Shown: piece after piece, positions 1-64,000 of the stretch | Layout: every line of letters starts with the position of its first letter | Position numbering within the stretch: the stretch's first letter is position 1 | Assembly: GCA_016432325.1 (NCBI GenBank) | Contig: CP066684.1 | Location: 62,001 to 126,000 of the forward strand | Origin: Candidatus Aenigmatarchaeota archaeon | Lineage (GTDB): Archaea; Aenigmatarchaeota; Aenigmatarchaeia; PWEA01; JACQIF01 | DNA length: 64,000 nucleotides | Direction: 5' to 3' | Notes under the pieces: model-generated | Databases searched by the model: none | Seen by the model: the letters and a program-made list of their open reading frames with translations, nothing else | Told to the model about the DNA's origin: nothing | Made by a program: the position numbers and the translations under genes

Positions 1-825
1 CTCATCGCGGTCGACGCGGTGAAGGGGTCGCCGAGCTTCAACCAGCCCATCGCCGTGCCGGTCTCTGTTCTCGACGCCCCTCCTCTTCTCGTTCTCGGTT
101 TCCGTTGTTACGCCGCCTCCGGACGCTCTTCTGTCGCATCGTTTGACGTCTATGCGGACGGCGTTCCGAAAGAACTGCGCGTCAGTCTCAAGTCGAAGCA
201 CAAGGCGGCCGACGTGGAAAAGAACAAGAACGTCGACAACGTGAGGCTCATCGTATCCACGCAGCCGACGAAGAGCGGAATCGCGAAGAAGACCCCTGAA
301 ATATTCGAAGTCGACATAGGAGGCAAACTCGGCGAAAAGATAAAGTACGCCAGCGAAAAGCTCGGCAAGGAGATAACGGTCGGCGAGGTTTTCAACGAGG
401 GACAGTTCATCGACGTCACTGCGATAACGAAGGGCAAGGGTTTCCAGGGAGTTGTCAAGCGCTTCGGCATCCGCGTCCGCGGCCGCAAGGACGAGCAGGG
501 CCACAGGAAGATAGGCATCCACGGCCCTGAGCGCATGGGACGCATACTCTACAGCGTTCCGATGGCAGGACAGCTTGGGTTCTTCAGGCGCACCGAACAC
601 AACAAGCAGATATTCAGGATATCAAGCGACGGCTTCTCTCCGAAAGGCGGCTTCGTCGGCTACGGCGCGGTCCCCAAAACAATGATATTCCTCAAAGGCT
701 CCATTCCGGGCTCCAAGAAGAGGCTAGTCGTTCTGCGCGCCCCTCTCAGGGCCTCATCGAAAGGATACCCGATCGCAATACAGGAAGTCAGCGTTGCGAG
801 CCAGCAGGGCATGAAGACTCGGTGA
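1..825 (+). CDS. rpl3: Ribosomal protein uL3, 5' end cut by window edge
   Basis: Large-subunit protein uL3, which binds 23S rRNA near the peptidyl transferase centre. The frame is open from base 1, so the N-terminus lies outside the window; a GTG at 19 is internal, not the start. The visible 274 codons hold family hallmarks: KGSPSFNQP near the N-terminus, the GKGFQGVVKRFG segment and the loop GQLGFFRRTEHNKQI. It is the first gene seen of the superoperon, and its stop at 823-825 lies 4 nt before uL4. Archaeal uL3 is usually about 330-350 residues, so roughly 60-70 are missing upstream. Confidence 0.95.
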   Translation, partial: LIAVDAVKGSPSFNQPIAVPVSVLDAPPLLVLGFRCYAASGRSSVASFDVYADGVPKELRVSLKSKHKAADVEKNKNVDNVRLIVSTQPTKSGIAKKTPEIFEVDIGGKLGEKIKYASEKLGKEITVGEVFNEGQFIDVTAITKGKGFQGVVKRFGIRVRGRKDEQGHRKIGIHGPERMGRILYSVPMAGQLGFFRRTEHNKQIFRISSDGFSPKGGFVGYGAVPKTMIFLKGSIPGSKKRLVVLRAPLRASSKGYPIAIQEVSVASQQGMKTR

Positions 826-829
826 TTGA

Positions 830-1630
830 ATGGCGGATGTTCACGGACTCGACGGGAAGAAAACGGGCACGATCGAATTGCCCAAGGTCTTCCAGACGCC
901 GTACAGGCCGGACCTGATAGCGCGCGCCGTGCTGGCGTACCAGTCCGCGCGCAGGCAGGCGTACGGCACGGACCCGAAGGCAGGCATGCGCTCAAGCGCC
1001 CACTACCACGGTTACAGGAAGTTCCGCCCTGAAGTTGTGATGATGAACAGGGAGATGGCCCGTCTGCCGCGCATCCACGGCGACGCGCCGGCGCACCTCG
1101 GAATGCGCGCGCGTCTCGTTTCAGGAGCAGTCGGCGGTCGCACGGTCCACGGCCCCCGCTCGGCGCGGATCTGGACACAGAAGCTGAACGTACGCGAGCG
1201 CATAGCCGCGATAAGGAGCGCGATAGCAGCCACAACGCGGGCCGACCTGGTGGCGGCGAGACGCCACGCATATACGGGCAGCGTTCCTCTGGTCGTTGCA
1301 GACGACATCCAGAACGTCAAGAAGACCAAGGAGCTCGTCAAGACTCTGCTCGCCTTGGGACTCGAAAAAGAAATAGAACGCACTTCGGAGAAGCGCGTGA
1401 GAGCCGGCCGCGGCAAGATGCGCGGCCGCAGGTACAAGGTCAGGAAGGGACCGTTGCTCGTCGTTTCAAAAGACGGCGGAATCGTCAAAGCCGCCGCAGG
1501 CGTGCTGGGCATGGACGTGGCTCACGTTCGCGGTCTTAACGCCGAGCTTCTGGCTCCGGGAACGCAGAGCGGACGATTGACCATCTGGAGCAAGTCGGCG
1601 GTCGAAGAGATTGGAAAAAAATACGCGTGA
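830..1630 (+). CDS. rpl4: Ribosomal protein uL4
   Basis: Large-subunit protein uL4 (266 aa), which lines the peptide exit tunnel. The N-terminal globular part contains the extended loop region (HYHGYRKFRPE, then GAVGGRTVHGPR) typical of archaeal and eukaryotic uL4. A basic C-terminal stretch (RAGRGKMRGRRYKVRKGPL) precedes the final alpha/beta segment with LTIWSKSAVEEI. ATG 830 follows the uL3 stop by 4 nt, within GGTGATTGA, which gives an acceptable ribosome binding site. uL23 follows 5 nt later. Confidence 0.95.
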   Translation: MADVHGLDGKKTGTIELPKVFQTPYRPDLIARAVLAYQSARRQAYGTDPKAGMRSSAHYHGYRKFRPEVVMMNREMARLPRIHGDAPAHLGMRARLVSGAVGGRTVHGPRSARIWTQKLNVRERIAAIRSAIAATTRADLVAARRHAYTGSVPLVVADDIQNVKKTKELVKTLLALGLEKEIERTSEKRVRAGRGKMRGRRYKVRKGPLLVVSKDGGIVKAAAGVLGMDVAHVRGLNAELLAPGTQSGRLTIWSKSAVEEIGKKYA

Positions 1631-1635
1631 TTGTT

Positions 1636-2010
1636 ATGAGTGAAGAAAAGACGGTCAAGACGGCGACAAAAGCGGTAAAAAAGGCCGCTCCGAAGAAAGA
1701 CGCAAAGGTGAAACCGAAGGCCGGAGCGCGCACGGACGCCGTTCCCACGGTAGACCCGTGGACGATACTGCAGTATCCCCATCTGACAGAAAAAAGCCTC
1801 GGAATGGTCGACAGCAGGAATACGCTTGTGTTCGTCGTCGATCCGCGCGTGACGAAGCGACAGGTCAGGTGGGCAGTCGAGCGCGCATTCGGTGTGCGTG
1901 TCGTCTCGGTCAACACTCTGAACGACATGATGAACAGGAAGCGCGCGTTTGTCAAACTCGCCAAGGAGAACAGCGCGCTTGACATCGCGACAAGATTGGG
2001 AATGGTGTAG
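1636..2010 (+). CDS. rpl23: Ribosomal protein uL23 with basic N-terminal tail
   Basis: Large-subunit protein uL23 (124 aa), at the exit of the peptide tunnel and part of the SRP docking site. The conserved domain starts near residue 42 (ILQYPHLTEKSLGMVDSRNTLVFVV) and ends with ALDIATRLGMV. The first 40 residues are rich in Lys and Ala and look disordered. This tail makes the protein longer than the usual 82-90 aa archaeal uL23. I chose ATG 1636; the in-frame GTG at 1627 overlaps the uL4 stop and is less likely. Confidence 0.94.
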   Translation: MSEEKTVKTATKAVKKAAPKKDAKVKPKAGARTDAVPTVDPWTILQYPHLTEKSLGMVDSRNTLVFVVDPRVTKRQVRWAVERAFGVRVVSVNTLNDMMNRKRAFVKLAKENSALDIATRLGMV

Positions 2011-2013
2011 TAA

Positions 2014-2697
2014 ATGGGAAAGGTCATTCGTGCACAGAAGAAGGGCAAGTCGCCGAAGTACTGGGCGCCTTCGCACAGGCATCCGGGCCTGCCCAAGTAC
2101 ATCGAAGGAACGCTCGTCGTGAAAGACATAATCCACGGGGTCGCGCGCAACACGCCTCTGCTCAGGGTTCAGGGCGCGAACGCGTCGGCGCTGATGATAG
2201 CGTCGGAAGGCGTCGCGACAGGGGACACCGTCTCTGTAGGCGCAGGGGAGACCAAGCCCGGGAACGTCCTTCCTCTCGCGCAGATACCGGAAGGCGTTCC
2301 GATATTCAACATCGAGGCCCAGCCAGGCGACAACGGCGCTTACGCGCGCAGCGGCGGTTCATTCGCATTCATAGTTTCCAAGAGCGCGGGGGTTGTCGTT
2401 CGTCTCCCGTCCAAGAAGACACGCACGTTCAATCCGTCGTGCCGCGCAACGATCGGAACGCCGGCAGGAGCCGGACGCAAGGACAAGCCCTTCGTGAGCG
2501 CAGGCGCGCGCTTCCACTATATGAAGGCCCGCGGCAAGGCGTACCCTGTCGTGAGCGGCGACAAGATGAACGCGGTGGACCACCCGTTCGGCGGCCGAAC
2601 CAAGAAGGGAATCCCGAAGACCGTGTCGCGCAACGCGCCTCCTGGCGCGAAGGTCGGCTCGATAGCCGCGAGCCGCACGGGACGCAGGAAGAAGTGA
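2014..2697 (+). CDS. rpl2: Ribosomal protein uL2
   Basis: Large-subunit protein uL2 (227 aa), needed for subunit association and peptidyl transferase architecture. Seen are the N-terminal archaeal motif (SPKYWAPSHRHPG), the OB-like beta barrel with VHDIIH-like KDIIHGVARNTPLL, and the C-terminal SH3-like domain. The functional loop near the C-terminus reads NAVDHPFGGRTK, which carries the conserved His. The start lies 3 nt after the uL23 stop. It is slightly shorter than the typical 235-240 aa. Confidence 0.95.
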   Translation: MGKVIRAQKKGKSPKYWAPSHRHPGLPKYIEGTLVVKDIIHGVARNTPLLRVQGANASALMIASEGVATGDTVSVGAGETKPGNVLPLAQIPEGVPIFNIEAQPGDNGAYARSGGSFAFIVSKSAGVVVRLPSKKTRTFNPSCRATIGTPAGAGRKDKPFVSAGARFHYMKARGKAYPVVSGDKMNAVDHPFGGRTKKGIPKTVSRNAPPGAKVGSIAASRTGRRKK

Positions 2698-2703
2698 TGA
2701 GAG

Positions 2704-2898
2704 ATGCCAATTTACACAGTTAAGATAACCGCGGAGTGCGAGACGGTATACGAGTTGCGCGACGAAGAAATTGATATCGTTGGCGGTTGGGGCATGGACG
2801 CCGAATCTGCCGAGAGTCTCGTAAAGAGGTTGGGGAAGGTTGCGCGAGAGGGGCTGCCCGGGACTACAGGTCCGACAGACATGCATTACGAAATATGA
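2704..2898 (+). CDS. Small unknown protein inside ribosomal operon
   Basis: A 64-residue acidic protein between uL2 and uS19, a position that holds no gene in the standard archaeal operon. The N-terminus (MPIYTVKITAECETVYELRDEEIDI) is predicted to alternate beta strands, and the middle (AESAESLVKRLGKVARE) looks helical. No membrane segment, signal peptide or metal motif is seen. It is in the same strand and spacing as its neighbours (6 nt after uL2, 11 nt before uS19), so it is probably cotranscribed. Function not recognised. Confidence 0.6.
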   Translation: MPIYTVKITAECETVYELRDEEIDIVGGWGMDAESAESLVKRLGKVAREGLPGTTGPTDMHYEI

Positions 2899-2909
2899 GT
2901 TGACGACGA

Positions 2910-3287
2910 ATGGCAAAAGAATATCTCTATCGCGGGCGCACGGTTGAAGATTTGAAGAAGCTGAGCCTCGAGGAGTTTGTGACGCTGCTGCCGTCCCGCG
3001 CGCGACGCTCTTTAAAGCGCGGCCTGTCCGACGACCAGAAAACTCTGCTCAAGGACATTCGCGCAAACGCGAGCGTGAAAACGCACGTGCGCGATCTCGT
3101 GATACTGCCCGAGATGGTCGGGAAGAAAATATCGGTGTACAACGGGAAGGAGTTCGTCTCATTCGACGTGATACCGCAGATGATAGGCTTCAGGCTCGGG
3201 GATTTCGCGATAACGATAAAGGAAGTCAAACACTCTTCGCCGGGCATGGGCGCCACGCGTTCGTCCAAGTTCGTGCCGTTGAAGTAA
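2910..3287 (+). CDS. rps19: Ribosomal protein uS19
   Basis: Small-subunit head protein uS19 (125 aa), which contacts uS13 and 16S rRNA near the A site. The core motif VRDLVILPEMVGKKISVYNGKEF and the tail GFRLGDFAITIKEVKHSSPG are typical of archaeal uS19 (archaeal S15-eukaryote type). The N-terminal 50 residues hold the LLPSRARRSLKRGL segment shared with eukaryotic RPS15. It precedes uL22 by one base, so the two are likely translationally coupled. Confidence 0.95.
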   Translation: MAKEYLYRGRTVEDLKKLSLEEFVTLLPSRARRSLKRGLSDDQKTLLKDIRANASVKTHVRDLVILPEMVGKKISVYNGKEFVSFDVIPQMIGFRLGDFAITIKEVKHSSPGMGATRSSKFVPLK

Positions 3288-3288
3288 G

Positions 3289-3855
3289 GTGGTTCGTATT
3301 GTAGGATATCCGGTTCAGATAGGGGAAAGGGAAGCGAAGGCCGCGATAGTCTACGCTCCTGTCTCGACCAGAAACTCGCGGGCCGTGTGCAGGCGCATCA
3401 ACGGGATGCCCCTCGAAGCCGCAAAGAAGTATCTGGGAAGCCTGCTCGATGAAAGCGCGAACATAAACGGCCGCCACCACACGTTCGCGGCCGAACAGAT
3501 ACTCGTGCTGCTCGAGAGCGCGCAGAAGAACGCCGAGTTCAGGGGGCTCGGCAAGACGCGCATCCGCACGATAATCGCGGAAGAGGCGCGCCGCATGATA
3601 CGCCGCAAGCGCAAGGGCGGCCGGCAGTTCAAGCTCACGCATCTCAAGGTCGTGCTCCAGGAGGTAGAGAAGCCGAAGGAAGGCGCCAAGAAAGGCCCCA
3701 AGGCAATGGAGACAGCGACCGAAAAGAAAGCAGGCGACGCGGCTGCGGACAAGAAATCAGAAGAGACGGTCGAAAAGCAGACAGGCGAAGAAAAAACAGA
3801 GAAGACCGAACACGCGAAGGAAAAGAAACACGAAAAACACGAACACGCTCACTAG
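3289..3855 (+). CDS. rpl22: Ribosomal protein uL22 with long charged C-terminal tail
   Basis: Large-subunit protein uL22 (188 aa), whose loop lines the exit tunnel. Residues 1-125 form the conserved domain (NSRAVCRRINGMPLEAAKKYL, then KGGRQFKLTHLKVVLQE). Residues 126-188 form an extra tail rich in Lys, Glu, Thr and Ala that ends in a His-rich patch (KKHEKHEHAH). The tail has no counterpart in standard uL22 (about 150-155 aa) and is probably disordered. The start is GTG 3289, set just after the uS19 stop, preceded by AGTAAGGTGG. Confidence 0.93.
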   Translation: MVRIVGYPVQIGEREAKAAIVYAPVSTRNSRAVCRRINGMPLEAAKKYLGSLLDESANINGRHHTFAAEQILVLLESAQKNAEFRGLGKTRIRTIIAEEARRMIRRKRKGGRQFKLTHLKVVLQEVEKPKEGAKKGPKAMETATEKKAGDAAADKKSEETVEKQTGEEKTEKTEHAKEKKHEKHEHAH

Positions 3856-3865
3856 GTGTGACGAT

Positions 3866-4801
3866 ATGGCAAGCATCAAAAAGACATTCGTGAACAAGGG
3901 CATAAGGAAACTGACGATAGAGGAGTACCTCAGGAACAGCTTCCAGAAGGCGGGTTACTCGCACTCGGACATCAGGCGCACGCCTTTGGGGATGCAGATA
4001 ACCGTTCACGCCGACCGCGTGGGCCTCATAATCGGCAGGGGAGGCCAGACCATAAACGCGATGACCGAGAAACTTGAAAAGGATTACGGGCTCGAGAACC
4101 CGAGGCTCAACGTGGAAGAGATAGGCAAGCCGTTCCTCAACGCGAAAATCGTCGCCGAGGAGATAAAGAACGCGGTGGAGAAAAAGGTCAACCACCGCAA
4201 GATTTGCAACATCATGATGCAGAGAATACTTGCAGCCGGCGCAGTCGGATGCCAGATACGCATAAGCGGTCGCATAGGAGGCGCCAAGTCGCGCAGGGAC
4301 AAGTTCAACATCGGTTACCTGAAGCACTCCGGGCAGTATGCGAAGGATCTCGTGGACACGGCCACGGTGGAAGCGCAGACGAAGCTCTCTTCGATAGGCA
4401 TCAAGGTCAAGATAATGAGATCGAAGCCGGAGGCGGACATAGCGTCGCTGCGCGCAATCATGGAGAAGAGACCCGAGGCGGCGCAGGCCGTTCAGCTCAG
4501 ATGCCCTGTCTGCAGCAAGGATTACGACAACGAACGTTCGCTCAAGATACATATCGGTCAGAGACACCCGGAGGCGCAGGCGCCTGTCGCATCCGCGCAG
4601 GCGGACGCGTCGCCGCCTCAGGAAGACACCAAAGTCGCGCAGCTGCTCGAAGGCAACGTCTCAGACGTCAGGAAGAAGATAGAAGATGCCAGAAGGCCGG
4701 ACGTCAAACTGCTGCTCAGGTCCGAAAAGGAAGGCAAGAACAGGAAAGGAGTCGTCGAGTATCTGGAGAGACGCGTTGCGGAGAAGGAGGCGAAATCGTA
4801 A
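3866..4801 (+). CDS. rps3: Ribosomal protein uS3 fused to a C2H2 zinc finger
   Basis: Small-subunit protein uS3 (311 aa), at the mRNA entry channel. Residues 1-200 are canonical: an N-terminal domain, a KH domain with the GLIIGRGGQTI loop, and the C-terminal uS3 domain (GRIGGAKSRRDKFNIGYLKHSG). An extra C-terminal module follows. It contains Cys213 and Cys216, then His229 and His234 (C-x2-C-x12-H-x4-H), which is a C2H2 zinc finger. After that come an Ala/Pro linker and a helical basic region (LLLRSEKEGKNRKGVVEYLERR). Standard archaeal uS3 is about 210-250 aa without the finger. The stop overlaps the uL29 start by one base. Confidence 0.95.
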   Translation: MASIKKTFVNKGIRKLTIEEYLRNSFQKAGYSHSDIRRTPLGMQITVHADRVGLIIGRGGQTINAMTEKLEKDYGLENPRLNVEEIGKPFLNAKIVAEEIKNAVEKKVNHRKICNIMMQRILAAGAVGCQIRISGRIGGAKSRRDKFNIGYLKHSGQYAKDLVDTATVEAQTKLSSIGIKVKIMRSKPEADIASLRAIMEKRPEAAQAVQLRCPVCSKDYDNERSLKIHIGQRHPEAQAPVASAQADASPPQEDTKVAQLLEGNVSDVRKKIEDARRPDVKLLLRSEKEGKNRKGVVEYLERRVAEKEAKS

Positions 4802-5037
4802 TGAGCATCATACGCGCGAAGGAGATGAGGTCGATGGAAGAGCGGGAACTTCGCAAGCGCGTCGACGAGTTGAGACTCGAGCTTACGAAATCGCAGGCTC
4901 AGGTGGCCATAGGCGGCGCGCCGCCGAATCCGGGCAGGATAGGGGAGATAAAGAGAACAATCGCACGCGCGTTGACGATAAGGAGGGAGCGCGCATCAAA
5001 GTCACAATCGCAGAAACCCGCAAAACGAGGTGCATGA
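4801..5037 (+). CDS. rpl29: Ribosomal protein uL29
   Basis: Large-subunit protein uL29 (78 aa), a two-helix protein near the exit tunnel. The pattern AKEMRSMEERELRKRVDELRLELTKSQ, then PPNPGRIGEIKRTIARALT, is the family signature. It has a short basic tail. ATG 4801 shares its first base with the uS3 stop (TAATG), consistent with translational coupling. Its own stop at 5035-5037 lies inside a hairpin that precedes aIF1. Confidence 0.94.
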   Translation: MSIIRAKEMRSMEERELRKRVDELRLELTKSQAQVAIGGAPPNPGRIGEIKRTIARALTIRRERASKSQSQKPAKRGA

Positions 5038-5050
5038 AACATGGTTTCAT
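5034..5050 (+). repeat. GAAAC/GTTTC hairpin before aIF1
   Basis: Inverted repeat with 7-nt arms ATGAAAC and GTTTCAT around the loop ATG. It contains the uL29 stop codon and ends about 25 nt before the aIF1 ribosome binding site. It is one of at least a dozen similar palindromes in the window and could fold in the mRNA between uL29 and aIF1. Confidence 0.7.
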
Positions 5051-5075
5051 ACCTCCTCGCTTCGAAAAAATCCAG

Positions 5076-5090
5076 AGGTGACAAGAAATA
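5076..5090 (+). promoter_or_regulatory. Ribosome binding site and ATA start codon of aIF1
   Basis: AGGTGA at 5076-5081 matches the archaeal anti-Shine-Dalgarno region well and lies 6 nt before ATA at 5088-5090. A stop codon in frame with aIF1 lies at 5079-5081, inside the binding site, so translation cannot begin further upstream. No ATG, GTG or TTG occurs in frame before the zinc-ribbon codons. The next in-frame ATG (5145) has no binding site. Confidence 0.7.
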
Positions 5091-5414
5091 GCAGAAGTAT
5101 GCCCCAACTGCGGGCTTCCAAAGGCTCTGTGCGTCTGCGAGACGATGGCCAAGGAGAGCGAGAAGATAAAAATCTCCGTGGAGAACAGGCGATTCGGCAA
5201 GGACGTTACGATAGTCGAAAACGTCCTTGAGGGCATGAATCCCCAGATGATAACGAAGACGCTAAAGCAGAAACTCGCGTGCGGCGGGACATACAAGAAC
5301 GGCCGCATAGAACTGCAGGGCGACCACCTGAGACGCGCCGAGGAAATCCTCGTCTCACTGGGGTTCGACAAGGCGCAGATAGAGAAAGGCGGCAGAAAAA
5401 GGATGGGCCGGTGA
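5088..5414 (+). CDS. Translation initiation factor aIF1 (SUI1 family), ATA start
   Basis: Archaeal aIF1 (108 aa) monitors start-codon choice on the small subunit. The SUI1 domain spans roughly residues 25-105 (RRFGKDVTIVENV, then LKQKLACGGTYKNGRIELQGDH). An N-terminal zinc ribbon, as in other archaeal homologues, has Cys5, Cys8, Cys15 and Cys17 (CPNCGLPKALCVC). This ribbon is in frame only if translation starts at ATA 5088, preceded by a well-spaced AGGTGA. Starting at ATG 5145 would delete the ribbon and use a site with no ribosome binding site. The stop overlaps the Rpp29 start by one base (TGATG). Confidence 0.9.
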   Translation: MAEVCPNCGLPKALCVCETMAKESEKIKISVENRRFGKDVTIVENVLEGMNPQMITKTLKQKLACGGTYKNGRIELQGDHLRRAEEILVSLGFDKAQIEKGGRKRMGR

Positions 5415-5698
5415 TGCGTACGATAACTCCGGGAAACGTCGTGAATCATGAGCTGATAGGGTTGAAGGTGAAGGTCGTGGAAGCGGATAATAAGGCACAG
5501 AAGGGAATCGAAGGCCGCGTCGTCGACGAGACGAAGGGCTCGCTCGTCGTGGAAACGCAAAGAGGAGAGAAGAAAGTGGATAAGAAAGGACGAACGTTCG
5601 CATTCACAATCCCAAGCGGGAAGCGCGTGCGCGTCGACGGAAACGTCATCGCGTATCGACCGGAAGACCGCATCAAGCGAAGATTGGAGAAGTGGTGA
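5414..5698 (+). CDS. rnp1: RNase P protein component 1 (Rpp29/Pop4)
   Basis: Protein subunit of archaeal RNase P (94 aa), which trims the 5' leader of pre-tRNAs with the RNase P RNA. The Sm-like barrel shows as NHELIGLKVKVVEADNKAQKGIEGRVVDETKGSL, followed by VDKKGRTFAFTIP and a basic end. Position between aIF1 and uS17 is the classic archaeal order. ATG 5414 overlaps the aIF1 stop; GTG 5411 is an alternative one codon upstream. Confidence 0.92.
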   Translation: MRTITPGNVVNHELIGLKVKVVEADNKAQKGIEGRVVDETKGSLVVETQRGEKKVDKKGRTFAFTIPSGKRVRVDGNVIAYRPEDRIKRRLEKW

Positions 5699-5701
5699 AG
5701 G

Positions 5702-5887
5702 ATGAAAGTAATCGAGGTTAGAGACAAGAGGAGAGTCGAACACTATCTGGTTCCCTCCGGAACGCTGGCGGATTTGGAGAGAAAGGCGATAGCGCTCGAT
5801 GACGTGATTCCGCTCTGCGATAGACTGCCCGAATACAAAGGGCATGTCGATTATACAGTAACGCTTGAGAGAAAGGTGGCGAAATGA
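5702..5887 (+). CDS. Small unknown protein between rnp1 and uS17
   Basis: A 61-residue protein starting at ATG 5702, after GTGAAGG. Its stop overlaps the uS17 start by 4 nt (ATGA), which supports real translation. Predicted content: strand-rich start (MKVIEVRDKRRVEHYLVPSG), a helix around LADLERKAIALDD, and a final strand (HVDYTVTLERKV). No cysteine pairs or membrane segment. Not part of the standard operon and not recognised. Confidence 0.6.
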   Translation: MKVIEVRDKRRVEHYLVPSGTLADLERKAIALDDVIPLCDRLPEYKGHVDYTVTLERKVAK

Positions 5888-6225
5888 GCGTGCGTGACAT
5901 AGGAATCGACGTGACGAAACCGGCCGGTACGTGCAGCGACGCGAAGTGCCCGTTCCACGGAACTCTGCCCGTGCGCGGTCGAGTCTTCAAAGGCGAAGTG
6001 ATAAGCAGCCTCGCTGCGAAATCCGCCACAGTGCGCTGGGAGTTCGCCCAGTTCGTCACGAAATACGAGCGCTATGCGCGCAGAAACACCAAGGTCGTGG
6101 CTTACAGTCCTTCATGCATAGGCGCCAAGAAGGGCGACATCGTACGAGTCGCGGAGTGCAGGCCTCTGAGCAAGACGAAGCGTTTCGTAGTCATCGAAAA
6201 AGTAACTGCAGGTGAGAAAAAATGA
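5884..6225 (+). CDS. rps17: Ribosomal protein uS17
   Basis: Small-subunit protein uS17 (113 aa), an OB-fold primary 16S rRNA binder. The N-terminal signature DAKCPFHGTLPVRGRVFKGEVIS, then VTKYERYARRNTKVVAYSPSC, is characteristic of archaeal uS17. The C-terminal KGDIVRVAECRPLSKTKRFVVIEKV is conserved. The start overlaps the preceding small gene, implying coupling. Confidence 0.95.
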   Translation: MSVRDIGIDVTKPAGTCSDAKCPFHGTLPVRGRVFKGEVISSLAAKSATVRWEFAQFVTKYERYARRNTKVVAYSPSCIGAKKGDIVRVAECRPLSKTKRFVVIEKVTAGEKK

Positions 6226-6255
6226 AATGTCAACGCCATTTCAGATTTACCTCAC
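6212..6255 (+). repeat. Nested hairpin before uL14
   Basis: Arms TGAAATG (6223-6229) and CATTTCA (6237-6243) enclose a 7-nt loop. An outer stem GTGAG (6212-6216) with CTCAC (6251-6255) can close around it. The hairpin spans the uS17 stop and the spacer before the uL14 binding site, the same arrangement as the element before aIF1. Confidence 0.55.
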
Positions 6256-6281
6256 ACAAGACACAGGAGGTTCGGTAAAAA

Positions 6282-6680
6282 ATGAGACCCGTCTCGGCCA
6301 GGATAATCAAGGGAATCAACCACAGCGCGTGGCTGGACTGCGCGGACAACTCAGGAGCGAAAATCCTCAGGGTGTTCACGGTGAAAGGTTACAAGGGAAC
6401 CAAGCGCCGCATGGTAAAGTGCGGCGTCGGAGACGTCATAATGTGTTCCGTAAAGCGCGGAACCCCGAAGATGAGGGAAGAGACGCCTCTGGCCGTTGTC
6501 ATACGCCAGCGCAAGGAGTACAGGAGATACGACGGCCGCCGCATAAAGTTCGAGGACAACGCGGCCGTACTGGTCAACGATCGCCTGGAGCCGCGCGGCT
6601 CTGAGATCAAGGGCGCGGTGGCAAAAGAGGTAGTGGTCCGGTTCCCGAGCGTCGGGAAGATGGCCAGCATAGTGGTGTAA
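6282..6680 (+). CDS. rpl14: Ribosomal protein uL14
   Basis: Large-subunit protein uL14 (132 aa), a beta-barrel protein at the subunit interface. Seen: LDCADNSGAKILRVFTVKGYKGTKRRM, the GDVIMCSVKRGTPKMREE motif and the IKFEDNAAVLVND segment, all family hallmarks. It begins after AGGAGG in GACACAGGAGGTTCGG, a strong ribosome binding site. uL24 follows 2 nt later. Confidence 0.96.
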   Translation: MRPVSARIIKGINHSAWLDCADNSGAKILRVFTVKGYKGTKRRMVKCGVGDVIMCSVKRGTPKMREETPLAVVIRQRKEYRRYDGRRIKFEDNAAVLVNDRLEPRGSEIKGAVAKEVVVRFPSVGKMASIVV

Positions 6681-6682
6681 AT

Positions 6683-7201
6683 ATGCGCATAAGATCCGTC
6701 CAGCCGAGAAAACAGCGCGCGTACGTGTACAACGCGCCCCTGCACACTCGCCAGAAGCTCGTGCACGCGGCCCTGGACAAGAAACTGCGCAAGGAATACG
6801 GTCGGCGCTCGCTCGCGCTGAGGAAGGGAGACAAGGTCGAAGTGATGAGAGGCTCGTTCGCCGGCGTCAGAGGCGAGATAAAGGAAGTGGACCTCAAAGA
6901 CCTGCGAGTTACGGTGGACGGCGTGAAGAGGAAGAAGGCAGACGGAACCGAAGTGCAGGTTCGCATGCATCCCTCGAATTTGAGAATCATCGAAGCCCTG
7001 GTGGACGACAAGAAACGCGCTCGCATAATAGAGCGTTCGGGAGGCAAGGTCACACTCACAAAGAAAAAGACAGAGAAGGAGGCAAAGGCCGCACACACGG
7101 AAGGGGTAAAGTGTCCCCTATGCAGCGAGACGTTCGAAAACAACGCGGCGGCCAACGTGCACGTGACAGAGAAGCACAAGGAGTACGCACAACAGCAATG
7201 A
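6683..7201 (+). CDS. rpl24: Ribosomal protein uL24 fused to a C2H2 zinc finger
   Basis: Large-subunit protein uL24 (172 aa), an assembly initiator with a KOW motif. Residues 1-120 are archaeal uL24 (RRSLALRKGDKVEVMRGSFAG, KOW, then HPSNLRIIEALVDD). A basic linker leads to Cys144, Cys147, His160 and His165 (C-x2-C-x12-H-x4-H), a C2H2 zinc finger at the very C-terminus. Usual archaeal uL24 is about 120 aa and has no finger. The spacing of the four ligands is identical to the finger on uS3 in the same operon. Confidence 0.95.
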   Translation: MRIRSVQPRKQRAYVYNAPLHTRQKLVHAALDKKLRKEYGRRSLALRKGDKVEVMRGSFAGVRGEIKEVDLKDLRVTVDGVKRKKADGTEVQVRMHPSNLRIIEALVDDKKRARIIERSGGKVTLTKKKTEKEAKAAHTEGVKCPLCSETFENNAAANVHVTEKHKEYAQQQ

Positions 7202-7211
7202 CGGTGAACAT

Positions 7212-7904
7212 ATGGTTCGTGTAAAAAGGATTTCAGCGCCGGCGACATTCCCGGTACCGCGCAAGACAGGAGGCAGGTTCGCCCCCACTCCCAGCGCAGG
7301 TCCCCATTCAAAGAGCGAGTGCGCTCCGCTCCTGACGGTAATAAGGGACGCACTGAAGCTGGCTTCGACTGCAAAGGAGGCCCGCGCAGCCATAGTCTTG
7401 GGCAAGGTCACTGTCAACGGCGCCGTGCGCAAAGATTACAGGTTTCCCGTCGGGATATTCGACGTGGTCGGAGTCGCAGGCGAACACTATCGCGCGCTCC
7501 CGACTGCCAGCGGACTGGCGTTCATGAAGACGCCGAAGAAGGACGCTGAACTAAAGCTGTACAGGGTTGAGAACAAGACCGTCGTGCGCGGAGGCCGCGT
7601 CCAGATGAACCTGAGCGACGGAACCAACATACTGGCCGATGCCGGCGCGTACGCGACAGGAGACACGCTGGCCCTCAAACCCGATTTAAAGGTTGCGGCC
7701 CACGTGAAACGGGCCAAAGGCGCCGTCTGCGTGCTCATCCGCGGCCGCAACATCGGCAAACTCGCCGTGATTGAGAGCGTCAACCTCGTCCGCGGGACAG
7801 GAGAGAACACGGCGAACCTCAGGCTCGGCGATTCGGTCATACAGGTTCCCGTGAACACGATATTCGTGGTCGGCGACAAGGAGCCGATAATCAAGATGGA
7901 GTAG
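7212..7904 (+). CDS. rps4e: Ribosomal protein eS4
   Basis: Archaeal/eukaryotic small-subunit protein eS4 (230 aa). It contains an N-terminal S4-like RNA binding region (APLLTVIRDALKLASTAKEARAAI), a central domain and a KOW-like C-terminal segment (RGRNIGKLAVIESVN). The N-terminus MVRVKRISAPATFPVPRK fits the family. It starts 10 nt after uL24, and the region GACGGTGAACAT provides a ribosome binding site. Confidence 0.94.
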   Translation: MVRVKRISAPATFPVPRKTGGRFAPTPSAGPHSKSECAPLLTVIRDALKLASTAKEARAAIVLGKVTVNGAVRKDYRFPVGIFDVVGVAGEHYRALPTASGLAFMKTPKKDAELKLYRVENKTVVRGGRVQMNLSDGTNILADAGAYATGDTLALKPDLKVAAHVKRAKGAVCVLIRGRNIGKLAVIESVNLVRGTGENTANLRLGDSVIQVPVNTIFVVGDKEPIIKME

Positions 7905-7911
7905 GGTTACG

Positions 7912-8478
7912 ATGCAGGAGACAAAGATGGAAAATGCGATGCGCGACATTCGAACGCGTAGCGTTCGAAGCGCTTCGAACCCGATGTTCGAAGGAGTGCG
8001 CGTGGAAAAGGTGACGCTCAATATAGGAGTCGGAGAAGGAGGAGACAAGCTCCAGAAGGGAGCGACTCTCCTGAACGCTCTCGCCGGCCAGACCGTTTAC
8101 ATGGCCAAGGCGCTGAAGCGAACGACCTTCGGCACGCCGCGGGGCAGGCCCATAGGCGCGAAGGTCACTCTCCGCGGAGCGAAGGCCGAGGAGTTCATAA
8201 AGCTCGCGTTGCGTTCAAAGGACAACAAGATCCCGGAGAAGGCGTTCGACAGCACGGGCAACCTCTCGTTCGGGGTCGCGGAGCACATAGACCTGCCGGG
8301 CGTGCGTTACGATCCCAAGATAGGAGTATTCGGCATGGACGTCTGCATCACGCTGGGAAGGCCCGGATACAGGGTGAAGAAGAAGGCCCGTCCGACGCGC
8401 GTGGGAAAGACGCACCTGTTGACGCGCGAGGACGCGATGGAGTTCATGCGCAAGAAGTTCGGGGCTGAACTCGTATGA
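7912..8478 (+). CDS. rpl5: Ribosomal protein uL5 with in-frame palindromic insertion
   Basis: Large-subunit protein uL5 (188 aa), which binds 5S rRNA and contacts the P-site tRNA. The family usually runs from NPMR-x-I directly into [13 protein letters not shown]. Here about 15 extra residues ([15 protein letters not shown]) separate MRDI from [16 protein letters not shown]. The extra codons coincide with two tandem hairpins at 7949-7993. The rest is normal ([18 protein letters not shown], then [14 protein letters not shown]). The stop overlaps uS14 (ATGA). The start could be ATG 7912 or the later ATG at 7927. Confidence 0.93.
7949..7993 (+). repeat. Two tandem hairpins inside uL5 coding sequence
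   Basis: Hairpin A pairs TTCGAACGC (7949-7957) with GCGTTCGAA (7961-7969) around GTA. Hairpin B pairs CTTCGAAC (7973-7980) with GTTCGAAG (7986-7993) around a 5-nt loop. The region keeps the uL5 frame open and encodes the residues that look inserted relative to the family. Arms end in GAAC/GTTC next to the loop, as in intergenic members of the palindrome family. Confidence 0.75.
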
Positions 8479-8618
8479 CGGAGAAAATGAAGAACGTAAA
8501 GAATTGCAGGCGTTGCGGCAAGAGCAACGGAGGAATAATCACGCGATACGGCCTGCTGTACTGCAGGCAGTGCTTCCGCGAGGTCGCGGAACAGATAGGA
8601 TTCAGGAAGTATGATTAG
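8475..8618 (+). CDS. rps14: Ribosomal protein uS14, zinc-binding type
   Basis: Small-subunit protein uS14 (47 aa), the short zinc form. Four cysteines are present in two pairs: CRRCG near residues 11-14 and CRQC near residues 30-33, followed by [14 protein letters not shown], the family's typical end. ATG 8475 overlaps the uL5 stop by 4 nt. It is too small for many gene callers but fully supported by position and sequence. Confidence 0.95.
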
Positions 8619-8626
8619 GTGGGAAC

Positions 8627-9013
8627 ATGAGGCACGACACGCTCGCAGACGCGCTTTCGGCGATAAGAAACGCCGAGCACGTGGGGAAGAAGAGTTGCGT
8701 AGTCCCGGCTTCGGCCCTCGTCAAGAACGTGCTGGCGCTGATGCAGAAGCGCGGTTACGTCGGGGAGTACGAGTTCGTGGACGACGGCAAGAGCGGCTTC
8801 TTCCGCATAGCGCTCGCGGGCAAGATAAACGACTGCGGCGTCGTGAGGCCGCGCTTCTCTGTGGAGCGCAACAAGTACGTAAAGTGGGAGAAGAGATTCC
8901 TGCCGTCGGACGGCTTCGGCTGCCTGCTGGTTTCCACGTCCAAAGGGGTCATGGACAACGACGAAGCGAAGAAGGCGCGCACAGGAGGCGTGCTGGTAGG
9001 ATACATCTATTAG
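8627..9013 (+). CDS. rps8: Ribosomal protein uS8
   Basis: Small-subunit protein uS8 (128 aa), a key 16S rRNA assembly protein. The N-terminus DTLADALSAIRNAEHVGKKSCVV and the C-terminal segment ARTGGVLVGYIY are diagnostic. A central NDCGVVRPRFSVERNKYVKWEKRFLPS fits archaeal versions. It starts after TTAGGTGGGAAC, 8 nt after uS14. Confidence 0.95.
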   Translation: MRHDTLADALSAIRNAEHVGKKSCVVPASALVKNVLALMQKRGYVGEYEFVDDGKSGFFRIALAGKINDCGVVRPRFSVERNKYVKWEKRFLPSDGFGCLLVSTSKGVMDNDEAKKARTGGVLVGYIY

Positions 9014-9022
9014 GTGTTCGGC

Positions 9023-9544
9023 ATGGAAGCGACTATTGAAGTTCCAGAGGACGTCACAGCAGTGATGGAAGGCGCGAACGTGCGCGTCAAGGGACCGAAG
9101 GGCGAACTTTCCAGAAGTTTCAGGAGCCCCTTGGTCAGCGTGGCCCTTCACGACGGCGCGTTCAGGATAACGTCCCGCGACGAGCGACGCGCGACACGCG
9201 CGCTAGTCGGCACGTGGCGAGCGCACCTGCGCAACATGTTCACCGGCGTCACGGCCGGCTACGAGAAGAAGATGAAGATAATCCACGTCCACTTCCCGAT
9301 GAGCGTCAAGATAGAGGGCGCCCGCGTGGCGGTGCAGAACCTGTTGGGACAGAAGAGTCCCAGATACGCGCGCATAGAGACCGGTGTAGAGGCGAACATC
9401 GAAGGCGACGAAATATCGGTAAAAGGAACGAGCAAGGACGCCGTCGGACAGACCGTGAGCAACATAGAGACAGCCACGAAGCTGGCCAACAGGCGCGACC
9501 GCCGCAGGTTTTACGACGGCGTGTATCTCGTGAAGGCGAAGTAG
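9023..9544 (+). CDS. rpl6: Ribosomal protein uL6
   Basis: Large-subunit protein uL6 (173 aa), two related alpha/beta domains near the factor-binding site. Seen: KGPKGELSRSFRSPLVSV in the first domain, GTWRAHLRNMFTGVTAGYEKKMKII joining the two, and GTSKDAVGQTVSNIETATK with a C-terminal RRDRRRFYDGVYLV. I chose ATG 9023, preceded by AGGTG at 9012-9016 with good spacing, over GTG 9014, which overlaps that site. Confidence 0.95.
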   Translation: MEATIEVPEDVTAVMEGANVRVKGPKGELSRSFRSPLVSVALHDGAFRITSRDERRATRALVGTWRAHLRNMFTGVTAGYEKKMKIIHVHFPMSVKIEGARVAVQNLLGQKSPRYARIETGVEANIEGDEISVKGTSKDAVGQTVSNIETATKLANRRDRRRFYDGVYLVKAK

Positions 9545-9592
9545 TTCAAAAGTTTCCCGTGCGAAGCAAGGGAAGCCTGAAATGGTGAGGAT

Positions 9593-9970
9593 ATGTCAGA
9601 AAAGTTCAAAAGGCAGATGTGGTGGCTGAAGAAGCTCGGCAAGAGCTGGAGACGGCCGCGAGGCAAGCAGAACAAGCTGCGCCAGGAGATGAAAGGCAAG
9701 GGCAGGCTGCCCACAGTGGGTTACGGAAGCCCTGCGGCAGAGCGCGGCAAGCACCCCTCTGGGATGTACGAATTCATGGTGTTCAACGTCGCCGATGTCG
9801 CGCGTGCAGACGCGAAACATGCGATTCGCATCGCGGGCTCTGTCGGAACGAGGAAAAGGCTGGACATCATGAAGGCATGCAAAACGAAAGGGCTGACTGT
9901 CCTGAATCCGGGTAAAAAGACGATTGAAATGATGAACCAGAAAGCAGACAAGAAGGAGGCAAAGACGTGA
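9593..9970 (+). CDS. rpl32e: Ribosomal protein eL32
   Basis: Archaeal/eukaryotic large-subunit protein eL32 (125 aa). The signature KRQMWWLKKLGKSWRRPRGKQNKLR, followed by GYGSPAAERGKHPSGM, identifies it. The C-terminal part has the expected alternating helices and strands. A weak TTCCC/GGGAA inverted repeat lies in the 48-nt gap after uL6. The binding site is AATGGTGAGG. Its stop overlaps the next small gene. Confidence 0.93.
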   Translation: MSEKFKRQMWWLKKLGKSWRRPRGKQNKLRQEMKGKGRLPTVGYGSPAAERGKHPSGMYEFMVFNVADVARADAKHAIRIAGSVGTRKRLDIMKACKTKGLTVLNPGKKTIEMMNQKADKKEAKT

Positions 9971-10152
9971 TCATACACAGGAGCGAAAATGCGTGCCCGA
10001 TATGCGGCATAGTGGGACAGCCGATCGTCCTGAACGAGGGTTCAAAGGCGCATAAGGCCCACAACTGCCGCACCTGCGGGACCGTGTTCAACGCCTTCGG
10101 CGTGATACTTTCGCCGCACGAACACGCGGCGGATGAGATGGAGCTAAACTAG
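9967..10152 (+). CDS. Small zinc-ribbon protein, unknown function
   Basis: A 61-residue protein in the ribosomal operon, starting at GTG 9967, which overlaps the eL32 stop (GTGA). Two cysteine pairs, CPIC near residues 10-13 and CRTC near residues 34-37, plus several histidines suggest a treble-clef or zinc-ribbon fold. Position between eL32 and eL19 is not occupied in the standard order. It is not eL40 or eL37 by sequence. Function not recognised; a ribosome-associated role is a guess from context. Confidence 0.65.
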   Translation: MIIHRSENACPICGIVGQPIVLNEGSKAHKAHNCRTCGTVFNAFGVILSPHEHAADEMELN

Positions 10153-10161
10153 GGTGTACGT

Positions 10162-10196
10162 ATGAACCAAATGAAACCACCGTTTCAAAAGTTCAT
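10162..10196 (+). repeat. Nested hairpin before eL19
   Basis: Inner arms TGAAAC (10172-10177) and GTTTCA (10182-10187) enclose CACC. Outer arms ATGAAC (10162-10167) and GTTCAT (10191-10196) close around them. The element lies directly upstream of the AGGTGA binding site for eL19 and belongs to the GAAAC/GTTTC palindrome family. Confidence 0.7.
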
Positions 10197-10214
10197 GCAG
10201 TGCAGGTGAAGAAC

Positions 10215-10685
10215 ATGAACCTGAAAAACCAGCGAAGGATGGCGGCAACGGTCTTGGACTGCGGCAACGACAAGGTATGGATGGACCCAGCGCATGAGGC
10301 CGACATAGCCCAGGCCATAACGCGCGCCGACGTGCGCCGGCTCCTGCTGAAGGGGTACATAAAGAGGGCGAAGGTCAACCTTCAGTCCCGCGGCCGCGCG
10401 CGCGTGCTGCGCCAGAAGAAGCTCAAGGGCCGCAGGAGCGGACCTGGCAGCAGGAAAGGCTCGGCTCTCGCAGGCATGACCAAGAAGCGCCGCTGGATAG
10501 GAACGATACGGCCGCTCAGAGTGCGTCTCCGCGAACTGCGAGACATAGGGGCCCTGAAGGAAGGTTCGTATCGCCACCTCTACCGCATGGCCAAGGCAGG
10601 CGCGTTCCGTTCAAAGTCGCACTTGAACCTGTACATAAAGGAGAAAGGTCTCATGAACGAGACGCCGAGCAAGAAGGTGAAGTAA
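10215..10685 (+). CDS. rpl19e: Ribosomal protein eL19
   Basis: Archaeal/eukaryotic large-subunit protein eL19 (156 aa), a largely helical RNA binder. The N-terminus MNLKNQRRMAATVLDCGNDKVWMDP and the basic SRGRARVLRQKKLKGRRSGPGSRKG are strong matches. I chose ATG 10215, preceded by AGGTGAA; an in-frame GTG at 10200 would add five residues not expected in the family. Confidence 0.95.
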   Translation: MNLKNQRRMAATVLDCGNDKVWMDPAHEADIAQAITRADVRRLLLKGYIKRAKVNLQSRGRARVLRQKKLKGRRSGPGSRKGSALAGMTKKRRWIGTIRPLRVRLRELRDIGALKEGSYRHLYRMAKAGAFRSKSHLNLYIKEKGLMNETPSKKVK

Positions 10686-10689
10686 CGAT

Positions 10690-11172
10690 ATGGCAAGGTC
10701 AGCGATCCACATAGTTCAGCACAGGCGAAGAAGGGAACAGAAGACGGACTACCAGCTGCGCCTCTCCCTGCTGAGAAGCGGGATGCCCCGCGTTGTCGTG
10801 CGAAAGAGCAACCTGTACGTGCGCGGGCAGATAATAAACTACGAAACCGCGGGAGACCGCGTTGTGGCGCAGGCCGACAGTGCAGAGCTGAAGGCGATGG
10901 GATGGAAGCACAGCTGCGCGAACGTGGCGGCTTCGTATCTCACGGGCCTCCTTCTCGGCAAGAGAGCCGGCGTGAAGGACGCGATCTTCGACATCGGCCT
11001 GCAGAGAAGCACCAAAGGGAACGTGCTCTACGCGTTCCTCAAAGGCGTCGTCGACGCCGGCGTTGCGGTGCCCCACAATCCTGAAATCATGCCCCCGGCA
11101 GACAGGCTGAACGGCAAACACATCAAGGCAGAGGCCGAGTTCGAGACTGTAAAGAAAAAAATATTGGGTTGA
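10690..11172 (+). CDS. rpl18: Ribosomal protein uL18
   Basis: Large-subunit protein uL18 (160 aa), the main 5S rRNA-binding protein. Seen: HRRRREQKTDYQLRLSLLRSGMPRVVVRKSN at the N-terminus, GWKHSCANVAASYLTGLLLGKRA and the HNPEIMPPADRLNGKHI segment typical of archaeal/eukaryotic uL18. The gene begins 4 nt after eL19. Confidence 0.95.
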   Translation: MARSAIHIVQHRRRREQKTDYQLRLSLLRSGMPRVVVRKSNLYVRGQIINYETAGDRVVAQADSAELKAMGWKHSCANVAASYLTGLLLGKRAGVKDAIFDIGLQRSTKGNVLYAFLKGVVDAGVAVPHNPEIMPPADRLNGKHIKAEAEFETVKKKILG

Positions 11173-11176
11173 TGTT

Positions 11177-12001
11177 ATGGCAAACGAAGATGCAAAGAGC
11201 GTTGTGATTCCGGCAGACATTGAGGAGATAGTCGCAGCTCCAGAAGATGCCGCCAAGCCCGAGGCTGTCGAGAAGGTCGAACAAGAAGTGTCTCTCGCCG
11301 CGCAACGAGGGCTGCAGGACTGGGTGCCGAAGACCGAGCTGGGCAGGAAGGTCATGAAAGGAGAAGTCACGAGCATAAATTACATCTTCCAGAAGGGCTG
11401 GACGATATTGGAGGCCGAGATAGTGGACTTCCTTCTTCCCAACATAGAGAACGATATCATACTCATCGGAGGCAGCACAGGCAAGGGAGGAGGCATCCGA
11501 AGAATCCCAGGTCGTCGCACAGCGCGCATGCACAAGAGCGGCCGCCGCTTCAAGACGTCCTGCATGGCCGTCGTCGGCAACAGGGACGGTTACGTCGGCA
11601 TAGGAATGGGCAAGGCCGTCGATTTCAGGCTCGCCGCGGCAAAAGCGGCCAAGGATGCAAAGCTCTCCATAATGCCCGTCCAGAGGGGTTGCGGTTCGTG
11701 GGAGTGCGGTTGCCGCACGCTGCACACGATTCCCGCAACGGTTGACGGCAAGAGCGGCAGCGTGCGCGTCAAGCTGATGCCCGCGCCCAAAGGCGTCGGC
11801 CTTACCGTCAGCGACGAGGCCAAGAAGGTGCTAGGGTTGGCGGGCCTGAAGGATGTGTGGATAAAGTCCCGCGGCCAGACGCAGTCACGCGTCAACCACA
11901 TGCACGCGGTGTTCAACGCTCTCCAGAATCTCAACACCAAGAAGTTCTCCGACGTCGCGAGAGAGAAGTGCGCCATAAAGGCAGGAGCGGCCCTTGGGTG
12001 A
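11177..12001 (+). CDS. rps5: Ribosomal protein uS5 with N-terminal extension
   Basis: Small-subunit protein uS5 (274 aa), involved in decoding accuracy. The first 45 residues are an acidic, Ala/Glu/Val-rich extension not usual in the family. The dsRBD-like domain (RRFKTSCMAVVGNRDGYVGIGMGKA) and the S5 C-terminal domain with VWIKSRGQTQSRVNHMHAVFNAL follow. Family members in archaea are mostly 210-240 aa. Its stop overlaps the start region of uL30. Confidence 0.94.
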   Translation: MANEDAKSVVIPADIEEIVAAPEDAAKPEAVEKVEQEVSLAAQRGLQDWVPKTELGRKVMKGEVTSINYIFQKGWTILEAEIVDFLLPNIENDIILIGGSTGKGGGIRRIPGRRTARMHKSGRRFKTSCMAVVGNRDGYVGIGMGKAVDFRLAAAKAAKDAKLSIMPVQRGCGSWECGCRTLHTIPATVDGKSGSVRVKLMPAPKGVGLTVSDEAKKVLGLAGLKDVWIKSRGQTQSRVNHMHAVFNALQNLNTKKFSDVAREKCAIKAGAALG

Positions 12002-12381
12002 TGACGATGATGATTGCTGTGGTAAGGATACGGGGGAGCGTCGGTACGCGCACAGACGTTGAGGACGCTCTCATACAGATGGGCCTCAAGGAACAGCACT
12101 CGTGCGTCGTGGTACCTCAGATACCGTCGTATCTGGGAGTGCTGCGCAAGGTAAAGGATTACGTCACTTGGGGAGTCGTGGGCGAGGACGTCGCGAAGAA
12201 GCTCCTCGTCGCCAAGAAACTCAAACATTCGGACGATAAAACGAATCCGTACAAAGGGCTGGTGTTCCACCTGGCTCCTCCGAGGAAGGGTTTCAAGAAT
12301 TCGATAAAGACCCCCTATCCGCGGGGCGAACTCGGGGACAGGAAGAACACGATCGGAGAGCTCATAGAGAGGATGATTTAG
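12001..12381 (+). CDS. rpl30: Ribosomal protein uL30
   Basis: Large-subunit protein uL30 of the long archaeal type (up to 126 aa). The core is IAVVRIRGSVGTRTDVEDALIQMGLKEQHSC, then the C-terminal extension with FHLAPPRKGFKNSIKTPYPRGELG, as in eukaryotic RPL7 relatives. Several starts are possible: ATG 12001 (overlapping the uS5 stop), 12007 or 12010. With GGGTGATG as the binding site, 12007 or 12010 may be preferred. Confidence 0.93.
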   Translation: MTMMIAVVRIRGSVGTRTDVEDALIQMGLKEQHSCVVVPQIPSYLGVLRKVKDYVTWGVVGEDVAKKLLVAKKLKHSDDKTNPYKGLVFHLAPPRKGFKNSIKTPYPRGELGDRKNTIGELIERMI

Positions 12382-12382
12382 C

Positions 12383-12787
12383 ATGGTTGTTCGCAGAGAG
12401 CGTGCTGTTCGAAAGAAAAGAGGCAGCAAGTGGCACGGCTGGGGAGGCAAGAAGAAGCACCGCGGTGCAGGCTCGCGCGGAGGCCACGGTTTCGCCGGCT
12501 CGATCAGCCACAATCTAATATGGGCCAGCCGCGTTGCGCCGGACCGCATGGGCAAACACGGCTTCTCCAGGCCGCAGAAGGTTCTGACATTCTCCAGAGC
12601 CGCGAACGTGGGAGACATTGAACGCCTCGCAAAAGGCTCGAAGGACGTCGACCTCAACGCGCTCGGCTTCGGAAAGCTCCTGTCAAAAGGTTTCATCACA
12701 AAACCCGTCAAGGTCACTGTCAAGGCCTGCTCTCCGGGAGCCAAGGAGAAGATTGAGAAGGCAGGCGGCTCTGTTATAACGGGCTGA
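12383..12787 (+). CDS. rpl15: Ribosomal protein uL15
   Basis: Large-subunit protein uL15 (134 aa). The Gly/His/Lys-rich N-terminus (KRGSKWHGWGGKKKHRGAGSRGGHG) and the C-terminal sandwich (GFGKLLSKGFITKPVKVTVKACSPGAKEKIEKAGG) are family hallmarks. It begins 1 nt after uL30 and precedes secY, the universal order. Confidence 0.95.
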   Translation: MVVRRERAVRKKRGSKWHGWGGKKKHRGAGSRGGHGFAGSISHNLIWASRVAPDRMGKHGFSRPQKVLTFSRAANVGDIERLAKGSKDVDLNALGFGKLLSKGFITKPVKVTVKACSPGAKEKIEKAGGSVITG

Positions 12788-12792
12788 GTTTG

Positions 12793-14313
12793 ATGGCAGC
12801 ATATACAACCGCCCAGAACGCCAATGAGGGACCGGTAAACGTCCCACCGCAAACCGTTCAGCCGTCAGCGCAGTCTCCTGTTACACTTTCTCTCCGCGAC
12901 GTATACGTCAAGTTCATCAACTGGCTGCCCGGACTGGACAAGCCGAGGGAAAAGTTGCTGTTCAAGACGAAGCTCATATGGACCGCGGCCATGCTGCTGT
13001 CGTTCTACGTGATGAGCGAAATCCGCGTCTGGGGTTCCGGCGACCCCGCGGGCAACCTTGCCCTCGCAGAGACGGTCCTCGGTTCGCAGATAGGAACTCT
13101 CATGACACTCGGCATCGGGCCCATTGTTACGGCGTCCATAATACTACAGTTGATATCGGGCAGCGGCATGATACGCATAGACACGTCGACCCATCAGGGC
13201 CGCGCCGTTTACCAGGGAACGCAGAAGGTTCTGGCCATCGGCTTCGCGTTCTTCGAGGCGATCGCCTTCGTGATGTTCGGGGCTGTCCCCCCTGCCTCTG
13301 CGGGTCTCGGGCTCGCCGCGGCCGTGATGTTCCAGATAGCTCTCGGAGGACTCATAGTGATACTGATGGACGAGGTCGTCTCCAAGTGGGGCATCGGTTC
13401 TGGCATATCCCTCTTCATCGCCGCAGGAGTCGGCCGCGAGATATTCATACGCGCCTTCAACTTCGTCGGCCAGGGAGGGGTCATAAGGCCCGTCGGAAAC
13501 ATTCCCGTTGCCGTCAGCAGCTTCATGTCAGGGGCTCCGGGCAACGCCTTCATAGCGCTAGTGCCGATAGCCATCACGATTGTCGTGTTCTTCATAGTCG
13601 TCTACGCCCAAGCAATGAAAGTGGAGATACCGATGACGATAAACGCCCTGTTCGGCAAGCGCGTGGCGCCGGGATGGCGCGGCCTCAGTCACAGGTATCC
13701 GCTCAAGCTTCTCTACACTTCGAACATCCCCGTCATACTGATGTCCGCGCTTCTCGCCAACTTCCAGCTGTGGGCGACGCTTCTACAGTCCCGCGGATCG
13801 CCGATTCTCGGTACGGTCGGAGCCAGCGGGATCGCTGAAACAGGACTCATCTCGTGGATATCGCCGCCGACCCAAGTGCCTTTCTCCGAGATAATGATAG
13901 CCGCTCTGGATCCGTCGGTTTCGGTCAACCCCGACGCGTGGAGGTGGATTACGTACGCCATCTTCCTCACGGCCGGCTCCATAATATTCGCGTTCTTCTG
14001 GGTCAACACGGCAGGTCTCGATTCCAAGACGATGGCGCAGAAGATGCATAACGCGGGCTTCGGCGTGCCGGGCTTCCGCAGCGACGTTCGCGTCGTGGAA
14101 CGCGTGCTGGACCGCTACATACCGGCGCTGACCATACTCTCGGGCGCTTTCATAGGGCTCCTCGCGTCATTCGCGGACTTCGCCGGCGTGCTGGGCAGCG
14201 GCACCGGAATCCTGCTCGCAGTCATGATAATATACAACCTCTACGAACAGATAGCCCAGCAGCACGTGGAAGAGATGCATCCGATAATGCGCAAGTTCAT
14301 GGGTGGTACGTGA
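12793..14313 (+). CDS. secY: Preprotein translocase subunit SecY
   Basis: Central channel of the Sec translocon (506 aa) in the cytoplasmic membrane. About ten membrane segments are seen, starting after a Pro/Gln-rich 30-residue cytoplasmic tail. Motifs include the plug/TM2 area (GSQIGTLMTLGIGPIVTASIILQLISGSGMI), DEVVSKWGIGSGISLFIAAGVG, and the late loop QLQATLLQ-like FQLWATLLQSRG. ATG 12793 is chosen over TTG 12790. The stop overlaps the following insertase gene, which suggests coupled membrane-protein biogenesis. Confidence 0.96.
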   Translation: MAAYTTAQNANEGPVNVPPQTVQPSAQSPVTLSLRDVYVKFINWLPGLDKPREKLLFKTKLIWTAAMLLSFYVMSEIRVWGSGDPAGNLALAETVLGSQIGTLMTLGIGPIVTASIILQLISGSGMIRIDTSTHQGRAVYQGTQKVLAIGFAFFEAIAFVMFGAVPPASAGLGLAAAVMFQIALGGLIVILMDEVVSKWGIGSGISLFIAAGVGREIFIRAFNFVGQGGVIRPVGNIPVAVSSFMSGAPGNAFIALVPIAITIVVFFIVVYAQAMKVEIPMTINALFGKRVAPGWRGLSHRYPLKLLYTSNIPVILMSALLANFQLWATLLQSRGSPILGTVGASGIAETGLISWISPPTQVPFSEIMIAALDPSVSVNPDAWRWITYAIFLTAGSIIFAFFWVNTAGLDSKTMAQKMHNAGFGVPGFRSDVRVVERVLDRYIPALTILSGAFIGLLASFADFAGVLGSGTGILLAVMIIYNLYEQIAQQHVEEMHPIMRKFMGGT

Positions 14314-14984
14314 TGGAGTTCCTTGTGACGCATGCGGCGCTGTCCATAGCAGTTGTGGCACTGGTCACGTCATTCGCGATAACCCTGATTTACAAGTACA
14401 CGATGGACCAGAACAAGGCGAAAAATATCCGTCTCGAACTGGAGGAGCTCAAGAAGAAGGCGGTGGACGCACAGAAGGAGAACAACCAGAAGGACTCGAA
14501 GAAGTATCAGGACAGGATGATGGAGATTTCCCACGACCAGATGCGCATGAGCATGAAGCCCATGATGGTAACATTCGTTATCGTGATACCCGTCTTCGTT
14601 TGGCTGCTGCCCCTGCTCTATGCGGTGCCGTCCGTGACGCTCACCGAAGGCTCCGGAACGCTCGTTTATCAAGGAGTCGATATTCCTGTTACGCTGACAA
14701 CCAACAGCGATCCTGTTTTGACCATCGGAGCCGTTCCTGTGAACGGCGAGACATACGGCAAGGAGGTGAAGTTTCCCAACACCGTAGTCGTCAATGAAGG
14801 AGGGTATATGTTCCAGCCCGTGTTGTACAACAAGGAGACCTCGCGGCTCGAGGCTAAGCGCATTGTTGTAACGCTTCCCGTACCTCTGCCGTTCTTCGGT
14901 TCTGAGTTGGGCTGGATAGGATGGTACGTATTCTGCTCGTTACCGCTCGGCATTCTCACAAGGAAGCTGATGGGCGTCGTATGA
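14313..14984 (+). CDS. DUF106/EMC3-family membrane insertase (Oxa1 superfamily)
   Basis: Membrane protein (223 aa) of the archaeal DUF106 group, related to YidC/Oxa1, Get1 and EMC3, which insert membrane proteins. A first membrane segment (ALSIAVVALVTSFAITLIYKY) is followed by a charged coiled coil (ELEELKKKAVDAQKENNQKD), the methionine-rich QDRMMEISHDQMRMSMKPMM, a second span (MVTFVIVIPVFVWLLPLLY), an extracytoplasmic beta-rich domain and a final hydrophobic segment. The location next to secY is conserved in archaea. The extracytoplasmic part looks longer than usual. Confidence 0.9.
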   Translation: MEFLVTHAALSIAVVALVTSFAITLIYKYTMDQNKAKNIRLELEELKKKAVDAQKENNQKDSKKYQDRMMEISHDQMRMSMKPMMVTFVIVIPVFVWLLPLLYAVPSVTLTEGSGTLVYQGVDIPVTLTTNSDPVLTIGAVPVNGETYGKEVKFPNTVVVNEGGYMFQPVLYNKETSRLEAKRIVVTLPVPLPFFGSELGWIGWYVFCSLPLGILTRKLMGVV

Positions 14985-15943
14985 TGAACAAGGATTGGCT
15001 CGTTCGTTCGGAAGAGATATCAGACATGCGCTTCGGCTGCTATCCCGGCGCGCGTACTGTCGAAAATCACATAAAAAACGGAATCGTCGTCATAGACAAG
15101 CCCCCGGGTCCGACTTCCCATCAGGTTACGGCTTGGGTCCGCGACATGCTTGGTTTGAAAAGGGCGGGCCACGCAGGCACGCTTGACCCCAAGGTTACGG
15201 GCGTGCTGGTGACGGCTCTGGAGAACGCGACGAAGATAATGCCCGCCTTGATGGGCGCGCAGAAGGAATACGTCGCCGTCATGAAAGTTCACCGCGACGT
15301 GACGGACGCGGAGCTCGCGGACGTCGTTAAAAAGTTTCTCGGCAAGATAAGGCAGACGCCGCCGCGAAAGTCCGCGGTCAAACGCGTCGAACGCACACGC
15401 GAAGTGCAAGAACTGGAAATTCTGGAGCGCGACGGCAACGACGTGCTGATGCGCGTTTCGTGCGAGGCCGGAACGTACATCCGCAAGCTCATATCGGACA
15501 TGGGTGTGCTTATCGGCGGTGCGCACATGGCCGAGCTGCGTCGCGTGCGCTCCGGATTCTTCGGCGAAAGCGCGCTCGTGCGCATGCAGGACCTCAAGGA
15601 CGCGTACGACGTCTGGAAGGAGACAGGCAACGAGGACGAAATCCGCAAGCTCGTCATGCCTGTGGAAGAGGGCGTTGAGCACCTGAAGCACGTGATCGTC
15701 AAAGACACGGCCATCGACGCTTTGTGCAACGGCGCGCCGCTTTCGAGCGGCGGCGTGCTGAGGCTTGAAAAAGACGTTCGCGCAGGCGATCTTGTCGCGC
15801 TGCTTTCCGCCAAAGGCGAGCTCGTCGCGATAGGCAAGGCCGCCGCCGGCGCGGAAGCAATCCACAAGGAGCGCGTGATGGCCGTGCGCACAGACCGCGT
15901 GGTCATGGCCCGCGGCGTCTATCCGAGGACGTGGAAGGTTTGA
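14981..15943 (+). CDS. truB: tRNA/rRNA pseudouridine synthase Cbf5
   Basis: Archaeal Cbf5/TruB (320 aa), the catalytic subunit of H/ACA guide RNPs; it can also form Psi55 in tRNA. The catalytic aspartate lies in AGHAGTLDPKVTG, about residue 69 counted from ATG 14981. Other motifs are GIVVIDKPPGPTSH and CEAGTYIRKLISDMG. A PUA domain follows from about residue 240 (VIVKDTAIDALCNGAPLSS, then GDLVALLSAKGELVAIGKA). The start is 14981 or 14984 (ATGATG), overlapping the previous stop. Confidence 0.95.
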   Translation: MMNKDWLVRSEEISDMRFGCYPGARTVENHIKNGIVVIDKPPGPTSHQVTAWVRDMLGLKRAGHAGTLDPKVTGVLVTALENATKIMPALMGAQKEYVAVMKVHRDVTDAELADVVKKFLGKIRQTPPRKSAVKRVERTREVQELEILERDGNDVLMRVSCEAGTYIRKLISDMGVLIGGAHMAELRRVRSGFFGESALVRMQDLKDAYDVWKETGNEDEIRKLVMPVEEGVEHLKHVIVKDTAIDALCNGAPLSSGGVLRLEKDVRAGDLVALLSAKGELVAIGKAAAGAEAIHKERVMAVRTDRVVMARGVYPRTWKV

Positions 15944-15945
15944 TG

Positions 15946-15953
15946 TTTATATA
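15946..15953 (+). promoter_or_regulatory. TATA box for Trm112-like gene
   Basis: TTTATATA immediately after the Cbf5 stop. Its centre is about 28 nt before ATG 15978, so transcription should begin at or just before the start codon, giving a leaderless mRNA. Confidence 0.65.
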
Positions 15954-15977
15954 TAATTCAACGGCAAACGTGATTCA

Positions 15978-16154
15978 ATGCCCAAATCCAAACTCGAAAC
16001 CCTTCTCGAAGTGCTGGCCTGCCCCAAGTGCAAGGGCGACGTGCGCCATTTGAAAAAAGAGAGCGTCCTGGTCTGCGAACGGTGCCACCTCAAATACAAG
16101 ATTCTCGAAAATGACGTTCCTGACATGCTCATCAAGGACGCGGAGGCGTACTGA
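15978..16154 (+). CDS. Trm112/UPF0434-like zinc-binding protein
   Basis: A 58-residue protein starting TLLEVLACPKCKGDV, with a second pair CERCHLKY and the ending ILENDVPDMLIKDA. This is the pattern of Trm112/YcaR family proteins. In eukaryotes and archaea Trm112 activates several tRNA and protein methyltransferases. Four Cys in two pairs should bind zinc. Its stop overlaps the downstream alkyltransferase start (TGATG). Whether it acts as a methyltransferase partner here is inference. Confidence 0.88.
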   Translation: MPKSKLETLLEVLACPKCKGDVRHLKKESVLVCERCHLKYKILENDVPDMLIKDAEAY

Positions 16155-16552
16155 TGTTCGTCCGCGTCGCGGGCGCGCGGCTCGAAGTGGACGAGTCCCT
16201 GATCAGGAACAAGAGCAGGGACGATATCGCGAAGGACGTTGACGCGTACATGAAGCGCAGGCGCCTTACGTTCGAGGACTACGACGTGGACATGAAACCG
16301 TTCACGCACTTCCAGAGGCGCGTGCTCGTGGAGATGCGCCACATACCGTTTGGAATGACATTTTCGTACAAGCGCTTGGCAGAACTGGTGGGCAGGCCGC
16401 ATGCGTACCGCGCTGTTGCAAACGTCTGCGCGACGAACGCTCTGCCGATAATAATTCCGTGCCACCGCGTGGTCGGTTCGCACTCTCTCGGAGGCTACTC
16501 GGCCGGACTCGGCGTCAAGAAGGCATTGCTGAGACTTGAGATGGGTCACTGA
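16154..16552 (+). CDS. ogt: O6-alkylguanine-DNA alkyltransferase
   Basis: DNA repair suicide enzyme (132 aa) that removes alkyl groups from O6 of guanine. The active site PCHRVV is present with the acceptor Cys, followed by GGYSAGLGVKKALLRLE. Upstream are FQRRVLVEMRHIPFGMTFSYKRLAELVGRPHAYRAVANVCATN, the DNA-binding winged helix. The N-terminal ribonuclease-H-like domain is mostly reduced, so this is a short form. It is likely cotranscribed with the Trm112-like gene. Confidence 0.94.
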   Translation: MFVRVAGARLEVDESLIRNKSRDDIAKDVDAYMKRRRLTFEDYDVDMKPFTHFQRRVLVEMRHIPFGMTFSYKRLAELVGRPHAYRAVANVCATNALPIIIPCHRVVGSHSLGGYSAGLGVKKALLRLEMGH

Positions 16553-16601
16553 CCTGCCTGAAACTGCGCGGTTGCAAAGTCACCTGTCTTCTGCCTGGTA
16601 A

Positions 16602-17000
16602 CTACTCAACCGTCAGAGTGCCTGTATTCTCGTATATCGAGTCTGAGAACGTGTACGTGCCCGGACGCGCGGCGAAAGTGAATGTGCGCGTCTCTTCAGG
16701 CGGGATTATCTGGTCTATGCTGTAATCGGGAAGCGCGAAGCCGTGAGTGCTCGTCGCCGCGTTGCGGACTGTTATTGTAACCTCGCCTGCGGCCAGTGCG
16801 ATTGAAGAGGGCGCGAAGCCGCTGTCGTCTATTACGAGCGAAGCGGTCGACGGAAGGTTGGATTTGGCGTGTCCGGCGCCTTCTGCGGACCCCTGCGTGC
16901 CTCCGAGCGGACTCGTGGCCCCGCCCATGAGCGCGAATGCCAAAGCACCGACAACAATTAGAATGCCAATACCGAGCTCGAGTTCGCGCGTATACTTCAT
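16602..17000 (-). CDS. Membrane-anchored cupredoxin-like protein without copper ligands
   Basis: A 132-residue protein with an N-terminal membrane anchor (LGIGILIVVGALAFALMGG), a Gly/Ser linker and a beta-sandwich domain (residues about 50-132) resembling cupredoxins (SLVIDDSGFAPSSIALAAGEVTITVRNAATSTHGFALPD, ending YTFSDSIYENTGTLTV). One histidine sits at the first ligand position, but the Cys-His-Met cluster expected near the C-terminus is absent. Copper binding is therefore doubtful. A TATA-like CTTTATTAAT about 26 nt upstream suggests a leaderless mRNA. Confidence 0.75.
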   Translation of the reverse strand: MKYTRELELGIGILIVVGALAFALMGGATSPLGGTQGSAEGAGHAKSNLPSTASLVIDDSGFAPSSIALAAGEVTITVRNAATSTHGFALPDYSIDQIIPPEETRTFTFAARPGTYTFSDSIYENTGTLTVE

Positions 17001-17093
17001 AAACCCTTTACGGACGGCCCATTAATAAAGTTTTAAAAGCGCTATTGCGCGGACAGTCGGGTTTAAATAGCTACTGCGGAGCGCGGTAATTTT

Positions 17094-17116
17094 AAAACAA
17101 CGCATTGTTTTATATA
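17094..17116 (+). promoter_or_regulatory. Hairpin and TATA box before psmB
   Basis: AAAACAA (17094-17100) and TTGTTTT (17105-17111) form an inverted repeat around CGCA that runs into TTTATATA (17109-17116). The TATA box would place transcription start near 17140, giving a leader of about 40 nt. The inverted repeat overlapping the TATA box could be an operator; this is inference. Confidence 0.45.
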
Positions 17117-17178
17117 GGTGCTGTTGCGTACAACGTACAGACCCTTTTTGAGGTTTCAATGTTTCTACGGTGACTATC

Positions 17179-17811
17179 ATGACAGACCAGATGGAAAGCA
17201 AGAAGACCGGGACAACCAACGTTGTGATCAGATACAACGGAGGCATAGTTCTCGGCGCTGAAAAGAAAGTGACGATGGGATACCTCGTGGACGGCACGCA
17301 CGTCAGAAAGGTGTATCCCATAGACGAGCACATAGCCATGACGATAGCGGGCATGGTAGGAGACCTGCAGTCGATCGTACGGTATCTCCGCGCCGAAGTG
17401 AAGCTCTACAAACTCCAGAAGGGCGAGCGCATCGGGGTGCGTTCTGCGGCTACGCTCTTGGCTAACATACTCCAAGGCGCCAAGTACTTCCCTTACATGG
17501 GGCAGTTTCTCCTGGCAGGAGTAGACAACAAAGGACCGCAACTGTATTCGCTGGACGCATACGGAGGCGTGGTCGACGGAGAGGACTATCTGGCGGCCGG
17601 CAGCGGAATGCCGTACGCACTGGGCGTTCTTGAAGACCAGTACAAATCCAACATCACGCGCGACCAGGGAATAACGTTGACACTCAAAGCGCTGCGCGCA
17701 GCCACAAAGCGCGACATAGCTTCAGGCGGCGACGGCTTCACGATAATAGTTATAGACGAGACGGGTTCCAAGGAACTCTCCGAGAAGGAGATAGACTCCT
17801 ATCTTAAGTGA
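17179..17811 (+). CDS. psmB: Proteasome beta subunit
   Basis: Catalytic subunit of the archaeal 20S proteasome (210 aa). Counting from ATG 17179, an 11-residue propeptide ends in Gly11, and autocleavage before Thr12 (sequence TTNVVIRYNGG) exposes the nucleophile. The supporting acidic residue Glu17 and Lys33 of mature numbering are present (GAEKK and VRKVYP). Typical motifs: IAGMVGDLQSIVRYLRAE and the late SGGDGFTIIVID. GTG 17170 is a possible earlier start. The alpha subunit is at 57186. Confidence 0.95.
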   Translation: MTDQMESKKTGTTNVVIRYNGGIVLGAEKKVTMGYLVDGTHVRKVYPIDEHIAMTIAGMVGDLQSIVRYLRAEVKLYKLQKGERIGVRSAATLLANILQGAKYFPYMGQFLLAGVDNKGPQLYSLDAYGGVVDGEDYLAAGSGMPYALGVLEDQYKSNITRDQGITLTLKALRAATKRDIASGGDGFTIIVIDETGSKELSEKEIDSYLK

Positions 17812-17861
17812 CGGCCAAAAGATTCTCGAAACCGAGATAAGGAAACAAAAGGTGTACTCTG

Positions 17862-19733
17862 GTGAATATAATTGACGAAGTGAAGGCAGGGCTGCCTGCG
17901 GACGCGGACGTCTCTGACATCGCGTTCGAAGGCTCTGAGATTGTAGTATACGTGAAGAACCCCGAGACGTTCACGGCCAACGGGACGTTCATCCGCGCGC
18001 TTGTCTCCAAACTCAAGAAACGCATCGAGATACGGCCGGACCCTTCGATAACGAAGGACATGGAGGAGGTGCGCGAGACGATAAAGAAGGCCATTCCGGA
18101 AGCGGCCGGCCTCGAGGAGATAACATTCGAACCGGCATTCTCGCGCGTCACCATCGAGGCCCTAAAGCCCGGGCTGGTCATAGGCAAGGGTGGCGAGCTG
18201 CTGAGGAAGATAAAGAGCGACACCCACTGGGCGACTGTCGTGAAGCGCGCGCCTGCGATACAGTCGGATGTCGTGGCGACGATACGAAAAGTTCTTTTCA
18301 AGGAGTCCGAGTTCCGCCGCAAGTTTTTGAACGATATCGGCAAGCGCATCCACACGGCGGACAAGAAGGAGATAGACTGGGTGCGCCTGACCGCGCTGGG
18401 GGCGTTCCGCGAGGTCGGCCGCTCGTGCATGCAGATATCCACGCCGAACAGCCGCGTCATCATGGACTGCGGTGTGAAGCCTTCCACGAAGCCGGAGTAT
18501 CCGTATCTGCAGATTCCCGAATTCGACATCCGCGCGCTGGACGCGGTCATAATTTCGCACTCTCACCTCGACCACGTGGGGTTCATGCCCTATCTGTACG
18601 AATACGGTTACGAGGGTCCTGTCTATTCCACGTCGCCGACGCGCGACCTTATGACCCTGCTGTGCCTGGACTACGTGGACATCGGCGAACGCGAGGGCGG
18701 AGGGTCGCCTTACACGACACGGGCCGTCGAAAAGGCGATAAAGCATTCCATAACGCTTGAATACGGCGAGGTCTCGGACATCACTCCTGACATGCGCGTC
18801 ACCCTGCAGAACGCCGGCCATATGCTCGGCTCGGCGCTGGTCCACCTGCACGTCGGCGAGGGGCTGCACAACATCGTCTATACAGGGGACTACAACTTCG
18901 AGCGTTCGAAGCTGTCAGAGCCCACGTTCACGGATTTCCAGCGCATCGAGACCCTGATAACGGAGTCAACGTACGGCGCCGCGAACGCAATACAGCCTTC
19001 GCGCGTCGACGCGGAGCGCAAACTCATCGATAAAGTCATGGCGACTCTGAAGCGCGGCGGGAAGGTGCTGATACCGTCTTTCGCGGTGGAGCGCGCCCAG
19101 GAGATGATGATAGTCCTCGCGACGCAGAAGGACTTCAACTATCCCGTGTATCTCGACGGCATGCTGTGGGACGCGACGGCCATACACACCACGTATCCTG
19201 AATACATGTCGCGCGAACTGCAATACAAGATATTCCACCAGGGCGAGAACCCGTTCCTGAGCCCCATCTTCAAGCGCGTCGGTTCGGCCACGGAACGCAA
19301 GGAGGTCATAAACAGCACAGAGCCTTGCGTCGTGATAGCCACGTCGGGGATGCTCGTGGGCGGGCCTTCTGTCGAATACCTGAAGCACTTCGCCGAGGAC
19401 GAGAAGAATACGCTCCTGTTCGTCAGCTACCAGGCTGAAGGTACGCTAGGCGCGAAGATCCAGCGGGGATGGAAGGAGATACCTCTCGAGGAGAAAGGCA
19501 AGCGCGTGCTCGTGAAGGTGAACATGGAAGTCGACGTGATAGACGGCTTTTCCGGGCACTCCGACAGGAACCAGCTGCTTTCGTACATCCACAGGCTCCG
19601 CGATCGTCCGAAAAGGGTGATATGCGTGCACGGGGAAGAGTCGCGCTGTCTCGACTTGGCGCACGCGATACACAAGAACTTCAGAATAGAGACGCTGGTG
19701 CCGAGGAACTTGGAGACCGTGAGGCTTGTTTGA
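17862..19733 (+). CDS. aCPSF1/FttA, KH-domain beta-CASP ribonuclease
   Basis: Archaeal CPSF1 (623 aa), the transcription termination ribonuclease related to eukaryotic CPSF73. N-terminal KH domains occupy about residues 1-150 (KPGLVIGKGGELLRKI). A metallo-beta-lactamase domain follows with the zinc motif SHSHLDHVG near residue 230, NAGHMLGSALVH and TGDYNFE. The beta-CASP domain has LITESTYG, IPSFAVERAQEM and a late SGHSDRNQL. The start is GTG 17862, 8 nt after AGGTG. The length matches the usual 630-640 aa. Confidence 0.95.
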   Translation: MNIIDEVKAGLPADADVSDIAFEGSEIVVYVKNPETFTANGTFIRALVSKLKKRIEIRPDPSITKDMEEVRETIKKAIPEAAGLEEITFEPAFSRVTIEALKPGLVIGKGGELLRKIKSDTHWATVVKRAPAIQSDVVATIRKVLFKESEFRRKFLNDIGKRIHTADKKEIDWVRLTALGAFREVGRSCMQISTPNSRVIMDCGVKPSTKPEYPYLQIPEFDIRALDAVIISHSHLDHVGFMPYLYEYGYEGPVYSTSPTRDLMTLLCLDYVDIGEREGGGSPYTTRAVEKAIKHSITLEYGEVSDITPDMRVTLQNAGHMLGSALVHLHVGEGLHNIVYTGDYNFERSKLSEPTFTDFQRIETLITESTYGAANAIQPSRVDAERKLIDKVMATLKRGGKVLIPSFAVERAQEMMIVLATQKDFNYPVYLDGMLWDATAIHTTYPEYMSRELQYKIFHQGENPFLSPIFKRVGSATERKEVINSTEPCVVIATSGMLVGGPSVEYLKHFAEDEKNTLLFVSYQAEGTLGAKIQRGWKEIPLEEKGKRVLVKVNMEVDVIDGFSGHSDRNQLLSYIHRLRDRPKRVICVHGEESRCLDLAHAIHKNFRIETLVPRNLETVRLV

Positions 19734-19775
19734 GTTTCAAGTTCTGCCATATACGAGGACACGGCCTTTATCTAA

Positions 19776-20444
19776 TTACGTTCGGCCGTATTTACGAACT
19801 TTCTCACAGCGTTTTATTATCCAACCAAATAGGTCGACGAGGGGTTTATACATGGATCCGGTTGCGGTAAGAATAAGAGTAACAAATGCGATGAAAATCT
19901 CTATCGGATAGACTCTTTGCCCAACGTCAGTGCGGATATCATAAGACAACCTCTCAATAGGACAGAAACAGTTAGATCCCTCGCAGCCGTCTTTGCTCTC
20001 TATATAGAGACGATCTATCCCTATACGACATTCCGCCGACTGGTATGGAACCCACATTTCTTCGTGTGCAATCAGGCGAGTTATATTCCCATTCACGATA
20101 AAATTCTTAAACCGCCGGCTATGGTAGACCCTTTTGTATTCTGGTATTGGGTTGCCTGTACCATCAAGACAGCTCCATATAAATGAATATCGAAGGTCTC
20201 TCTCGAATTTCGTGAGGTCGCCATTGATTTCTAATTCCATTGTTGTAAGGGCGCTTTCATGTTCTATCAAGAAAAACGGACTGAATACTCCATACCACGA
20301 AGATGGCCTCGTCGATATGTCTATTCGATTTAGCTCCGCCGATGAAGCTTGACTACAAGATCGATTGTATTCTTCGGCGTTCACGAACTCTGTCTGTAGA
20401 ACGAAGAAGAAAGACAGCAGGAGTAAAAACAGCTTCCACTTCAT
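19776..20444 (-). CDS. Exported single-span protein, unknown
   Basis: A 222-residue protein with an N-terminal signal peptide (MKWKLFLLLLSFFFVLQTEFVNAEE), an extracellular domain with several cysteines (SECRIGIDRLY-like, CEGSNCFCPIERL) and a C-terminal membrane segment (IFIAFVTLILTATGSMY) with a short basic tail. This is type I topology. The region is visibly richer in A+T than its neighbours, possibly reflecting different origin. Function not recognised. Confidence 0.7.
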   Translation of the reverse strand: MKWKLFLLLLSFFFVLQTEFVNAEEYNRSCSQASSAELNRIDISTRPSSWYGVFSPFFLIEHESALTTMELEINGDLTKFERDLRYSFIWSCLDGTGNPIPEYKRVYHSRRFKNFIVNGNITRLIAHEEMWVPYQSAECRIGIDRLYIESKDGCEGSNCFCPIERLSYDIRTDVGQRVYPIEIFIAFVTLILTATGSMYKPLVDLFGWIIKRCEKVRKYGRT

Positions 20445-20476
20445 TAAACAACCCCCATGGATAGGAGAGTTCCTGC

Positions 20477-21001
20477 TTATGTATCTTTCGATGCCATGTG
20501 TCTCTTACCTTCGTGGGGGAATATTCCCAACTTCATTAAAACCACGTCAAAGAAGCTCAACGAAGCGAGCATGAGACTCAGAGAGGCCGTGATGATAAAC
20601 GCGTCTCTAAACATACTCTCCACATAGGGATATTCTACCAAAAACAGGAATGTAAGAGCGGCCATGAAGAACTCCAGAGATGATACTGTTGCCAAAAGAA
20701 GAGCTCGATTCGCCGCGCCCGATATGTTAAGAAGTCCGTACATGAATGACGCGGTCACGAACGCTATAGACCCGAGAGCGAATACGTCCACAGGTTTTAA
20801 TTCTGGTAAACCGAGTCCACTCGAAACGGCAGACAACACGCCAAACCCGACAAGAAGTGTCCCTTGGCCAAGTAAGATCCCTCTCCCGCGTTCTGTTGTA
20901 AGTTGAAAATTGGCCGTGATAGGAAGCGCTATTCTCGCAATACCGTACCCAATAAATAGTATTGAGGCCGCTAGAAGGCCAAGAGTGAACGCGTCAATCA
21001 T
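20477..21001 (-). CDS. Multi-span membrane protein, unknown
   Basis: A 174-residue protein with about five hydrophobic segments (LGLLAASILFIGYGIARIALP; GILLGQGTLLVGFGVLSAV; VFALGSIAFVTASFMYGLL; LLATVSSLEFFMAALTFLFLV; IITASLSLMLASLSFFDVVL) and a short charged C-terminal tail. It lies in tandem with the exported protein at 19776, 32 nt apart, and could be cotranscribed. Function not recognised. Confidence 0.7.
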   Translation of the reverse strand: MIDAFTLGLLAASILFIGYGIARIALPITANFQLTTERGRGILLGQGTLLVGFGVLSAVSSGLGLPELKPVDVFALGSIAFVTASFMYGLLNISGAANRALLLATVSSLEFFMAALTFLFLVEYPYVESMFRDAFIITASLSLMLASLSFFDVVLMKLGIFPHEGKRHMASKDT

Positions 21002-21060
21002 CTGTCAACACCTTTCCTAAGTTACGCTAAACAAAATAAAAAAAGAACGGCCGCGCGTTT

Positions 21061-21435
21061 CTATCGCGCGGCAGGTCCCGGAGCAGGGCCAAGAACGGCC
21101 TGTCCGGGTTCAGAACGATCGACACGCGCGAAGTTCGGCGTGATTATCACGAAGTTCTCATCGACTCCTGCGATGTCTCCGTTTATCGCCATTACCGTCT
21201 TGCGCAAGCGCTCGACCGCGCGCTTGAGTTCGCTCATGTCCTTGTCCTTCAAGCCTTTGATCTTGACGAAGACTATGTTGCCTTCCCTGACCATTTTCTG
21301 GACCGGCTCGACGTCGGCGTAGTCGTTTATCTTCGCGATTCTTATCGGAATCGAGCTCGCGTCGTGCGCGCTGTGGTGCTCGACCTCGACAAAGTCGTCT
21401 TCAGACGCTTCCCTTTTCAAAAAATCCCATGCCAT
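21061..21435 (-). CDS. sepF: SepF cell division protein
   Basis: Archaeal SepF (124 aa), the membrane anchor for FtsZ in archaea with FtsZ-based division. The N-terminus MAWDFLKREA can act as an amphipathic membrane helix. The DUF552 domain shows as RIAKINDYADVEPVQKMVREGNIVFVKIKGLKDKD, then AINGDIAGVDENFVIITPNFARV. A Pro/Ala-rich end follows. The gene has a clear ribosome binding site (AAGGTGATTT). No ftsZ is in the window. Confidence 0.88.
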   Translation of the reverse strand: MAWDFLKREASEDDFVEVEHHSAHDASSIPIRIAKINDYADVEPVQKMVREGNIVFVKIKGLKDKDMSELKRAVERLRKTVMAINGDIAGVDENFVIITPNFARVDRSEPGQAVLGPAPGPAAR

Positions 21436-21539
21436 CTCAAATCACCTTCTGTTTTTAATCCTCCCGACTGCGTTTTATTGTGTTCTAGGTGATATTTAAA
21501 GGCTCGGGAGCCCGTTGCGCATTTAAACGGCTTCGGGGT

Positions 21540-22973
21540 TCAGTAGCTCCTTCCGAAGTACGCGGCGTGGCTGGCTCCCTTGCCGCAATACACGCATTCG
21601 CCCTTGACAGGTTTCGTATTGAGTCCGTAGGGCAGGCACGATATCTTGGCGCCCGTCTCCTCCCTGACTCCGTCTTCGCAGGTTCTCGAGCCGCACCATA
21701 GGGCGCGGATGCGATTCCCATCGAGGTGCTTCTTGAGCTCCGTCATATTAGAAGCCTCCTTCGTGTGCTCATCGGCAAATTTCTTTGCCTTGCTGTAAAG
21801 ACTCTTCTGTATCTCCTCGAGCGCGGCCTCCGCCTTCTCGCGGAGTCCCGTGAGCTTCACGGCCGTCTTCTTCCCGTCGTCCCTTCTGACGAACACGGCT
21901 TCCTTTGATGCCATGTCCCTTGGGCCGCACTCTATGCGCAGGGGCACTCCTCGCAGTTCCCACCAGTTGAACTTGAATCCCGGCGTATAGGCGTCTCTGT
22001 CGTCCACGTGCACGCGCAGTCCGGGGAGCTTCTCGGAGATTTCGTGGGCGTATTTGAGAACCTCCGTCTTGTTTTCGTCCTTGTATATTGGAACTATGAC
22101 GGCTTGTACAGGCGCAACTCGAGGCGGTACTATCAGTCCCTTGTCGTCCCCGTGCGTGGCGAAGAGTATTCCCATCGAACGGGTCGTGAAGCCCCATGAG
22201 TTCTGGTAGACGTGCTGGTCCTTCTCGTCTTTGTCCTTGAACGTGATGCCGAAGGGCCTGGAAAAGTTCTGTCCCAGATGATGCGAGGTGCATCCCTGTA
22301 TGACCCAGCCGTCCGGCATCATGATTTCCAGAGTGGTCGTATATTCCGCGCCGGCAAACTTCTCTTTCTCCGACTTGAGACCCGAGACGACGGGGACCGC
22401 CATGAGGTCCTCGTAAACCGCTCTGTAGTCCTCTCTCGCGTCCTCGACATCGCGTTTCGCCGTTTCCTTGTCCGCGAATGCCGTGTGGCCCTCCTGCCAG
22501 AGAAACTCCCGCGTTCTCAGGAAGAGCATGGGATGCTTGAACTCCCAGCGAACGATGTTGCACCATTGGTTTATCTTGAGAGGCAGGTCGCGCCACGAGC
22601 GTATCCATTTGGCGAACGACTCGTACATTATGGTTTCTGACGTCGGTCTCACCGCAAGGCGTTCTCCGAGCTTGGTCTCTCCCGAATGGGTGACCCAGGC
22701 GACTTCAGGAGCGAATCCTTCTATGTGCTCCGACTCTTTCTTGAGCAACGACTCCGGTATGAACATCGGGAAGTATGTGTTCTGAACGCCGCGGGCCTTG
22801 AACCTGTCGTCGAGCGCGCGTTGAATCCTTTCCCATATTGCGTGCGCGTACGGTCTTATCACCATGCAGCCGCTGACCGAGGAGTGGTCGGCGAGCTCGG
22901 CCTTCTGCACGATTTCATTGTACCACTCGCTGAATTCGGATTTCTTGTGCTGCATTCCAAGCTGTTCTGACAT
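21540..22973 (-). CDS. proS: Prolyl-tRNA synthetase, archaeal/eukaryotic type
   Basis: Class II prolyl-tRNA synthetase (477 aa). Class II motifs: motif 1 around NTYFPMFIPESLL, motif 2 in WEFKHPMLFLRTREFLWQEGHTAF, motif 3 near GIECGPRD-like LRIECGPRDMASKEAVFVRR region. The C-terminal zinc-like domain (WCGSRTCEDGVREETGAKISCLPY, then CVYCGK and a terminal AYFGRSY) is characteristic of archaeal ProRS. Two hairpins sit in its leader (22998-23040). TATA on the minus strand near 23063-23070 gives a leader of about 65 nt. Confidence 0.96.
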   Translation of the reverse strand: MSEQLGMQHKKSEFSEWYNEIVQKAELADHSSVSGCMVIRPYAHAIWERIQRALDDRFKARGVQNTYFPMFIPESLLKKESEHIEGFAPEVAWVTHSGETKLGERLAVRPTSETIMYESFAKWIRSWRDLPLKINQWCNIVRWEFKHPMLFLRTREFLWQEGHTAFADKETAKRDVEDAREDYRAVYEDLMAVPVVSGLKSEKEKFAGAEYTTTLEIMMPDGWVIQGCTSHHLGQNFSRPFGITFKDKDEKDQHVYQNSWGFTTRSMGILFATHGDDKGLIVPPRVAPVQAVIVPIYKDENKTEVLKYAHEISEKLPGLRVHVDDRDAYTPGFKFNWWELRGVPLRIECGPRDMASKEAVFVRRDDGKKTAVKLTGLREKAEAALEEIQKSLYSKAKKFADEHTKEASNMTELKKHLDGNRIRALWCGSRTCEDGVREETGAKISCLPYGLNTKPVKGECVYCGKGASHAAYFGRSY

Positions 22974-22997
22974 TCACCGAACCTCGTGAGGCAAGTT

Positions 22998-23040
22998 TGA
23001 AATCCGCATGATTTCATGCGTACGTCCACCGTCGTACGAC
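22998..23040 (-). repeat. Two hairpins in the proS leader
   Basis: TGAAATC (22998-23004) pairs with GATTTCA (23010-23016). Next, CGTACG (23019-23024) pairs with CGTACG (23033-23038), and GTCGTACGAC (23031-23040) is itself a perfect palindrome. They would lie in the 5' untranslated RNA of proS, between its TATA box and start codon. They resemble the palindrome family upstream of translation genes. Confidence 0.55.
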
Positions 23041-23074
23041 AGATATTAAAGCCTACGGAACCTATATAAAACGT

Positions 23075-23344
23075 ATGAACGATCGTGCCTTGAACGTCGA
23101 TGAGCGCGACACGCGCTTCTTCCATTTCAGGCCTTGGGCGCGCGTTTGCGAACGGATGCGCGGGCTCACCACGCACTACGTCGAGGACCACGGGTTTGAC
23201 GCGGTTCCCTGCGGCCAGACGCATCCCGCGCAGGCGGACCTGCGGATGTACGGTCTTGAATTGGGCCACTTCCCCGAGGCGGACTGGGATTTCAAGCCTG
23301 TCTGCTCGCAGGTTGGGTTGGAACATTTCGAAGAGAGCGCATGA
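23075..23344 (+). CDS. Hypothetical protein
   Basis: An 89-residue reading frame divergent from proS. GATATTAAAG at 23042-23051 could be a TATA element about 28 nt before ATG 23075. The product is soluble, with several His, Cys, Asp and aromatic residues (HFRPWARVCERMRG, EADWDFKPVCSQVGLEHFEE) but no recognised motif. Other frames across this stretch are also open because of high GC, so the assignment is moderate. Confidence 0.4.
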   Translation: MNDRALNVDERDTRFFHFRPWARVCERMRGLTTHYVEDHGFDAVPCGQTHPAQADLRMYGLELGHFPEADWDFKPVCSQVGLEHFEESA

Positions 23345-23378
23345 AGAATCGGCCACAGTTTCGTTTCAAGCTGCTCCT

Positions 23379-24248
23379 CTAGGCGAATTTTGTCGCGTCT
23401 ATCCAGTCGGCCTGCAGGCGCAACGGTTCGATTCTGTCGTGGAGCGATTCGGGCAGTAGCTCCTTGAGGCGTGCCGTCCCGCGTTCTATCGATTCAGTCG
23501 TCGTTTCCTTCCCCCTCCTCGGCGCGAAGCGCATGGAGACTATTCCACGCATCGTTTGTTCAAGGAACTCCCCGTCGACCACGCGAACGTAGTCCGCGCC
23601 CCAGTCGCAGTAGTCCGACCTTAGAACGGAGAAGCCGACGATGAAATCGTTCCGCACGACGTCTGGATCAAACAGGCCGTCCGGGAGGATGCACTCTTTG
23701 GCGAAGCTCTCGAAATCCTCGTACCTTCCTGCCTTCAACTCTTCCTCGCCGGCTCTGCCTTTCTTTATGAGCCCTTGATTCTCGCCGTCGAGGCCGGGTC
23801 CGTAATGGGGACGCGGGATCGTTATGTCGGAGAGGAGTATTGGGTTGCGGATGAACGGTGTGTGCGCTGTTTGGACGATGAGGTAGTTGTTGTGGTCCAT
23901 CATTCCAAGAACTTCGCGTAGCGCGGCTTCTCTTTGCTCCCTCGTGAGATACGGATAGACGGCTCCAACAGCATTGTATATGGGCGCGGTGATGGATTCA
24001 TGCGGCCCGCCTGCCATAGCCATGACGTAGCTGGCACCCAATCCATCTGGTCCGTCATAAGCGTCACGGATCGCTTTGCCCATAGAGGGCCTTATCAATT
24101 TTATGCCTTCTTCCGGATTCCTTTTCATCTCTTCGAGGAGGTGTTTGCCGTAGGCATTGCCCGCATTGTCGTAGTTCTTTAGCGCCCTGTCCAGCCCCTT
24201 CATCATTTTGTCGACATCGTCGCAACTCTCGCCTTCCGGTTCCCCCAT
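23379..24248 (-). CDS. Unknown soluble protein
   Basis: A protein of about 289 residues with no signal peptide or membrane segment. It has a helical N-terminal third (DDVDKMMKGLDRALKNYDNAG) and a mixed domain with MDHNNYLIVQTAHTPFIRNPILLSDITIPRPHYGPG, GADYVRVVDGEF and ERGTARLKELLPES. Start chosen at 24248 because it lies 28 nt from the shared TATA box; ATG 24254 would add two codons. Unrecognised; the divergent partner at 24303 is also unknown. Confidence 0.7.
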   Translation of the reverse strand: MGEPEGESCDDVDKMMKGLDRALKNYDNAGNAYGKHLLEEMKRNPEEGIKLIRPSMGKAIRDAYDGPDGLGASYVMAMAGGPHESITAPIYNAVGAVYPYLTREQREAALREVLGMMDHNNYLIVQTAHTPFIRNPILLSDITIPRPHYGPGLDGENQGLIKKGRAGEEELKAGRYEDFESFAKECILPDGLFDPDVVRNDFIVGFSVLRSDYCDWGADYVRVVDGEFLEQTMRGIVSMRFAPRRGKETTTESIERGTARLKELLPESLHDRIEPLRLQADWIDATKFA

Positions 24249-24272
24249 GCGCATTCTTGGAAGCGAAAAGAT

Positions 24273-24280
24273 TTATATAA
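24273..24280. promoter_or_regulatory. Palindromic TATA box for divergent leaderless genes
   Basis: TTATATAA is its own reverse complement. Its centre lies about 27 nt from ATG 24303 on the plus strand and about 28 nt from ATG 24248 on the minus strand. Both distances fit an archaeal TATA box serving a leaderless start, so one box may serve both directions. Confidence 0.6.
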
Positions 24281-24302
24281 GTTATCGCGCCTTAAGGAAA
24301 CC

Positions 24303-24476
24303 ATGAACGAACTCGTCAGAAACGACCCTCTCCTCTCAAGGCTCCGCCGCGAGTCCGCGGAAGCGCTGGGTGTCGCGCCTGAAGAGATAGACAACATGTG
24401 CCTCTCGGACCTCGAACGCCGGCTGGGTCTTAACAGATACGAACCGGCTTGCGCGTACGCGACCAACGGCCACTAG
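24303..24476 (+). CDS. Small unknown protein
   Basis: A 57-residue protein beginning MNELVRNDPLLSRLRRESAEALG. It appears mostly helical (EEIDNMCLSDLERRLGLNRYEP), with two cysteines. The TATA box 27 nt upstream supports expression. It lies 48 nt before mre11 and could be a separate short transcript. No family recognised. Confidence 0.5.
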   Translation: MNELVRNDPLLSRLRRESAEALGVAPEEIDNMCLSDLERRLGLNRYEPACAYATNGH

Positions 24477-24524
24477 AGCCTCCAAAGTTATATCCGTCTT
24501 TCTTCCAATTAACCGGGGGCAGTC

Positions 24525-25709
24525 ATGCGAATAGCTTTCATATCAGACACGCACTTCGGCTTCGGCCGCTCGACAGAGCGAAGCGAAGACGCTTGGGATA
24601 CATTCGAGGAGGCTGTCGCGCGCATCGAAGAGCTGGAGTGCGATTTGATAGTGCACGCCGGCGACATGTTCGACACCAAGCTGCCTAGACCAGAAGAGTG
24701 GTCACGCGCTCTGCGGACATTGGCGAGACTGAAGACGCCGCTTGCAGTCATCCACGGCAACCACGAGCGCCGCGGCAAGGGGCTGACCAATCCTGTCGAA
24801 GGCCTCGCGCAAGGCGGACACTTCGACTACATCAACGCGAACCACAAGCTCTATGAGTTCGGAGGAGCGCGCGTCGCCGTTCACGGCATAGGATGGGTTC
24901 CGGAGGCGTACGCCCGTGACGTTCTCCAGCATTGGAATCCCAAGCCCGTTGAAGGCGCATTCAATATTCTGGTGATGCACCAGTCGATACATCCGTTCAT
25001 CTTCAATCCGATAGAGCCTCCTTCGATACGCTTGGAAGACCTGCCCGCAGGCTTCGACCTGTACGTGGACGGTCACATACACGAGCATCAGGTCACGACA
25101 GCGCACGGCAAGCCTTTCATGATTGTCGGTTCGACGGTGACGACGCAGGTGAACAAGGCCGAAGCGAGCGGGGGCAAGAGCTTTGTAGTCGTGGAAGTCG
25201 ACGGCGCGAAGACCAACATACAGACCGTTCCTCTCCTGTCCGCGCGGCGGGTTTTTTACAAGGAGATAGAGATAAACGACCGCCCGCCCCAGGAGACTAA
25301 GAAGCTCGTGGAGGCTTATGTGGAAGACGTTCTGAAACAACGCTTCGACAGGAAACCCCTTATCCGCGTTCGTGTTAAAGGAAGACTTCCGAAAGGCGTC
25401 TCGTTCTCCGATACGAATCTCAAGGACCTGCGCGACGCGTATGCGGAGAAATGCATTTTGAGCATCGGCTCACGGCTTTCGGAGGAATCATTTGGGCGCC
25501 ACGTACTTCAGGAGATACGCGAACAGCGCCTTTCGCTCGACGAGCTGGGCTTCAAGCTCCTGCGCGAGTTCCTGAAACAGCAGAAGTCGGGCTTCCGTTT
25601 CGAGGATGTCTTCGAGCATCTGGTGGAAGGCGACGCAGAGGCGACTCTTGTGACGTTGCTGGCGGAAAAGAGAGAACAGATGGAAAGACCGATGGGCGTT
25701 CCTGCATGA
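24525..25709 (+). CDS. mre11: DNA double-strand break repair nuclease Mre11
   Basis: Mre11 (394 aa) acts with Rad50, HerA and NurA to resect DNA ends. The phosphoesterase motifs are present in order: DTHFG near residue 8, GDMFD near 49, GNHE near 84, then HQSIHP and DGHIHEH. The capping and Rad50-binding C-terminal region (about residues 240-394) is helical and charged. Rad50 follows after 28 nt on the same strand, the standard pair. Confidence 0.94.
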   Translation: MRIAFISDTHFGFGRSTERSEDAWDTFEEAVARIEELECDLIVHAGDMFDTKLPRPEEWSRALRTLARLKTPLAVIHGNHERRGKGLTNPVEGLAQGGHFDYINANHKLYEFGGARVAVHGIGWVPEAYARDVLQHWNPKPVEGAFNILVMHQSIHPFIFNPIEPPSIRLEDLPAGFDLYVDGHIHEHQVTTAHGKPFMIVGSTVTTQVNKAEASGGKSFVVVEVDGAKTNIQTVPLLSARRVFYKEIEINDRPPQETKKLVEAYVEDVLKQRFDRKPLIRVRVKGRLPKGVSFSDTNLKDLRDAYAEKCILSIGSRLSEESFGRHVLQEIREQRLSLDELGFKLLREFLKQQKSGFRFEDVFEHLVEGDAEATLVTLLAEKREQMERPMGVPA

Positions 25710-25737
25710 GTTCCCTGATCAACATGGTGGTTTGGCA

Positions 25738-27744
25738 ATGATTACGAAGCTTACGTTGAAAGGATGGCGCTCTCACTGGGACTCGACGCTCGAATTTTCG
25801 GAAGGCACGAACGCCCTGATAGGCGTGATGGGTTCCGGCAAGTCGAGCGTTCTGGACGCGATATCGTTCGCGCTGTTCGGCACGTTTCCGGCGTTGAGCG
25901 CGCGGCGGCTCGTGCTGGAGGACGTGATAATGAAGCGTCCGCAGAAGAGAGCCGAGGCCGAGGTGAGACTCGAATTCGAATGGAACGGCGTTGCGTACGA
26001 GATAATGCGCAGGATAGACCGCGACGGCAGGCGCGTCGCAGAGATACGCAAGGAAGGCCGCCTGCTCGATTCTGGAGTTACAAAAGTTACGGATGTCGTC
26101 GAGCGCGTGCTGCACACGAACTACGACCTTTTCTCGCGGGCCGTCTACGCGGAACAGAACGGCCTGGACTACTTCCTCACGTTGCAAAAGGGCCAGAGGA
26201 TGAAGCGCATCGATGCGCTGCTTCGCATAGACCGCTTCGAAGCCGCGCGTTCCACGTGTACGACAGTGCTCAATCGCATACGCGACAGCGTCCGGGACAA
26301 GAGCGCGTTTGTTAGAGAGATGGAGAGCGGCGACGGGATGAGGCGTGTCGATGGGATAGAGAGCGAAATGCGCGAGCTTGATGGGAAGCGCAGGAACCTG
26401 AAGCTGAAGGAGATGGAAATAGCGACAGCAACGAACAAGATGGAAGAGGAGATCCAGAACGTGCGCAAGAAGGAAGTTGAGATACGCTCTCTTGATGTCG
26501 AGAAGAGCAGGCTGCTCGGTTCGATAAGGATTCTTGAAACAGACGCCGTTGACGTGCGCGCGGACGTTCTGGCAGAGAAAAAGAAACTTCTCGCAGAAGG
26601 GATGCCGCATATTCAAAAACAAAAGGAGACCAGGGACAGGAAACTGCGCGACCTGACAAATATGAGACAGCGATTCGAGATGGCTATAGAAGAGGCCGCG
26701 CGGCGCATCGAAGCGCTCAAATCGGCAGGCGCAGTATGCCCTACATGCGAGCAGCCCATAGACGAGGCTCACAGGAGTGCGCACGTCGTTGAGAAGGAGG
26801 CCCACATAAAGGAGCTTCGGGGCAATATCGAGCACGCTCTGAAGCATCAGGCGGATGCGGAGAAGGAACTGGCCGAGTCGTCTGAACTGATGGAATCGTG
26901 CAGGGAAGAGCTCCATGAACTGGACAAGAGAATTGCGCTCTGCGAGCAGGCCGCGACAAAAAGGAAACTTCTTGAAGAGAATACGCGAAAGCTTTCCGTT
27001 CTTGAGGTTCGAATGGCAGAGATGCGCGCCGCCATGGACGGGGTGTCCACGGACGGCTTGCAGGACAGGCTGCGCGTGTCGTCTTCGGCGCTGGCGTCCT
27101 TGCGCACAGAGCTGCGGGGCGTTGAGAACGTTCTGATAGACAGAACGAACGAGCTGGCGCGCCTGCGCGAGCGCCAAGCGCTCTTTGACAAGCACCGCGA
27201 ACAGATACAGAAGATGGAAAGCCTGGCAGATGACCTGAGGAAGTTTCAGTCCGCTCTCGAAGAGACGCAGACCGCGCTCCGCCGCGAGTTCGTGGTCGCT
27301 GTGAACGCGACGATGTCGCAGTTATGGGAAACGCTCTATCCGTACGAAGATTACATCGACGTTCGTCTGGGCGTCAGCGATGACTACACGCTCGAATTGA
27401 AAGAGAACGCGGGAGACTGGGTTCCTGTCGAAGGAGTCGCTTCAGGCGGTGAGCGCACGACGGCTCTGCTCGCGCTGCGCATGGCATTCGCGCTCGTACT
27501 CGCCCCCAACCTGCGGTGGCTCGTGCTGGACGAGCCGACGCACAATCTCGATGCGAACGCGGTGGAACAGCTCGCCGAAGTGCTGCGCGACCGCATCGGC
27601 GAGTACGTCGACCAGGTCTTTTTGATAACGCACGACGAAAAGCTCGAAGACGCGGTCACCGGATATTTGTACCGTCTCGAAAGGGAGCGCGAGAAGAACG
27701 AGCCCACGCGCGTCGTGCGCGTGATGAACCCAACAACCGTTTAA
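25738..27744 (+). CDS. rad50: DNA repair ATPase Rad50
   Basis: SMC-like ATPase (668 aa). The N-terminal Walker A is GVMGSGKSS near residues 30-38. The coiled coil is interrupted by the zinc hook CPTC (Cys334 and Cys337). The C-terminal half has the signature SGGERTTALLALRMAFAL near residue 570 and Walker B RWLVLDEPTHNLD near 597. At 668 aa it is shorter than the common 850-900 aa, which implies shortened coiled coils. ATG 25738 is preferred over TTG 25732, with GGTGG upstream. Confidence 0.94.
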   Translation: MITKLTLKGWRSHWDSTLEFSEGTNALIGVMGSGKSSVLDAISFALFGTFPALSARRLVLEDVIMKRPQKRAEAEVRLEFEWNGVAYEIMRRIDRDGRRVAEIRKEGRLLDSGVTKVTDVVERVLHTNYDLFSRAVYAEQNGLDYFLTLQKGQRMKRIDALLRIDRFEAARSTCTTVLNRIRDSVRDKSAFVREMESGDGMRRVDGIESEMRELDGKRRNLKLKEMEIATATNKMEEEIQNVRKKEVEIRSLDVEKSRLLGSIRILETDAVDVRADVLAEKKKLLAEGMPHIQKQKETRDRKLRDLTNMRQRFEMAIEEAARRIEALKSAGAVCPTCEQPIDEAHRSAHVVEKEAHIKELRGNIEHALKHQADAEKELAESSELMESCREELHELDKRIALCEQAATKRKLLEENTRKLSVLEVRMAEMRAAMDGVSTDGLQDRLRVSSSALASLRTELRGVENVLIDRTNELARLRERQALFDKHREQIQKMESLADDLRKFQSALEETQTALRREFVVAVNATMSQLWETLYPYEDYIDVRLGVSDDYTLELKENAGDWVPVEGVASGGERTTALLALRMAFALVLAPNLRWLVLDEPTHNLDANAVEQLAEVLRDRIGEYVDQVFLITHDEKLEDAVTGYLYRLEREREKNEPTRVVRVMNPTTV

Positions 27745-28382
27745 GCGAATTCTTTGCCGTCGTTGAAGCGGCGATCGTAGTCTCCAAGCCACTCCTCGAC
27801 ATGGTCTTTCATGGCAGCTTTGTGGTCGTCGAGCCTCTTCCTGTAAACATTGATACCCGCAGGAAGCTTGCCCTTCCTTTCAGGAGGTAGCTTGTTGACA
27901 GTGTGACGGAATGCTCCCAGGCTCTGCGACTGAAACGCATGGAAACGATCTACTTTCTCGTCGACCCTATGCAGTTCTGTCATGTCGAATTCGTCGTTTC
28001 GAAGTATTCTCGTTGTTTCACGTTCGTATGCGTTGAGGTTGGAAATCATGCTTTTCACGGAGGATACCATGTCGCTGGCACGGGACACGTAGAGGCGTCT
28101 GCATAAATCGGCGTAGTCGAGAAAACACATTGGCTCGTCCAAGTCGCCTTCCTTCTTCCTCTTCAGACCCAAGTCCTGAAGGGTCTCACCATATGTGAGC
28201 TCGCCGCGCATCCAGGCGCCCAATATGGCACGCCACTCCTCCTTGGTGTTCAGCATGAGTCTCATGAGCTGGGAGTCGGCGGCGACTGTATTCACCATCG
28301 AGTTTTTGAGCACTTGTTTCCTGTCTTGAAGAGTTTCGGCTGTAACGAACATGGAATCGCCTTGCCAGACAAGGTTATGCAT
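27741..28382 (-). CDS. Unknown helical protein
   Basis: A protein of up to 213 residues, convergent with rad50 and overlapping its end by 4 nt. It is charged, predicted helical throughout (AADSQLMRLMLNTKEEWRAILGAW; SMISNLNAYERETTRILRNDEF; RKRLDDHKAAMKDHVEEWLGDYDRRF) and has no membrane segment. A TATA-like element lies close upstream (near 28389-28396), so the internal ATG at 28352 may be the true start. Function not recognised. Confidence 0.6.
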   Translation of the reverse strand: MHNLVWQGDSMFVTAETLQDRKQVLKNSMVNTVAADSQLMRLMLNTKEEWRAILGAWMRGELTYGETLQDLGLKRKKEGDLDEPMCFLDYADLCRRLYVSRASDMVSSVKSMISNLNAYERETTRILRNDEFDMTELHRVDEKVDRFHAFQSQSLGAFRHTVNKLPPERKGKLPAGINVYRKRLDDHKAAMKDHVEEWLGDYDRRFNDGKEFA

Positions 28383-28405
28383 AGAAAGCTTTATATGTCG
28401 CTTAG

Positions 28406-28960
28406 TTAACGCTGCACGCCTGCCCCGAACTCAATTCTCTTGTTTGTCCAGAGTTCCCATTCTTTCTGAGCCGCGACATCTTCCTCGGTCTGCGGCTTGC
28501 CGACGAACCTGCCGCCTTCCAAGAGGACGCTGCGCGGCACAGGAGGCGCCCTGTCTCTCGCGGGGTTAAAAAAGCCTGTCCTTTCGTGGTAGCTTCCCAC
28601 GGCATCTGTGTTAAGAAGAACGCTAGCGTAAACCGGTAACATCACGCGCCTTTCTCTGACGCGTTCCAGACTATCCATTACAGGAATCGTTACAGTACCG
28701 TCTTTTATCGTGACTTTTCCGTAGTTCACTCTGCTTGGATCTATCTTGAGAACATCTCTGGCATAGTCTGCGATGAAGGCGCGGCCACCGTCACCAAGTA
28801 CGTCGCCTGGCGTCTCTGTAATTGCCCGCACAACCCTGCCGTTGCGGCTTCTAGGTTCGCTGAACTCATCGTGTTCCATTGAAAAATCGTAATGTTCCAT
28901 CCAGATACCCACAACATGTTTCGGGTCGTGTCCCCGATATGCCGACTGTAGCGCACGCAT
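28406..28960 (-). CDS. Unknown protein
   Basis: A protein of up to 184 residues, upstream of and parallel to the unknown gene at 27741. It shows short strands (KVTIKDGTVTIPVMDSLERVRERRVMLPVYASVLL) and a Trp/Glu-rich end (EKEWELWTNKRI-like). A TATA-like sequence (CTATAAAT) lies very near the first ATG, so a start a few codons in is possible. No family recognised. Confidence 0.55.
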   Translation of the reverse strand: MRALQSAYRGHDPKHVVGIWMEHYDFSMEHDEFSEPRSRNGRVVRAITETPGDVLGDGGRAFIADYARDVLKIDPSRVNYGKVTIKDGTVTIPVMDSLERVRERRVMLPVYASVLLNTDAVGSYHERTGFFNPARDRAPPVPRSVLLEGGRFVGKPQTEEDVAAQKEWELWTNKRIEFGAGVQR

Positions 28961-28998
28961 ATTTATAGTACACGCGTGCGAGTCGATTAAACAAACGT

Positions 28999-30534
28999 TT
29001 ACTGTTCGCCGTCGTCCATCAGCGCCGCCGCGTCGCTCTTCCTCTGCGCGCTGCCCTTGGCGTATGCGACGGCCGCCTCTTCAAGAGGCACGCCGCGCTC
29101 GCTTTTCTTGGAGCGGCGCTCGCGCACGCGCACGAATATCGGATAGTTCACGGCCTCTCCCACGATGAGCGCTTCGCCGACGCGCAGGCTCGATATGATG
29201 TCGAGCACGTCGCGCGTCAGTCCTTCGGACGACTTTCCGATGTGGTCGAGGTCGTAGGGATTCGTGACGCGCAGAATTATGTGCGTGTTGCATTGGCTGA
29301 GCGCCGTTGTAGAAAGCTGTATCGGCCTCTGCGAAATCAGGCAGAGCGAGGCGTGGAACTTGCGACCCTCGCGCGCTATCTTCTCTATGACGTTGCGGCT
29401 CAGCGCTCCTTCCTTCGAGACGCCTTCGGGCGCGAAGTTGTGGGCCTCCTCCACGAACAGGACGAACGGCGGCACTCGCCCGTCCATCCGCGCCTGGAAA
29501 AGCTTGCGGCCGAGATACGCCACGAGCATCTGTCTCTTTTGCAGAGATGTCGTGTCAGATACGTCAATGACTGTTAGGTGGCCCGGCTTCGCAAGAACGT
29601 CCATGGACGGGTTGTCGGCCACGCCGAAGAATCCGGTGTTGCGCAGCTTGTAGAGGTTCGCCATCAGAACGTCTTTTGTGTTCGATTTTATGCGCTCGTC
29701 CGCGGCAATCTTGTTCGCAACTTCCGTGAGACCGAAGACCTTCCCCTTGAACTCCTCGCGCATCTCGTCTATGACGCGCTCGAGCTCTCTTTTCTGCACG
29801 GACGTCATTTCAGGAATCAGTTCTTCTATGAGATGCACGGACAGATCAGGCACTCCAATCTTGAAGTCGCGGCCCGAAACCACGGTCGTCTTGTTCCTGT
29901 ATTTTTCGTCTTCTGCGAAACCCATGTATTCGCCGTGCGTGTCTATCATCACTGCGGCGATTTGGCCGTCTTCCGGTTTGCGTTCCAGCAGCTCCTCGAT
30001 GAGAACGGATGTAAGGTAAGACTTGCCTCCGCCTGAGATGCTGAGTATCGCCAGATGCTTCTGGAAAAGCTTGGTGAGGTTCAGGCGAGCGTCAACGTCG
30101 TGATTGCCCAAGTTGCCCATGTGCAATCCTTTCTTGGCGTCGAGTCCTATGAAAGAGGCGAGCATCTTGTCGTCTGCCACGTGCACGGGCGTGCCCGGAG
30201 ACGGGGGGAAGGCCGGCCTTTGAAGCACGGACGAGAACACGGCGAGAGGCTTGGCTTCTCCTATCAGGAACTCCCAGCGGCTCACGGGGAAGAGATCGGA
30301 CATCTTCTTGCCGGAGCGCTCGTATTCGCGCACGGACTCGGCTCGCTGATAGTAGCGGTTCGACTTCACGATGTCAGATACGCGCGCGATGAGAACTCCT
30401 TCGTGGCTCTCCACCGTGACGAACTGGCCGCGCCTTACGGGGTTCGCCTCGTCTATTACGAAAGAGAAACCGGTGACGCTCGGCCCTTCGTCTGTCGAGA
30501 TTACCGTTCCTATCTGGTTTGCCAGAATGCACAC
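28999..30534 (-). CDS. herA: HerA-type DNA translocase ATPase
   Basis: Hexameric FtsK/HerA-family helicase (511 aa) that works with NurA, Mre11 and Rad50 in DNA end resection. An N-terminal HAS barrel occupies about residues 1-120 (IGTVISTDEGPSVTGFSFVID). Walker A is SISGGGKS (residues 165-172, Lys171). Walker B is VLFVEEAHNFAPEG, and a later SQRPIQLSTTALSQCNTHIILR matches the HerA sensor region. The start is GTG 30534, about 28 nt from TTTATATC on the minus strand, consistent with a leaderless mRNA. Confidence 0.94.
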   Translation of the reverse strand: MCILANQIGTVISTDEGPSVTGFSFVIDEANPVRRGQFVTVESHEGVLIARVSDIVKSNRYYQRAESVREYERSGKKMSDLFPVSRWEFLIGEAKPLAVFSSVLQRPAFPPSPGTPVHVADDKMLASFIGLDAKKGLHMGNLGNHDVDARLNLTKLFQKHLAILSISGGGKSYLTSVLIEELLERKPEDGQIAAVMIDTHGEYMGFAEDEKYRNKTTVVSGRDFKIGVPDLSVHLIEELIPEMTSVQKRELERVIDEMREEFKGKVFGLTEVANKIAADERIKSNTKDVLMANLYKLRNTGFFGVADNPSMDVLAKPGHLTVIDVSDTTSLQKRQMLVAYLGRKLFQARMDGRVPPFVLFVEEAHNFAPEGVSKEGALSRNVIEKIAREGRKFHASLCLISQRPIQLSTTALSQCNTHIILRVTNPYDLDHIGKSSEGLTRDVLDIISSLRVGEALIVGEAVNYPIFVRVRERRSKKSERGVPLEEAAVAYAKGSAQRKSDAAALMDDGEQ

Positions 30535-30572
30535 CCGTCCCTTATTTAATCGTTATGGATATAAACGGCTCC

Positions 30573-31385
30573 ATGGAAGGAGTCCGCTTTGTCACGAACG
30601 AGGCAGCGATGCTCGTAGATGACGCGCTCGTGATAGGCGAGCTGCATATAGGATACGAGACCGAGCTTTACCGCAACGGCGTCTTCCTGCGTTCGAACAC
30701 CGGAGCGATGCTCAAAAGAATCCAGAAACTGATACGCGAGACGAAGGCCAGGAAGCTGTTTATCATCGGCGATTTGAAGCACAACGTTACGAACATAACG
30801 TGGCAGGAGCGCCGCGAGGTTCCGAAGTTTCTGGAGGAGCTTTCCAAGAGCGTGGAGGTGCATGTCGTTCCGGGAAACCATGACGGTCTTATAAAGGAGC
30901 TGGTTCCGAAGGGCGTGCGTTTGCACAACCAATCAGGTTACAAATACAAAGACGCGTACTTGACACACGGCCACGCGTGGCCTTCCGCGTCCGTGTGCTC
31001 GGCCTCCATGCTCATAATGGCCCACCTGCATCCTGCGGTGGAGTTCCGCGACAAGCTCGGTTTTCGCTCGGTCGAATACTGCTGGCTGCGCGGCGATGCG
31101 AACGCGGACGCTCTGCACAAGAAGTACAGGAAACAAAGAGACAAAATCAAGACCAAGAGCGTCATCGTCGTACCGCCTTTCAATAACCTGACAGGAGGAA
31201 TGCCTGTCAACCGGCCGCTCGCAGAGAATTTGGAATCTCGCGGTTCCAAACTTCGGAACCGCGGTTCCGAAAAGGAGATATCGCCGATAACGCGCAATCA
31301 CGTCGTACGCGTACGCGAATGCGACGTGTTCCTTCTGGACGGCACGCATCTGGGGAAGGCCGGGGAGATTAAAGCTAAGGCTTGA
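30573..31385 (+). CDS. Calcineurin-like metallophosphoesterase, SbcD-related archaeal type
   Basis: Predicted phosphoesterase (270 aa), in the archaeal SbcD-related group. Motifs: ALVIGELHIGYE (an E replaces the usual D of DxH), FIIGDLKHN, VPGNHD and LTHGHAWP. C-terminal region follows with an in-frame palindromic stretch encoding LESRGSKLRNRGSEKE. ATG 30573 is about 27 nt from a CTTATTTAAT element and fits the family start; ATG 30555 would add six codons. It is divergent from herA. Substrate unknown. Confidence 0.85.
   Translation: MEGVRFVTNEAAMLVDDALVIGELHIGYETELYRNGVFLRSNTGAMLKRIQKLIRETKARKLFIIGDLKHNVTNITWQERREVPKFLEELSKSVEVHVVPGNHDGLIKELVPKGVRLHNQSGYKYKDAYLTHGHAWPSASVCSASMLIMAHLHPAVEFRDKLGFRSVEYCWLRGDANADALHKKYRKQRDKIKTKSVIVVPPFNNLTGGMPVNRPLAENLESRGSKLRNRGSEKEISPITRNHVVRVRECDVFLLDGTHLGKAGEIKAKA
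31229..31271 (+). repeat. Palindromic pair inside phosphoesterase gene
   Basis: TTTGGAA (31229-31235) pairs with TTCCAAA (31244-31250) around an 8-nt loop. A perfect 20-nt palindrome follows at 31252-31271, with half-site TTCGGAACCG. The pair stays in frame and encodes a charged linker near the C-terminus of the phosphoesterase. Arms carry GGAAC/GTTCC, close to the palindrome family elsewhere. Confidence 0.7.
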
Positions 31386-32082
31386 TCCTCTCCGCCTTCT
31401 CGTAGTACGCAAGGAAGAGCTGCTTCATCAGCTTGGCGAAGGCTTTGTCCCGTATTTGGACATGGACCTCGGTCTTGATGAGCGCTATCAGGACGCGCTC
31501 GTCGTCCTGCACGCTCAAAGCAACGCCTTCATTGTGTATGGGTCGTATGTTCTTGTGTATCTTCAGCCATTTGCGTACGTTCTCTTTCGTCTCTGCGTCG
31601 TATCTCGCAAGCACCTTCAGGTCGATTCCACGCTTGACGCCGCTCGTCGTATCGCGCGTCCATTCCGGCTTGAATTCTGAGGAGTATTTGATGGAATAGC
31701 TGTACTGCTTACTCTCTGGAGCCTCTCTTATCAACCTGTTGAAGTTCGCCTTCTCCTTGGTCACGAACACGGCTTCTGTCGGCCGCGTCTCGTGTGCGGC
31801 CTTGAGTTTCTCGACTTCCTTGCCCAGCTCAAGCAGTTCCGTGACGCGCTTCTCTATGAGGTCCTGTATGGCTGTCGGAGACTCGGGCGTGTACGTCTTG
31901 GGCTTCTCCGGCGTCACCTTGACGAGGCCCTTCAGGACGAGGCTTTCCAGAACGTCGTATATTCTGCCGTATGGCACGCCGGACGCAGCCGAGACCTGCG
32001 CGGCCGTTCCCTTGCCTACGCGCAGGAGCGTCTCGTATGCGTTGCTCTCGAACTTGTTGAGGCCCAGCGCTTTCAGATCCAT
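31375..32082 (-). CDS. TrmB-family transcriptional regulator
   Basis: Predicted regulator (235 aa). The N-terminal winged helix is ALGLNKFESNAYETLLRVGKGTAAQVSAASGVPYGRIYDVLESLVLKGLV, typical of TrmB. A helix (LIEKRVTELLELGKEVEKLK) and a C-terminal effector-type domain follow. I chose ATG 32082 (MDLKAL) rather than the far upstream start, because the TATA element TTTTAATA near 32117 and an inverted repeat directly before it mark a promoter. The last 11 nt overlap the end of the convergent phosphoesterase. Confidence 0.85.
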   Translation of the reverse strand: MDLKALGLNKFESNAYETLLRVGKGTAAQVSAASGVPYGRIYDVLESLVLKGLVKVTPEKPKTYTPESPTAIQDLIEKRVTELLELGKEVEKLKAAHETRPTEAVFVTKEKANFNRLIREAPESKQYSYSIKYSSEFKPEWTRDTTSGVKRGIDLKVLARYDAETKENVRKWLKIHKNIRPIHNEGVALSVQDDERVLIALIKTEVHVQIRDKAFAKLMKQLFLAYYEKAERIKP

Positions 32083-32083
32083 G

Positions 32084-32098
32084 CAACCACTAAGGTTG
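32084..32098. promoter_or_regulatory. Operator candidate 1, CAACC-N5-GGTTG
   Basis: An inverted repeat CAACC, 5-nt spacer, GGTTG lies between the predicted transcription start and ATG of the TrmB-like gene. An identical arrangement occurs 70 bp upstream. Placement suggests autoregulation by the encoded winged-helix protein, which is inference. Confidence 0.6.
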
Positions 32099-32153
32099 TA
32101 TTTGCGGCTTGCCTGTATTAAAAGGACCATAGCGCTGCGTCGTTCCCTCTGTG

Positions 32154-32168
32154 CAACCACGCCGGTTG
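32154..32168. promoter_or_regulatory. Operator candidate 2, CAACC-N5-GGTTG
   Basis: A second copy of the same 15-nt inverted repeat, with identical arms and spacer length. It lies about 30 nt upstream of the minus-strand TATA and just before the CCTTTATCTC element that may drive the plus-strand nucleotidyltransferase gene, so it could act on both genes. Confidence 0.55.
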
Positions 32169-32205
32169 TGGCAGACCTTTATCTCCTTCTTCGGCCATTG
32201 TGTCA

Positions 32206-32228
32206 TTACCATTTGGGGATGATGGTAA
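32206..32228 (+). promoter_or_regulatory. Inverted repeat abutting nucleotidyltransferase start codon
   Basis: TTACCAT (32206-32212) and ATGGTAA (32222-32228) flank a 9-nt loop. The right arm ends directly before the start codon ATG 32229, and the loop region GGGGATGATGG also holds the likely ribosome binding site. Folding would hide that site; an operator role is also possible. Confidence 0.45.
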
Positions 32229-32921
32229 ATGCAAACGAATGATGCGCCTCCGAACGTTCGCGTGATAGGACTCTTCAGGCAGGCCATCAAGGAACGCCCT
32301 GACCTCATCGGAGAGTACAAAGCCATAGCTCTTTTCGGTTCCGTTCTGCACAAACCGGACTTCAACGACGTGGACCTCGTGACTTGCGGCAACATAGAAA
32401 ACAACGAGGAATTTCTCATTTATCTAAAACAGTTCCTTGAGAAGGAGGGGTTCGAGGTAGACATTTTCGTCCATGTGGCGCAGGAGCCCAAGAAGCAGCA
32501 CCCCAAACACATAATCATACAGAACGTGAGCCTTCTCCCAACGAAGGATGCCATTATGCAAGATCTATGGCGCAACTGGCCGGACCTCATCAATGAAATT
32601 GTAGAGAACTCGCTGCTTCTGCATGGCTCATGGGACGGCGTTCCGCATTTCGAGGTACGCGAGGTAGACTTCTATAGAGGCTGGTTGGGGCAATGCGGCC
32701 ATATAGACAGAAAGGAAGGCGCAGGCGTTTGCGCCCACTATATCGAAAAGATGCTGTCCAAACTCGCCGAGAGGCATCCGCGGATGAGCGGTGCGCAGGA
32801 GACTGGGAGGAGGCTGCTCGGCGTCTTTGCCAAAGACGACTGGGTCGCCGCGAGGGAAGAGGCGACGATACTACTCGTGCAGAAGATATTGGAAGTCAGA
32901 GGCGAGTCGTCGGCTATATAA
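32229..32921 (+). CDS. Nucleotidyltransferase-domain protein
   Basis: A 230-residue protein with a Pol-beta-type nucleotidyltransferase core: ALFGSVLHKPDFNDVDLV carries the GS motif and the D-x-D metal ligands, and VDIFVHV supplies a third acidic residue. The remaining 130 residues are mostly helical (PDLINEIVENSLLLHGSWDG; CAHYIEKMLSKLAERHP; REEATILLVQKILEVRG). Such proteins include antitoxins of MNT-HEPN modules and stand-alone transferases. No separate HEPN gene is seen beside it, so the role is open. Confidence 0.75.
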   Translation: MQTNDAPPNVRVIGLFRQAIKERPDLIGEYKAIALFGSVLHKPDFNDVDLVTCGNIENNEEFLIYLKQFLEKEGFEVDIFVHVAQEPKKQHPKHIIIQNVSLLPTKDAIMQDLWRNWPDLINEIVENSLLLHGSWDGVPHFEVREVDFYRGWLGQCGHIDRKEGAGVCAHYIEKMLSKLAERHPRMSGAQETGRRLLGVFAKDDWVAAREEATILLVQKILEVRGESSAI

Positions 32922-32954
32922 CAGATTTAAGAATGTCTCCCCTCAACTTCCCGC

Positions 32955-33809
32955 ATGCGCATACTCGCCATCGGCTGCTTCCACGGCAGGATTCCAACGG
33001 GCTTCAAGAGATACGTAAAAAAGAACAAGATAGACGCGATATTCGCTCTCGGCGACTACCCGGGTGAGCGCATGCGCACTCTATACTTCAAGCACTCAGG
33101 CCTAGCGAAAAGAGACAAATGGGGCTTCTACGACTGGAGTCCCATAGACAAGTTCCTTGGTAAGAGACGCGTCGCGCGCATGGAGGCCTGCGACAGAAAA
33201 GACGGCGTACGTGTTTTGCAGGGCTTGAACGGTTTGGGCGTGCCTGTATACACGACATACGGCAATCACGACAATACTGAACACTGGCCTTACGGCGAAA
33301 TAGGATACAACAGAAGAAACCTTCTCGAAGACGTCATCAAGCCGTTCAAGAACATAACGTTCCTCGATTATGATACCGCGCGGCTGGGCGACTACACGCT
33401 CGCTTTTTCTGGAGTCAAGTACCCGAACTTTTACAAGGAGGATACTAAACGCGTGCACGCGAAGAAGGTTGACGTCCGCGCGGAGGAGAGAAGCAATCTA
33501 CTGAGAATGATAGAGGATCCAGAATTCACCGTGGTCGTAACGCACGCTCCTCCTTACGGAACGGGACTTGATCGTGTCAACGACAGGAAAAAGCCAGGTT
33601 ACGGCCAACACTTCGGCGACGACGTTCTCAGAGGCGTCGTCAAACGCAAGCAGCCTCGCCTCGTCCTCTGCGCTCATTTCCATGAGAATCAGGGAATGAC
33701 GCGCATAGGCAAAACGCAGGTCGTCTGCACGGGTTACGGCAAGAAAGGGCAGGCCGCTTTGATAGAACTGGGCAAGACGCCAAAGGCGCGGTTGGTAAGG
33801 ATACGCTGA
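32955..33809 (+). CDS. Calcineurin-like metallophosphoesterase
   Basis: A 284-residue soluble phosphoesterase. Metal motifs: AIGCFHGR (Cys replaces the usual Asp), ALGDYPGE, TYGNHDN, VVTHAPPYGTGLD and CAHFHENQG. The C-terminus KAALIEL-like GQAALIELGKTPKARLVRIR forms closing strands. It follows the nucleotidyltransferase by 33 nt and could be cotranscribed. The substrate cannot be read from sequence. Confidence 0.85.
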   Translation: MRILAIGCFHGRIPTGFKRYVKKNKIDAIFALGDYPGERMRTLYFKHSGLAKRDKWGFYDWSPIDKFLGKRRVARMEACDRKDGVRVLQGLNGLGVPVYTTYGNHDNTEHWPYGEIGYNRRNLLEDVIKPFKNITFLDYDTARLGDYTLAFSGVKYPNFYKEDTKRVHAKKVDVRAEERSNLLRMIEDPEFTVVVTHAPPYGTGLDRVNDRKKPGYGQHFGDDVLRGVVKRKQPRLVLCAHFHENQGMTRIGKTQVVCTGYGKKGQAALIELGKTPKARLVRIR

Positions 33810-33815
33810 ACGCGT

Positions 33816-34208
33816 CTACCACGTCTCCACTTTCAGCCCCTTTATCCTGCCGAAGTGCTTCACGTTTCGCGTGACGAGCGTTTCGTTGTGCGCTATGGTG
33901 ATGGATCCTATAAGCGCGTCCATATTGTCTATCTGCTCGCCGCGCAGTTTCAGATTCCCTATTATCTGTCCGGCCAGGCTGGCCGCCAGACTGTCCAGAT
34001 GAAGCATTTCCAGGGTTGCCAGAAAGGAATCGACCGTGTGGACGGCGCCCTCCTTACGTGACATAACGGCACCCTCGACCAGCTCGACCGCGTTGATGAC
34101 CGTTGTCCTGAGTGGCCCGCCGCGATTCTCGATGTCGCTAAGAGCGCGAATTGCCGCGGCGTCCTTTCTGAGCACACCTATCATCAGGTCGCTGTCCAAG
34201 AACACCAT
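33816..34208 (-). CDS. vapC: VapC-type PIN-domain toxin
   Basis: PIN-domain RNase (130 aa). The N-terminal VFLDSDLMIGVL has the first catalytic Asp (residue 5). NAVELVEGAVMSRK supplies the Glu, and MDALIGSITIAHNETLVTRNVKHFGRIKGL gives the later Asp and the standard closing motif. VapC toxins cleave tRNA or rRNA. ATG 34208 overlaps the antitoxin stop by one base. It is convergent with the phosphoesterase, 6 nt away. Confidence 0.92.
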   Translation of the reverse strand: MVFLDSDLMIGVLRKDAAAIRALSDIENRGGPLRTTVINAVELVEGAVMSRKEGAVHTVDSFLATLEMLHLDSLAASLAGQIIGNLKLRGEQIDNMDALIGSITIAHNETLVTRNVKHFGRIKGLKVETW

Positions 34209-34432
34209 CAAAACCGCCTCGATTTGGAGCGGCGGAACTCGTTCATGGCTTCCTTCATCCTTCGGAACGTGGCATCGTCTATGTCTGCCCATACGCCCGC
34301 GAATTCGAGCGGGGAACGCTTCCGTTCGCCGCCGGTGAGCCTCACGACAACGTCGGAGAAGGACTCGCCATGGCCCTTCCGTTCCTTGAGTCTTCTGTAG
34401 GCGTCGTCGGAGAGAGATACCGGTTTTGTCAT
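34208..34432 (-). CDS. vapB: VapB antitoxin, DUF217 type
   Basis: A 74-residue antitoxin starting MTKPVSLSDDAYRRLKERKGHGESFSDVVVRL. This is the ribbon-helix-helix-like DNA-binding start of the DUF217 VapB group. The C-terminal half (DDATFRRMKEAMNEFRRSKSRRF) should wrap the toxin. It begins next to a 20-bp perfect palindrome, the expected autoregulatory operator. Confidence 0.88.
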   Translation of the reverse strand: MTKPVSLSDDAYRRLKERKGHGESFSDVVVRLTGGERKRSPLEFAGVWADIDDATFRRMKEAMNEFRRSKSRRF

Positions 34433-34440
34433 GGAAATAG

Positions 34441-34460
34441 TATATACGTATACGTATATA
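34441..34460. promoter_or_regulatory. Palindromic operator/promoter of vapBC
   Basis: A perfect 20-bp palindrome with half-site TATATACGTA lies 8 nt upstream of the vapB start. It contains TATA-like sequence in both orientations. GGAAA and TTTCC lie outside at nearly equal distance. Binding by the VapBC complex would block the TATA box. Confidence 0.75.
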
Positions 34461-34554
34461 TATGTTTCCGTGGTGTCGGTGTCACGTATTTAAGGTGGTG
34501 ACATGTGAATCCATTTAAATAGCTTTGCAACAACCTCGGTGGTGGTAGAATGCC

Positions 34555-35466
34555 ATGCGAGTGTTGCACGTTTCGGACATACACGAGGCCCGTCCCAAGA
34601 AGGGCGAAGGCCCCAGCTCTAAGATGCAGGGCATCGCCAGACAGGCCGATGCAAAGGCCATAATATTCCACGGGGACCTTACAGCAGGAATCTGGTGCGA
34701 CCAGAACGGTTCCGGGCAGTTTTTCGACAGAATGGGCGAATTGAAGGGCGAGGCTCGAAATAAGGAACAGGTCATAGGCGACATGGGCACGGTTCTTAGA
34801 AACTTTACTTATGTTGACGGGATGACGGACCCTCTGCCGGTTTATGCGGTTACAGGGAATCACGACGGAATTACGCGCTACGCGGTTTCTGGCGACAGGA
34901 TAATAGGCCAGAAGCACGAGACTGTGGGACTGGATATTGCAAACGAGACTCCAGGAGTACGCTCTTTGAATTTCAGGACAGAAGATATTGGAGACCTCAC
35001 GTACGGCGGCGTTCCGGGCCACAAATGGATAAGACGCGGGGGCGCGACTCCTGTCGAGTTCTCCGAACACGATATTAAGGAAAAACTGAGTGGTCTTGGT
35101 GCGGTAGACGTTCTAGTTGCGCATAGCCAGCCTGCTGGCACGCTTCTGGACAGAACCGCTTTCCCGCCGCTCCCTGAAGATCGTTCGAGCTTCCCTCCGA
35201 TACCGGGCGAGATTCCGATAATGGACGGGTCCGGATACAAATCGCACGGAGGCTCGTACTCCATTAGAAGCTACATAGACAAGGCGCAGCCTCTCGGCTT
35301 CGCAGGCGGGCACATCCACGAAACCAGCGGACAGAGCGACTTGCTCGGTCGCACGAGAGCATACAGCGTTCCATTCCAGCAGCACGGCGGCCACTCGGTC
35401 GCCAACGGAAACGTCTACGTGATAGACTTCGCAGACGGGACATTTGAAAAGATTCCCGTCGCCTAG
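34555..35466 (+). CDS. Calcineurin-like metallophosphoesterase
   Basis: A 303-residue soluble phosphoesterase. Motifs in order: VLHVSDIHEA, IIFHGDLTAG, AVTGNHDG, DVLVAHSQPAG and FAGGHIHET. The last region (YVIDFADGTFEKIPVA) closes the fold. TATA CATTTAAATAG at 34512-34522 would start transcription near 34542. It ends 4 nt inside the convergent nurA end. It is the fourth phosphoesterase within 11 kb. Substrate unknown. Confidence 0.85.
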   Translation: MRVLHVSDIHEARPKKGEGPSSKMQGIARQADAKAIIFHGDLTAGIWCDQNGSGQFFDRMGELKGEARNKEQVIGDMGTVLRNFTYVDGMTDPLPVYAVTGNHDGITRYAVSGDRIIGQKHETVGLDIANETPGVRSLNFRTEDIGDLTYGGVPGHKWIRRGGATPVEFSEHDIKEKLSGLGAVDVLVAHSQPAGTLLDRTAFPPLPEDRSSFPPIPGEIPIMDGSGYKSHGGSYSIRSYIDKAQPLGFAGGHIHETSGQSDLLGRTRAYSVPFQQHGGHSVANGNVYVIDFADGTFEKIPVA

Positions 35467-36548
35467 AAAGGCCTGCTCTCTCGCCTCAACTTGTAGAGTG
35501 ACGGAAGGTCTCCCACGCGGTCGACTATGTATGAGTGTATCGTCGTAAGTTCCTCTTCACGAAGCTTGGCGCGCGAATCCGCTTCTATTATCACCGCGGG
35601 AATTCCGTATTCCGCGTTCTGGGACGAAATCGGGAGGATCAGGGACGCGAGCTTGTCCGCAGTGCGTACGGCGTCGCCTTTCGCATAGAACTCCACGCGT
35701 ATCGGACGGTCGTATTCGACGGTCTTCAGGTAGAACGCGTAGAGGTTGTTCGCGTGCTCGCCTAGATCTGCGATAACGGCGTTAGTCGCCGGGTCGCCTA
35801 GACGAAAAACAAAAGAACGCTCTCCGGGCTTCAGGACGTGGAATAGAAGGTTCGTATCACGCGTGCGCGAAAGGATGTCCTGGAGTTCCTTCGTGTCAGT
35901 GCCAACCCTGCTCAATACCTTCGCGGCTATCATTTCGGAAAAGTGCGTGGAACGCGAATCTTCAACCACGCCGGCCAGGAGTTTGTGGGACGCGAACGCG
36001 CGTTTGTACAGTTCGAGAAGTTCCGCATACTTGGGCCACACGCCGTCGCCTTTCTTTGGCCGCGAAGAAGGATGCGGCACGAGCGAACCGTCCGCGAGCA
36101 CGAGGTCCGGCGAGAGCGTGCTCACGTTAGAAAGCACGTGCGCTTCGGTCGCCATTCGTTCGATGTCCGCGGCGTGCGCGAAATCCTGTTCTGAGTAAGG
36201 ATCTGTTATCACAGACAGTCGCGGCGTCGCAAGCGGGTCGGGGAAGTACGTTACATTGGCAAGGTTTCCGTCAGCATAGTCGAAGACGGCCGCGACAGCG
36301 CGCGTCAAAATCAGGTCTATCGCATGGTACGCGTGCTTCACGAGCCCGCCGTCCACGCCGGCGACGCGCAGGCGCTTCAGCGGGTCGGCCGCGACAGGTA
36401 TGGCCATCCTGTCTTCGAGAATCTCCGCGTCCTTGCTTATCGCGGCGCCCTTTATCTCGCGCAGGAAAAGGCCGAGCCTGTGGCGCTTGTCTTCCAGCGT
36501 CTTGACGCGTTCGGCCGCGTCAGAAAGTTCCGACAGTATGCGTTCCAA
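35463..36548 (-). CDS. nurA: NurA 5'-3' nuclease
   Basis: NurA-domain nuclease (361 aa), partner of HerA in end resection. The catalytic RNase H-like core shows as RVAGVDGGLVKHAYHAIDLILTRAVAAVFD, then LVLADGSLV and LAGVVEDSRSTHF. The C-terminal part has VEYDRPIRVEFYAKGD and IIEADSRAKLREEELTTIHSYI. A TATA (CTATTTAACC) about 27 nt upstream implies a leaderless mRNA. It lies 5 kb from herA instead of adjacent. Confidence 0.9.
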   Translation of the reverse strand: MERILSELSDAAERVKTLEDKRHRLGLFLREIKGAAISKDAEILEDRMAIPVAADPLKRLRVAGVDGGLVKHAYHAIDLILTRAVAAVFDYADGNLANVTYFPDPLATPRLSVITDPYSEQDFAHAADIERMATEAHVLSNVSTLSPDLVLADGSLVPHPSSRPKKGDGVWPKYAELLELYKRAFASHKLLAGVVEDSRSTHFSEMIAAKVLSRVGTDTKELQDILSRTRDTNLLFHVLKPGERSFVFRLGDPATNAVIADLGEHANNLYAFYLKTVEYDRPIRVEFYAKGDAVRTADKLASLILPISSQNAEYGIPAVIIEADSRAKLREEELTTIHSYIVDRVGDLPSLYKLRRESRPF

Positions 36549-36619
36549 AAGGACACCCCGCCTTGCTGAAGGTTAAATAGACGACTGCTTATTTATAGAA
36601 ACAGTCCAAAGGGCGAAAG

Positions 36620-38671
36620 GTGAATGACCTCAAACATGCGAACGCGTTGAAGAAAAGGAAGAAGATACAATCGAGTTCTAAGAACGCCAAAAAAACCGGA
36701 AAGAAGTTTTACATCACCACGGCTATCGATTACGTCAACGCAAAGCCCCACATAGGCCACGCCCTCGAGAAGACGCAGGCCGACGCGCTCGCGCGGTACC
36801 ACCGGCTGAAAGGGGACGATGTCTTCTTCCTCACAGGCACGGACGAGCACGGTACAAAAGTCCTCAGGGCCGCGAAGGACGCCGGAGTAGAGCCGCAGGA
36901 ATTCTGCGACAGCGTGTCGGAAAGGTTCGTCGAGCTCACGAAGCTGTTGGACATAAGCAACGACGACTTCATCCGCACGACCGATCGCGTGAAGCACTGG
37001 CCCGGCGTTCAGAAGCTGTGGGAGCTTTGCAAGCGCGACATCGTGAAGAGAAAATACAAAGGATTCTATTGCGTGGGCTGCGAAGCGTTCGTGCTGGAAA
37101 AGGATTTGACGGACGGCCTGTGCCCGATACACAAGAAGAAACCAGAGGTGGTGGAGGAAGAGAACTACTTCTTTCTCTTGTCCAGATACGCCAACAGGAT
37201 AAAGGAAGCCATAGAGAAAGACGTTTACCGCGTCGTGCCGCAGTCGCGCAAGAACGAGATACTTTCTCTAATCAAGGAAGGACTGCAGGATGTCAGCGTT
37301 TCGCGTCCGAGACACGTCCTGCCGTGGGGCATCCCCGTTCCGGGAGACCACGATCATACGATTTACGTCTGGATAGACGCATTGCCCAACTATGCAACTG
37401 CGGTAGGATTTGGGCGCGACGAGAAGACATTCGACAAGTGGTGGCCTGCGGACGTTCACGCGATAGGAAAAGATATCCTGCGTTTCCACGCGGCCATCTG
37501 GCCCGGGTTGCTCCTGTCTGCAGGATTGCCCCTACCCAAGACGCTCTTCGTGCACGGCTTCATAACCAGCGGCGGCGAGAAGATGTCGAAGACTCTGGGG
37601 AATGTTGTCGATCCTGTGGAGTACGCGCAAAAATATGGAAGCGACGCTTTGAGATACCACCTGTTGGCAGAACTGCCTTCGCAGGACGACGGCGACTTCA
37701 CAAAAGAGCGCTTCATCAGAGTCTACAACTCGGCACTGGCGAACGAGCTGGGCAACCTTGTGATGCGCGTCACGACTCTGACGACGAAGCATCTCGGAAC
37801 CAAGCACCCGCAGGTCCTCGGAGAGTCTCTGAAGACAACGGCCGAACGTCTGGCTGAAGATTTTGGGAAACATCTGGAAGCGTACGAGTTTGACAAAGCC
37901 TGCGCGGCTGTTTGGACCTTGGTGCGCGCCGCCAATAAATATCTCAACGAGAGCGAACCTTGGAAGATTGCGAAGGACAAGGAAAAGTTCGAGGCTGTCC
38001 TGTACAACATAACGGAGTCCTTGCGCTTCCTGAGCGTCCTGTGCGAGCCGATAATTCCGAAAACGGCCGCGAAGATACGCGAGCAGTTCGGTTTCCCAGA
38101 GCCTTCATTGAAAGAGCTCGAATGGGGTTATGTGTGCAAAGGACAGATACGCGAGGCGCCGCCGCTGTTCCCCAAAATTGAAACTGCGGAGAAGGAAGAA
38201 GACCCATTCGCGGCTTTTGATCTCCGCGTCGCCCGTGTTCTGAGCGTCAGCGAGCACCCTGACGCCGAGAAGCTGTACGTTCTTCAGCTCGATTTGGGCG
38301 AGGAGAAGAGACAACTCGTTGCAGGACTGCGTGCGCACTACGCGAAAGAGGAACTGATTGGAAAGAAGGTTGTTGTAATCGCAAATCTCGAACACGCGAA
38401 GCTGCGCGGCGTCGCGTCCGAAGGAATGCTGCTGGCCGGAGACGATGGTAATCATGTGGGGGCGTTGAACGTTAAGAATGCGGCGCCCGGAACGCAGGTC
38501 AGCGCGCAGGGCATCAAGCCTGCGCCTAAGGCGCGCGTCACGCTGAAAGAGTTCCAGAAGATAAAACTCGTCGTCGGAGACGGCGGCGTCTACTACGGCG
38601 AACGCCCTCTCGTCGCCGGGGCCGAACGAGTAAAAGCCGAACGCGTCGGCAAGGGAGCGCAGGTGCGCTAA
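36620..38671 (+). CDS. metG: Methionyl-tRNA synthetase, bacterial-like, with C-terminal tRNA-binding domain
   Basis: Class I MetRS (683 aa). A Lys-rich 28-residue tail precedes FYITTAIDYVNAKPHIGHALEK with HIGH at 44-47. FLTGTDEHG, one zinc knuckle (CVGCEAFVLEKDLTDGLCPIH) and KMSKT (321-325) follow. Residues from about 535 form an EMAPII/Arc1-like tRNA-binding domain (FDLRVARVLSVSEHPDAEKLYVLQLDLG). The catalytic core resembles bacterial/organellar rather than typical archaeal MetRS. GTG 36620 lies about 27 nt after CTTATTTATAG, suggesting a leaderless start. Confidence 0.94.
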   Translation: MNDLKHANALKKRKKIQSSSKNAKKTGKKFYITTAIDYVNAKPHIGHALEKTQADALARYHRLKGDDVFFLTGTDEHGTKVLRAAKDAGVEPQEFCDSVSERFVELTKLLDISNDDFIRTTDRVKHWPGVQKLWELCKRDIVKRKYKGFYCVGCEAFVLEKDLTDGLCPIHKKKPEVVEEENYFFLLSRYANRIKEAIEKDVYRVVPQSRKNEILSLIKEGLQDVSVSRPRHVLPWGIPVPGDHDHTIYVWIDALPNYATAVGFGRDEKTFDKWWPADVHAIGKDILRFHAAIWPGLLLSAGLPLPKTLFVHGFITSGGEKMSKTLGNVVDPVEYAQKYGSDALRYHLLAELPSQDDGDFTKERFIRVYNSALANELGNLVMRVTTLTTKHLGTKHPQVLGESLKTTAERLAEDFGKHLEAYEFDKACAAVWTLVRAANKYLNESEPWKIAKDKEKFEAVLYNITESLRFLSVLCEPIIPKTAAKIREQFGFPEPSLKELEWGYVCKGQIREAPPLFPKIETAEKEEDPFAAFDLRVARVLSVSEHPDAEKLYVLQLDLGEEKRQLVAGLRAHYAKEELIGKKVVVIANLEHAKLRGVASEGMLLAGDDGNHVGALNVKNAAPGTQVSAQGIKPAPKARVTLKEFQKIKLVVGDGGVYYGERPLVAGAERVKAERVGKGAQVR

Positions 38672-38679
38672 AGTCACTT

Positions 38680-38695
38680 TACCACCGCGGTGGTA
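38680..38695. promoter_or_regulatory. 16-bp perfect palindrome downstream of metG
   Basis: Half-site TACCACCG repeats in inverted form with no spacer. It lies 9 nt after the metG stop and about 8 nt before the TATA box GTTATTTATAGG of the next gene. It could be an operator upstream of that promoter or a metG transcript-end hairpin. Confidence 0.55.
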
Positions 38696-38733
38696 GTGCC
38701 TGTTATTTATAGGACGGCAGCCAAATGCGGATT

Positions 38734-38988
38734 ATGGCCAGGCTAAAGACGATAACGCTGCGCGACATACCGCTGGAACAGGCGAAGACGGAGATTCTTG
38801 AGTACGTGCAGAGGAAAAAACGGGTGTGGACATCGGAAATAGTCGACGACTTGGCTCTGGACTTGTTGCTGACGGCAACCGCCTTGGAGGAGCTGGAGAA
38901 GGAACGCAAGATAGAGAGGAAGGACGATGACGATTCTAACGAAGAAAGGCGACATAGTAAAAGGCAAGAAGCTGGTCTGTCAGTATAG
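38734..38988 (+). CDS. Small winged-helix-like protein
   Basis: An 84-residue protein. The core TEILEYVQRKKRVWTSEIVDDLALDLLLTATALEELEKERKIER reads like a winged helix. A charged tail follows. ATG 38734 is about 27 nt from the TATA box at 38702-38712, so it is preferred over ATG 38725. Its last 62 nt overlap the next small gene in another frame. A DNA-binding role is inference. Confidence 0.6.
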   Translation: MARLKTITLRDIPLEQAKTEILEYVQRKKRVWTSEIVDDLALDLLLTATALEELEKERKIERKDDDDSNEERRHSKRQEAGLSV

Positions 38989-39115
38989 AAAGGAACACAA
39001 AGCCCGTCTTGTCAATCTCACAGGCGGCCACAAAGGAATGCAGAGAGTCGTGGAAGGACTGCCGGCCGAGGCCATCGTAGATCTTGAATGGGGACCTATT
39101 GCAAACCGCGTCTAA
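38927..39115 (+). CDS. Small basic protein, unknown
   Basis: A 62-residue basic protein (MTILTKKGDIVKGKKLVCQYRKEHKARLVNLTGG, then GLPAEAIVDLEWGPI). The pattern of strands and glycines suggests a small barrel. AGGAAGG lies just before its ATG, inside the upstream gene, supporting translation despite the overlap of 62 nt. Unrecognised. Confidence 0.5.
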   Translation: MTILTKKGDIVKGKKLVCQYRKEHKARLVNLTGGHKGMQRVVEGLPAEAIVDLEWGPIANRV

Positions 39116-39126
39116 AGAGATGCGTC

Positions 39127-39732
39127 TTAGAGCAACGCCAGCGCGGCCCCTGTAACAATCGGTATCGTCACGTTATCGTCTATTGGAAAGTCGAACGCTT
39201 CTACGAGGCTCGAAACGAACGCTGCCGCGATGGCAAGGCCTATAGGCGCAAAAAAATAGGAGACGCCGAGAACGGAGAAGAACATCGCCGCCGTGCCTTC
39301 CCAGCTCTTGTGGTTGCTGATGAATCTGGGAAGCTTGTGAGTGCCGTGATGGACGCCGACGAGAGTCGAAACGGAATCGCCTATGGACAACGCGACGATG
39401 GAGAGAGTCGCGATCTGCGGCGCAAACAATATCATACTCGCTCCGATGCCGAGACCGAATGTCATCGCGCCCTTCATCGGCCGCACGTTCGGGCGTTCGC
39501 ATGCCTTTACAATAGTACAGACCGCGTCTTCTGCGAGGCTCAACGGCCAAGGCACGTATCTCTGAAGCGCCTTGCGGCGCATGAAGAATTCGGAGTACAA
39601 TAAAGAGAGCCCCGTTGCCAGAATGAGCAGCATACCCATTGTTTTGAAGTCAATGCCCCACGGTATCAGTACAAGCAGGATGCCGCTCATGTGAATGAGC
39701 TGCCTGGAAAACTCGCGCCTGTTGACTGTCAT
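39127..39732 (-). CDS. Dolichol/phytol kinase-like membrane protein
   Basis: A 201-residue membrane protein of the SEC59/DGK1/VTE5 polyprenol kinase family, which phosphorylates lipid alcohols with CTP or ATP. The start REFSRQLIHMSGILLVLIPW and the central SIGDSVSTLVGVHHGTHKLP followed by NHKSWEGTAAMFFSVLGVSY are family motifs. About six membrane segments are expected. It may supply lipid carriers for surface glycosylation. It is divergent from the LamG protein. Confidence 0.85.
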   Translation of the reverse strand: MTVNRREFSRQLIHMSGILLVLIPWGIDFKTMGMLLILATGLSLLYSEFFMRRKALQRYVPWPLSLAEDAVCTIVKACERPNVRPMKGAMTFGLGIGASMILFAPQIATLSIVALSIGDSVSTLVGVHHGTHKLPRFISNHKSWEGTAAMFFSVLGVSYFFAPIGLAIAAAFVSSLVEAFDFPIDDNVTIPIVTGAALALL

Positions 39733-39765
39733 ACGCTTAATAATCGGCCTTTGAATATAACCGAT

Positions 39766-40839
39766 ATGCGTCCGAAGGGAGTCTCGCCTGTTATTGCGTC
39801 CATAATCCTCGTTCTGATAGCGATAGCCTCAGGGGCCGCTTTCCTGACTTTCACTGGAAGACTCGCCGGGCAGTCGCAGGCCGCGGGAGAAGAACAGACT
39901 GTGCGAGCAGTGGAACTCACGGCCACCACATTCACCATAGGCTCTGTGAAAGACCAGCGCATTTTCGTAACGAACACAGGCGGCGCGGATATCGGCACCA
40001 ACAGCCTCGACGTGCGCATCGACGACACGCGCGTCAACTATACGCAGGACGAGACGATAGAAAAGGGCGGCTCCGGTACGATAACGCTTGCCGGCTTGTG
40101 GAGGTTCGGTCTTGGAGAGCATACGCTGAAGGTTTCTGGAGCGGCCTACTCGGTGACGAAACAAATCAGAATCGTGCCCGCGGACGGGCGCGTGCTGGAT
40201 TTGCGTTTTGAGGAAGGTTCAGGCACGGTCGCCAACGATTTGAGCGGCAACGGCAATACAGGAACGCTGACCAACGAACCGGCATGGACGAAAAGCACGC
40301 CTTCTCGGAGCTCGCAGAACGCGCTCGGATTTGACGGGAACAACGACTATGTCAGCATTCCTGACAGCCAGCTGTTCAACATAACGTCGATAGATTTCAC
40401 GATAGAAGGCTGGGCGTACGTGCCTGCGGTCGGCGCAAACGGCTACGCAATATCCAAGGGCGAGTCGGGCTACTCCCCGCCGGCGACCAGCATGTGGTAC
40501 GTGTACGTAACAGAGAATGGGCCGAGCCTGAGCAGGCGCGCATTCGGGGCGGGCAGCGACGAGAGCATAGCAGGCCCCACCGTGTTGCATGGCATAGTCG
40601 GCAAGTGGTTCCACTTCTCCATCTCCCGCCAAGGAAGCACGTACACGCTGTACCAGAACGGAGTCACTACCGGCACCGCCTCGACAGCCAACGCGCCTTA
40701 CAGCAACACGCAGCCGCTCTGGATAGGCGCCAGAAAACACGCCGGCACGACCTACGCGTTCGAGGGGACGTTAGACGAGATTCGTATCTACAACCGCGCG
40801 TACACTCCAGAACAGCTCTACGTAATGGAAGAAGTCTGA
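39766..40839 (+). CDS. Pilin-anchored LamG-domain surface protein
   Basis: A 357-residue protein. The N-terminus MRPKG-VSPVIASIILVLIAIASG is an archaeal class III (prepilin) signal, cleaved after Gly5. Residues about 40-140 form a beta-sandwich (FVTNTGGADIGTNSLDVRID). Residues about 145-357 form a LamG/concanavalin-like domain (DLRFEEGSGTVANDLSGNGNTGTL ... GTLDEIRIYNRAYTPEQL). ATG 39766 is about 26 nt from CTTAATAAT, so the mRNA is likely leaderless. Probably displayed on or as a pilus to bind glycans or another cell; that role is inference. Confidence 0.88.
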   Translation: MRPKGVSPVIASIILVLIAIASGAAFLTFTGRLAGQSQAAGEEQTVRAVELTATTFTIGSVKDQRIFVTNTGGADIGTNSLDVRIDDTRVNYTQDETIEKGGSGTITLAGLWRFGLGEHTLKVSGAAYSVTKQIRIVPADGRVLDLRFEEGSGTVANDLSGNGNTGTLTNEPAWTKSTPSRSSQNALGFDGNNDYVSIPDSQLFNITSIDFTIEGWAYVPAVGANGYAISKGESGYSPPATSMWYVYVTENGPSLSRRAFGAGSDESIAGPTVLHGIVGKWFHFSISRQGSTYTLYQNGVTTGTASTANAPYSNTQPLWIGARKHAGTTYAFEGTLDEIRIYNRAYTPEQLYVMEEV

Positions 40840-40868
40840 TTACTTTATGAATAGTTCAAAGAAAGTTT

Positions 40869-40882
40869 GAAACCGCCGTTTC
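40869..40882. repeat. GAAAC/GTTTC hairpin between convergent genes
   Basis: Arms GAAAC (40869-40873) and GTTTC (40878-40882) enclose CGCC. It lies between the ends of the LamG gene (plus) and the coiled-coil gene (minus), so it may help transcript termination. Same core as the upstream-located hairpins. Confidence 0.55.
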
Positions 40883-40883
40883 C

Positions 40884-41657
40884 TTACTTCTTGCCTTTCT
40901 TCTCGGTCTTGACGCCTTCCACGATGCGCGCCAGTTCGCGCACGTTGTCCGTCAGCGCCGGCAGGAAGTCCTTGAACGCGCGTTCCACAGAACTGACGCG
41001 TCCTTCCAACGACTGCAAAGATTCGCTGGTTTCGGTCAACAGCGTCTTCATCTCCGCCTTCTCCGTGTCTTGATTATCCATCATCTCGTTGAGCTTCCCT
41101 TCCAGAGAGTCCATCCTCTCCATCGATGCGCCGTAGAGGCGGTCCAGTTCCGCGAGATGCGCTTCGACGTCTTTCCACTTCTCGTTGATTACCTCTTCGA
41201 TAAGCTCTTCGAGAGCGACCTCCTCGTGCGCTGTCATTTCGACAACGCCTGCGCCTGACGGAAGCTCCTCGAGCTCTCTGGGATACTGTTCCTGAGGCAT
41301 CTGTATGCCGAAATCGTCAGGAGGCGTCTGCGCCTGCGGCGCGGGCGGTGGCAGAGGCCCTTGCGGAGGAGCAGGCATCCTCTGCATCTGTAGAGGAGGA
41401 CCCTGAACGCGCGGCATTGGAGGAGGGGAAGGCATGCGCAGTGCTTGCTGAGGCGGCGCCACGGGTTGCTGAATAGCGGGCTGCGGCGCAACGTCGCCGC
41501 CGACGGTGAACTTCAAGACGCGGTTTAGCGCCTTCGCAACCTGTTCGTTGGAAAATCCTTGTGACCGTAAGGTCGTTATTATCTCGCGCTCGCTGCGGCC
41601 TTCAGACGCGAGTCTCTGGACCTCTTCGACCGGCACACGCTCTTCCTGCTGTTCCAT
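40884..41657 (-). CDS. UBA-like, Pro-rich, coiled-coil protein
   Basis: A 257-residue soluble protein with three parts. Residues 1-50 look like a UBA/CUE-type three-helix motif (GRSEREIITTLRSQGFSNEQVAKALNRVLKF). Residues about 55-115 are rich in Pro, Gln and Met. Residues about 135-250 are coiled coil (LEELIEEVINEKWKDVEAHLAELDRLY ... SLEGRVSSVERAFKDF). No membrane segment. It is paired with the coiled-coil gene at 41788 and divergent from the pilus genes, so it may be a cytoplasmic pilus accessory, in the way ArlC/D/E proteins serve archaella. This is inference. Confidence 0.75.
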   Translation of the reverse strand: MEQQEERVPVEEVQRLASEGRSEREIITTLRSQGFSNEQVAKALNRVLKFTVGGDVAPQPAIQQPVAPPQQALRMPSPPPMPRVQGPPLQMQRMPAPPQGPLPPPAPQAQTPPDDFGIQMPQEQYPRELEELPSGAGVVEMTAHEEVALEELIEEVINEKWKDVEAHLAELDRLYGASMERMDSLEGKLNEMMDNQDTEKAEMKTLLTETSESLQSLEGRVSSVERAFKDFLPALTDNVRELARIVEGVKTEKKGKK

Positions 41658-41684
41658 TTACTGGTCCCTCCTCGCCTTTCCGAG

Positions 41685-41771
41685 TGTACGAGACTGCGGT
41701 CTCGACATGTTCGGCCGAGGGCCGAACTTTTCGAACCGCTGTTCGAAAATGTCGAAACTTTGTTTCGTACA
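41685..41771 (-). repeat. Four-hairpin composite palindrome
   Basis: Outer arms TGTACG (41685-41690) and CGTACA (41766-41771) enclose four hairpins. They are CGAGAC/GTCTCG (41689-41704), GTTCGGCC/GGCCGAAC (41709-41727), TTCGAAC/GTTCGAA (41730-41747) and CGAAAC/GTTTCG (41753-41767). An inner stem GACAT/ATGTC (41704-41708 with 41749-41753) closes the middle two. It fills the gap between the two coiled-coil genes, just upstream of the second gene's binding site. Confidence 0.8.
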
Positions 41772-41787
41772 CGGTAAATCCATTTAA

Positions 41788-42186
41788 TCACTTTTTCGGT
41801 TTGGGACGGTCGGCCAACTCTTCCCTTACAATCGCTTTTACCTCTGTTTGCGTCGCATAGTGGGTGCGCAGGGGGCTGAGCAGGTCTATGTAGCTCTTGA
41901 ATTCCTCGAGATCCGAGCGAAGCGAGACCTTGTTCAAGAACTTCTTCGTGTTGGATACCTCTGTTTCCAGTTTCAAAATCTTGGTATTTAAATCTTCCAG
42001 AGCCTGCTCGAGCGCGCCGGCGCGCGTGCGCATCTCCTCGGTTCGCTTGAGGGAGGTGGTCTCGACGCTCATCTGTTTGGCTTCCATGCTGCGCGCAATC
42101 TCCTCGAGGTTGCGTATGCGGCGCATAGCCTCCTGCAGGACGCGGACGACTTCCCCAAAAGCCTCTTCGGCCGTGCGGGCGGCCAT
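41788..42186 (-). CDS. Coiled-coil protein, unknown
   Basis: A 132-residue protein predicted as nearly continuous coiled coil (VVRVLQEAMRRIRNLEEIARSMEAKQ; ALEQALEDLNTKILKLETEVSNTKKFL), ending in a proline/lysine tail. A stretch of 21 nt around the ribosome binding site and start (GAGGAGGGACC, then GTAAATGG) is repeated with one mismatch before the next gene at 41657. The two genes probably form an operon. Function not recognised; a pilus accessory role is possible. Confidence 0.75.
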   Translation of the reverse strand: MAARTAEEAFGEVVRVLQEAMRRIRNLEEIARSMEAKQMSVETTSLKRTEEMRTRAGALEQALEDLNTKILKLETEVSNTKKFLNKVSLRSDLEEFKSYIDLLSPLRTHYATQTEVKAIVREELADRPKPKK

Positions 42187-42221
42187 TTACCGGTCCCTCC
42201 TCATGCTTCTAATAGGTAAAT

Positions 42222-42239
42222 ATGAAACGGCAGTTTCAT
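42222..42239 (-). repeat. GAAAC/GTTTC hairpin in leader of coiled-coil operon
   Basis: Arms ATGAAAC (42222-42228) and GTTTCAT (42233-42239) enclose GGCA. It lies between a TATA-like TTTTTATGG on the minus strand (near 42277) and the ribosome binding site of the gene at 42186, so it should be in the 5' leader RNA. Confidence 0.65.
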
Positions 42240-42365
42240 GCATGTCCTTCCCATGTAATGTTCTTTAACCCGCCATAAAAAGGTTCTAAAAGGTTTAACG
42301 CGCGGCGCGGTACGCTTAAAGCAACAGCTTTAAAGGTTAATTAGCCGTTGTGCGAAAATCAACAT

Positions 42366-44006
42366 ATGCGTCTCAAGGGCATCTCGGGCCTTATGGTTGC
42401 CATCTTCCTGACGCTGATAGCCGTAGGACTGGCCTTCGCTTTCCTTGTCTTCGGTCGTTCAACTCAGGAGACCTTCGAAAAGGAGGTAGGCGGAGGAGTG
42501 GAAGGGCAGATAAGCTCTCTGCAGAGCGGGTTGGCAATAGCGAACGTCAACGCGAACAACGTCACTGTGAAGAACACCGGTCGCACGAACCTCGACGTCT
42601 CTAAGATTGACGTGCTTCTGGACGGGAAAAAGGCGTCGACGTCCGCGACAGCTGCCACGATTGTTCCGGGCGGCACTGCGGTCCTAACGTTGACGGGTTT
42701 TGTTCCTGGTGTGCATGCAGTTCGTGTGACAGGACCCGGAGGCGTCGGAGACGAAGGCGACTTCGGAGTCGCACCGTCTGGCGTCGTCGCGCTGTGGGAT
42801 TTTGAAGACGAAGACGCGAATCCGGACGATTCGGTCGGGACGAACAACGGCAGACTCAACGGTTCGACCGTGCTGCTCTTGCACTTCGACGAGGGCGCCG
42901 GAACAAAGGCTTACGACTCGACAAACTACAAGAACGACGGCACGTTTGTGAATAATGCTCTTTGGGGAGCCGGAGTGTCCGGCAACGGCGTGAAGCTCGA
43001 CGGCGTCGCCGCCAGCATTACGGTGCCGAATTCGCCTTCAGTAAACAATATTGGACTGTTCACAACAGAGGCGTGGTTCAGGTGGGACGCCCAAGGAGTC
43101 TCTCAGGTTCTCGTAACAAAATCAGACGCCCATCTCTACATAAGCGGCGCAAACGTGCTGAGCTCGTACTTCGGGGGATCCCCGTGCGCTTCCGGCGTCT
43201 CAATATCCAGAGGAGCGTGGTACCATAGCGCCGTAACTTTTGACGGCACCAACGTGAGGATTTACGTCAACGGGGACCTCAAGGCCACGTGCGCGCGGAC
43301 AGGCAACACAGGCACCGCGAACCTATTCGTCGGGCAGAACGGAATAGGCGGCCAGTTTTTCAACGGCACAATAGACGAGGTCGCGATACATGGGCGTGCA
43401 CTGTCTGCGGACGAAGTTGGTTCGCACTACGACGCGAAGCGCGCGCTGTTCTCCGAATACGTCAAGGGCTTCGCAGGAACGGCCGTGCGCTTTGACGGGG
43501 TTAATGATGATGTGGAAGTGCCCAAATCTGCCGCGCTCGATCCGGGCGCGCAGGTCAGCCTTGAAACGTGGATAAAGAGCGATCCGTCGAATCCCATGAA
43601 CACGTGCTGCCAGGGTCTTGTATCGACGGACTTCTACAACATCGGCGTGTCGACCGGCGGCGTTTATTTCGCCATAAGCTCGAACAGCGGAGCCAGCTAC
43701 CCCTTCACCGGCACGGTCGCGGTCTCCTCGGGCGTGTGGCACCATATCGTCGGAACCTATGACGGCACGGCTGTGCGGCTGTACGTTGACGGCGCGCAGG
43801 CGGCGAGCGCTCCGGCCTCTGGCGCGGTTTCGCCGATGATGGCCAACAGTTTCCTTACCGTGGCGTCCGAGGACGGTAGGACAGCATGCGGCGCTCAGTG
43901 CATAGGCGTCCGCTACTTCAGGGGCGACGTGCAATACGCCGCGGTCTACAATCGCGCCCTGAGTGCGCAGGAGATAAAATCCATATACGATGCATCCACG
44001 GCTTGA
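42366..44006 (+). CDS. Pilin-anchored protein with two LamG domains
   Basis: A 546-residue surface protein. MRLKG-ISGLMVAIFLTLIAVGLAFAFLVF is a prepilin-type signal with membrane helix. A beta-sandwich (VTVKNTGRTNLDVSKIDVLLDGK) follows to about residue 135. Two LamG-like domains occupy about 160-365 and 370-546; both end in a conserved element (DEVAIHGRALSADEV and AAVYNRALSAQEI). Cys pairs in each domain may form disulfides. ATG 42366 replaces the longer TTG option because it begins the signal. Likely a glycan- or cell-binding pilus component (inference). Confidence 0.88.
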   Translation: MRLKGISGLMVAIFLTLIAVGLAFAFLVFGRSTQETFEKEVGGGVEGQISSLQSGLAIANVNANNVTVKNTGRTNLDVSKIDVLLDGKKASTSATAATIVPGGTAVLTLTGFVPGVHAVRVTGPGGVGDEGDFGVAPSGVVALWDFEDEDANPDDSVGTNNGRLNGSTVLLLHFDEGAGTKAYDSTNYKNDGTFVNNALWGAGVSGNGVKLDGVAASITVPNSPSVNNIGLFTTEAWFRWDAQGVSQVLVTKSDAHLYISGANVLSSYFGGSPCASGVSISRGAWYHSAVTFDGTNVRIYVNGDLKATCARTGNTGTANLFVGQNGIGGQFFNGTIDEVAIHGRALSADEVGSHYDAKRALFSEYVKGFAGTAVRFDGVNDDVEVPKSAALDPGAQVSLETWIKSDPSNPMNTCCQGLVSTDFYNIGVSTGGVYFAISSNSGASYPFTGTVAVSSGVWHHIVGTYDGTAVRLYVDGAQAASAPASGAVSPMMANSFLTVASEDGRTACGAQCIGVRYFRGDVQYAAVYNRALSAQEIKSIYDASTA

Positions 44007-44049
44007 TATTTTATAGTGGTTCGTACATACGTGATAGGAGTTGCACGAA

Positions 44050-46311
44050 ATGGCAGACGCCGTCCCCGAAGCCCCGCCGAGATACGAGCTAAAAGACACC
44101 ACGCTGCGCGTGCGGCCTGCAGGACTTCTGTACGAGTCTGGCGTTGAGGACTCTGATGCGTGCATGGCGCAGGTCGTGGACGCGCTGGCGAAGAACAAGA
44201 GCGCGCAGAGCGTTGCGGTCGTGGGAACGCGCGAGTACGAGTACAGCCTTGAAGAGACGCAGATGCTCAAGGATGTCGCGCGCGCCCTTGAAGAGATAAT
44301 CCGCGGGGCGTATCTCAGCGTCCACACGCTCGGAGAGTACAGAGACTACGTCGCTGACGACTTTGCGTACGTGCAAGCGCTCGTGATGACGAAGCTCTTG
44401 GGCGACCCTCTGGGCGTCTACGTCGACCTCAAGCGCCGCACCCGCCACATCAACGTCCGCGCGCGTTCCGTGGAAGGCAAGCGAACGGAGGCGTACAACT
44501 CCCTTATGAACAACGTCATCGTCCCTGTCCTGCAAATATTGGAGAACACGTCTCTCGTGCGCAACGCGAAACCGTTCCTCACCGGCTACAAGATAGGCGA
44601 TCGATCGGCGTACCGCCAGCTTTTCCACCCGACGGTGCGGCCCGTATTCATGCAGACGCGCTACCAGACGGAGATGCCGGAAGGCGCGGAGATAGTGGAT
44701 CGCTATGCGCTTCGGGACGGCGTTGAAGTTGAAATCTACCGCGTACGCGGCTCCGTGCGCTACGTGTACCACGCGATTCCGCCTGAGTTCCGCCTGAGCG
44801 AGGATCAGTATACGATTCTGGACGCGGCCCGGCGCTATATGATAGAACACAAGCCGCGGGAGATCGAATTCGCAGACCCCGAACGCATGCGGGAGATCTT
44901 CGCGAACATAGGCCGCGATCTCGTGACGGACATAGCAAACCAAATGGGACTGTCGCTGACACGCGATGAGACGGAACGCCTGACGTCCATACTGACGCGC
45001 TACACGGCGGGTCTTGGAGTCCTGGAGATACTGCTCTCCGACGAGAAGATACAAGACGTCTACATCAATTCGCCCATCGGGCAAAATCCGATATACGTTT
45101 TCCATCAGGACTATCAGGAGTGCGTAACGAACTTCATACCGACGCAGGAAGACGCGGAGTCCTGGGCCACGCGCTTCCGCCTCGTCTCCGGACGCCCGCT
45201 GGACGAAGCAAATCCCGTTCTCGATACGGAAGTGGTCGTGCCGGGAGGACGCGCAAGGGTCGCGATAGTGACGCGCACGCTTTCGCCGCAGGGGCTCGGG
45301 TTCTCGCTGCGCAGGCACAGGGACGATCCGTGGACCTACCCGCTGTTCATACACCCGAAGACCAGATATTTCAACGAGTTGTTCGCCGGACTCATGTCTT
45401 TCATCGTAGACTATTCGCGCACGTTCTTGATAGCGGGCACGCGTTCGTCGGGCAAGACGTCGCTGCTCAACGCCTCGCTGCTCGAGGTGATGCGCAAATA
45501 CCGCATCGTCACTGTGGAAGACACGCTTGAAATTCCTGTCAACCGCCTGCGCGCTCTTGGCTACAACGTGGAGTCATTGAAGTCGCGTTCTGTGATAACG
45601 CAGGTCGAGACCGAATTGCCGGCGGACGAGGCGATACGCACGTCGCTGCGTCTCGGCGACTCTGTCCTCATAATAGGAGAAGTGCGTTCACTCGAAGCGA
45701 AAGCCCTGTACGAGGCGATGCGCATCGGCGCTTTGGCAAATACGGTCGCAGGAACGATACACGGCGACTCTCCTTACGGCGTGTTTGATCGCGTCGTGAA
45801 CGACCTCGGCGTTCCTCCCACCTCGTTCAAGGCGACGGACCTCATAATAATATGCAACATGATGAAGAGCGCCGACGGCATCCACCGCTTCCGTCGCGTG
45901 ACGAGCGTGACGGAAGTGCGCAAGCACTGGAAGAACGACCCCCAGGAAGAGGGAGGGTTCGTGCCTCTCTTGCAGTACTCTTCCAAGGAAGACATTCTCA
46001 AGCCGACGGACACGCTCCTGAACGGCGAGTCTTTCATACTCAACGAAGTCGCGTCGTCCGTGCGCGAGTGGTCGGGCAACTGGCAGGACGTCTGGGAGAA
46101 CATCCTCTTGCGCGGCAGGATAAAGAAAGCAATAACAGAATACGCGATCGCGAGCGGCAAGCCGGACTTCATGGAAGCGCCCTTCGTCGTCGAGTCGAAC
46201 GACATCTTTCACCTCGTTTCCGAGCAGCTGCGCGCGGAAACAGGCTCGATACCGGCGGAGCGCGCGTACAACGCGTGGTACGACTGGTTCAAGGCGCGCG
46301 TGAAGTACTAG
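44050..46311 (+). CDS. Type IV pilus/secretion ATPase (PilB/ArlI/TadA superfamily)
   Basis: Motor ATPase (753 aa) of an archaeal type IV pilus-like system. The N-terminal half (about residues 1-330) is a large specific domain. The VirB11-like core starts near LTRYTAGLGVLEILLSDEKIQDVYIN. Walker A is GTRSSGKTS near residue 462, the Asp box lies in RIVTVEDTLEIPV, and Walker B is LIIGEVRSLEAKALYEAM near residue 543. A His box occurs in AGTIHGDSPYGVFDRV. AGGAG lies upstream of ATG 44050. The platform protein is at 46728. Confidence 0.93.
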   Translation: MADAVPEAPPRYELKDTTLRVRPAGLLYESGVEDSDACMAQVVDALAKNKSAQSVAVVGTREYEYSLEETQMLKDVARALEEIIRGAYLSVHTLGEYRDYVADDFAYVQALVMTKLLGDPLGVYVDLKRRTRHINVRARSVEGKRTEAYNSLMNNVIVPVLQILENTSLVRNAKPFLTGYKIGDRSAYRQLFHPTVRPVFMQTRYQTEMPEGAEIVDRYALRDGVEVEIYRVRGSVRYVYHAIPPEFRLSEDQYTILDAARRYMIEHKPREIEFADPERMREIFANIGRDLVTDIANQMGLSLTRDETERLTSILTRYTAGLGVLEILLSDEKIQDVYINSPIGQNPIYVFHQDYQECVTNFIPTQEDAESWATRFRLVSGRPLDEANPVLDTEVVVPGGRARVAIVTRTLSPQGLGFSLRRHRDDPWTYPLFIHPKTRYFNELFAGLMSFIVDYSRTFLIAGTRSSGKTSLLNASLLEVMRKYRIVTVEDTLEIPVNRLRALGYNVESLKSRSVITQVETELPADEAIRTSLRLGDSVLIIGEVRSLEAKALYEAMRIGALANTVAGTIHGDSPYGVFDRVVNDLGVPPTSFKATDLIIICNMMKSADGIHRFRRVTSVTEVRKHWKNDPQEEGGFVPLLQYSSKEDILKPTDTLLNGESFILNEVASSVREWSGNWQDVWENILLRGRIKKAITEYAIASGKPDFMEAPFVVESNDIFHLVSEQLRAETGSIPAERAYNAWYDWFKARVKY

Positions 46312-46604
46312 CGCACTCCAATCCCGAACATCACACGCAGTTCTTCCGAAGGCTGCCACGGCGGGTCGAAGACCACTTCCACGTTTACGTCGCTGACGCC
46401 TTCCAGAGCGCGCACGCGTTTCTTCATGTCGTCCACGAGAGCGGGTCCGTACGGGCAGAAAGGAGTCGTGAAGGTCATCCTGATGTAGACGGAGCCGTTT
46501 TCGACGCGCACTTCATAGACCAGATTGAGCGTTATGATGTCCATTCCTATTTCAGGGTCCTTGACCTGTTTCAGGACGTTCGTGACCTCTTCTTTGGTCG
46601 GCAT
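46308..46604 (-). CDS. MIP18/DUF59 family protein (Fe-S assembly type)
   Basis: A 98-residue DUF59 protein, related to SufT, PaaD and MIP18, which act in iron-sulfur cluster maturation. Motifs: VLKQVKDPEIGMDIITLNLVYEVRVENG and MTFTTPFCPYGPALVDDMKKRV with the conserved Cys, then DPPWQPSEE. It is placed on the opposite strand between the ATPase and the platform gene and overlaps the ATPase end by 4 nt, so it interrupts the pilus operon without obvious functional link. Confidence 0.9.
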   Translation of the reverse strand: MPTKEEVTNVLKQVKDPEIGMDIITLNLVYEVRVENGSVYIRMTFTTPFCPYGPALVDDMKKRVRALEGVSDVNVEVVFDPPWQPSEELRVMFGIGVR

Positions 46605-46670
46605 GAGAAGGATAGGAAAGGCACGCTTAAATATTGACTTTTATTAACCGCCCGCTTCAAGTTAGACAAT

Positions 46671-46727
46671 ATGGCAGAAACAGATGTTTCGTATCTACAG
46701 CTCAGATACGCAAAGAGGGACCCGTAG
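46671..46727 (+). CDS. 18-residue upstream ORF before platform gene
   Basis: ATG 46671 opens 18 codons (MAETDVSYLQLRYAKRDP) ending at TAG 46725-46727, directly followed in the same frame by ATG 46728 of the platform protein. CTTAAATA near 46627-46634 could start the transcript about 15 nt upstream. It may be a leader peptide coupling translation, or an N-terminal extension separated by an amber codon. Expression is not shown. Confidence 0.4.
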   Translation: MAETDVSYLQLRYAKRDP

Positions 46728-48809
46728 ATGGCCGGCGATAAGAAGAAAGGACCTTCTCCGGAAGAGATAAGACGGGAAGAGATTACGCGAATCCTGCGGG
46801 AAGAACGCATGCGGCTGCCCGTGCGCGAGTCGCAAGCCGCTCCTAACACGGCGTTTACGAGTAGGGAGTACCAGACGTTCATGGCGGAGGAGCGCTTCAG
46901 GGAGAAGCCGACCCTGTACGAGCGCGCAGCGCGCCTCGCCGGCCGTCTGAATCTGGAGCCCGACGCCGATACGAAAAAGCAGATGGAAGAGAACATAAAG
47001 TTCGCGCATCTTGACGTTACGCCTGCCGGAGCGTTCTCCCTTGCAATAGTAACGCCGATGCTGATAGCGGTCTTCGCGACTCTCGTGTTCTTCCTGCGGG
47101 TCGTCGGACTCACGGAGACGATGACTCTGTTCATGGGTTCGATTATCGCGTTTTACCATCTCTACAACTATCCGAAGAGCGCGGCCAAGATATTCCGCGT
47201 CAAGGCGGCGTCCGAAATAATACTTGCAGTAATCTACATGGTCATCTACATGCGTTCGTCTCCGAACCTCGAGGGCGCGATTAGATACGCGGCCGTCAAC
47301 CTGACGGGCCCGTTGGCGTACGATCTTCGCAAGCTCCTGTGGGACGTCGAAACGGGAAGGTACGCGACGATGGAGGACGCGCTCGATACGTACCTCTTGA
47401 GGTGGAAGACCAACGAAGAGTTTATAGAGTCGATAAATCTGATTCGCAATTCGATGGAGCAGCCGGAGTCGCGGCGCCACGCGGTTTTGGACGAGGCGGT
47501 GAACGTCGCTCTTACAGGAACGCGGGAGAAGATGCAGAAGTATTCGCAGTCTCTGAGAATGCCTGTGACGCTCATCCACACGATGGGCATCATCCTTCCG
47601 ATACTCATACTGGTTATGTTCCCTGTTCTGATTTTGTTCCTGGGAAAGCAGCTGAACCCGTGGGTTCTCGTGATCGGTTACGACGTCGTGTTGCCGATAA
47701 TAATCTACCTGCTGATTATGCGCGTGATGGAGAGCAGGCCCGTGGGGTTCTCCGTTCCTGACGTGTCTCTGCATCCGAAGTTCACGCCTCTCGGCAAGGT
47801 GAAAATCGGGGGGAAGCTCTACCAGATGTGGCCGTTCACAGCGGCGCTGACGTTCGCGCTCGTCGGGATATGCGCGTATTTCCTGGTGCCCGTGTACGAC
47901 AAGATAACCCTTGAGGCCCTAGGCCTTTCTGTGGCCGTGACCTGGGCGCTGGGCATCGGCATGATGGTCCACTTCCTGACCGGCACATCAGGACTGCTCA
48001 AGATACGCGGAGAGATAAAGAAGATTCAGGATGAGTTCGGCGAAGCACTGTTCCGTCTCGGAAACACGCTCTCTCTTGGAGCGCCTCTTGAAAAGGCGAT
48101 AGAAGACACCGTGCAGAAGTCCGCGGACCTGTCGATATCCGAGCTCTTCAGGCGCGTATTGAACAACGTGCGCCAGGGCCAGCTAAGCTTCGAGGCCGCG
48201 TTCTTCGACAAGCGCTACGGCGCGATATGGGACTATCCTTCGAAACTGATAATCAACGTGATGCACATCGTGATTGAAGCGACAAAGAAAGGGGTGCGCA
48301 TCGGCGCGAACTCGGCGATCGCAATTTCAAAATACATCCGCCAGATCCACGCCATAGACGAGGATCTGCGCGACATGCTTTCCGAGGCGACGACGAGCAT
48401 GCGATTCATGTCCGCGTTCCTCGGGCCTATGATAGCCGGCGTCACGGTCACGATGGCCGGCGTGATGATGCTGATATTCCAGCAGCTCGGCGCGAGTATC
48501 GCGGGCCTGCAGAACACGAACGTCCCGGGCTTCAGCCAGCTGCTGATAGGAGGCTGGGGAGAGTCCGTGGCGCAGATGCCCATCGCGGTCTTCCAACTCG
48601 TTGTTGGAATCTACATCCTTGAGATGATTTACCTCCTGTCGGTTCTGGAGATAGGAATAGAGAGCGGACCCGACGACATCGTGCAGATGCGCCACACCGC
48701 GGCGTGGTCTATATTAATAGGACTTTTGGTATACAGTTTCAGCCTCGTGATAACATGGTCCATCTTCGGAGCGTCTATACAATCCTTGATAACAGGAGGC
48801 GCGCTTTAG
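46728..48809 (+). CDS. Pilus/secretion platform membrane protein with two T2SSF domains
   Basis: Inner-membrane platform (693 aa) of the TadC/ArlJ family. After a charged cytoplasmic 95 residues, membrane pairs (TPAGAFSLAIVTPMLIAVFATLVFFL; TLFMGSIIAFYHLY) flank a first T2SSF domain (SSPNLEGAIRYAAVNLTGPLAYDLRKLLWDVETG). A middle membrane block follows (MGIILPILILVMFPVLILFLG). A second T2SSF domain (FRLGNTLSLGAPLEKAIEDTV) precedes more spans near the C-terminus. It partners with the ATPase at 44050. The last 55 nt overlap the possible start of the first microprotein. Confidence 0.92.
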   Translation: MAGDKKKGPSPEEIRREEITRILREERMRLPVRESQAAPNTAFTSREYQTFMAEERFREKPTLYERAARLAGRLNLEPDADTKKQMEENIKFAHLDVTPAGAFSLAIVTPMLIAVFATLVFFLRVVGLTETMTLFMGSIIAFYHLYNYPKSAAKIFRVKAASEIILAVIYMVIYMRSSPNLEGAIRYAAVNLTGPLAYDLRKLLWDVETGRYATMEDALDTYLLRWKTNEEFIESINLIRNSMEQPESRRHAVLDEAVNVALTGTREKMQKYSQSLRMPVTLIHTMGIILPILILVMFPVLILFLGKQLNPWVLVIGYDVVLPIIIYLLIMRVMESRPVGFSVPDVSLHPKFTPLGKVKIGGKLYQMWPFTAALTFALVGICAYFLVPVYDKITLEALGLSVAVTWALGIGMMVHFLTGTSGLLKIRGEIKKIQDEFGEALFRLGNTLSLGAPLEKAIEDTVQKSADLSISELFRRVLNNVRQGQLSFEAAFFDKRYGAIWDYPSKLIINVMHIVIEATKKGVRIGANSAIAISKYIRQIHAIDEDLRDMLSEATTSMRFMSAFLGPMIAGVTVTMAGVMMLIFQQLGASIAGLQNTNVPGFSQLLIGGWGESVAQMPIAVFQLVVGIYILEMIYLLSVLEIGIESGPDDIVQMRHTAAWSILIGLLVYSFSLVITWSIFGASIQSLITGGAL

Positions 48810-48934
48810 GCGGAAAGGGAGACATTTCGATAGGACTGACCAAGTGGCTTGAGCTGATCGTAGCGGCTATCGCCGTGGTCTTGGTGCTGATAATGGCGTG
48901 GGGCCAGCTGTGCCATCTCGCCAACGCGTGTTAG
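48755..48934 (+). CDS. Microprotein 1, pilin-like single span
   Basis: About 59 residues. RRRALGGKG-DISIGLTKWLELIVAAIAVVLVLIMAWG gives a basic lead with KG before a membrane helix, as in prepilin peptidase sites. The end GQLCHLANAC carries two cysteines outside the helix. It overlaps the platform gene by 55 nt if ATG 48755 is used; other starts are possible. First in a run of six tiny membrane proteins. Confidence 0.6.
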   Translation: MVHLRSVYTILDNRRRALGGKGDISIGLTKWLELIVAAIAVVLVLIMAWGQLCHLANAC

Positions 48935-48946
48935 GTGGTTATCATC

Positions 48947-49020
48947 GAACTATTGAAACTGCGTCTCGGAACGCCGCGTTCCGAGTATTTCGAACCGAAG
49001 TTCGAAAAGTTTCAAAGTTC
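48947..49020 (+). repeat. Three-stem cruciform before microprotein 2
   Basis: An outer stem pairs GAACT (48947-48951) and TTGAAACT (48953-48960) with AGTTTCAA (49008-49015) and AGTTC (49016-49020). Inside are hairpin CTCGGAACG/CGTTCCGAG (48965-48985) and hairpin TTTCGAAC/GTTCGAAA (48988-49007). The structure fills the gap before the AGAAGGTG binding site of the next gene. It is built from the same arm motifs as the four-hairpin element at 41685. Confidence 0.8.
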
Positions 49021-49039
49021 CTCCAGAAGGTGCGTATAA

Positions 49040-49183
49040 ATGGAACTACCGACAGGAATAATAGTAGCGGTCGTCCTGATAATAGCAATGGCAGTCTTGC
49101 TGCTGTCTGCCGGCGGACAGGTGGCGCAGGCCGGCGTCAAGGTCATAAGCGACTGCGGAATATACTGCGCTATAAAAGGGTGA
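49040..49183 (+). CDS. Microprotein 2, single span
   Basis: A 47-residue protein. MELPTGIIVAVVLIIAMAVLLLSAGGQ is a membrane helix whose first residues resemble mature pilins downstream (LELPTNTLIV and IELPVNALII) but lack the prepilin leader. The outer end holds a cysteine pair spaced C-x-I-Y-C (DCGIYCAIKG). A good ribosome binding site, AGAAGGTG, precedes ATG 49040. Possibly a pilus or envelope subunit. Confidence 0.7.
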   Translation: MELPTGIIVAVVLIIAMAVLLLSAGGQVAQAGVKVISDCGIYCAIKG

Positions 49184-49187
49184 TTGA

Positions 49188-49379
49188 ATGGCGTACAACT
49201 GGACGACCATCGCGTTGGCTGTCATACTGTTCCTGATAGTCGCCGTGGTCGTGATAGCCGGCACAGCGCAGGCAGGACAAGCGGTCGGCCAGTCAGGCGG
49301 CGGAGGCGCATGCAACATCTACTGCGTGATGAGAGACGCGATACAGCCTCTTCCGGCGCCGGGCTTCTGCGGGTGTTGA
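49188..49379 (+). CDS. Microprotein 3, single span with Cys-rich tail
   Basis: A 63-residue protein. WTTIALAVILFLIVAVVVIAG forms the membrane helix, then a Gly/Gln-rich linker and a tail with four cysteines (ACNIYCVMRD and GFCGC). The C-x-I-Y-C element matches microprotein 2. It begins 4 nt after that gene. Disulfides outside the membrane are likely. Function unknown. Confidence 0.7.
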   Translation: MAYNWTTIALAVILFLIVAVVVIAGTAQAGQAVGQSGGGGACNIYCVMRDAIQPLPAPGFCGC

Positions 49380-49380
49380 T

Positions 49381-49587
49381 ATGAAGTTACGTCTCAAAAA
49401 TGGCGCGTCGGGCCGGCAAACGGGCGCAAAAGGAGATTCGAACATAGTCTGGTGGCTCGGCGCATTCCTGATAGCGTTGATCGTTCTGGTTGTTATCGTG
49501 CTGCTCACGCAGAACACGCAGAGTACGGCGCAGGCCGGTTGGGAAGGCGTAAAGGACCGTCTGCGGGGCATAACGGGGTTGGGCTGA
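49381..49587 (+). CDS. Microprotein 4, pilin-like single span
   Basis: A 68-residue protein. A basic, Gly-rich N-terminus ending GAKG-DSN precedes the helix IVWWLGAFLIALIVLVVIVLL, which fits a prepilin-type cleavage site. The outer part is short (TQNTQSTAQAGWEGVKDRLRGITGLG) and lacks cysteine. It starts 1 nt after the previous stop and overlaps the next gene by one base (TGATG). Confidence 0.7.
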   Translation: MKLRLKNGASGRQTGAKGDSNIVWWLGAFLIALIVLVVIVLLTQNTQSTAQAGWEGVKDRLRGITGLG

Positions 49588-49757
49588 TGGACTCCAGAGG
49601 AGACGTGCAGTACTTCATGCTGGCCATAGTATCTTTCGTTATAATCCTTCTCGTGGCGATATCCCTGCTGATACTGTTCGGCGGTGACGCGGGCAAGCAG
49701 ATGGAATGCGCCATTGGATTGTTCCAGGCCACGGGCTGCCCGACGCAGGTGACGTAA
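49587..49757 (+). CDS. Microprotein 5, pilin-like single span
   Basis: A 56-residue protein. MDSRG-DVQYFMLAIVSFVIILLVAISLLILF looks like a short class III leader followed by the pilin helix. The end holds two cysteines (MECAIGLFQATGCPTQVT). Both its start and stop overlap neighbouring genes by one base, so translation is probably coupled along the array. Confidence 0.7.
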   Translation: MDSRGDVQYFMLAIVSFVIILLVAISLLILFGGDAGKQMECAIGLFQATGCPTQVT

Positions 49758-49921
49758 TGGTGTTCTCGGCGGCAGAAAGCAAGTTCGCGCTCGTGATAGG
49801 GATAGTCGTGATGCTCATAGTCATCGCGGGAATCTTCATCTTCCTTTCCACGCAGCTCTCGCCCGAGTTCGGAACGTACGTCAATAACCTGAACTTCAAC
49901 TTCGAACTGCGGCACAGATAG
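49757..49921 (+). CDS. Microprotein 6, single span
   Basis: A 54-residue protein. FALVIGIVVMLIVIAGIFIFL is the helix, preceded by MVFSAAESK and followed by a short aromatic/Asn-rich outer end (YVNNLNFNFELRHR). It is the last of six consecutive tiny membrane genes; the next gene has its own promoter 70 nt downstream. Confidence 0.65.
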   Translation: MVFSAAESKFALVIGIVVMLIVIAGIFIFLSTQLSPEFGTYVNNLNFNFELRHR

Positions 49922-50004
49922 AACTCATAAACCCCCTTTCCACTCGACGTGGTTTTTAAACGCGACGCGCGAACTATTAAATCCTCCTTATCCGTACTAG
50001 GCGC

Positions 50005-50454
50005 ATGGCCGCTCTCAAGTACATAATAATAGCTGGTCTTCTCGGCGCCGCGCTTGCCGTGGCGGGCTTCGCGGCGGCGACAGGCGGCTTCGAGAGGGAG
50101 GCGGAGCGCAGCGCGCTAATCGCGGCTTTCCCGATAACAGAACGCATAACCTCGGGCGTGAACCTGATGCTCTCTCAGGAGGAAACGGGTTTCATCGAGG
50201 TCGCTCTGCCGCCGATAAGATGCGAGATTGCGTTCAACGAGCCTTATGTCGAAACGACCGTACGCAGAGGCGATATTTCTCAATCGTACGGCCTGTTCGT
50301 TTTCGGTGGCGTCAATCTGAACGTGAATCCGATAGAATGCCCGACAGAGGCCGAGCTTAAGGACGGCAAGAAGGTGCGCGTCAATATTACGCGCATTGAC
50401 GTCGGCGGGCCAGTGTTCGTCAAGAGAGTTGTCCTGGAGGGGACGGTCTTATGA
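50005..50454 (+). CDS. Anchored extracellular protein of pilus locus
   Basis: A 149-residue protein with an N-terminal membrane helix (YIIIAGLLGAALAVAGFAAA) and an outer beta-rich domain of about 110 residues with two cysteines (PIRCEIAF, NPIECPTE). CTATTAAAT at 49974-49982 is about 27 nt before ATG 50005, indicating a leaderless mRNA that starts a second transcription unit of the locus. Not recognised; a minor pilin-like role is inference. Confidence 0.72.
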   Translation: MAALKYIIIAGLLGAALAVAGFAAATGGFEREAERSALIAAFPITERITSGVNLMLSQEETGFIEVALPPIRCEIAFNEPYVETTVRRGDISQSYGLFVFGGVNLNVNPIECPTEAELKDGKKVRVNITRIDVGGPVFVKRVVLEGTVL

Positions 50455-51224
50455 AAGGCGCTGCTCTATCAAAGCCGATCTTCCTCTTTTTCGCAATTCT
50501 GTTCTTCGTGATAATGATGGTCTTTCTCATAGCCAGCTTCAACATCACGCCTACTGAAATCAATACCGCATCGAAAGAGATCGTTGCCGTTGACATACTT
50601 CACAGGCTGACGTCGTCGGATGCGTGCCTGAGTACGGGAGAGGCAGGAATACTTGACGCCGTCAAACTTCAGGACGCGGTCAACGGCGGCAGGGAACATA
50701 GTTGCGCGTACGTTCCTAATGCGGGCTACCACGTGCACGTCACAGACCTTCGCACGGATGACGAGTGGGCTTTCGGTTACGACACACCCGACGACTCTAT
50801 AGAAACGAAACACGCAGTCGCAATACAATACAACGACGGTTCTGTGAATCCCGGAGAGCTCACGTTCGCGTACTCGTACAGGGACGCGGATCTGCTTTTG
50901 TTCATAACAGGCCAGGCTTCGCAGACGTTCTACAGAGGGGACAATTACGACAACAGGAGAAAGGCCGAGTTCACGATAGGAAAGAGAGAGACCTTCAGCA
51001 GAAACGGCGTGTACAACGAAGTCTCGACTCTCTGCATGACGCGTCAAGACGAGGAGGAGAGATGCAAGGACCTGCCTGCCGGAGTGCGTGTCATTGTCGA
51101 TGGAGTGTTGCCGGCATACCCTTCTGTTCTTGAACAGACCAAAAACAAAATAATAACGTGGAGGGAAGGAGACGTGGTCCATGTGGTCGTCTGCGGCGTC
51201 ACAAGCTGCGGAACATACGGTTGA
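50451..51224 (+). CDS. Anchored extracellular protein of pilus locus
   Basis: A 257-residue protein. MKGAALSKPIFLFFAILFFVIMMVFLIASF is a short lead plus membrane helix. The outer domain (about 220 residues) has several cysteines (SDACLSTG, EHSCAYV, STLCMTRQDEEERC, VVVCGVTSC). The start overlaps the previous stop by 4 nt. This layout resembles minor pseudopilins with large head domains, but no family is recognised. Confidence 0.72.
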   Translation: MKGAALSKPIFLFFAILFFVIMMVFLIASFNITPTEINTASKEIVAVDILHRLTSSDACLSTGEAGILDAVKLQDAVNGGREHSCAYVPNAGYHVHVTDLRTDDEWAFGYDTPDDSIETKHAVAIQYNDGSVNPGELTFAYSYRDADLLLFITGQASQTFYRGDNYDNRRKAEFTIGKRETFSRNGVYNEVSTLCMTRQDEEERCKDLPAGVRVIVDGVLPAYPSVLEQTKNKIITWREGDVVHVVVCGVTSCGTYG

Positions 51225-51228
51225 TATC

Positions 51229-51678
51229 ATGAAAGGACAGATAGTTACGAATCTCGTGATGATAGCGATACTGGCGATAATGGCAGTCGCCTCCATAGGC
51301 TTCTTCATATGTGTGAACGTCGGCGACGCTTGCAGCCTCGCCAAGAAGGGCGGCTTTGAGAGCGAGGTGACGGAGAACTTCCTGACAGACTCGCAGGCGC
51401 AGTCGGAGCTCAACGCATATCTTGCCGTTAAAGACATGGACGATAACGTCGCGACTCTCTGGCTGCTTTACAAGACTACAGGCGACGCCGGCTACAAGGA
51501 CCGCGCCAAGACCGTTTATGAAACGATGTTCGCCAACAGGCAGACGCGTCTTTTCGTCGATAGAGAATCGTTTGCGACGCGAGACTGTTCTCCTGAATTG
51601 AACGACCCGTCGGCCACGCGCAAGATTCCGCTGCCGTCGGGCCAGCAGATGTCAATGACGCTGGGGTTGTGTCGATGA
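51229..51678 (+). CDS. Pilin-like anchored protein
   Basis: A 149-residue protein starting MKG-QIVTNLVMIAILAIMAVASIGFFI, a minimal prepilin-like leader and helix. The outer part is helical (VTENFLTDSQAQSELNAYLAVKDMDDNVATLWLLYKTTGD), with Cys at both ends (NVGDACSLA, TRDCSPE, LGLC). ATG 51229 follows the previous stop by 4 nt. Not recognised. Confidence 0.72.
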   Translation: MKGQIVTNLVMIAILAIMAVASIGFFICVNVGDACSLAKKGGFESEVTENFLTDSQAQSELNAYLAVKDMDDNVATLWLLYKTTGDAGYKDRAKTVYETMFANRQTRLFVDRESFATRDCSPELNDPSATRKIPLPSGQQMSMTLGLCR

Positions 51679-53981
51679 GTAAAGCGCAGATAGCAGAGAT
51701 GACGTGGATAGCCATAGGCGGCATACTGATGGTCGCCCTCGTGTTGGGTTTGACCGTTTCTGCGATTCTGGCCGGCCAGGCAGGCGACGCAGAGGACGAG
51801 GCGATAGGAGTCAAGACCGCGCTCGACTACTCCGACGATTACGGCTCGCTCGCGGCTCGTTCGTCGCTGCACGGCTCGCTATACGAGAACGGTTTGAACG
51901 GCGGCTTCTACACCGCCGCGCCGCCTGCAGGCACGGAAACGATAGGCGGCGTTGCGTACGTCTACTGGAAGAGGGGAGACACTACAGGAGTCCCATCCGC
52001 AGGCACTATCACAAAAGAACTGCATGCGGGAACGCAAGCCCTTTTTTCAAGCCACATTTCAAATGAGGGCGTTGAACTGCGAACTCCTCCGGGAGCCGCA
52101 GTCGCGCTCGATCTGGACACGTCAGGAGTTTCTGGGGAGTTCCGTGCTGAAATCGTAGACCGCGGCAAGGCGCCTGCGATAAGGATAGGAGGCGACGGCC
52201 GCGTCGCCGAAACAGAGAGCGTCGCAGCCCGTTACCTGCGGCTGCGCAGGGTCGGCGAAATACTCACGCAGCACTCCTCGGGTCTCATCGATTCGCGCGT
52301 CCACGATGCCGTTCGGAGCGTTCAAGACCACCAGACGAACAGCGAGAGCACATGCGGACCTTCTTCATGTGACGCGTCGCTCAACTCCTGCGGCGGCCAG
52401 GACCGCTTGTGCCCGGGTAACCAGATAAGCGGAGACCCGCACGCGGCCGCGCAGAGCGCCGTTACGTCATTACAGAATGACTTGAACGCGCGGTTCGCGT
52501 CAGAGAACATCCGCTTCGAGATTTCAGTCGTGAAAAACGCCGTGAACAAAGTTCCGATAACGCATGTCGAGGACAACAGCGGCTCTGGAACGTACTATCG
52601 TTGGCATACGACTGAGACAGAGCCGGTCGAGACGTGCAGACCCGCAACGACAGCCGACAAATGCGCCAGCATAAAGGGCGCCGGCTGCTTGACGAGAAGT
52701 AAGTGTACTACGGAATCAGGCAAGCCGACGAGGACGCGCGAGTGCACAGGAGGGAAGGTGTGTTGCCTGCTGCCGCCAGAGACGTCGCCTCGCGTGTGCA
52801 CGACAGCTCCGGGATCCACGACTTCGGACTGTTCCGCGAACGCGGCATACGCATGCCCCTGCGCGTACTGCGCGAACGCGCATTATGATATGGCCTATCA
52901 GTACGACTACACAGTTCGCGTCAGCGTGATAGATTCGAATGTTCAACTACTGACAAAAGACGGCCTGCAGAATCCGAAGATGGTCTTCCTTGTGGAAGGT
53001 TTGCACGTAGACGACAACGCGTGCGGCAGCGACGGCCACGACTGCGGCGCGCCGTTTGCGTCCACCACGCCTCTGGAGTCGGAGACCGTGAACTCCATCG
53101 ATTGGCTTACAGGCGTCTCGGAGACGCCTACGTCTTCTGGAGAGATTCCTCCGGAACTCGGCGGTCCTGAAGACGCTGTGTGGTTCGCTTACAACAGCGA
53201 GTCTTACGCGTGCACTGACAACATCCCGCTCTCTGCCGCATACTTCCACGGCAACCGCACGGCGTTCTACGAAATCGGCTGGAGCTTCAACAACGACCAT
53301 CCGAAGACGGCGAACGTGACGGCCACAGTCGCCCGTTTCGACGCTCATTCCTGCAACAATTTCGCTTCCTCGACAGACATCCGCACAGCCGCGTTCCATC
53401 TTGGTTCAGCGCGTGCGGGCACCGCGAACTCGGGGCTCTACACGATACGGATGAGCGCCTCTGATCTCAACGCATACAGGGACGGCTACGTTGTGAAGGT
53501 CGCGGTGGATTTGTACGACTCGGATACAGGCGCGCGCCTGCTGCAGAACACTACAACAGGATACTACGCCGTCTTGCCTGTCCCGAATTCGGAGTACAAC
53601 GTCAGGTGGACCAACCACTCGGACGGCGTCGCGCACTTCTACAAGGGCTTCACGCAGTCAGGGACATGGAGCAGCGCTGCTGCTAGGTGCGATGCGGACG
53701 AGGCCAGCCTTGCAACAATAACAAACGACGAGGAGAACACGCGAGCGTTCCTCGCCGCAGGCGTGCCCTCGAGCGGCCGATATTGGATTGGGGCCACGGA
53801 TACGGCTGCAGAAGGAACGTGGATATGGGTTACAGGAGAGCTCTGGAGCTTCACGAAATGGGCAGGCGGGCCGAGCGCCGAGGACTGCGCCGCCCTGATA
53901 GGTTCTACGACCACGCAGGCCAGCTACTGGGAATCTCTGGGTTGCGGTGTGCCCCAGACGGGCTTCGTCTGCGAAAAGTAA
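51675..53981 (+). CDS. Large anchored protein with C-terminal C-type-lectin domain
   Basis: A 768-residue protein. The N-terminal helix (MTWIAIGGILMVALVLGLTVSAIL) anchors it. A long outer region follows, with a Cys-rich stretch at about residues 220-400 (CGPSSCDASLNSCGGQDRLC; KVCCLLPPE; CPCAYCANAHY). The last 115 residues are a C-type-lectin fold: CDADEASLATITNDEENTRAF, RYWIGATDTAAEGTWIWVTGE, WAGGPSAEDCAALI, GCGVPQTGFVCEK. The EPN/QPD calcium-sugar triad is not seen, so ligand type is uncertain. It ends the transcription unit from 50005. Confidence 0.85.
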   Translation: MSKAQIAEMTWIAIGGILMVALVLGLTVSAILAGQAGDAEDEAIGVKTALDYSDDYGSLAARSSLHGSLYENGLNGGFYTAAPPAGTETIGGVAYVYWKRGDTTGVPSAGTITKELHAGTQALFSSHISNEGVELRTPPGAAVALDLDTSGVSGEFRAEIVDRGKAPAIRIGGDGRVAETESVAARYLRLRRVGEILTQHSSGLIDSRVHDAVRSVQDHQTNSESTCGPSSCDASLNSCGGQDRLCPGNQISGDPHAAAQSAVTSLQNDLNARFASENIRFEISVVKNAVNKVPITHVEDNSGSGTYYRWHTTETEPVETCRPATTADKCASIKGAGCLTRSKCTTESGKPTRTRECTGGKVCCLLPPETSPRVCTTAPGSTTSDCSANAAYACPCAYCANAHYDMAYQYDYTVRVSVIDSNVQLLTKDGLQNPKMVFLVEGLHVDDNACGSDGHDCGAPFASTTPLESETVNSIDWLTGVSETPTSSGEIPPELGGPEDAVWFAYNSESYACTDNIPLSAAYFHGNRTAFYEIGWSFNNDHPKTANVTATVARFDAHSCNNFASSTDIRTAAFHLGSARAGTANSGLYTIRMSASDLNAYRDGYVVKVAVDLYDSDTGARLLQNTTTGYYAVLPVPNSEYNVRWTNHSDGVAHFYKGFTQSGTWSSAAARCDADEASLATITNDEENTRAFLAAGVPSSGRYWIGATDTAAEGTWIWVTGELWSFTKWAGGPSAEDCAALIGSTTTQASYWESLGCGVPQTGFVCEK

Positions 53982-54326
53982 TCACTTCGAGGACTCCACT
54001 TCCCTTGTCCTTCTTTCCAGAAGCTTCCTGCAGTCTTCCGTGGTGTCGCCTATTTCATTTATGAGCGTCTTTTGTGAAGGCGTCGCTGTGAATAAGACTT
54101 TTCTCAGAAGAGTGTCGTAAGTATTCAGCCACGTTAAACACCGTTTCGCCTTTGAAATGAATCCCCTCCTAATCTCTTTGGGTTCCCACGCTCTTGAGGC
54201 CTTTTCCAGATTCTCGTGGAACTCCCTCTCGTTCTCGCGGAATGACTCGACGCAACTGTCTATGTCTGTCTCCTTTTCTATGCCCTTTGAAGACGGTTTG
54301 CGTCCGAAGATGTTAAAAAGTCCCAT
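53982..54326 (-). CDS. Unknown soluble protein within pilus locus
   Basis: A 114-residue, highly charged, probably helical protein (VESFRENEREFHENLEKASRAWEPKEIRRGF; TTEDCRKLLERRTREV), convergent with and directly adjacent to the lectin gene. ATG 54326 lies about 27 nt from the palindromic TATA at 54348-54357, so it is likely leaderless. Not recognised. Confidence 0.6.
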   Translation of the reverse strand: MGLFNIFGRKPSSKGIEKETDIDSCVESFRENEREFHENLEKASRAWEPKEIRRGFISKAKRCLTWLNTYDTLLRKVLFTATPSQKTLINEIGDTTEDCRKLLERRTREVESSK

Positions 54327-54347
54327 AGACTCATATTGGCCGCGAAC

Positions 54348-54357
54348 TATTTAAATA
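54348..54357. promoter_or_regulatory. Palindromic TATA for divergent genes
   Basis: TATTTAAATA is its own reverse complement. It lies about 27 nt from the minus-strand start at 54326 and about 34 nt from the plus-strand start at 54386, so it may serve both. This is the second such divergent arrangement in the window. Confidence 0.5.
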
Positions 54358-54385
54358 CCGCCGCATAATTTCACGCGGTTCTTCC

Positions 54386-56074
54386 ATGGCCAAGGAGATA
54401 CTCGCGGCAATGATAGTCGCAATAATCCTCATGCTGCTCGCCGTGACGTCAGGCTCGCTGTTCGTTGCGGAGGGCCAGGCCAAGGGCACGGCCTCGCTGA
54501 CCATCGCCAACGAGGCTACGTGCGCGCTCGCTCCGTGGCTGCAGGAGTGCAAGGAACTTGAAGAGAAGAAGGCGCGGGAGGAGGCGACAAGCGACTTGCA
54601 GAACGTGTTTATTGCGGCCGCGACGGACGCTGATAACGTGGAGCGAGACGCGTACACATATTCTTATGCAAAAGGTGAGACAATTTCAACAGGCGTCATC
54701 AACGACGATGCGGCAATCAAGACGGGCTCTGCCGTGACGGTTGTGCCTTACGGCACGAACAGACTCTTTGTTGCGTATGCGAGGAAAAGTCAGAGCAACA
54801 CGAACGACGAGGGTTATTATTATAGCGCGTACACCGTGAATCAGGATGGTAGCATATCCCCTTCGGGAAACGGTGTGATAGACGATAGATGCGATATGCA
54901 ATCCGAGCCTGCTATGGACGCGGCCGCTTTCGATAGCAACTCCGACGGCACCATAGACGGCATACTCGTGGGGCTGACGTGCAACGGCGACGGGTACGAT
55001 AACAGCGACCAGAACGATAACAATGACGAGTATACTTTCTACCGATACGTCATCCAAGAGGACGGTTCTCTGACAAGGCAGGACGCGGGCTCCGACAGGG
55101 TACCATCTTTCGTCGCTGAGAATGCGGCACAGCAGCATATTTACATAAAACCTTCCATTACGATGACGGCGTTTAGTTCTGCAGGCGGCGCGCCGAACAA
55201 GGTCTTTATAGCATATGCACGGGAGGCGGATGGCGGAGGAAAGCCCATAGGATCGCCAGGAGACTACTATGCCTACAGAATCTACGATCCATCCAACCCG
55301 CCACCTGCCACGGCGAACGGCTGGCAGGCGGGATGGAGGAACCTACATACAGGGAAGACCAACGATCAGGCCGCAGGCTCCAAGCCCTGCAGCTTGGGCA
55401 GCGGAAGTACGATAGACTCCGCGCTTTACACAGATAACGCCGCCAATTCCGTAATAGTCGCTTATGCGTGCATATCGGACAACAACAAGGACGGCGGGAA
55501 CGACAACTACGAATACAGAATATACAGCAGCGGCGCAGAGAACATTCAGGGCGTAAAGCCGTTGTCAGATGCCCGACAGATAGAAACGTCTCTAGATTTC
55601 ACAGCCGCCCCCGAAGATCGCGCTAACAGAGTCCATACGATAGCGGTTGCGAGAATCGGACATAGAAAATCCTTTGTCGTTTATACGGAAACGATAAGTA
55701 ATCGTAATGGCAACGGTCCCGGACGCTACAAATATCGGGTTATCGATAACGGAGTGCTGACGCCAGAAGGTGACGCGCCAGACCTGCACGGTGGGGACTG
55801 CCACATATGGGATCCAAACGAGGATCTCTCCGGAGCGGGACCAAAAAAACAGCGAGGCGGAGCCTCGGTAAGCCTGTCGTATGACGTGCAGGGAAATAAG
55901 GTCGTCGCAATATACTCTTGTGATTCTGACGGCAAAGGTTCGCAGGACTCCTACAGCTACGCAATCTATAATGTCGCCACAAATGTTATAGAGAAGAGAG
56001 GCTATGCCATAACTCCTGCACAATTGGACAACGGCCCGTCAGTCGCGAGCGTCTACGTGCCAGGAGGCGGCTAG
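54386..56074 (+). CDS. Anchored propeller-like repeat protein
   Basis: A 562-residue protein with an N-terminal membrane helix (AAMIVAIILMLLAVTSGSLFV). The outer part holds six repeats of about 65-85 residues, starting near residues 126, 192, 272, 355, 428 and 505. Each has a strand like LFVAYAR or VIVAYAC, an Asp/Asn/Gly-rich loop and a Y-x-Y-x-I/V strand. This suggests a beta-propeller with possible calcium loops (DSNSDGTIDG). Base use is more A/T-rich than the pilus genes around it, hinting at separate origin. Likely a surface adhesin (inference). Confidence 0.75.
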   Translation: MAKEILAAMIVAIILMLLAVTSGSLFVAEGQAKGTASLTIANEATCALAPWLQECKELEEKKAREEATSDLQNVFIAAATDADNVERDAYTYSYAKGETISTGVINDDAAIKTGSAVTVVPYGTNRLFVAYARKSQSNTNDEGYYYSAYTVNQDGSISPSGNGVIDDRCDMQSEPAMDAAAFDSNSDGTIDGILVGLTCNGDGYDNSDQNDNNDEYTFYRYVIQEDGSLTRQDAGSDRVPSFVAENAAQQHIYIKPSITMTAFSSAGGAPNKVFIAYAREADGGGKPIGSPGDYYAYRIYDPSNPPPATANGWQAGWRNLHTGKTNDQAAGSKPCSLGSGSTIDSALYTDNAANSVIVAYACISDNNKDGGNDNYEYRIYSSGAENIQGVKPLSDARQIETSLDFTAAPEDRANRVHTIAVARIGHRKSFVVYTETISNRNGNGPGRYKYRVIDNGVLTPEGDAPDLHGGDCHIWDPNEDLSGAGPKKQRGGASVSLSYDVQGNKVVAIYSCDSDGKGSQDSYSYAIYNVATNVIEKRGYAITPAQLDNGPSVASVYVPGGG

Positions 56075-56380
56075 ATGTCCCGCAAAGGACTCGAACTGCC
56101 GACCAACACTCTCATAGTCATGGCCGTCGCAATCGTGGTACTGCTGGTCATGATAGTGTTCTTCACCAGCTCGTCGCAAACGTCCACCGGCGCCACAGAA
56201 CTGCAGAACCGCTTCCGTTCGGAATGCGTGACGTTCGTCAGCAGGAACTGTTGCGTGTCCGGGACGGACGTCACGTCCGGCACGTGCGACGCGTCTGCCG
56301 TGGCGCCGAGCGCAGGACTGGCCATCGGAACGACGGACGACACAAAGATAAAAGAGGCATGCTGCATAATCAAGCCATAG
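56075..56380 (+). CDS. Six-cysteine pilin A
   Basis: A 101-residue pilin-like protein. MSRKG-LELPTNTLIVMAVAIVVLLVMIVFF gives a clear prepilin site and helix. The outer domain carries six cysteines arranged C, CC, C, CC (SEC, NCC, GTC, ACC). The gene follows the propeller gene without a gap. It is the first of three tandem paralogues with the same cysteine pattern. Confidence 0.85.
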   Translation: MSRKGLELPTNTLIVMAVAIVVLLVMIVFFTSSSQTSTGATELQNRFRSECVTFVSRNCCVSGTDVTSGTCDASAVAPSAGLAIGTTDDTKIKEACCIIKP

Positions 56381-56388
56381 GTGTTTGG

Positions 56389-56682
56389 ATGTCAAAGAAA
56401 GGAATCGAACTGCCGGTGAACGCGCTGATAATCATGTTCCTGGCCGTGGTAGTTCTTGCCGGAGTCATCGCGATATACACGGGTGTCTGGCAGCCGTCCC
56501 AAAAGACGACGACGCAGGCCTCGGATTTCAACGCCGAATGCGCGAAGTACTCGGCTATTGGATGCTGTGGTGACGATACGCTGTCTGGATGCTCCACGCA
56601 GAAGAGCCAGGTCGTGAGCAAAGCATCGACGTTGGGAATAACGAGCGCGGCAGACGCCGTCAAGCGCTGCTGCGGCGAGTGA
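56389..56682 (+). CDS. Six-cysteine pilin B
   Basis: A 97-residue pilin-like protein. MSKKG-IELPVNALIIMFLAVVVLAGVIAIY is a prepilin site and helix, followed by six cysteines in the order C, CC, C, CC (AEC, GCC, SGC, RCC). It resembles pilins A and C. ATG 56389 is chosen because it begins the leader; the frame extends upstream without other signals. Confidence 0.85.
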   Translation: MSKKGIELPVNALIIMFLAVVVLAGVIAIYTGVWQPSQKTTTQASDFNAECAKYSAIGCCGDDTLSGCSTQKSQVVSKASTLGITSAADAVKRCCGE

Positions 56683-56686
56683 TACC

Positions 56687-57019
56687 ATGGACAACAAGGG
56701 AGCTGAGATAGCGGTCAATGCCGTGATAGTCATGGTGCTCGCGGTGCTGGTTCTGGGAGCGGCCATAGGAATCTTCACAGGAGTCTGGAACCCGGGCAAG
56801 AAGACCACAGAAGGCATAGGCGACTTCAGCTCCGCGTGCGGCTCTTTCGCGGCAGCCGGATGCTGCAGGGACCCGCCTGCGGGCGGCTCTCTGCCTGCGA
56901 CGTGTACGGACACCGCAACAGCCGGCACGCTGGCCAAGAAGCTGCTCGATGCGGCAGGCGGCTTGGGTCTTTCTGCGACAGATTTCCCCGCGGCAAAGGA
57001 AAGGTGCTGCAAGGGCTAG
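56687..57019 (+). CDS. Six-cysteine pilin C
   Basis: A 110-residue pilin-like protein. MDNKG-AEIAVNAVIVMVLAVLVLGAAIGIF forms the leader and helix. Its outer domain again has C, CC, C, CC (SAC, GCC, ATC, RCC), with a longer Gly/Pro insert between the first CC and the third element. It ends the surface locus. Probably a major or minor filament subunit; disulfides would stiffen it. Confidence 0.85.
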   Translation: MDNKGAEIAVNAVIVMVLAVLVLGAAIGIFTGVWNPGKKTTEGIGDFSSACGSFAAAGCCRDPPAGGSLPATCTDTATAGTLAKKLLDAAGGLGLSATDFPAAKERCCKG

Positions 57020-57130
57020 ATTTGGGCGCAGACAACCCCACCAAAACCTTTAAAAAGACCTGTGTGGAACAGAAAGCAGTAAAATTGAAGGGTGTAATAC
57101 TCTGGTTTTACGTTAAGGAGTTGACAATCG

Positions 57131-57193
57131 ATGCCTGAAATTTCCGAAACAAGTTTCGTCATTCCAGCCATGGGAGGTTTGAGATATGCCTGA
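57131..57193 (+). CDS. 20-residue leader peptide in duplicated leader, copy 1
   Basis: ATG 57131 opens 20 codons (begins MPEISETSF, ends GLRYA) and stops at 57191-57193, overlapping psmA by 8 nt. TTAAGGAG 10 nt upstream can serve as ribosome binding site. The 63-nt unit is repeated before prefoldin beta at 62374 with two differences, at 57136 (synonymous) and 57185 (Tyr to His codon). The unit contains the psmA binding site GGGAGGT (57172-57178) and a CGAAA/TTTCG inverted repeat. It starts and ends with ATGCC-x-GAAAT. Confidence 0.6.
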   Translation: MPEISETSFVIPAMGGLRYA

Positions 57194-57902
57194 AATCCCC
57201 GGAATGGGAAAACTGGGATACGACCGCGCAATAGTCACGTTCAGCCCCGATGGACGACTATTCCAAGTCGAGTACGCACGAGAGGCAGTTAAGAGAGGTT
57301 CGACTGCCGTAGGAATCACATTCAATGGCGGAGTCGTTCTGGCTTCCGTTCGCCTTGCAGACCCGCTGAGCGCGTCAGGCACCACGAACGAGAAGATACA
57401 GCAGGTAGACGATCACATAGGAATCGTTGCAGCGGGGCTCCTCGGAGACGCGCGCGTGCTCGTCGACAAGGCCCGCGTCAAGTCGCAGGTTCACAGAATA
57501 ACATATGACGAATCGATAGACGTTCCGGGTCTCGTCCGCTTCCTCGCCGACCTCAAGCAGGCTCACACGCAGTATGCCGGTCTGCGTCCGATGGGAGTAT
57601 CGTTCCTGATAGGAGGCGTCAACGATAATGCGTATCTGTTCGAAACCGATCAGGGCGGCTCGATATTCCAGTGGAACGCGCACGTCATAGGAAGAGGCGC
57701 GGACATCGTGCGCAAGGGATTGGAGAAGGACTGGAAGGCGGGCATGGACAGGAAGACTGCCATAGACGTCGCCGTACGCACGCTGAAGAAGGCCGAGAAA
57801 GACATATCGAAAGACAACATAGAAGTCGTAGTCGTCGACAAGGCAAAGGGATTCCAGAAGCTGTCTGGAAAGGACAGAACCGAGGCCTTGAAGAGTTGGT
57901 GA
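57186..57902 (+). CDS. psmA: Proteasome alpha subunit
   Basis: Gate-forming subunit of the 20S proteasome (238 aa). The N-terminal YDRAIVTFSPDGRLFQVEYAREAVKRGSTAVGI is the alpha signature, with the Tyr-Asp-Arg gate motif. Later motifs: HIGIVAAGLLGDARVLVDKAR and RPMGVSFLIGGVN. The first residues MPEIPGMGKL come partly from the duplicated leader unit that also begins prefoldin beta. SBDS follows 118 nt later, as in many archaea. Confidence 0.95.
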   Translation: MPEIPGMGKLGYDRAIVTFSPDGRLFQVEYAREAVKRGSTAVGITFNGGVVLASVRLADPLSASGTTNEKIQQVDDHIGIVAAGLLGDARVLVDKARVKSQVHRITYDESIDVPGLVRFLADLKQAHTQYAGLRPMGVSFLIGGVNDNAYLFETDQGGSIFQWNAHVIGRGADIVRKGLEKDWKAGMDRKTAIDVAVRTLKKAEKDISKDNIEVVVVDKAKGFQKLSGKDRTEALKSW

Positions 57903-57969
57903 GAAAATAGCATGCAGCCAAAGCGCCATTCCTTCTGTGGGTATCGGCGCGGAGGCAAAACGTAAAAAC

Positions 57970-58011
57970 GAAACGCACGAAGCGTTTCAATCTTGCCGCG
58001 TTATGCGGCAA
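57970..58011 (+). repeat. Two hairpins before SBDS gene
   Basis: GAAACGC (57970-57976) pairs with GCGTTTC (57982-57988) around ACGAA. TTGCCGC (57993-57999) pairs with GCGGCAA (58005-58011) around GTTAT. They lie in the 118-nt gap after psmA and end 9 nt before the SBDS start codon. Confidence 0.7.
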
Positions 58012-58020
58012 AGTGATTCG

Positions 58021-58719
58021 ATGGTAAGCACGGAGAAAGCGGTTGTTGCACGTCTAGAGTCACACGGGAAAAAGTTCGAGATACTCGTCGATCCGGACGC
58101 AGCGGTTCGGGTCAAGAAGGGAGACGACGTCACGGTCAAAGACCTCGTGGTGTATGAAAACGTCTACGAGGATGCAAAGAAGGGTACGCGGCACACCGAC
58201 GCGGACGTGCGTGCCGTGTTCGGCACGCAGGACTTCAAGGAGATCGCGTACCGCATAATCCGCAAGGGCGAAGTGCAGTTAACGACCGACCAGCGGAGGA
58301 AGATGAAGGAAGCGAAGGTCCTCGAAATTGCGGCGCTGATATCCAAGCGCGCCGTCGATCCGAAGACCAAGGCGCCCCATCCCGCGCAGAGAATCATAAA
58401 CGCGATGGAGCAGGCTCACGTGAATGTGAACGAATACGAGCCGGCCGTGTCGCAGGTGGAGCGCGTGATAGACGCGTTGCGGCCGATACTGCCGTTGAGC
58501 GTGGAACAGCTGGACTTGCAGGTTCGCATCCCGGCGTCGTACGTGGGAAAAGCGTACGGCCGCGTGCGCGATTTCGGCCACCTGAAAAAAGAGGAGTGGC
58601 GAAGCGACGGCTCATGGGTCGGCACGGTGGAAATTCCCGCCGGCATGCAGGGAGACTTCTACAGTCTCCTGAGCGGCCTGACTCACGGGGAAGGAGAGGC
58701 AAAGCCTCTCGCAAAATAA
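58021..58719 (+). CDS. SBDS/Sdo1 ribosome maturation factor
   Basis: Archaeal SBDS protein (232 aa), which in eukaryotes helps release eIF6 from 60S subunits. Three domains are seen: the FYSH domain (KAVVARLESHGKKFEILVDPDAAVRVKKGD ... VYEDAKKGTRHTDADVRAVFGTQDFKEIAYRII), a helical middle (THPAQRIINAMEQAHVNV-like) and a ferredoxin-like end. ATG 58021 is chosen because it begins the family-conserved region; upstream in-frame ATGs lie within the hairpins. Confidence 0.94.
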   Translation: MVSTEKAVVARLESHGKKFEILVDPDAAVRVKKGDDVTVKDLVVYENVYEDAKKGTRHTDADVRAVFGTQDFKEIAYRIIRKGEVQLTTDQRRKMKEAKVLEIAALISKRAVDPKTKAPHPAQRIINAMEQAHVNVNEYEPAVSQVERVIDALRPILPLSVEQLDLQVRIPASYVGKAYGRVRDFGHLKKEEWRSDGSWVGTVEIPAGMQGDFYSLLSGLTHGEGEAKPLAK

Positions 58720-58745
58720 CGATCAAAACACGAGGTGTATGAAAG

Positions 58746-59492
58746 ATGAATGGAACTATGGAAGAGAACGTGGAGAGCGCGCCGGCGCCTATGGATCCCG
58801 GAAGCGTTCTGATTGCAAGCAACAAGAGTATCGTCGTACCGGGCGAGCTCATCGCCAAAGGCGTTGACTTCTTGCCGGGCAGCGGCACGTATAAGGAAGC
58901 CGGAGAAGTGCGCTCGAAGGTTCTGGGCCTCGTCCGCATAAAGAGCGACAGGCTCATCAGCGTCGTCCCTCTTTCTGGCCAGTACATGCCTTTCGCAGGC
59001 GACGGAGTGATCGCAGTCATCGCGGACGTTCAGATATCGTCCTGGATGGCCGACGTCAACGCGCCTTACGTGGCGTTCTTGTCGCTCTCCGAGGGCGTAG
59101 AGGAGTACGTCGACTTGCAGAAGTCTGACCTCACGCACTACTACGACGTGGGCGACGTGATATACGCCAAGGTGCTGAGCGTTTCGAAACGCAAGGACGT
59201 GAAGCTCACGATGAGAGATCGCATGTGTCGCAAACTTCACGGCGGCAACACGATGAAAATAACGCCGACGAAGGTCCCGCGCCTGATAGGCAAGGGCGGT
59301 TCGATGATAGAACTGATAAAGCAGAAGACCGGATGCCACATAATCGTCGGCCAGAACGGCCTGGTCTGGATAAAAGGAGAAAAACAGGATCTGGCCGCGG
59401 AAGCCGTGCTGCTCGTTGAACGCGAGAGCCACGTGGAAGGGCTGACGGATCGCATGACGGCCTTTCTCGATTCGATACAGCAGGTGATATGA
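58746..59492 (+). CDS. rrp4: Exosome RNA-binding subunit Rrp4
   Basis: Cap subunit of the archaeal RNA exosome (248 aa). An N-terminal domain has IVVPGELIAKGVDFLPGSGTYKEAGEVRSKVLGLVRI. The S1 domain is VIAVIADVQISSWMADVNAPYVAFL, and the KH domain contains VPRLIGKGGSMIELIKQKTGCHIIVGQNGLVWIKG. It heads the exosome set rrp4-rrp41-rrp42, spaced by 1 nt from rrp41. Confidence 0.95.
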   Translation: MNGTMEENVESAPAPMDPGSVLIASNKSIVVPGELIAKGVDFLPGSGTYKEAGEVRSKVLGLVRIKSDRLISVVPLSGQYMPFAGDGVIAVIADVQISSWMADVNAPYVAFLSLSEGVEEYVDLQKSDLTHYYDVGDVIYAKVLSVSKRKDVKLTMRDRMCRKLHGGNTMKITPTKVPRLIGKGGSMIELIKQKTGCHIIVGQNGLVWIKGEKQDLAAEAVLLVERESHVEGLTDRMTAFLDSIQQVI

Positions 59493-59493
59493 T

Positions 59494-60264
59494 ATGAGCG
59501 AAGAACACAAGAAGATTATTGTTGGAGACAGAAGGCCCGACGGCCGCGCACTCGACGAGATGAGACCCATAACAGCCAAGGCGGGCGTGATTTCGCGCGC
59601 CAACGGCTCCGCGCATTTCGCCATGGGCAGTACCGTCGCAATCGCCGCGGCATACGGCCCGCGCGAGCTGCACCCCAAACACCTGCAGGACCCGGTCCGT
59701 GCGTATCTCAAGTACGTCTACGCCATGGCGCCGTTCTCCACGCAAGATCGCGTAAAGCCCGGCCCGTCAAGACGCTCGACTGAGATAAGCGAAGTCTCTC
59801 GACAGGCGTTCAACTCCGTGATATTCCTGGAGGAGTTCCCCAAGGCAGGGATTGAAGTCTTCGTCGAGATACTGCAGGCCAACGCCTCGACGCGATGCGC
59901 AGGAATAAACGCCGCGTCAATCGCGCTCGCCGACGCAGGCGTGCCGATGACCGATCTCGTATCCTCCTGCGCCGCAGGCAAGGTCGACGGAAAGATAATC
60001 CTGGACGTCGCGGGAGAGGAAGACACGGAAGGAGAAGTGGACATGCCGATAGCGTACATACCCCGCAAGGACGAGATCGCGCTGCTCCAGATGGACGGCC
60101 TGCTGACTCTCGACGAGTTTAAGGAGGCGCTTGAACTGGCGAAGAAAGGCTGCATGCAGATACACGAAAAGCAGGTGGCCGCGCTGAAGGAGCGCTACGT
60201 GCGCGTCGCCTCTGAGATAGCGAAGAAGGGGCCTGTGCGCGAGAGCGCAGAAGAGGTGGCTTAA
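59494..60264 (+). CDS. rrp41: Exosome catalytic subunit Rrp41
   Basis: Phosphorolytic RNase PH-type subunit (256 aa), the catalytic member of the hexameric ring. Motifs: DRRPDGRALDEMRPITAKAGVISRANGSAHF, FSTQDRVKPGPSRRSTEISEVSRQAF, and the catalytic region LVSSCAAGKVDGKIILDVAGEEDTEGEVDMPIAY with acidic residues. The start overlaps closely with the rrp4 end. It acts with Rrp42, whose gene follows. Confidence 0.95.
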   Translation: MSEEHKKIIVGDRRPDGRALDEMRPITAKAGVISRANGSAHFAMGSTVAIAAAYGPRELHPKHLQDPVRAYLKYVYAMAPFSTQDRVKPGPSRRSTEISEVSRQAFNSVIFLEEFPKAGIEVFVEILQANASTRCAGINAASIALADAGVPMTDLVSSCAAGKVDGKIILDVAGEEDTEGEVDMPIAYIPRKDEIALLQMDGLLTLDEFKEALELAKKGCMQIHEKQVAALKERYVRVASEIAKKGPVRESAEEVA

Positions 60265-60279
60265 ATGATAACCAAAATC

Positions 60280-60296
60280 TTGAAACTCTGTTTCAA
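60280..60296 (+). repeat. GAAAC/GTTTC hairpin before rrp42
   Basis: TTGAAAC (60280-60286) pairs with GTTTCAA (60290-60296) around TCT. AAAAT (60274-60278) and ATTTT (60297-60301) extend the stem past a single bulged base. It lies between the rrp41 stop and the AGAGGTGG binding site of rrp42. Confidence 0.7.
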
Positions 60297-60320
60297 ATTT
60301 TCGTACCAGAGGTGGATGAT

Positions 60321-61109
60321 ATGATAACGAAAATCGACAAGGAATTCATAAAAACGCTCGCCCGCGAAGGCAAGCGCGAAGACGGCCGCGCGTTCGACCA
60401 GTTCCGCGACCTGAAAATCGAGACGGGCTTCGCCAAGAACGCAGAAGGCTCGGCGCTCGTGACTCTCGGAGAAACGCGCGTGCTCGCAGGCGTGAAGCTT
60501 TCGGTCGGAACGCCGTTCGCCGACACGGCGAACGAGGGCGTGCTGATGGTGAACGCAGAGCTTGGCCCGAAGGCTTCGCCTGAATTCGAGACAGGCCCTC
60601 CGAAAGAAGGAGCCATCGAACTGGCCCGCGTCATAGACCGCGGCATCCGCGAATCGAAGTGCATCGATCTGGAAGCGCTTTGCATCACGCCGAAGGAAAA
60701 GGTCTGGATGGTGTCGGTGGATATAGACCCGATAAACGACGGCGGGAACATACTGGACGCCGCAGGCATAGCCGCGATTGCCGCACTGCACGACGTCAAG
60801 ATACCGAAACTCGACGAGGATGTAAGACCAATATTCGGCACGAACTCGGGAAAGCTCAAGCTGCGTCACATACCGATACCCGTCACGACATTCAAGGTCA
60901 ACGGGGCGCTCGTGATGGACCCTGACTTCGAGGAAGAAGCGTCTGCCGAGGCGCGTCTGACCGTGACGAGCGTCGAGGGTTTCCTCTGCGCGATGCAGAA
61001 GGGCGGCGAGAGCAACTTCAAGACAGAAGAGGTAGTGCGTGCCGCAGAGACGGCGTACGCCAAGGCGACGGAACTGCGTGAAGTCGTAAAACAGGCCGTC
61101 GGCCTTTGA
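60321..61109 (+). CDS. rrp42: Exosome subunit Rrp42
   Basis: Non-catalytic RNase PH-type ring subunit (262 aa). Motifs: REDGRAFDQFRDLKIETGFAKNAEGSALVTLGETRVLAGVKLSVG, then MVSVDIDPINDGGNILDAAGIAAIAAL and VPVTTFKVNG-like IPVTTFKVNGALVMDP. ATG 60321 is preferred over GTG 60312, since AGAGGTGG lies 7 nt before the ATG. Confidence 0.94.
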   Translation: MITKIDKEFIKTLAREGKREDGRAFDQFRDLKIETGFAKNAEGSALVTLGETRVLAGVKLSVGTPFADTANEGVLMVNAELGPKASPEFETGPPKEGAIELARVIDRGIRESKCIDLEALCITPKEKVWMVSVDIDPINDGGNILDAAGIAAIAALHDVKIPKLDEDVRPIFGTNSGKLKLRHIPIPVTTFKVNGALVMDPDFEEEASAEARLTVTSVEGFLCAMQKGGESNFKTEEVVRAAETAYAKATELREVVKQAVGL

Positions 61110-61179
61110 CGTTTTACACTTCCCGCAGGAAGCTGTATATGCTTAAATAGCCTACATTGAAACAGAATCACGTGATGAT

Positions 61180-61434
61180 ATGCCGGCCAAGAAGATAGGC
61201 TCTGCAGGACGCTTCGGTTCGCGCTACGGACGCAAACTGCGCAAGGACGTCTCTGATATTGAGGCCGTTCAGCGCGCTTTCCACGAATGTTCGTCGTGCC
61301 GCAAGGTCGCGGTCAAGCGCGTTGCGTTCGGAATCTGGCAGTGCCGCTCGTGCAATCGCAAGTTCGCCGGAGGCGCGTTCAAGCCTCAGGCCCATCCTTT
61401 CAAAGAGACGATACAGAAAGCGGCGGGTGCGTAA
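61180..61434 (+). CDS. rpl37ae: Ribosomal protein eL43 (L37Ae)
   Basis: Zinc-binding large-subunit protein eL43 (84 aa). The N-terminus KKIGSAGRFGSRYGRKLRKDV and the zinc ribbon HECSSCRKVAVKRVAFGIWQCRSCNRKFAGGAF are diagnostic. TATA CTTAAATAG near 61141-61149 suggests its own promoter after rrp42. RpoP follows 1 nt after the stop. Confidence 0.96.
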   Translation: MPAKKIGSAGRFGSRYGRKLRKDVSDIEAVQRAFHECSSCRKVAVKRVAFGIWQCRSCNRKFAGGAFKPQAHPFKETIQKAAGA

Positions 61435-61435
61435 T

Positions 61436-61576
61436 ATGCCTTACAAATGCCTTTCGTGCAGGAAAGAAATATCGACAGAAGACGTGAAGAAGCGCGTGCG
61501 CTGCCCGTACTGCGGCTACAGGATTCTCGTCAAGACGCGCGCGGCCGTGAAAACAGTGCACCTCAAGACTGGTTAG
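61436..61576 (+). CDS. rpoP: RNA polymerase subunit Rpo12 (RpoP)
   Basis: Small zinc-binding RNA polymerase subunit (46 aa). MPYKCLSCRKEISTEDVKKRVRCPYCGYRILVKTR has two cysteine pairs (CLSC, CPYC) and the family's RCPYCGYRI motif. ATG 61436 follows the eL43 stop by 1 nt. Its last 14 nt overlap the end of the convergent lipoprotein gene. Confidence 0.95.
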   Translation: MPYKCLSCRKEISTEDVKKRVRCPYCGYRILVKTRAAVKTVHLKTG

Positions 61577-62066
61577 CCTTCACGGTCAGCACCGCTTTCA
61601 AAACGCCTGACGACGGCCAATACGATTTTACTTCGAAGTCCGTGTCCATCTCGAATTCCGGAGAAGTCCACTCGCTCTGAGGCGGAACCTTCGGAGAATT
61701 GAACTTTGCGCTTTTGAAGTCCAGACCGCCATAATAAACGTCTTCGGTCGTCTTGAACTTTATTTTTGCCTTCGTCTGTGCTATCGTGATGCTCGAGATG
61801 CGCGTGCCGTCCTCCCTGTAGAAGCCGTTGTCGTCTGCGAGGACCGTGTACGTCACGGTCTCGGGAGGCTGTTGCTCCTGTTGGGTCCGATTCTGTTCCA
61901 CCAGAGGTTCCTGCGGCGTTGTGTTCTGCTGCGCGGTTTCGTTGGCCATTTCCTGCTGTTCTATCTCTCCAGCGGCGTCTTGCCGAGCCTCTTCGCTCGG
62001 CGTCTGGTAGCCGCCTGTGCAGCCTGCCACGAGAACCAGAAGTGCAATAAAGGCGAGCTTGTTCAT
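61563..62066 (-). CDS. Lipoprotein with beta-sandwich domain
   Basis: A 167-residue putative lipoprotein. MNKLAFIALLVLVAGC-TGG is a signal with lipobox Cys16. A Gln/Glu/Thr-rich linker of about 50 residues follows (NETAQQNTTPQEP). The C-terminal 95 residues form a beta-rich, cupredoxin-like domain (TYTVLADDNGFYREDGTRISSITI ... EFEMDTDFEVKSYWPSSGVLKAVLTV), without visible copper ligands. ATG 62066 is chosen as the signal start. Function unknown. Confidence 0.7.
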   Translation of the reverse strand: MNKLAFIALLVLVAGCTGGYQTPSEEARQDAAGEIEQQEMANETAQQNTTPQEPLVEQNRTQQEQQPPETVTYTVLADDNGFYREDGTRISSITIAQTKAKIKFKTTEDVYYGGLDFKSAKFNSPKVPPQSEWTSPEFEMDTDFEVKSYWPSSGVLKAVLTVKANQS

Positions 62067-62114
62067 ACGCCACGTTGGCAAGCCCTATATAAAAAACCCG
62101 CGCGTACCAAACGC

Positions 62115-62333
62115 ATGCGCGCGACACTTGAGATAAAGACGAAGCATCCGAAGGCCGTTCTGGAAGCGATAGCCGTGGACGAAGAGACGTCGAAGCGCGT
62201 TCGCATCAGGCCAGGCGCGAAGGACGGCGTGTTGCGCGTTGTCATAGAGGCCGACGACTTCTCTGCGTTGCGCGCCGGCGTGACGACTTACATGCGTTTG
62301 GCCAAGGCAGCGCTTGCGGGTCTGGGCGAGTGA
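62115..62333 (+). CDS. KEOPS complex subunit Pcc1
   Basis: Small dimerising subunit (72 aa) of KEOPS, which makes t6A in tRNA. MRATLEIKTKHPKAVLEAIAVDEE and the ending VVIEADDFSALRAGVTTYMRLAKAAL match Pcc1. CTATATAAA near 62083-62091 is about 27 nt before ATG 62115, so the mRNA is probably leaderless. Placement between rpoP and prefoldin beta is common in archaea. Confidence 0.92.
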   Translation: MRATLEIKTKHPKAVLEAIAVDEETSKRVRIRPGAKDGVLRVVIEADDFSALRAGVTTYMRLAKAALAGLGE

Positions 62334-62373
62334 TTTCCCGAACGTATAAATAGCTGCATATTCGTTTCGTTTT

Positions 62374-62436
62374 ATGCCAGAAATTTCCGAAACAAGTTTC
62401 GTCATTCCAGCCATGGGAGGTTTGAGACATGCCTGA
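62374..62436 (+). CDS. 20-residue leader peptide in duplicated leader, copy 2
   Basis: ATG 62374 opens 20 codons (begins MPEISETSF, ends GLRHA) and stops at 62434-62436, overlapping the prefoldin beta start (62429) by 8 nt. GTATAAATAG at 62344-62353 is about 26 nt upstream, so this peptide would be the first thing translated from a leaderless transcript. The unit matches copy 1 at 57131, with one synonymous change and one Tyr/His change. Confidence 0.6.
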   Translation: MPEISETSFVIPAMGGLRHA

Positions 62437-62794
62437 AATTCCCCAGCAAGCGCAGCAGATGATAATGCAACTGCAGGCCGCGCAGCAGCAGTTGCAGGCG
62501 TTCGCCATGCAGAGGCAGTCGCTCACCATGCAGAAGCACGAGATTGAAAAGGCGACAGAAGAACTCACGAGCGCGAACGACAAGGAAGACGTCTACAAGC
62601 TATCCGGTCCCATAATGGTCCGTTCGACAAAATCAAAACTTCTGGACGAACTCAAGGAGCGCATAGCAAAGATAGATTCCGGAATCAAGCGGCTTGAAGA
62701 CCACGAGAAGAAGATAGCCGAAAAGGCGCAGGAGAACCAGACCAAGCTCGAAAAGATGTTTGCCCCGCCTGAAACCAAGGGACAGGCCGGTTAG
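62429..62794 (+). CDS. pfdB: Prefoldin beta subunit
   Basis: Cytosolic chaperone subunit (121 aa) that hands unfolded proteins to the thermosome. The coiled-coil helices (QQMIMQLQAAQQQLQAFAMQRQSLTMQKHEIEKATEEL; LKERIAKIDSGIKRLEDHEKKIAEK) flank a beta hairpin (DKEDVYKLSGPIMVRSTKSKLLDEL). The start region is shared with the leader unit that precedes psmA. Two key proteostasis genes thus carry the same leader. Confidence 0.94.
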   Translation: MPEIPQQAQQMIMQLQAAQQQLQAFAMQRQSLTMQKHEIEKATEELTSANDKEDVYKLSGPIMVRSTKSKLLDELKERIAKIDSGIKRLEDHEKKIAEKAQENQTKLEKMFAPPETKGQAG

Positions 62795-62835
62795 GCGCCC
62801 GATTTGTTTATTAATAAACCCGGACCATTCTAACC

Positions 62836-63177
62836 ATGGCTCTCGTGCTGGACCCGCTGACGCTGGGCGACACTCTCTCGGCGATAATACTGATAATCGC
62901 GGCCGTCATAAACTGGAAAGTATTCCACATGTACTACAAGTCTGCGGTAAAGCCGAAGGGCAGGTACTTCCTGACCCTCGGGCTTCTGCTGTTTGCCATA
63001 CTCAACCAGGGCGTCGCAGTCATACTGGTTTACAGCGGACTCGTCACCATAGAACTGACAAACACGAACCAGGCCGCTTACATAGTCTTCGTGCTGCTCA
63101 AGTCGGTGGGACCGATAGTGATATTTTACGCGAGCCTCCTGATGTATCAGGAAGCGAAGAGGCTTATCGTGGTCTAG
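62836..63177 (+). CDS. Small membrane protein, unknown
   Basis: A 113-residue protein with three or four hydrophobic segments (LGDTLSAIILIIAAVINWKVFHM; FLTLGLLLFAILNQGVAVILVYSGLV; AAYIVFVLLKSVGPIVIFYASLLMY) and a short basic C-terminus. A TTTATTAATAA element about 27 nt upstream suggests a leaderless mRNA. Its stop overlaps the convergent metallopeptidase gene. Not recognised. Confidence 0.7.
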   Translation: MALVLDPLTLGDTLSAIILIIAAVINWKVFHMYYKSAVKPKGRYFLTLGLLLFAILNQGVAVILVYSGLVTIELTNTNQAAYIVFVLLKSVGPIVIFYASLLMYQEAKRLIVV

Positions 63178-63545
63178 CCGCTCAGCAGCGCATAGTATTT
63201 CTCGACGGCACGACGGTCTATCTTCTTGTCGAAGAACGCGTGCGGCCGCGTCGCTCCGGAAAAAGTCTTGGGGATGTGGAGAAGTTCGTGTATCAGCGTC
63301 TTTGTCTGTTCCTCGAAGGACTGCTTGTCGAAATGTTCTGACAGCACTTCGATCACGTAGTGCGGACGCACGGCAAGCGCCTTCTGCCACACGCGCGGCA
63401 AAGACCATATCCGCGCGTACGCGCGCGCTTTCGAGCCGTGCGAACGGAAGCACTTGATGCGGAAGGGGTCCACGTGCTTCAGGTCGAGACGGTTCACAAG
63501 AGTATGCACGCGCGCTTCTATGTCCTCTGCTTTTTCGAATCTCAC
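63174..63545 (-). CDS. Predicted zinc metallopeptidase-like protein
   Basis: A 123-residue protein with the zinc motif HELLH near the centre-right (TKTLIHELLHIPKTFSGATRPH) and a further His downstream that could be the third ligand. The upstream part (IKCFRSHGSKARAYARIWSLPRVWQKALAVRPHYVIEVLSEHF) fits an archaeal predicted metallopeptidase family. Its start overlaps the HAD gene stop by 4 nt, so the two are probably cotranscribed. Substrate unknown. Confidence 0.8.
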   Translation of the reverse strand: MRFEKAEDIEARVHTLVNRLDLKHVDPFRIKCFRSHGSKARAYARIWSLPRVWQKALAVRPHYVIEVLSEHFDKQSFEEQTKTLIHELLHIPKTFSGATRPHAFFDKKIDRRAVEKYYALLSG

Positions 63546-64000
63546 AGTATCTCCTCCGCTATTTCGAGCAGCCCGCGCAGGCTGTCTATGGCGTAGTCGG
63601 CCTTGTATTCGTTCTTCTCGGGTTCGACGAGATGGAACACCGTTGTCATTCCAAGGTCTTTCGCGGTTTCAAGATTCTCCTGCCTGTCGTCCACGAAAAC
63701 GCATTCGCTGGCGTTGACGCCTAGGGCCGCGCATGCCTTTCTGTAAATCGCAGCGTCCGGTTTCGCGCTCTTCACCTCCTCGCTGATTACCACGGCTTCG
63801 AACGCGTCCGCAATGCCGAAGCGCTTCAGCAGGGAGCGCAGGAGGAACGCGTCCGCGTTGGAGACGATGGCTATCGCATAGTTCTTCTTCAGCTCTTCAT
63901 GGACTGCTTTGAAGTCCGCGTCGAGTTTGAAGGTTTCGATGAGTCTCTGTTCGATACGCGCGTGGTCTTTGACGCCCATCTTTTTCCAGAACGCCTCGCG
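63542..64000 (-). CDS. HAD-superfamily hydrolase, 5' end cut by window edge
   Basis: The frame is open to the window edge (the codons before the internal ATG at 63979 read REAFWKK), so the N-terminus with the nucleophile Asp motif is outside. Visible: IAIVSNADAFLLRSLLKRFGI (motif II Ser/Asn), KSAKPDAAIYRKACAALG (motif III Lys) and CVFVDDRQENLETAKDLGM (motif IV acidic pair). These fit the phosphoglycolate phosphatase-like subfamily. The visible 152 codons are about two thirds of a typical protein. Confidence 0.88.
   Translation of the reverse strand, partial: REAFWKKMGVKDHARIEQRLIETFKLDADFKAVHEELKKNYAIAIVSNADAFLLRSLLKRFGIADAFEAVVISEEVKSAKPDAAIYRKACAALGVNASECVFVDDRQENLETAKDLGMTTVFHLVEPEKNEYKADYAIDSLRGLLEIAEEIL

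Follow-up and report, generated by a model that had tools for sequence, protein, structure and literature searches.

Among the closest described systems is the bacterial gene infC. Its product, IF3, accepts AUG, GUG, and UUG as start codons and discriminates against the rest, and infC is autoregulated through its own start codon, which is AUU in E. coli and AUC in Streptomyces (PMC4611024, PMC9410913, PMC5472188). Streptomyces sigR, which starts at GTC, is likewise repressed by IF3 (PMC5472188). In eukaryotes, according to PMC6237735, eIF1 limits its own synthesis via an AUG in poor context. For archaea, PMC6237735 and PMC8211752 cite work of Hasenohrl in which the aIF1 of S. solfataricus destabilizes initiation complexes on non-AUG codons.

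The window analyzed here, the whole stretch of 64,000 nucleotides spanning bases 62001-126000 of a Candidatus Aenigmatarchaeota genome, carries an aIF1 gene that would start at ATA. The features that bear on this reading are the following.

4801-5037, + strand: rpl29, the upstream neighbor, with an ATG start (every matching locus of the order likewise has ATG at the aligned start)
5075-5081, + strand: Shine-Dalgarno sequence GAGGTGA, matching AGGAGGTGA over 7 contiguous bases and lying six nt ahead of the start
5079-5081, + strand: in-frame stop TGA within the Shine-Dalgarno sequence, which bars any earlier start
5088-5414, + strand: aIF1 (SUI1 family) coding sequence, 108 amino acids plus stop, from profile and homology matches
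5088-5090, + strand: predicted ATA start codon of aIF1, a position that is ATH throughout the order (14/14 genomes)
5100-5138, + strand: N-terminal zinc ribbon CPNCGLPKALCVC, motif CX2CGLPX3C-phi-C
5145-5147, + strand: first in-frame ATG, after the ribbon; relatives mostly encode Ile or Leu at this position
5157-5366, + strand: SUI1 domain (PF01253, E 1.6e-18)
5414-5698, + strand: rnp1 (RNase P protein 1), the downstream neighbor, whose ATG overlaps the aIF1 stop

In profile searches, the protein matches SUI1 (PF01253) at 67 bits and NF002096 at 122.5 bits against a cut-off of 98, and its gene is the single SUI1 gene in the entire 874,769-base, single-contig genome. The NCBIfam label for this family, stress response translation initiation inhibitor YciH, is misleading for an archaeal aIF1. 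Read from the ATA, the protein aligns with M. jannaschii aIF1 (4MO0) at E 4e-28, residue 2 to residue 2, and its nearest named relative, in JACQIF010000086.1, shares 80% identity. The ribbon motif is present in ∼64% of archaeal aIF1 proteins, as given in PMC6237735. Protein, ribbon, and SUI1 domain are alike in the window's aIF1 and in that of M. jannaschii; what differs is the start, which is canonical in the ATG-started aIF1 genes of the other archaeal groups sampled, M. jannaschii among them, and ATA here.

The spacer CAAGAA (5082-5087) separates GAGGTGA from ATA, and the frame of the ribbon reads AGG-TGA-CAA-GAA-ATA-GCA-GAA-GTA-TGC. The initial annotation had placed the start at ATA 5088, with AGGTGA 6 nt ahead of it and an in-frame stop at 5079-5081, and every one of these coordinates holds. 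Starts farther upstream are therefore excluded by the TGA. From that stop to the first Cys codon there is no in-frame ATG, GTG, or TTG, which bears out for the window's gene the earlier claim that none precedes the ribbon. The spacing of six is normal here, since window genes with a clear Shine-Dalgarno sequence mostly start 4-6 nt past it. From the ATA, the protein begins IAEVCPNCGLP…, and the ribbon cysteines 5, 8, 15, and 17 fall in frame within 5100-5138, as had been predicted. Because residue 2 aligns with residue 2 of 4MO0, the ATA occupies the place of Met1, in agreement with the earlier suggestion that the change lies at the start position itself. The ATG at 5145, described before as lacking a binding site, indeed has no Shine-Dalgarno sequence, and it is not the start, because relatives mostly have an Ile or Leu codon there; an internal start at this unconserved codon was rejected, the ribbon being conserved in all. 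Compared with shuffled sequences, the RNA structure of the aIF1 leader showed nothing beyond the shuffles (z -0.10). From the comparison with relatives, initiation of aIF1 at ATA 5088 is close to certain.

Each of the 14 genomes of the order has exactly one SUI1 gene. Alignment of their aIF1 starts, which the initial annotation had suggested as a check, gave ATH and not ATG in all 14, 5-6 nt past a Shine-Dalgarno position that is purine-rich in each: ATC in nine (G005-G013), ATA in four (G000, G001, G003, and G004), and ATT in one (G002). In G005, G011, G012, and G013, the stop TAA abuts the ATC (TAA ATC GCT AAC TGC), so that hardly any space is left for another start. No canonical codon stands before the first Cys in 12/14 of these genomes; in the other two, G001 and G008, that Cys is immediately preceded by a GTG or ATG, which lies ∼15 nt from the Shine-Dalgarno sequence and so is not a plausible start. 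In G001 and G004, the Shine-Dalgarno region is purine-rich and a poor match to AGGAGGTGA (3 contiguous bases). The upstream stop differs in identity and position among the relatives, while the spacing from the Shine-Dalgarno sequence to the ATH stays constant at 5-6 nt. Across the 14 genomes, the third base of the start exchanges among A, C, and T and is never G, a pattern that fits selection against AUG, seen in 14 related genomes and thus in few independent events. Gene callers limited to ATG, GTG, and TTG would remove the zinc ribbon from aIF1 in this order.

The genes around aIF1 served as controls. Over those loci of the order that contain the 5′ end of the gene, rps3, rpl22, rpl29, rnp1, rps17, rpl14, and rpl24 have ATG, GTG, or TTG at or beside the aligned start. 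For aIF1A, another initiation factor gene, nine loci could be read, and each has a canonical codon close to where the start is expected; this count leaves out three loci unmatched by the motif and one cut by a contig end. The rarity of such starts was surveyed among 387 coding-scored predicted genes in 364 kb (42% of the genome, including 15 stretches of 20 kb), where aIF1 alone has a 7-nt Shine-Dalgarno match before ATH or CTG and no upstream ATG, GTG, or TTG. The few other ATH or CTG candidates among these genes follow weaker Shine-Dalgarno sequences, and most of them either have an ATG close at hand or lie in questionable open reading frames. General use of AUH starts was rejected, since these remaining candidates are weaker. 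Comparison thus shows that the predicted initiation at AUH behind a Shine-Dalgarno sequence is specific to aIF1 and kept across the order, and we conclude that this AUH start is under selection there.

Some further features of the locus and genome were observed. Both rps3 (3866-4801) and rpl24 (6683-7201) encode a C-terminal C2H2-like zinc finger (CPVCSKDYDNERSLKIHIGQRH; CPLCSETFENNAAANVHVTEKH), and a 61-aa open reading frame at 5702-5887, between rnp1 and rps17, has no tblastn match in the loci of the order. Within the 875-kb genome G000 (L182-L189), just 8 tRNA matches have E values of 0.001 or better and ARAGORN finds two; most of the matches span 85-111 bases, with apparent introns after the anticodon region, and the tRNA genes of this genome are possibly heavily interrupted or split.

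Across the phylum, the ribbon pattern was matched in 119/156 genomes, and outside the order, aIF1 starts are mostly ATG, with a few GTG or TTG. ATA on aIF1 recurs in genus g21 (G030, G067, and G068) and in family f6 (G038, G044, G099, G100, G108, and G109), ATC in G054, and CTG at an equal Shine-Dalgarno distance in eight genomes of families f9, f15, f22, f23, and f24. Several of these ATH and CTG cases are ambiguous, with a GTG or TTG in or against the Shine-Dalgarno sequence or just before the Cys; no such competitor was seen in the examined stretch of G030, G044, G067, G068, and G109 (ATA) or of G017, G051, and G066 (CTG). The f6 genomes with an ATG start are an internal control: their ATG comes one codon later, mostly at a spacing of 9, and a codon outside the ATH set stands at spacing 6. 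Among the matches listed for three other archaeal groups, read by eye, no ATH or CTG start was seen on aIF1, and the starts that departed from ATG were TTG in the Methanomethylicota group and GTG or TTG in a few other cases. The TTG-started set, in which TTG follows GGTGA (G156, G329, G345, G361, G391, G405, G424, G454, and G508), groups around a Methanomethylicota genome and is another instance of a weak start on aIF1. The ribbon itself also varies. In L022 (G021), its four cysteines are replaced (MVEIDPKTGLPKELGVWE) and GLPKEL is retained, and in L036 and L043 (G058 and G048; family f21), an additional CxxCG pair precedes the ribbon (MALCPKCGAQATQNTCSKCGLPFDLCVC), a putative longer or doubled N-terminal metal site.

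In a tree of six concatenated proteins of the locus, the order forms one clade (SH-aLRT 98), and genus g21, with its ATA starts, and family f6 each fall in a separate clade. At least 8 changes between canonical, ATH, and CTG starts are required on this tree. Its loci were gathered by a search that favored ATH, and its deep forks are compatible with more than one number of origins; a non-AUG start may have been gained early and reverted later.

By analogy with infC, we consider it probable that the AUH start makes aIF1 self-limiting through negative feedback. In this proposal, the strong Shine-Dalgarno sequence would position the ribosome, and Met-tRNAi would start at AUA 5088. Because aIF1, as published for S. 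solfataricus, destabilizes initiation complexes on non-AUG codons, its own mRNA would be translated well only when aIF1 is scarce and poorly otherwise, and the AUH codon, like the AUU of infC, would be the sensor of a negative feedback that holds aIF1 in step with ribosomes. From the published biochemistry of aIF1, we infer that the window's aIF1 would discriminate against the AUH of its own mRNA, which would make it self-limiting. Feedback is favored because the affected gene encodes the judge of start codons. Against it, most sampled archaea start aIF1 at ATG, so archaea as a whole can do without such a loop, and the strong Shine-Dalgarno sequence may offset the weak codon.

A real AUH start could also set a low, constant output of aIF1 inside a highly expressed ribosomal operon with no feedback at all, an alternative that we regard as less likely. 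It accounts for the conservation and the sequence data equally well, the gene sits among ribosomal protein genes where a weak start would simply lower the output of one gene, and E. coli pcnB, which has an AUU start, is translationally limited (cited in PMC9410913). What it leaves unexplained is why the gene hit is the one that judges start codons, as it is in bacteria and, through poor context, in eukaryotes. A general laxity of start choice in these archaea, with AUH starts drifting in without consequence, is improbable: aIF1 starts in the phylum do vary among ATG, GTG, TTG, ATH, and CTG, but in the same genomes the neighboring genes and aIF1A keep ATG, GTG, or TTG, no second gene as strong was found in 42% of the genome, and an ATH that is fixed in 14/14 genomes does not look like drift.

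We give still less weight to the idea that the ribbon is reached by upstream readthrough or frameshifting, or through a dedicated initiator tRNA, rather than by ordinary AUH initiation. An in-frame stop does lie just upstream, and few tRNAs of the genome were recognized, the initiator tRNA not being among those identified; however, the leader has no structure beyond the shuffles, and readthrough or frameshifting from rpl29 was rejected because the stop varies among relatives while the Shine-Dalgarno spacing does not. As for an error at base 5090, which the initial annotation had named as the main alternative, or a start at ATG 5145 that would yield a ribbonless protein, the window does come from one assembly, and no in-frame ATG precedes 5145. 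Thirteen other genomes agree with the ATH reading, non-AUG starts recur outside the order, and 5145 has neither conservation nor a Shine-Dalgarno sequence, so on the sequence comparison this alternative can be taken as effectively refuted.

With self-limitation of aIF1 as the preferred reading, archaea gain a candidate for the self-limiting loop known from IF3 and eIF1. The related genomes with AUG, AUH, or CUG on aIF1 offer a natural comparison set, and the fidelity role of aIF1 in cells becomes testable by a simple reporter. Control of this kind through the start codon is known in two domains, and the archaeal case on aIF1 appears to be new: no earlier report of it was found in the papers searched, which is weak evidence since most subscription papers lie outside the search.

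The parallel with infC drawn in the initial annotation proves closer than was noted there. In both systems, a gene for a fidelity factor has an AUH start, of a codon class that the factor rejects or, for the aIF1 here, would reject, and the choice of codon is rare in the genome and conserved over the lineage. The AUA, AUC, and AUU starts in the order (14/14 genomes), and the CUG found elsewhere, lie outside the AUG, GUG, and UUG accepted by IF3; the change affects the fidelity factor alone, being absent from operon neighbors and aIF1A and exceptional among the 387 genes surveyed. However, infC encodes IF3, whereas the factor here belongs to the SUI1 family and is not an IF3 homologue in sequence, so the aIF1 system is not infC, though it may work like it. 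Unlike infC, the aIF1 gene lies within a ribosomal S10/spc-type operon and has CTG variants in related families, and the feedback that has been demonstrated for infC is read here from sequence and published biochemistry. Eukaryotic eIF1 is a homologous SUI1-family factor with a weak initiation site on its own mRNA; there, an AUG in poor context is met after scanning, while the aIF1 of the window has a non-AUG codon, ATA, placed by a good Shine-Dalgarno sequence. In Streptomyces sigR, as proposed for aIF1, a noncanonical start is the regulatory input to a fidelity factor, with the difference that sigR is another gene under the control of that factor and the control proposed for aIF1 is over itself. 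On balance, we lean slightly toward the view that a fidelity factor limiting itself through a start codon it rejects occurs in all three domains, with a separate archaeal origin on a SUI1-family protein that uses AUA, AUC, or AUU, and CUG in other Aenigmatarchaeota.

Follow-up and report, generated by a model that had tools for sequence, protein, structure and literature searches.

A type IV pilus-like locus in an Aenigmatarchaeota archaeon that may present swappable contact modules

The locus at positions 39766-57019 of the window, i.e. the whole 64,000-nucleotide stretch that was analysed, is best explained, and in our judgement rather probably, as a class-specific Aenigmatarchaeota variant of the type IV pilus that presents swappable contact modules. 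It encodes one ATPase, one platform and prepilin-like proteins numbering about 15, each with a single TM and most with a [KR]G-type site. Across Aenigmatarchaeota relatives its motor, its B and C genes, its train of microproteins and the M-N-O-P quartet are kept. An earlier, sequence-only reading had proposed that a DPANN archaeon here bears a pilus-type machine and that pilin-type stems carry its lectin-like heads; both proposals are supported, the named relatives being Ca. Aenigmatarchaeota. The archaeon is tiny and probably host-dependent, and attachment to a host by this species is plausible.

The motor and its neighbours are the following:

E, 44050..46311, + strand: VirB11/ArlI-type secretion ATPase (PF00437)
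G, 46728..48809, + strand: fused double T2SSF platform, 693 aa (two T2SSF stretches)
B, 40884..41657, - strand: coiled-coil cytoplasmic accessory, kept beside the motor in relatives
C, 41788..42186, - strand: coiled-coil cytoplasmic accessory, kept beside the motor in relatives
F, 46308..46604, - strand: Fe-S assembly protein (Pfam match)

The PilB/ArlI-type ATPase and the double T2SSF platform proposed earlier are both borne out, the former matching PF00437 in the Pfam search with 54.7 bits (cutoff 24.9), the latter showing two T2SSF stretches that total 24.3 bits, slightly under the cutoff of 25.2 (E = 3.3e-5). The ATPase has an extra N-terminal domain of about 210 aa, and its closest solved structure, 2oap, covers residues 211-626. 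A T2SSF-family platform stands next to the ATPase, as in archaeal type IV pili. Orthologs of G occur in 59 of 60 relatives' genomes, and ATPase-platform adjacency is kept in most relatives' loci containing both; in G001, of the same genus, the two lie on separate contigs and unrelated genes follow the ATPase. The two opposite-strand coiled-coil proteins, suggested before to be accessories, look genuine: among the loci of 29 relatives, 20 have a homolog of B and 21 one of C, mostly divergent from the ATPase. Homology of B and C to ArlC/D/E was rejected, Pfam giving no such match and only coiled-coil similarities, and F was discarded as a member of the pilus system, being an Fe-S assembly protein without counterpart at relatives' loci. 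That the prepilin peptidase is missing from the window was correct, but the genome does encode one, of the A24 type (C1:151095, 57 bits). Further motor loci of the same genome lie at 411, 446 and 488 kb. The ATPase and fused platform, aided by the two cytoplasmic coiled-coil proteins, would probably assemble a filament from prepilin-like subunits that the single A24 peptidase would cut.

Concerning the archaellum (ArlI/ArlJ), the ATPase core is homologous (FlaI, 4ii7) and the platform belongs to the same fold class. However, E reaches only 122 bits against NF058587, far below the FlaI/ArlI equivalog cutoff of 550, and among the families searched neither archaellins nor ArlH/F/G were matched at the locus, apart from ArlF, which the stems of A and D match weakly.

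The small subunits, together with one opposite-strand frame, are:

H1, 48755..48934, + strand: microprotein, KG followed by DISIGL (sequence, G001 counterpart)
H2, 49040..49183, + strand: single-TM microprotein, 47 aa (G001 counterpart)
I, 49188..49379, + strand: single-TM microprotein, 63 aa (G001 counterpart)
J, 49381..49587, + strand: microprotein with KG site (7 relatives' loci; G001 counterpart)
K, 49587..49757, + strand: microprotein with RG site (G001 counterpart)
L, 49757..49921, + strand: single-TM microprotein, 54 aa (G001 counterpart)
Q, 53982..54326, - strand: weak coding signal
S, 56075..56380, + strand: six-cysteine small pilin (family in 23 relatives' loci)
T, 56389..56682, + strand: six-cysteine small pilin (family in 21 relatives' loci)
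U, 56687..57019, + strand: six-cysteine small pilin (family in 20 relatives' loci)

A single N-terminal TM is found in 12 of the 13 genes of the pilin block, against 98 of 999 genome-wide (P = 5e-12). A class III-type [KR]G site precedes the TM helix in ten proteins (A, D, H1, J, K, N, O, S, T and U), or in eleven if P is counted, which has KA at the prepilin site instead of KG/RG; at least eight proteins with such a site or a pilin-like first helix had been counted before. The microproteins are real genes, as had been supposed, since their G001 counterparts stand in the same order and codon position 2 is the most conserved (132, 72 and 167 changes at positions 1, 2 and 3 over 287 codons). S, T and U have six cysteines each, in agreement with the three six-cysteine pilins first described. 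Relatives of Q were absent from the sampled relatives' loci. The filament body would probably consist of the tiny pilins and the six-cysteine pilins.

Between these two sets of small pilins lies a quartet of larger genes:

M, 50005..50454, + strand: first gene of the quartet, one N-terminal TM (assigned by position)
N, 50451..51224, + strand: pilin-like protein that anchors the quartet (conserved in 18 relatives' loci)
O, 51229..51678, + strand: pilin-like protein, KG followed by QIV (M23 at the same position in some relatives)
P, 51675..53981, + strand: large pilin-like protein with a C-terminal C-type lectin domain at about 53661-53978 (PF00059)

The M-N-O-P order is fixed in the window and six relatives, and four adjacent pilin-like genes, one of them large, recall the GspHIJK tip complex. 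The structure model of N, predicted best over residues 4-143, shows a pilin-like topology, i.e. helices at 4-30 and 34-55 followed by a four-strand beta-meander; among the matches listed in fold searches with the model (Foldseek/VIA) there were ribosomal S3-like and sensor-domain partials with Z of about 5, and no pilin. The quartet would form a minor-pilin (tip) complex in which O or P carries an interchangeable outward module. In P this is a domain with the C-type lectin fold (PF00059, 49.9 bits, E = 6e-13). Its usual EPN/QPD and WND motifs are absent, WAGGPSAEDC and YWES standing in their place, hence the domain may not bind sugar. With this C-type lectin domain at the end of P, the machine would most likely bind another cell or surface.

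Comparison with relatives shows that the head at this position is exchanged between lineages. The C-type lectin of the window genome is replaced in G003 by another lectin-fold domain (Endostatin/DUF1554), in G048 by Amidase_2, and in G033 and G054 a Peptidase_M23 is inserted; G014 P aligns with G054 P on either flank of the M23, which is itself missing from the otherwise collinear G014 protein. Pilin-type proteins with a hydrolase domain also adjoin the motor in G115, G015, G039, G026 and G105, so that motor-adjacent pilin-type proteins carry hydrolase domains in eight genomes of four families. Six of the 35 placed hydrolase matches lie near a motor, where 0.30 are expected (P = 8e-7). Most M23 copies retain the catalytic HxxxD/HxH, and HLD replaces HxH in G015 and G039. 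Gene calls in relatives came from a simple codon-usage script and no trained gene finder, which makes gene counts per locus approximate.

The stem of P is related to the P stems of G003 and G010 (HHalign probability 80, E = 1.3e-5), full-length homologs were absent from the relatives, and lectin-domain matches occurred in G054 only. P stems of the window's order showed no sequence link to P proteins that bear M23 or Amidase_2 in other families, and class-level equivalence of P therefore rests on gene position; P as a class-wide sequence family was dropped, its stems being related within the same order only. Judged from these sequences, position P is a modular one with an interchangeable outer domain. 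The peptidoglycan hydrolases in the P slot of relatives suggest contact with bacterial walls and their local opening. A bolder version, a class-specific pilus with an interchangeable effector slot at its tip, filled by binding lectins or, depending on the lineage, by active peptidoglycan endopeptidases or amidases, with which a DPANN archaeon could reach a bacterial partner or prey and open its wall locally, is one that we put forward as a tentative and fairly unlikely extension.

Three further proteins of the locus, outside the quartet, bear large domains or repeats:

A, 39766..40839, + strand: modular pilin with LamG head and Pilin_N-like stem, KG followed by VSPVIASIILVL (PF13385, PF07790)
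D, 42366..44006, + strand: pilin stem with two LamG domains, immediately upstream of the ATPase (PF13385)
R, 54386..56074, + strand: N-terminal TM and tandem repeats of about 72-75 aa, possible propeller (repeat lag)

The LamG and C-type-lectin domains read from the DNA are confirmed in A, D and P. A matches PF13385 (LamG) with 82.5 bits, PF07790 with 25.1 bits, slightly below cutoff, and TIGR02537 with 24.2 bits, above the cutoff of 20; D matches PF13385 with 166.6 bits in two stretches and has a KG site. A, D and P each join a pilin N-terminus to an unrelated domain, the layout of modular pilins in the sense of Raynaud et al. 2021, and these modules may mediate adhesion. The stems have relatives elsewhere in the genome, that of A being identical at 64 of 120 positions to a paralog at 547 kb and that of D at 57 of 119 to a sibling gene at 821 kb, and in G054 two adjacent genes, one with a LamG and one with a lectin head, share 67 of 114 residues in their stems. 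For R, the repeats stand (best diagonal 53, shuffle 99% = 43), with about seven Y-x-Y-anchored copies rather than the six of the propeller-like protein described before; its single-sequence structure model has a low pLDDT of 39, and relatives were absent from the 145 class genomes searched.

The strongest competing explanation, to which we give a substantial though minor chance, is that A and D, perhaps together with P and R, are chance neighbours exported by other motors, the locus having no adhesive function. All eight LamG genes of the genome have a pilin-type N-terminus, their stems being mostly weakly Pilin_N-like, they are dispersed, and the stem type of A also adjoins the motor at 411-425 kb; the adjacent motor hence need not export A or D, and there are the further motor loci to do so. 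Neither the LamG nor the C-type lectin HMM matched at any sampled relative's motor locus. The idea that LamG, lectin and propeller together are a property of the locus must accordingly be given up: the neighbourhood comparison, whose outcome had been named beforehand as able to refute it, finds relatives with ATPase and platform and no such domains nearby. Against mere chance, D runs in the same direction as the ATPase ORF and ends 34 bp ahead of it, and P, whose stem is related to other P stems of its order, occupies an operon slot that is conserved. In the swappable-module explanation, A and D would be part of a distinct set of modular pilins, spread over the genome, and either this motor or another could load them.

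Many features agree with archaeal type IV pili (Makarova, Koonin and Albers 2016, PMC4858521): a VirB11-family ATPase, a TadC/FlaJ-type platform, many class III signal-peptide pilins, stand-alone pilin genes, a coiled-coil accessory in some systems and adhesin-like large subunits. The present locus differs in its one-protein fused platform, a train of 40-75-aa pilins, six-cysteine pilins and a quartet with swappable lectin or hydrolase heads; the terms DPANN, M23 and peptidoglycan are absent from the main text of that survey. The same survey describes archaeal bindosome-type systems, and a short, T2SS- or bindosome-like pseudopilus serving the display or export of surface proteins with no long pilus, lectin and hydrolase belonging to the cell's own envelope, would account for the many diverse pilin-like subunits, several of 400-1000 aa, and for the GspHIJK-like quartet. 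We regard this as improbable: most relatives again have the small-pilin families (S, T, U and the microproteins) next to the motor, as suits a polymer body, although that body may be a short one. A class-wide predation device attacking or feeding on bacteria with hydrolase and lectin modules is similarly doubtful: M23 or Amidase_2 sits on pilin-type proteins in several families, no Mur ligase was detected in 10 of the 12 genomes examined for it and peptidoglycan degradation has been proposed for Woesearchaeota (PMC9723730), but most sampled motor loci, the window genome's included, show no hydrolase domain (weak evidence where contig ends cut the locus, as in several relatives), and M23 enzymes may have other substrates.

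Returning to the pilus with swappable modules, its closest bacterial parallel is Streptococcus sanguinis PilB/PilC (PMC8179133, PMC9934059), likewise a pilin stem with a functional C-terminal module. PilC is a modular minor pilin with an Ig-like and a concanavalin-type lectin domain (PMC9934059), a layout that broadly matches A and its paralogs, but the bacterial system has five pilins, whereas here there are eight LamG pilins in a single genome and hydrolase modules in relatives. In the DPANN archaeon Micrarchaeota Mia14, according to the part of the report available (PMC5498576), LamG-like proteins are expanded, some are tied to type IV pili loci and a role in host interaction has been proposed; that part makes no mention of peptidoglycan hydrolase on pilin stems. 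In the window genome each of the eight LamG genes has a pilin-type N-terminus. Archaeal peptidoglycan hydrolases such as Woldo have M23 domains and are prominent in Nanoarchaeota, and a haloarchaeal one has been shown to kill bacteria (PMC12352652). The signal peptides reported for them are Sec or Tat, in contrast to the arrangement described here, in which the enzyme domain is part of a pilin-type protein encoded next to a pilus motor, and 'pilus', 'pili' and 'pilin' are absent from the main text of that survey. The LamG pilins also match NCBIfam 'TafC', far below cutoff; literature searches, under the terms used, returned no paper on 'TafC' and none on pili or adhesins of Aenigmatarchaeota.

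There are few molecular leads on the way in which DPANN archaea recognise a partner and come into contact with it. A conserved machine whose head alternates between lectin-like domains and hydrolases of the cell wall would offer a direct, testable link from gene content to the type of partner, bacterial or archaeal. Delivery by pilus would then suggest itself for archaeal peptidoglycan hydrolases, a route that their survey (PMC12352652) does not mention.

The pilus locus encodes an ordinary kind of machine, an archaeal type IV pilus, whose form is unusual and specific to the class. Its genome (G000) is one contig (C1) of 874,769 bp, of which the window is C1:62001-126000, and the genes are arranged as follows.

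Pilus locus: 39766-57019, mixed strands, order A, B, C, D, E, F, G, H1-L, M, N, O, P, Q, R, S, T, U
A: first gene of the locus, LamG pilin
B, C: after A, minus strand, coiled-coil genes
D: between C and E, double-LamG pilin, its end 34 bp from the ATPase ORF
E: after D, ATPase
F: between E and G, minus strand, Fe-S assembly protein
G: after F, double T2SSF platform, 693 aa
H1-L: after G, six microproteins
M, N, O, P: after the microproteins; P terminates in a C-type lectin domain
Q: between P and R, minus strand, weak ORF
R: 54386-56074, after Q, repeat protein (about seven repeats of 72-75 aa)
S, T, U: end of the locus, six-cysteine pilins

Proteasome and exosome genes come after it. A single N-terminal transmembrane (TM) segment is found in 12 of 13 genes called downstream of the platform, against 98 of 999 genome-wide (P = 5e-12). 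The microproteins have counterparts in the same-genus G001, with the fewest changes at codon position 2, and the genome has one A24 prepilin peptidase (C1:151095). The N-terminal domain of the ATPase (window 44050-44250) lacks the cysteines (C-L-G-C-I-Y-G-S-S type motif) present in several orthologs of the same order, to which a genome search also assigned G006, G007 and G009. Other secretion-ATPase, T2SSF and pilin genes occur in this 0.87-Mb genome (C1 411-426, 439-449, 482-492, 701-704 and 873-874 kb), where T2SSF, if present, is two separate genes.

Concerning conservation, the platform was recovered in 59 of 60 relatives, and iterated profile searches over the loci of 29 relatives found the ATPase in 23 genomes, B in 20, C in 21, N in 18 and the S/T/U family in 20-23. 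B and C are usually divergent from the ATPase, and in most relatives are adjoined by 2-4 polytopic membrane proteins of 150-200 aa, whose homologs in the window's genome are unlinked to the motor (C1:184738-185879 and 459147-460242). In most relatives a run of N-terminal-TM genes (median 10; contig ends cut some stretches) follows the platform, often including 2-6 proteins no longer than 82 aa. The sequence-only reading proposed a combination of motor and display domains at one locus, and named relatives with the motor and no display proteins nearby as evidence against this; such relatives are what we find, no examined motor locus of a relative matching the own-genome LamG profiles or the profiles built from two lectin domains. 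R had no relative among the 145 class genomes searched, and full-length P found matches only to its lectin domain. Close to the motor loci of G005 and G049, large proteins match Peptidase_M26_N (L045:18216-19196) and Peptidase_C25 (L054:16753-18498).

The LamG pilins form a genome-wide set. PF13385 has ten domains in eight genes of the window's genome, all eight with a pilin-type N-terminus; five, A included, were compared across the 120 residues that follow the cleavage site and are 34-63% identical to one another, and stems of the D and 821-kb gene pair are 48% identical. These stems match Pilin_N weakly, mostly below cutoff, as do the pilins adjoining the 411-kb motor. Several other genomes also have LamG pilins apart from the motor locus. 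Two adjacent G054 genes (L181:5913-6914 and L181:6918-7676) share 67 of 114 stem residues and bear a LamG and a C-type lectin head, respectively, which is direct evidence of head exchange.

Exchange also extends to P. The M-N-O-P gene order is kept in G003, G010, G014, G033, G054 and G048, where the last gene has different heads.

G054 L062:1330-3261: P with M23
G033 L060:1267-3123: P with M23
G014 L063:16066-17481: P without M23
G048 L065:1905-3794: P with Amidase_2

Peptidase_M23 scores 90.4 bits in G033 and 87.9 bits in G054, and the C-terminal end in G048 is Amidase_2 (100.8 bits). G014 P aligns with residues 1-342 and 522-627 of G054 P and lacks the M23 region, the global alignment being less clean over the join. 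G003 P matches the lectin-fold families Endostatin/DUF1554, slightly under both cutoffs; G010 P has a stem 31% identical to the G003 one and ends differently. The window P stem is related to these two (HHalign probability 80, E 1.3e-5) and showed no detectable relation to P stems of other families in the HHalign comparison, so that beyond this taxonomic order P equivalence rests on gene position. The window's own heads are lectin-like.

Hydrolase heads are not confined to P. Pilin-type proteins with M23 adjoin the motor in G115, G015 and G039 too, and those with Amidase_2 in G026 and G105; others occur in clusters of pilin genes at a distance from the motor, as in G050, G078 and G060, where the M23 protein immediately precedes a P-like protein, with a small conserved gene, read as Alba-like, slightly further on. 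M23 is carried by 53 and Amidase_2 by 10 of 145 class genomes. Among genomes with a mapped platform, 6 of 35 hydrolase matches lie downstream of it within 15 kb and in the same orientation, where 0.30 would be expected (P = 8e-7), a figure only indicative since the limit was picked after some hits had been seen. Most M23 copies retain intact HxxxD and HxH motifs; G015 and G039 have HLD. Remodelling of the cell's own murein wall would be an unlikely role in the 10 of 12 genomes tested where Mur_ligase_M was undetected.

The genes, their conservation, the domain swaps and the peptidase are the observed steps of a mechanism in which ATPase and platform most likely assemble small pilins into a filament or a short pseudopilus. 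M-N-O-P would be the initiating complex, putatively at the tip, presenting the variable module, for which we infer a ligand and a partner cell. The N model has a long N-terminal helix and then a four-stranded meander, a predicted topology that is pilin-like; prediction is best up to residue 143, and pLDDT averages 54 overall. Pilins were not among the matches listed by its fold search.

Lectin-bearing modular pilins are already known (PMC8179133, PMC9934059), Nanohaloarchaeota have Tad-type pili and LamG proteins (PMC9563170), and LamG expansion in a DPANN archaeon has been linked to pili (PMC5498576). Peptidoglycan degradation has been proposed in Woesearchaeota (PMC9723730), and archaeal hydrolases with bactericidal action are known (PMC12352652); in the part of the literature covered, we found no report of an archaeal pilus locus whose pilin-type proteins carry hydrolase modules. 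The broader finding is a head slot that exchanges modules.

Follow-up and report, generated by a model that had tools for sequence, protein, structure and literature searches.

Directly after a pilus-type membrane platform gene, this archaeal genome carries a series of six very short open reading frames. The question is whether frames of this size are genes at all and, if they are, what proteins made of little more than one membrane helix could contribute to the machine beside them. The window, i.e. the whole stretch of DNA analysed here, is 64,000 nucleotides long and corresponds to G000:C1:62001-126000 of an 875-kb genome; judged by the platform protein, its nearest named relatives are MAGs of Candidatus Aenigmatarchaeota. 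The platform was found in 149 of the 156 genomes of the phylum. The machine is thus near-universal in an uncultured phylum, but no family model recognises its subunits, and gene callers are likely to miss them. Searches of Pfam and NCBIfam with the six microproteins and 32 of their relatives returned no pilin family, only low-complexity transmembrane or insignificant matches. Matches of minor pilin B and MP6 to DUF7285/DUF7287 fell below the cut-off and were not used.

The coordinates and lengths of the six single-helix genes, 47-68 residues each, agree with those proposed in the initial annotation (Table 1). Their description as lying head to tail holds for MP2-MP6, which are separated by 1 nt (MP3/MP4) or 4 nt (MP2/MP3) or overlap by one base, within TGATG at MP4/MP5 and TAATG at MP5/MP6. 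MP1 shares its first 55 nt with the platform gene, the last base of which is 48809. Between MP1 and MP2 the head-to-tail order is interrupted by 105 nt, occupied by a palindromic element. One further partial copy of this element is present in the genome; a scan of the spacer for a promoter or terminator, using a bacterial model, gave nothing above chance.

Table 1. Features of the microprotein locus and associated pilus genes (positions in the window; contig coordinates for the prepilin peptidase)
Feature	Position	Strand	Description
Secretion/pilus ATPase (T2SSE)	44041..46311	+	Pfam; nearest solved structures afGspE2 2oap, CpaF, FlaI
Membrane platform	46728..48809	+	693 aa; two divergent T2SSF domains in one chain
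MP1	48755..48934	+	59 aa; leader ...GGKG/DISIGLTKW (slash, predicted cleavage site); one helix; C-terminal cysteine pair
Palindromic element	48935..49039	.	between MP1 and MP2; two hairpins within an outer stem; fold z -3.6
MP2	49040..49183	+	47 aa; M-ELPTGII start; one helix; CGIYC tail; no leader
MP3	49188..49379	+	63 aa; one helix; CNIYC...CGC tail; no leader
MP4	49381..49587	+	68 aa; class III leader AKG/DSN; one helix
MP5	49587..49757	+	56 aa; SRG/DVQ; one helix; cysteine pair
MP6	49757..49921	+	54 aa; polar N-terminus of ~10 residues; one helix; no leader
Minor pilin A	50005..50454	+	149 aa; predicted 57-residue N-terminal helix and beta head (lollipop)
Minor pilin B	50451..51224	+	257 aa; MKG/AALS...; N-terminal helix and alpha/beta head; phylum-wide
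Further pilin-like protein	51229..51678	+	149 aa; MKG/QIVTNL; FlaFind-type motif
Large lectin protein	51669..53981	+	N-terminal helix and C-terminal C-type lectin domain; Pfam Lectin_C 6e-13
Three six-cysteine pilins	56075-56380, 56389-56682, 56687-57019	+	KG leaders
A24 prepilin peptidase	G000:C1:151095-151436		one in genome; PF01478, E 1.5e-15

Small size and the lack of family matches are what would be expected of chance open frames or untranslated remnants. To examine the locus across the phylum, DNA was collected around the platforms of 103 relatives, and at 101 loci a count was made, over the 4 kb that follow the platform, of ORFs encoding 30-95 aa and a strong helix at the N-terminus. 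The coding strand carried 192 such ORFs, compared with 27 on the opposite strand and 3.7 in shuffled DNA, with up to seven microproteins per locus. In all measurable orthologue pairs (three genera and the sister genome, with dS unsaturated) dN/dS ranged from 0.04 to 0.58, the values for MP4, MP5 and MP6 being 0.24, 0.29 and 0.55. These ratios indicate that the frames are under purifying selection at the protein level, and, given also the strand bias and the shuffles, the probability that they are chance frames or remnants is close to nil. The six ORFs are real genes, and the array is a phylum-wide trait rather than a peculiarity of one genome. The refuting condition set in the initial annotation, frames not conserved in relatives, was thus not encountered.

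Individual members can also be followed between genomes. With leave-one-out profiles from nine order-level genomes, 24 of 39 microproteins fell into their own positional family against 9 expected, a result favoured by the labelling of the families by eye. The Cys family (5/5) and MP4 (8/9) were recovered best; MP1 (1/7) was not separable by sequence. MP3 belongs to a recognisable family with members in L043, L044, L046 and L011, and MP2 has a counterpart in L043, a genome of the same genus (MPVPTGL...CNLFC...GGC). For MP1, the ATG at -54 and the KG/D site are conserved in L043, where the ORF runs on into a longer Cys-rich region; by this comparison of sequences, MP1 corresponds, in short form, to a longer protein of the sister genome. 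ORF starts are uncertain in many of the relatives. Four other T2SSF loci of the genome studied here carry larger pilin-like proteins and no microprotein arrays.

What kind of protein do these genes encode? Class III (prepilin) signals have the dipeptide [KR]G as their cleavage motif, and a KG or RG had been noticed just before the helix in some of the six; it is present in MP1, MP4 and MP5 and missing in MP2, MP3 and MP6. Overall, 90 of 220 microproteins carry [KR]G before the helix, whereas 22 would be expected and the maximum in 1000 shuffles of the N-termini, with kinship ignored, was 35. None of the other dipeptides tested was raised comparably, the next being [KR]K (37 vs 16). A FlaFind-type motif, [KRDE][GA][ALIFQMVED][ILMVTAS] (PMC4307647), followed by an uncharged helix stretch was found in 70 of 220 microproteins, compared with 30 expected. 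MP4 and MP5 pass this combined test; MP1 passes for the motif (KGDI) but not for the helix, the early part of which contains K and E. The +1 residue is Asp in all three leadered members, which FlaFind permits but which is unusual. The helices of KG members are almost without charges from about +5, and the median length of the mature KG members is 48 aa. Glu is found at +5 in only 6 of 90 KG microproteins, and scarcity of Glu5 is common among archaeal pilins (PMC4471445). The frequent MKG and MKKG starts can be accepted as leaders, since PibD is able to process engineered ones of only 3-4 residues (PMC4187195).

The remaining members are of another type. MP2, MP3 and MP6 are not filed as class III pilins because they lack [KR]G before the helix and were negative in the FlaFind-type test; in the census, 129 of 219 microproteins, these three included, have neither [KR]G nor a clear charge bias. 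The motifs first noted in the array are all present: the C-x-I-Y-C tail in MP2 and MP3, the cysteine pairs in MP1 and MP5, and the resemblance of the start of MP2 to the mature start of the six-cysteine pilins (KG/LELPTNTL and KG/IELPVNAL). MP2 lacks their leader, and an in-frame TAA lies directly upstream of it.

The genes that follow the array are pilin-like as well. The AlphaFold2 model of minor pilin A reached a pLDDT of 90.9, and that of minor pilin B, with its helix and alpha/beta head, 83.5. Foldseek returned no significant match for either (for A, none at E<=0.001), and the structural matches of A are weak, the best being a Thermus competence pilin, 6qvf (Z 4.3, rmsd 4.9, 65 aligned), with XcpW at Z 2.4. 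VIA rows for B were mostly S3-type ribosomal proteins (Z 5-5.6) and were taken to reflect a common arrangement. No PDB chain matched the platform by sequence. Families A and B have dozens of members across the phylum. Further downstream, the large C-type-lectin protein is a possible tip adhesin, and the six-cysteine KG pilins are candidate major pilins.

The minor pilins also bear on the proposal, raised at the outset, that the microproteins are partners of the motor platform. As fixed, unprocessed membrane subunits that bind the platform and never enter the filament, they would explain the start of MP1 inside the platform gene, the frequent position of the first microprotein directly after the platform and the leaderless members devoid of a class III site. 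The strong enrichment of [KR]G is at odds with this, as are 33 platforms without microproteins nearby. Minor pilins A/B were found at 39 of 59 loci with microproteins and at 0 of 33 without (Fisher p 4e-11). A B-type match, weak in some cases, is present elsewhere in the genome in 19 of 22 genomes with a lone or contig-end platform. In 4 of 12 such regions examined (L170, which is a contig break, L171, L178 and L179) microproteins lie upstream of the B-type gene, away from the platform. Because the microproteins stay with the minor pilins in several genomes where the platform lies apart, the motor-partner option is weakened, and we regard a fixed, unprocessed role as unlikely.

The option of miniature pilins gains support from the class III motif enrichment, the linkage to minor pilins and the conservation of the frames. 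The six microproteins are probably pilin-type subunits reduced to a helix and a tail of ~10-40 residues, acting in an archaeal type IV filament machine with the ATPase, platform and minor pilins. They could in principle be the main subunits of a thin, helix-only pilus like the bacterial Tad/Flp pili: their size equals that of Flp pilins (50-80 aa; PMC10934763), and the PilA filament consists of alpha-helical monomers (PMC13170226). However, an array consists of several distinct proteins in single copy and not of one subunit repeated, the headed six-cysteine KG pilins and LamG pilins are better major-pilin candidates, and the Flp motif is absent, which makes a helix-only pilus the more improbable of the two alternative roles.

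A function as minor or initiator subunits rather than major ones is probable for these reduced pilins. In bacteria, minor pilins prime assembly, those of Tad being CpaJ, CpaK and CpaL (PMC13170226), and several different single-copy mini-pilins together with two headed minor pilins would more readily make up such a complex, for priming or at the tip, than a major subunit. In the scenario we propose, MP1, MP4 and MP5 would enter the membrane N-in/C-out and lose their leaders to the A24 prepilin peptidase, which would cut behind [KR]G and leave mature proteins of ~37-51 residues. MP2, MP3 and MP6, made without a leader, might join via the same hydrophobic helix. Driven by the ATPase, the platform would then bundle the microprotein helices and those at the N-termini of minor pilins A and B into a small hetero-oligomeric stub, from which the filament starts or which forms its tip; the six-cysteine KG pilins nearby would probably be its major pilins.

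The leaderless members are the main difficulty for the mini-pilin reading. They may act as helix partners that are never cleaved, or be pilins whose translation starts directly at the mature residue; for the latter, the likeness of M-ELPTGII in MP2 to KG/LELPTNTL is suggestive at the level of sequence. A tentative extension, which we consider rather unlikely, is that the machine starts or tips its filament with a hetero-oligomer of pilins without heads. Half of these would also have no leader and would start at the residue that other pilins expose after cleavage, so bypassing the prepilin peptidase.

Cultivated DPANN relatives live attached to other archaea, and the array supplies named genes for the study of DPANN surface structures. 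Pilins in such genomes are not unexpected in kind, because DPANN genes that lack annotation, carry signal peptides and lie next to FlaI/TadC have been predicted to be diverse pilins (Makarova 2019, PMC6393860, Fig. 2A). The part of that work consulted here, on pilin islands in DPANN 'dark matter', contains no headless array, conservation test or leaderless class. In the limited literature searched, neither the headless array nor its conservation throughout the phylum appears to have been described.

Among known systems, the closest are the archaeal type IV pili with class III signal peptides (Aap, Ups, Bas and PilA; Makarova 2016, PMC4858521), with which the system shares a VirB11/T2SSE-type ATPase, an A24 peptidase, one platform chain with two T2SSF domains, and KG-helix subunits in an operon with minor pilins. 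It differs from them in that the microproteins are headless and number up to seven at a locus, that half or more of them are leaderless, that they match no pilin family model and that Glu5 is mostly missing. The Bas (bindosome) system of Sulfolobus likewise has a set of small class III proteins, BasABC, beside an ATPase/platform pair, and these are believed to make up a structure on the cell surface, no pili being visible; Bas is reported solely from S. solfataricus, and the comparison drawn here concerns the kind of genes and their arrangement (PMC2910488). The very short, nearly all-helix subunits beside an ATPase and a platform also recall the Tad/Flp (type IVc) and EppA-dependent (Epd) pili (PMC6668835, PMC10934763). 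Epd pilins have Gln at +1 and an acidic +5 residue, whereas Q1 occurs in 12 of 90 KG microproteins, and in none of MP1, MP4 and MP5, and E5 is as rare as stated above; we therefore rejected Epd membership. Flp/Tad membership was also rejected, despite the matching small, helix-only size: in Flp/Tad the platform is split into TadB and TadC rather than being one chain, one major Flp takes the place of several different mini-subunits, and none of the 90 KG microproteins has E5 followed by Y or F, as in the Flp motif GxxxxE[YF]. The array suggests how small a pilin can be, and stands as an independent parallel to the mini-pilin of Tad/Flp.

The CxxxC...CxC pattern is common to MP3, one of the six single-helix microproteins encoded after the platform gene, and to the long post-platform proteins of L009 and L010, two loci of Aenigmatarchaeota relatives. 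This shared pattern suggests, at the level of sequence, a single family of which the MP3-type microproteins and the long Cys-rich pilins would be different forms.

The palindromic element separating MP1 from MP2 may be a mobile palindrome. A second, partial copy is present in the same genome (G000:C1:618919-618970), and locus L043, from the same genus, carries a two-hairpin stretch resembling it between the orthologues of MP5 and MP6. The shortness of MP1 is possibly linked to the element located downstream.

Features of the pilus region and of related loci
Feature	Locus	Position	Strand	Remarks
Pilin-like protein, laminin-G-type domain(s)	window	39691-40839		KG leader; adjoins ATPase gene
Coiled-coil protein	window	40884-41657	-	divergent from ATPase gene
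Pilin-like protein, laminin-G-type domain(s)	window	42348-44006		KG leader; adjoins ATPase gene
Palindromic element	window	48935-49039		MP1-MP2 spacer; two hairpins within outer stem, z -3.6
C-type lectin protein	window	51669-53981	+	pilus operon; N-terminal helix, C-terminal lectin domain
Long protein	L009	11111-12409		immediately 3' of platform; CxxxC...CxC, KG-type or similar leader
Long protein	L010	11029-12342		as for L009

The coiled-coil protein, which has similar counterparts at the equivalent position in L009 and L010, is a possible cytoplasmic partner of the pilus machine, and the C-type lectin protein a possible host-binding tip adhesin.

In relatives L054, L062, L064, L067 and L072, the pilus ATPase genes contain stop-free in-frame insertions of ~1.4-1.5 kb at two conserved positions, near VED/TLELP and GEVRS/TEA; where junctions were readable, the insertions end in HN followed by T. 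Judged from their sequences, these are probable inteins.
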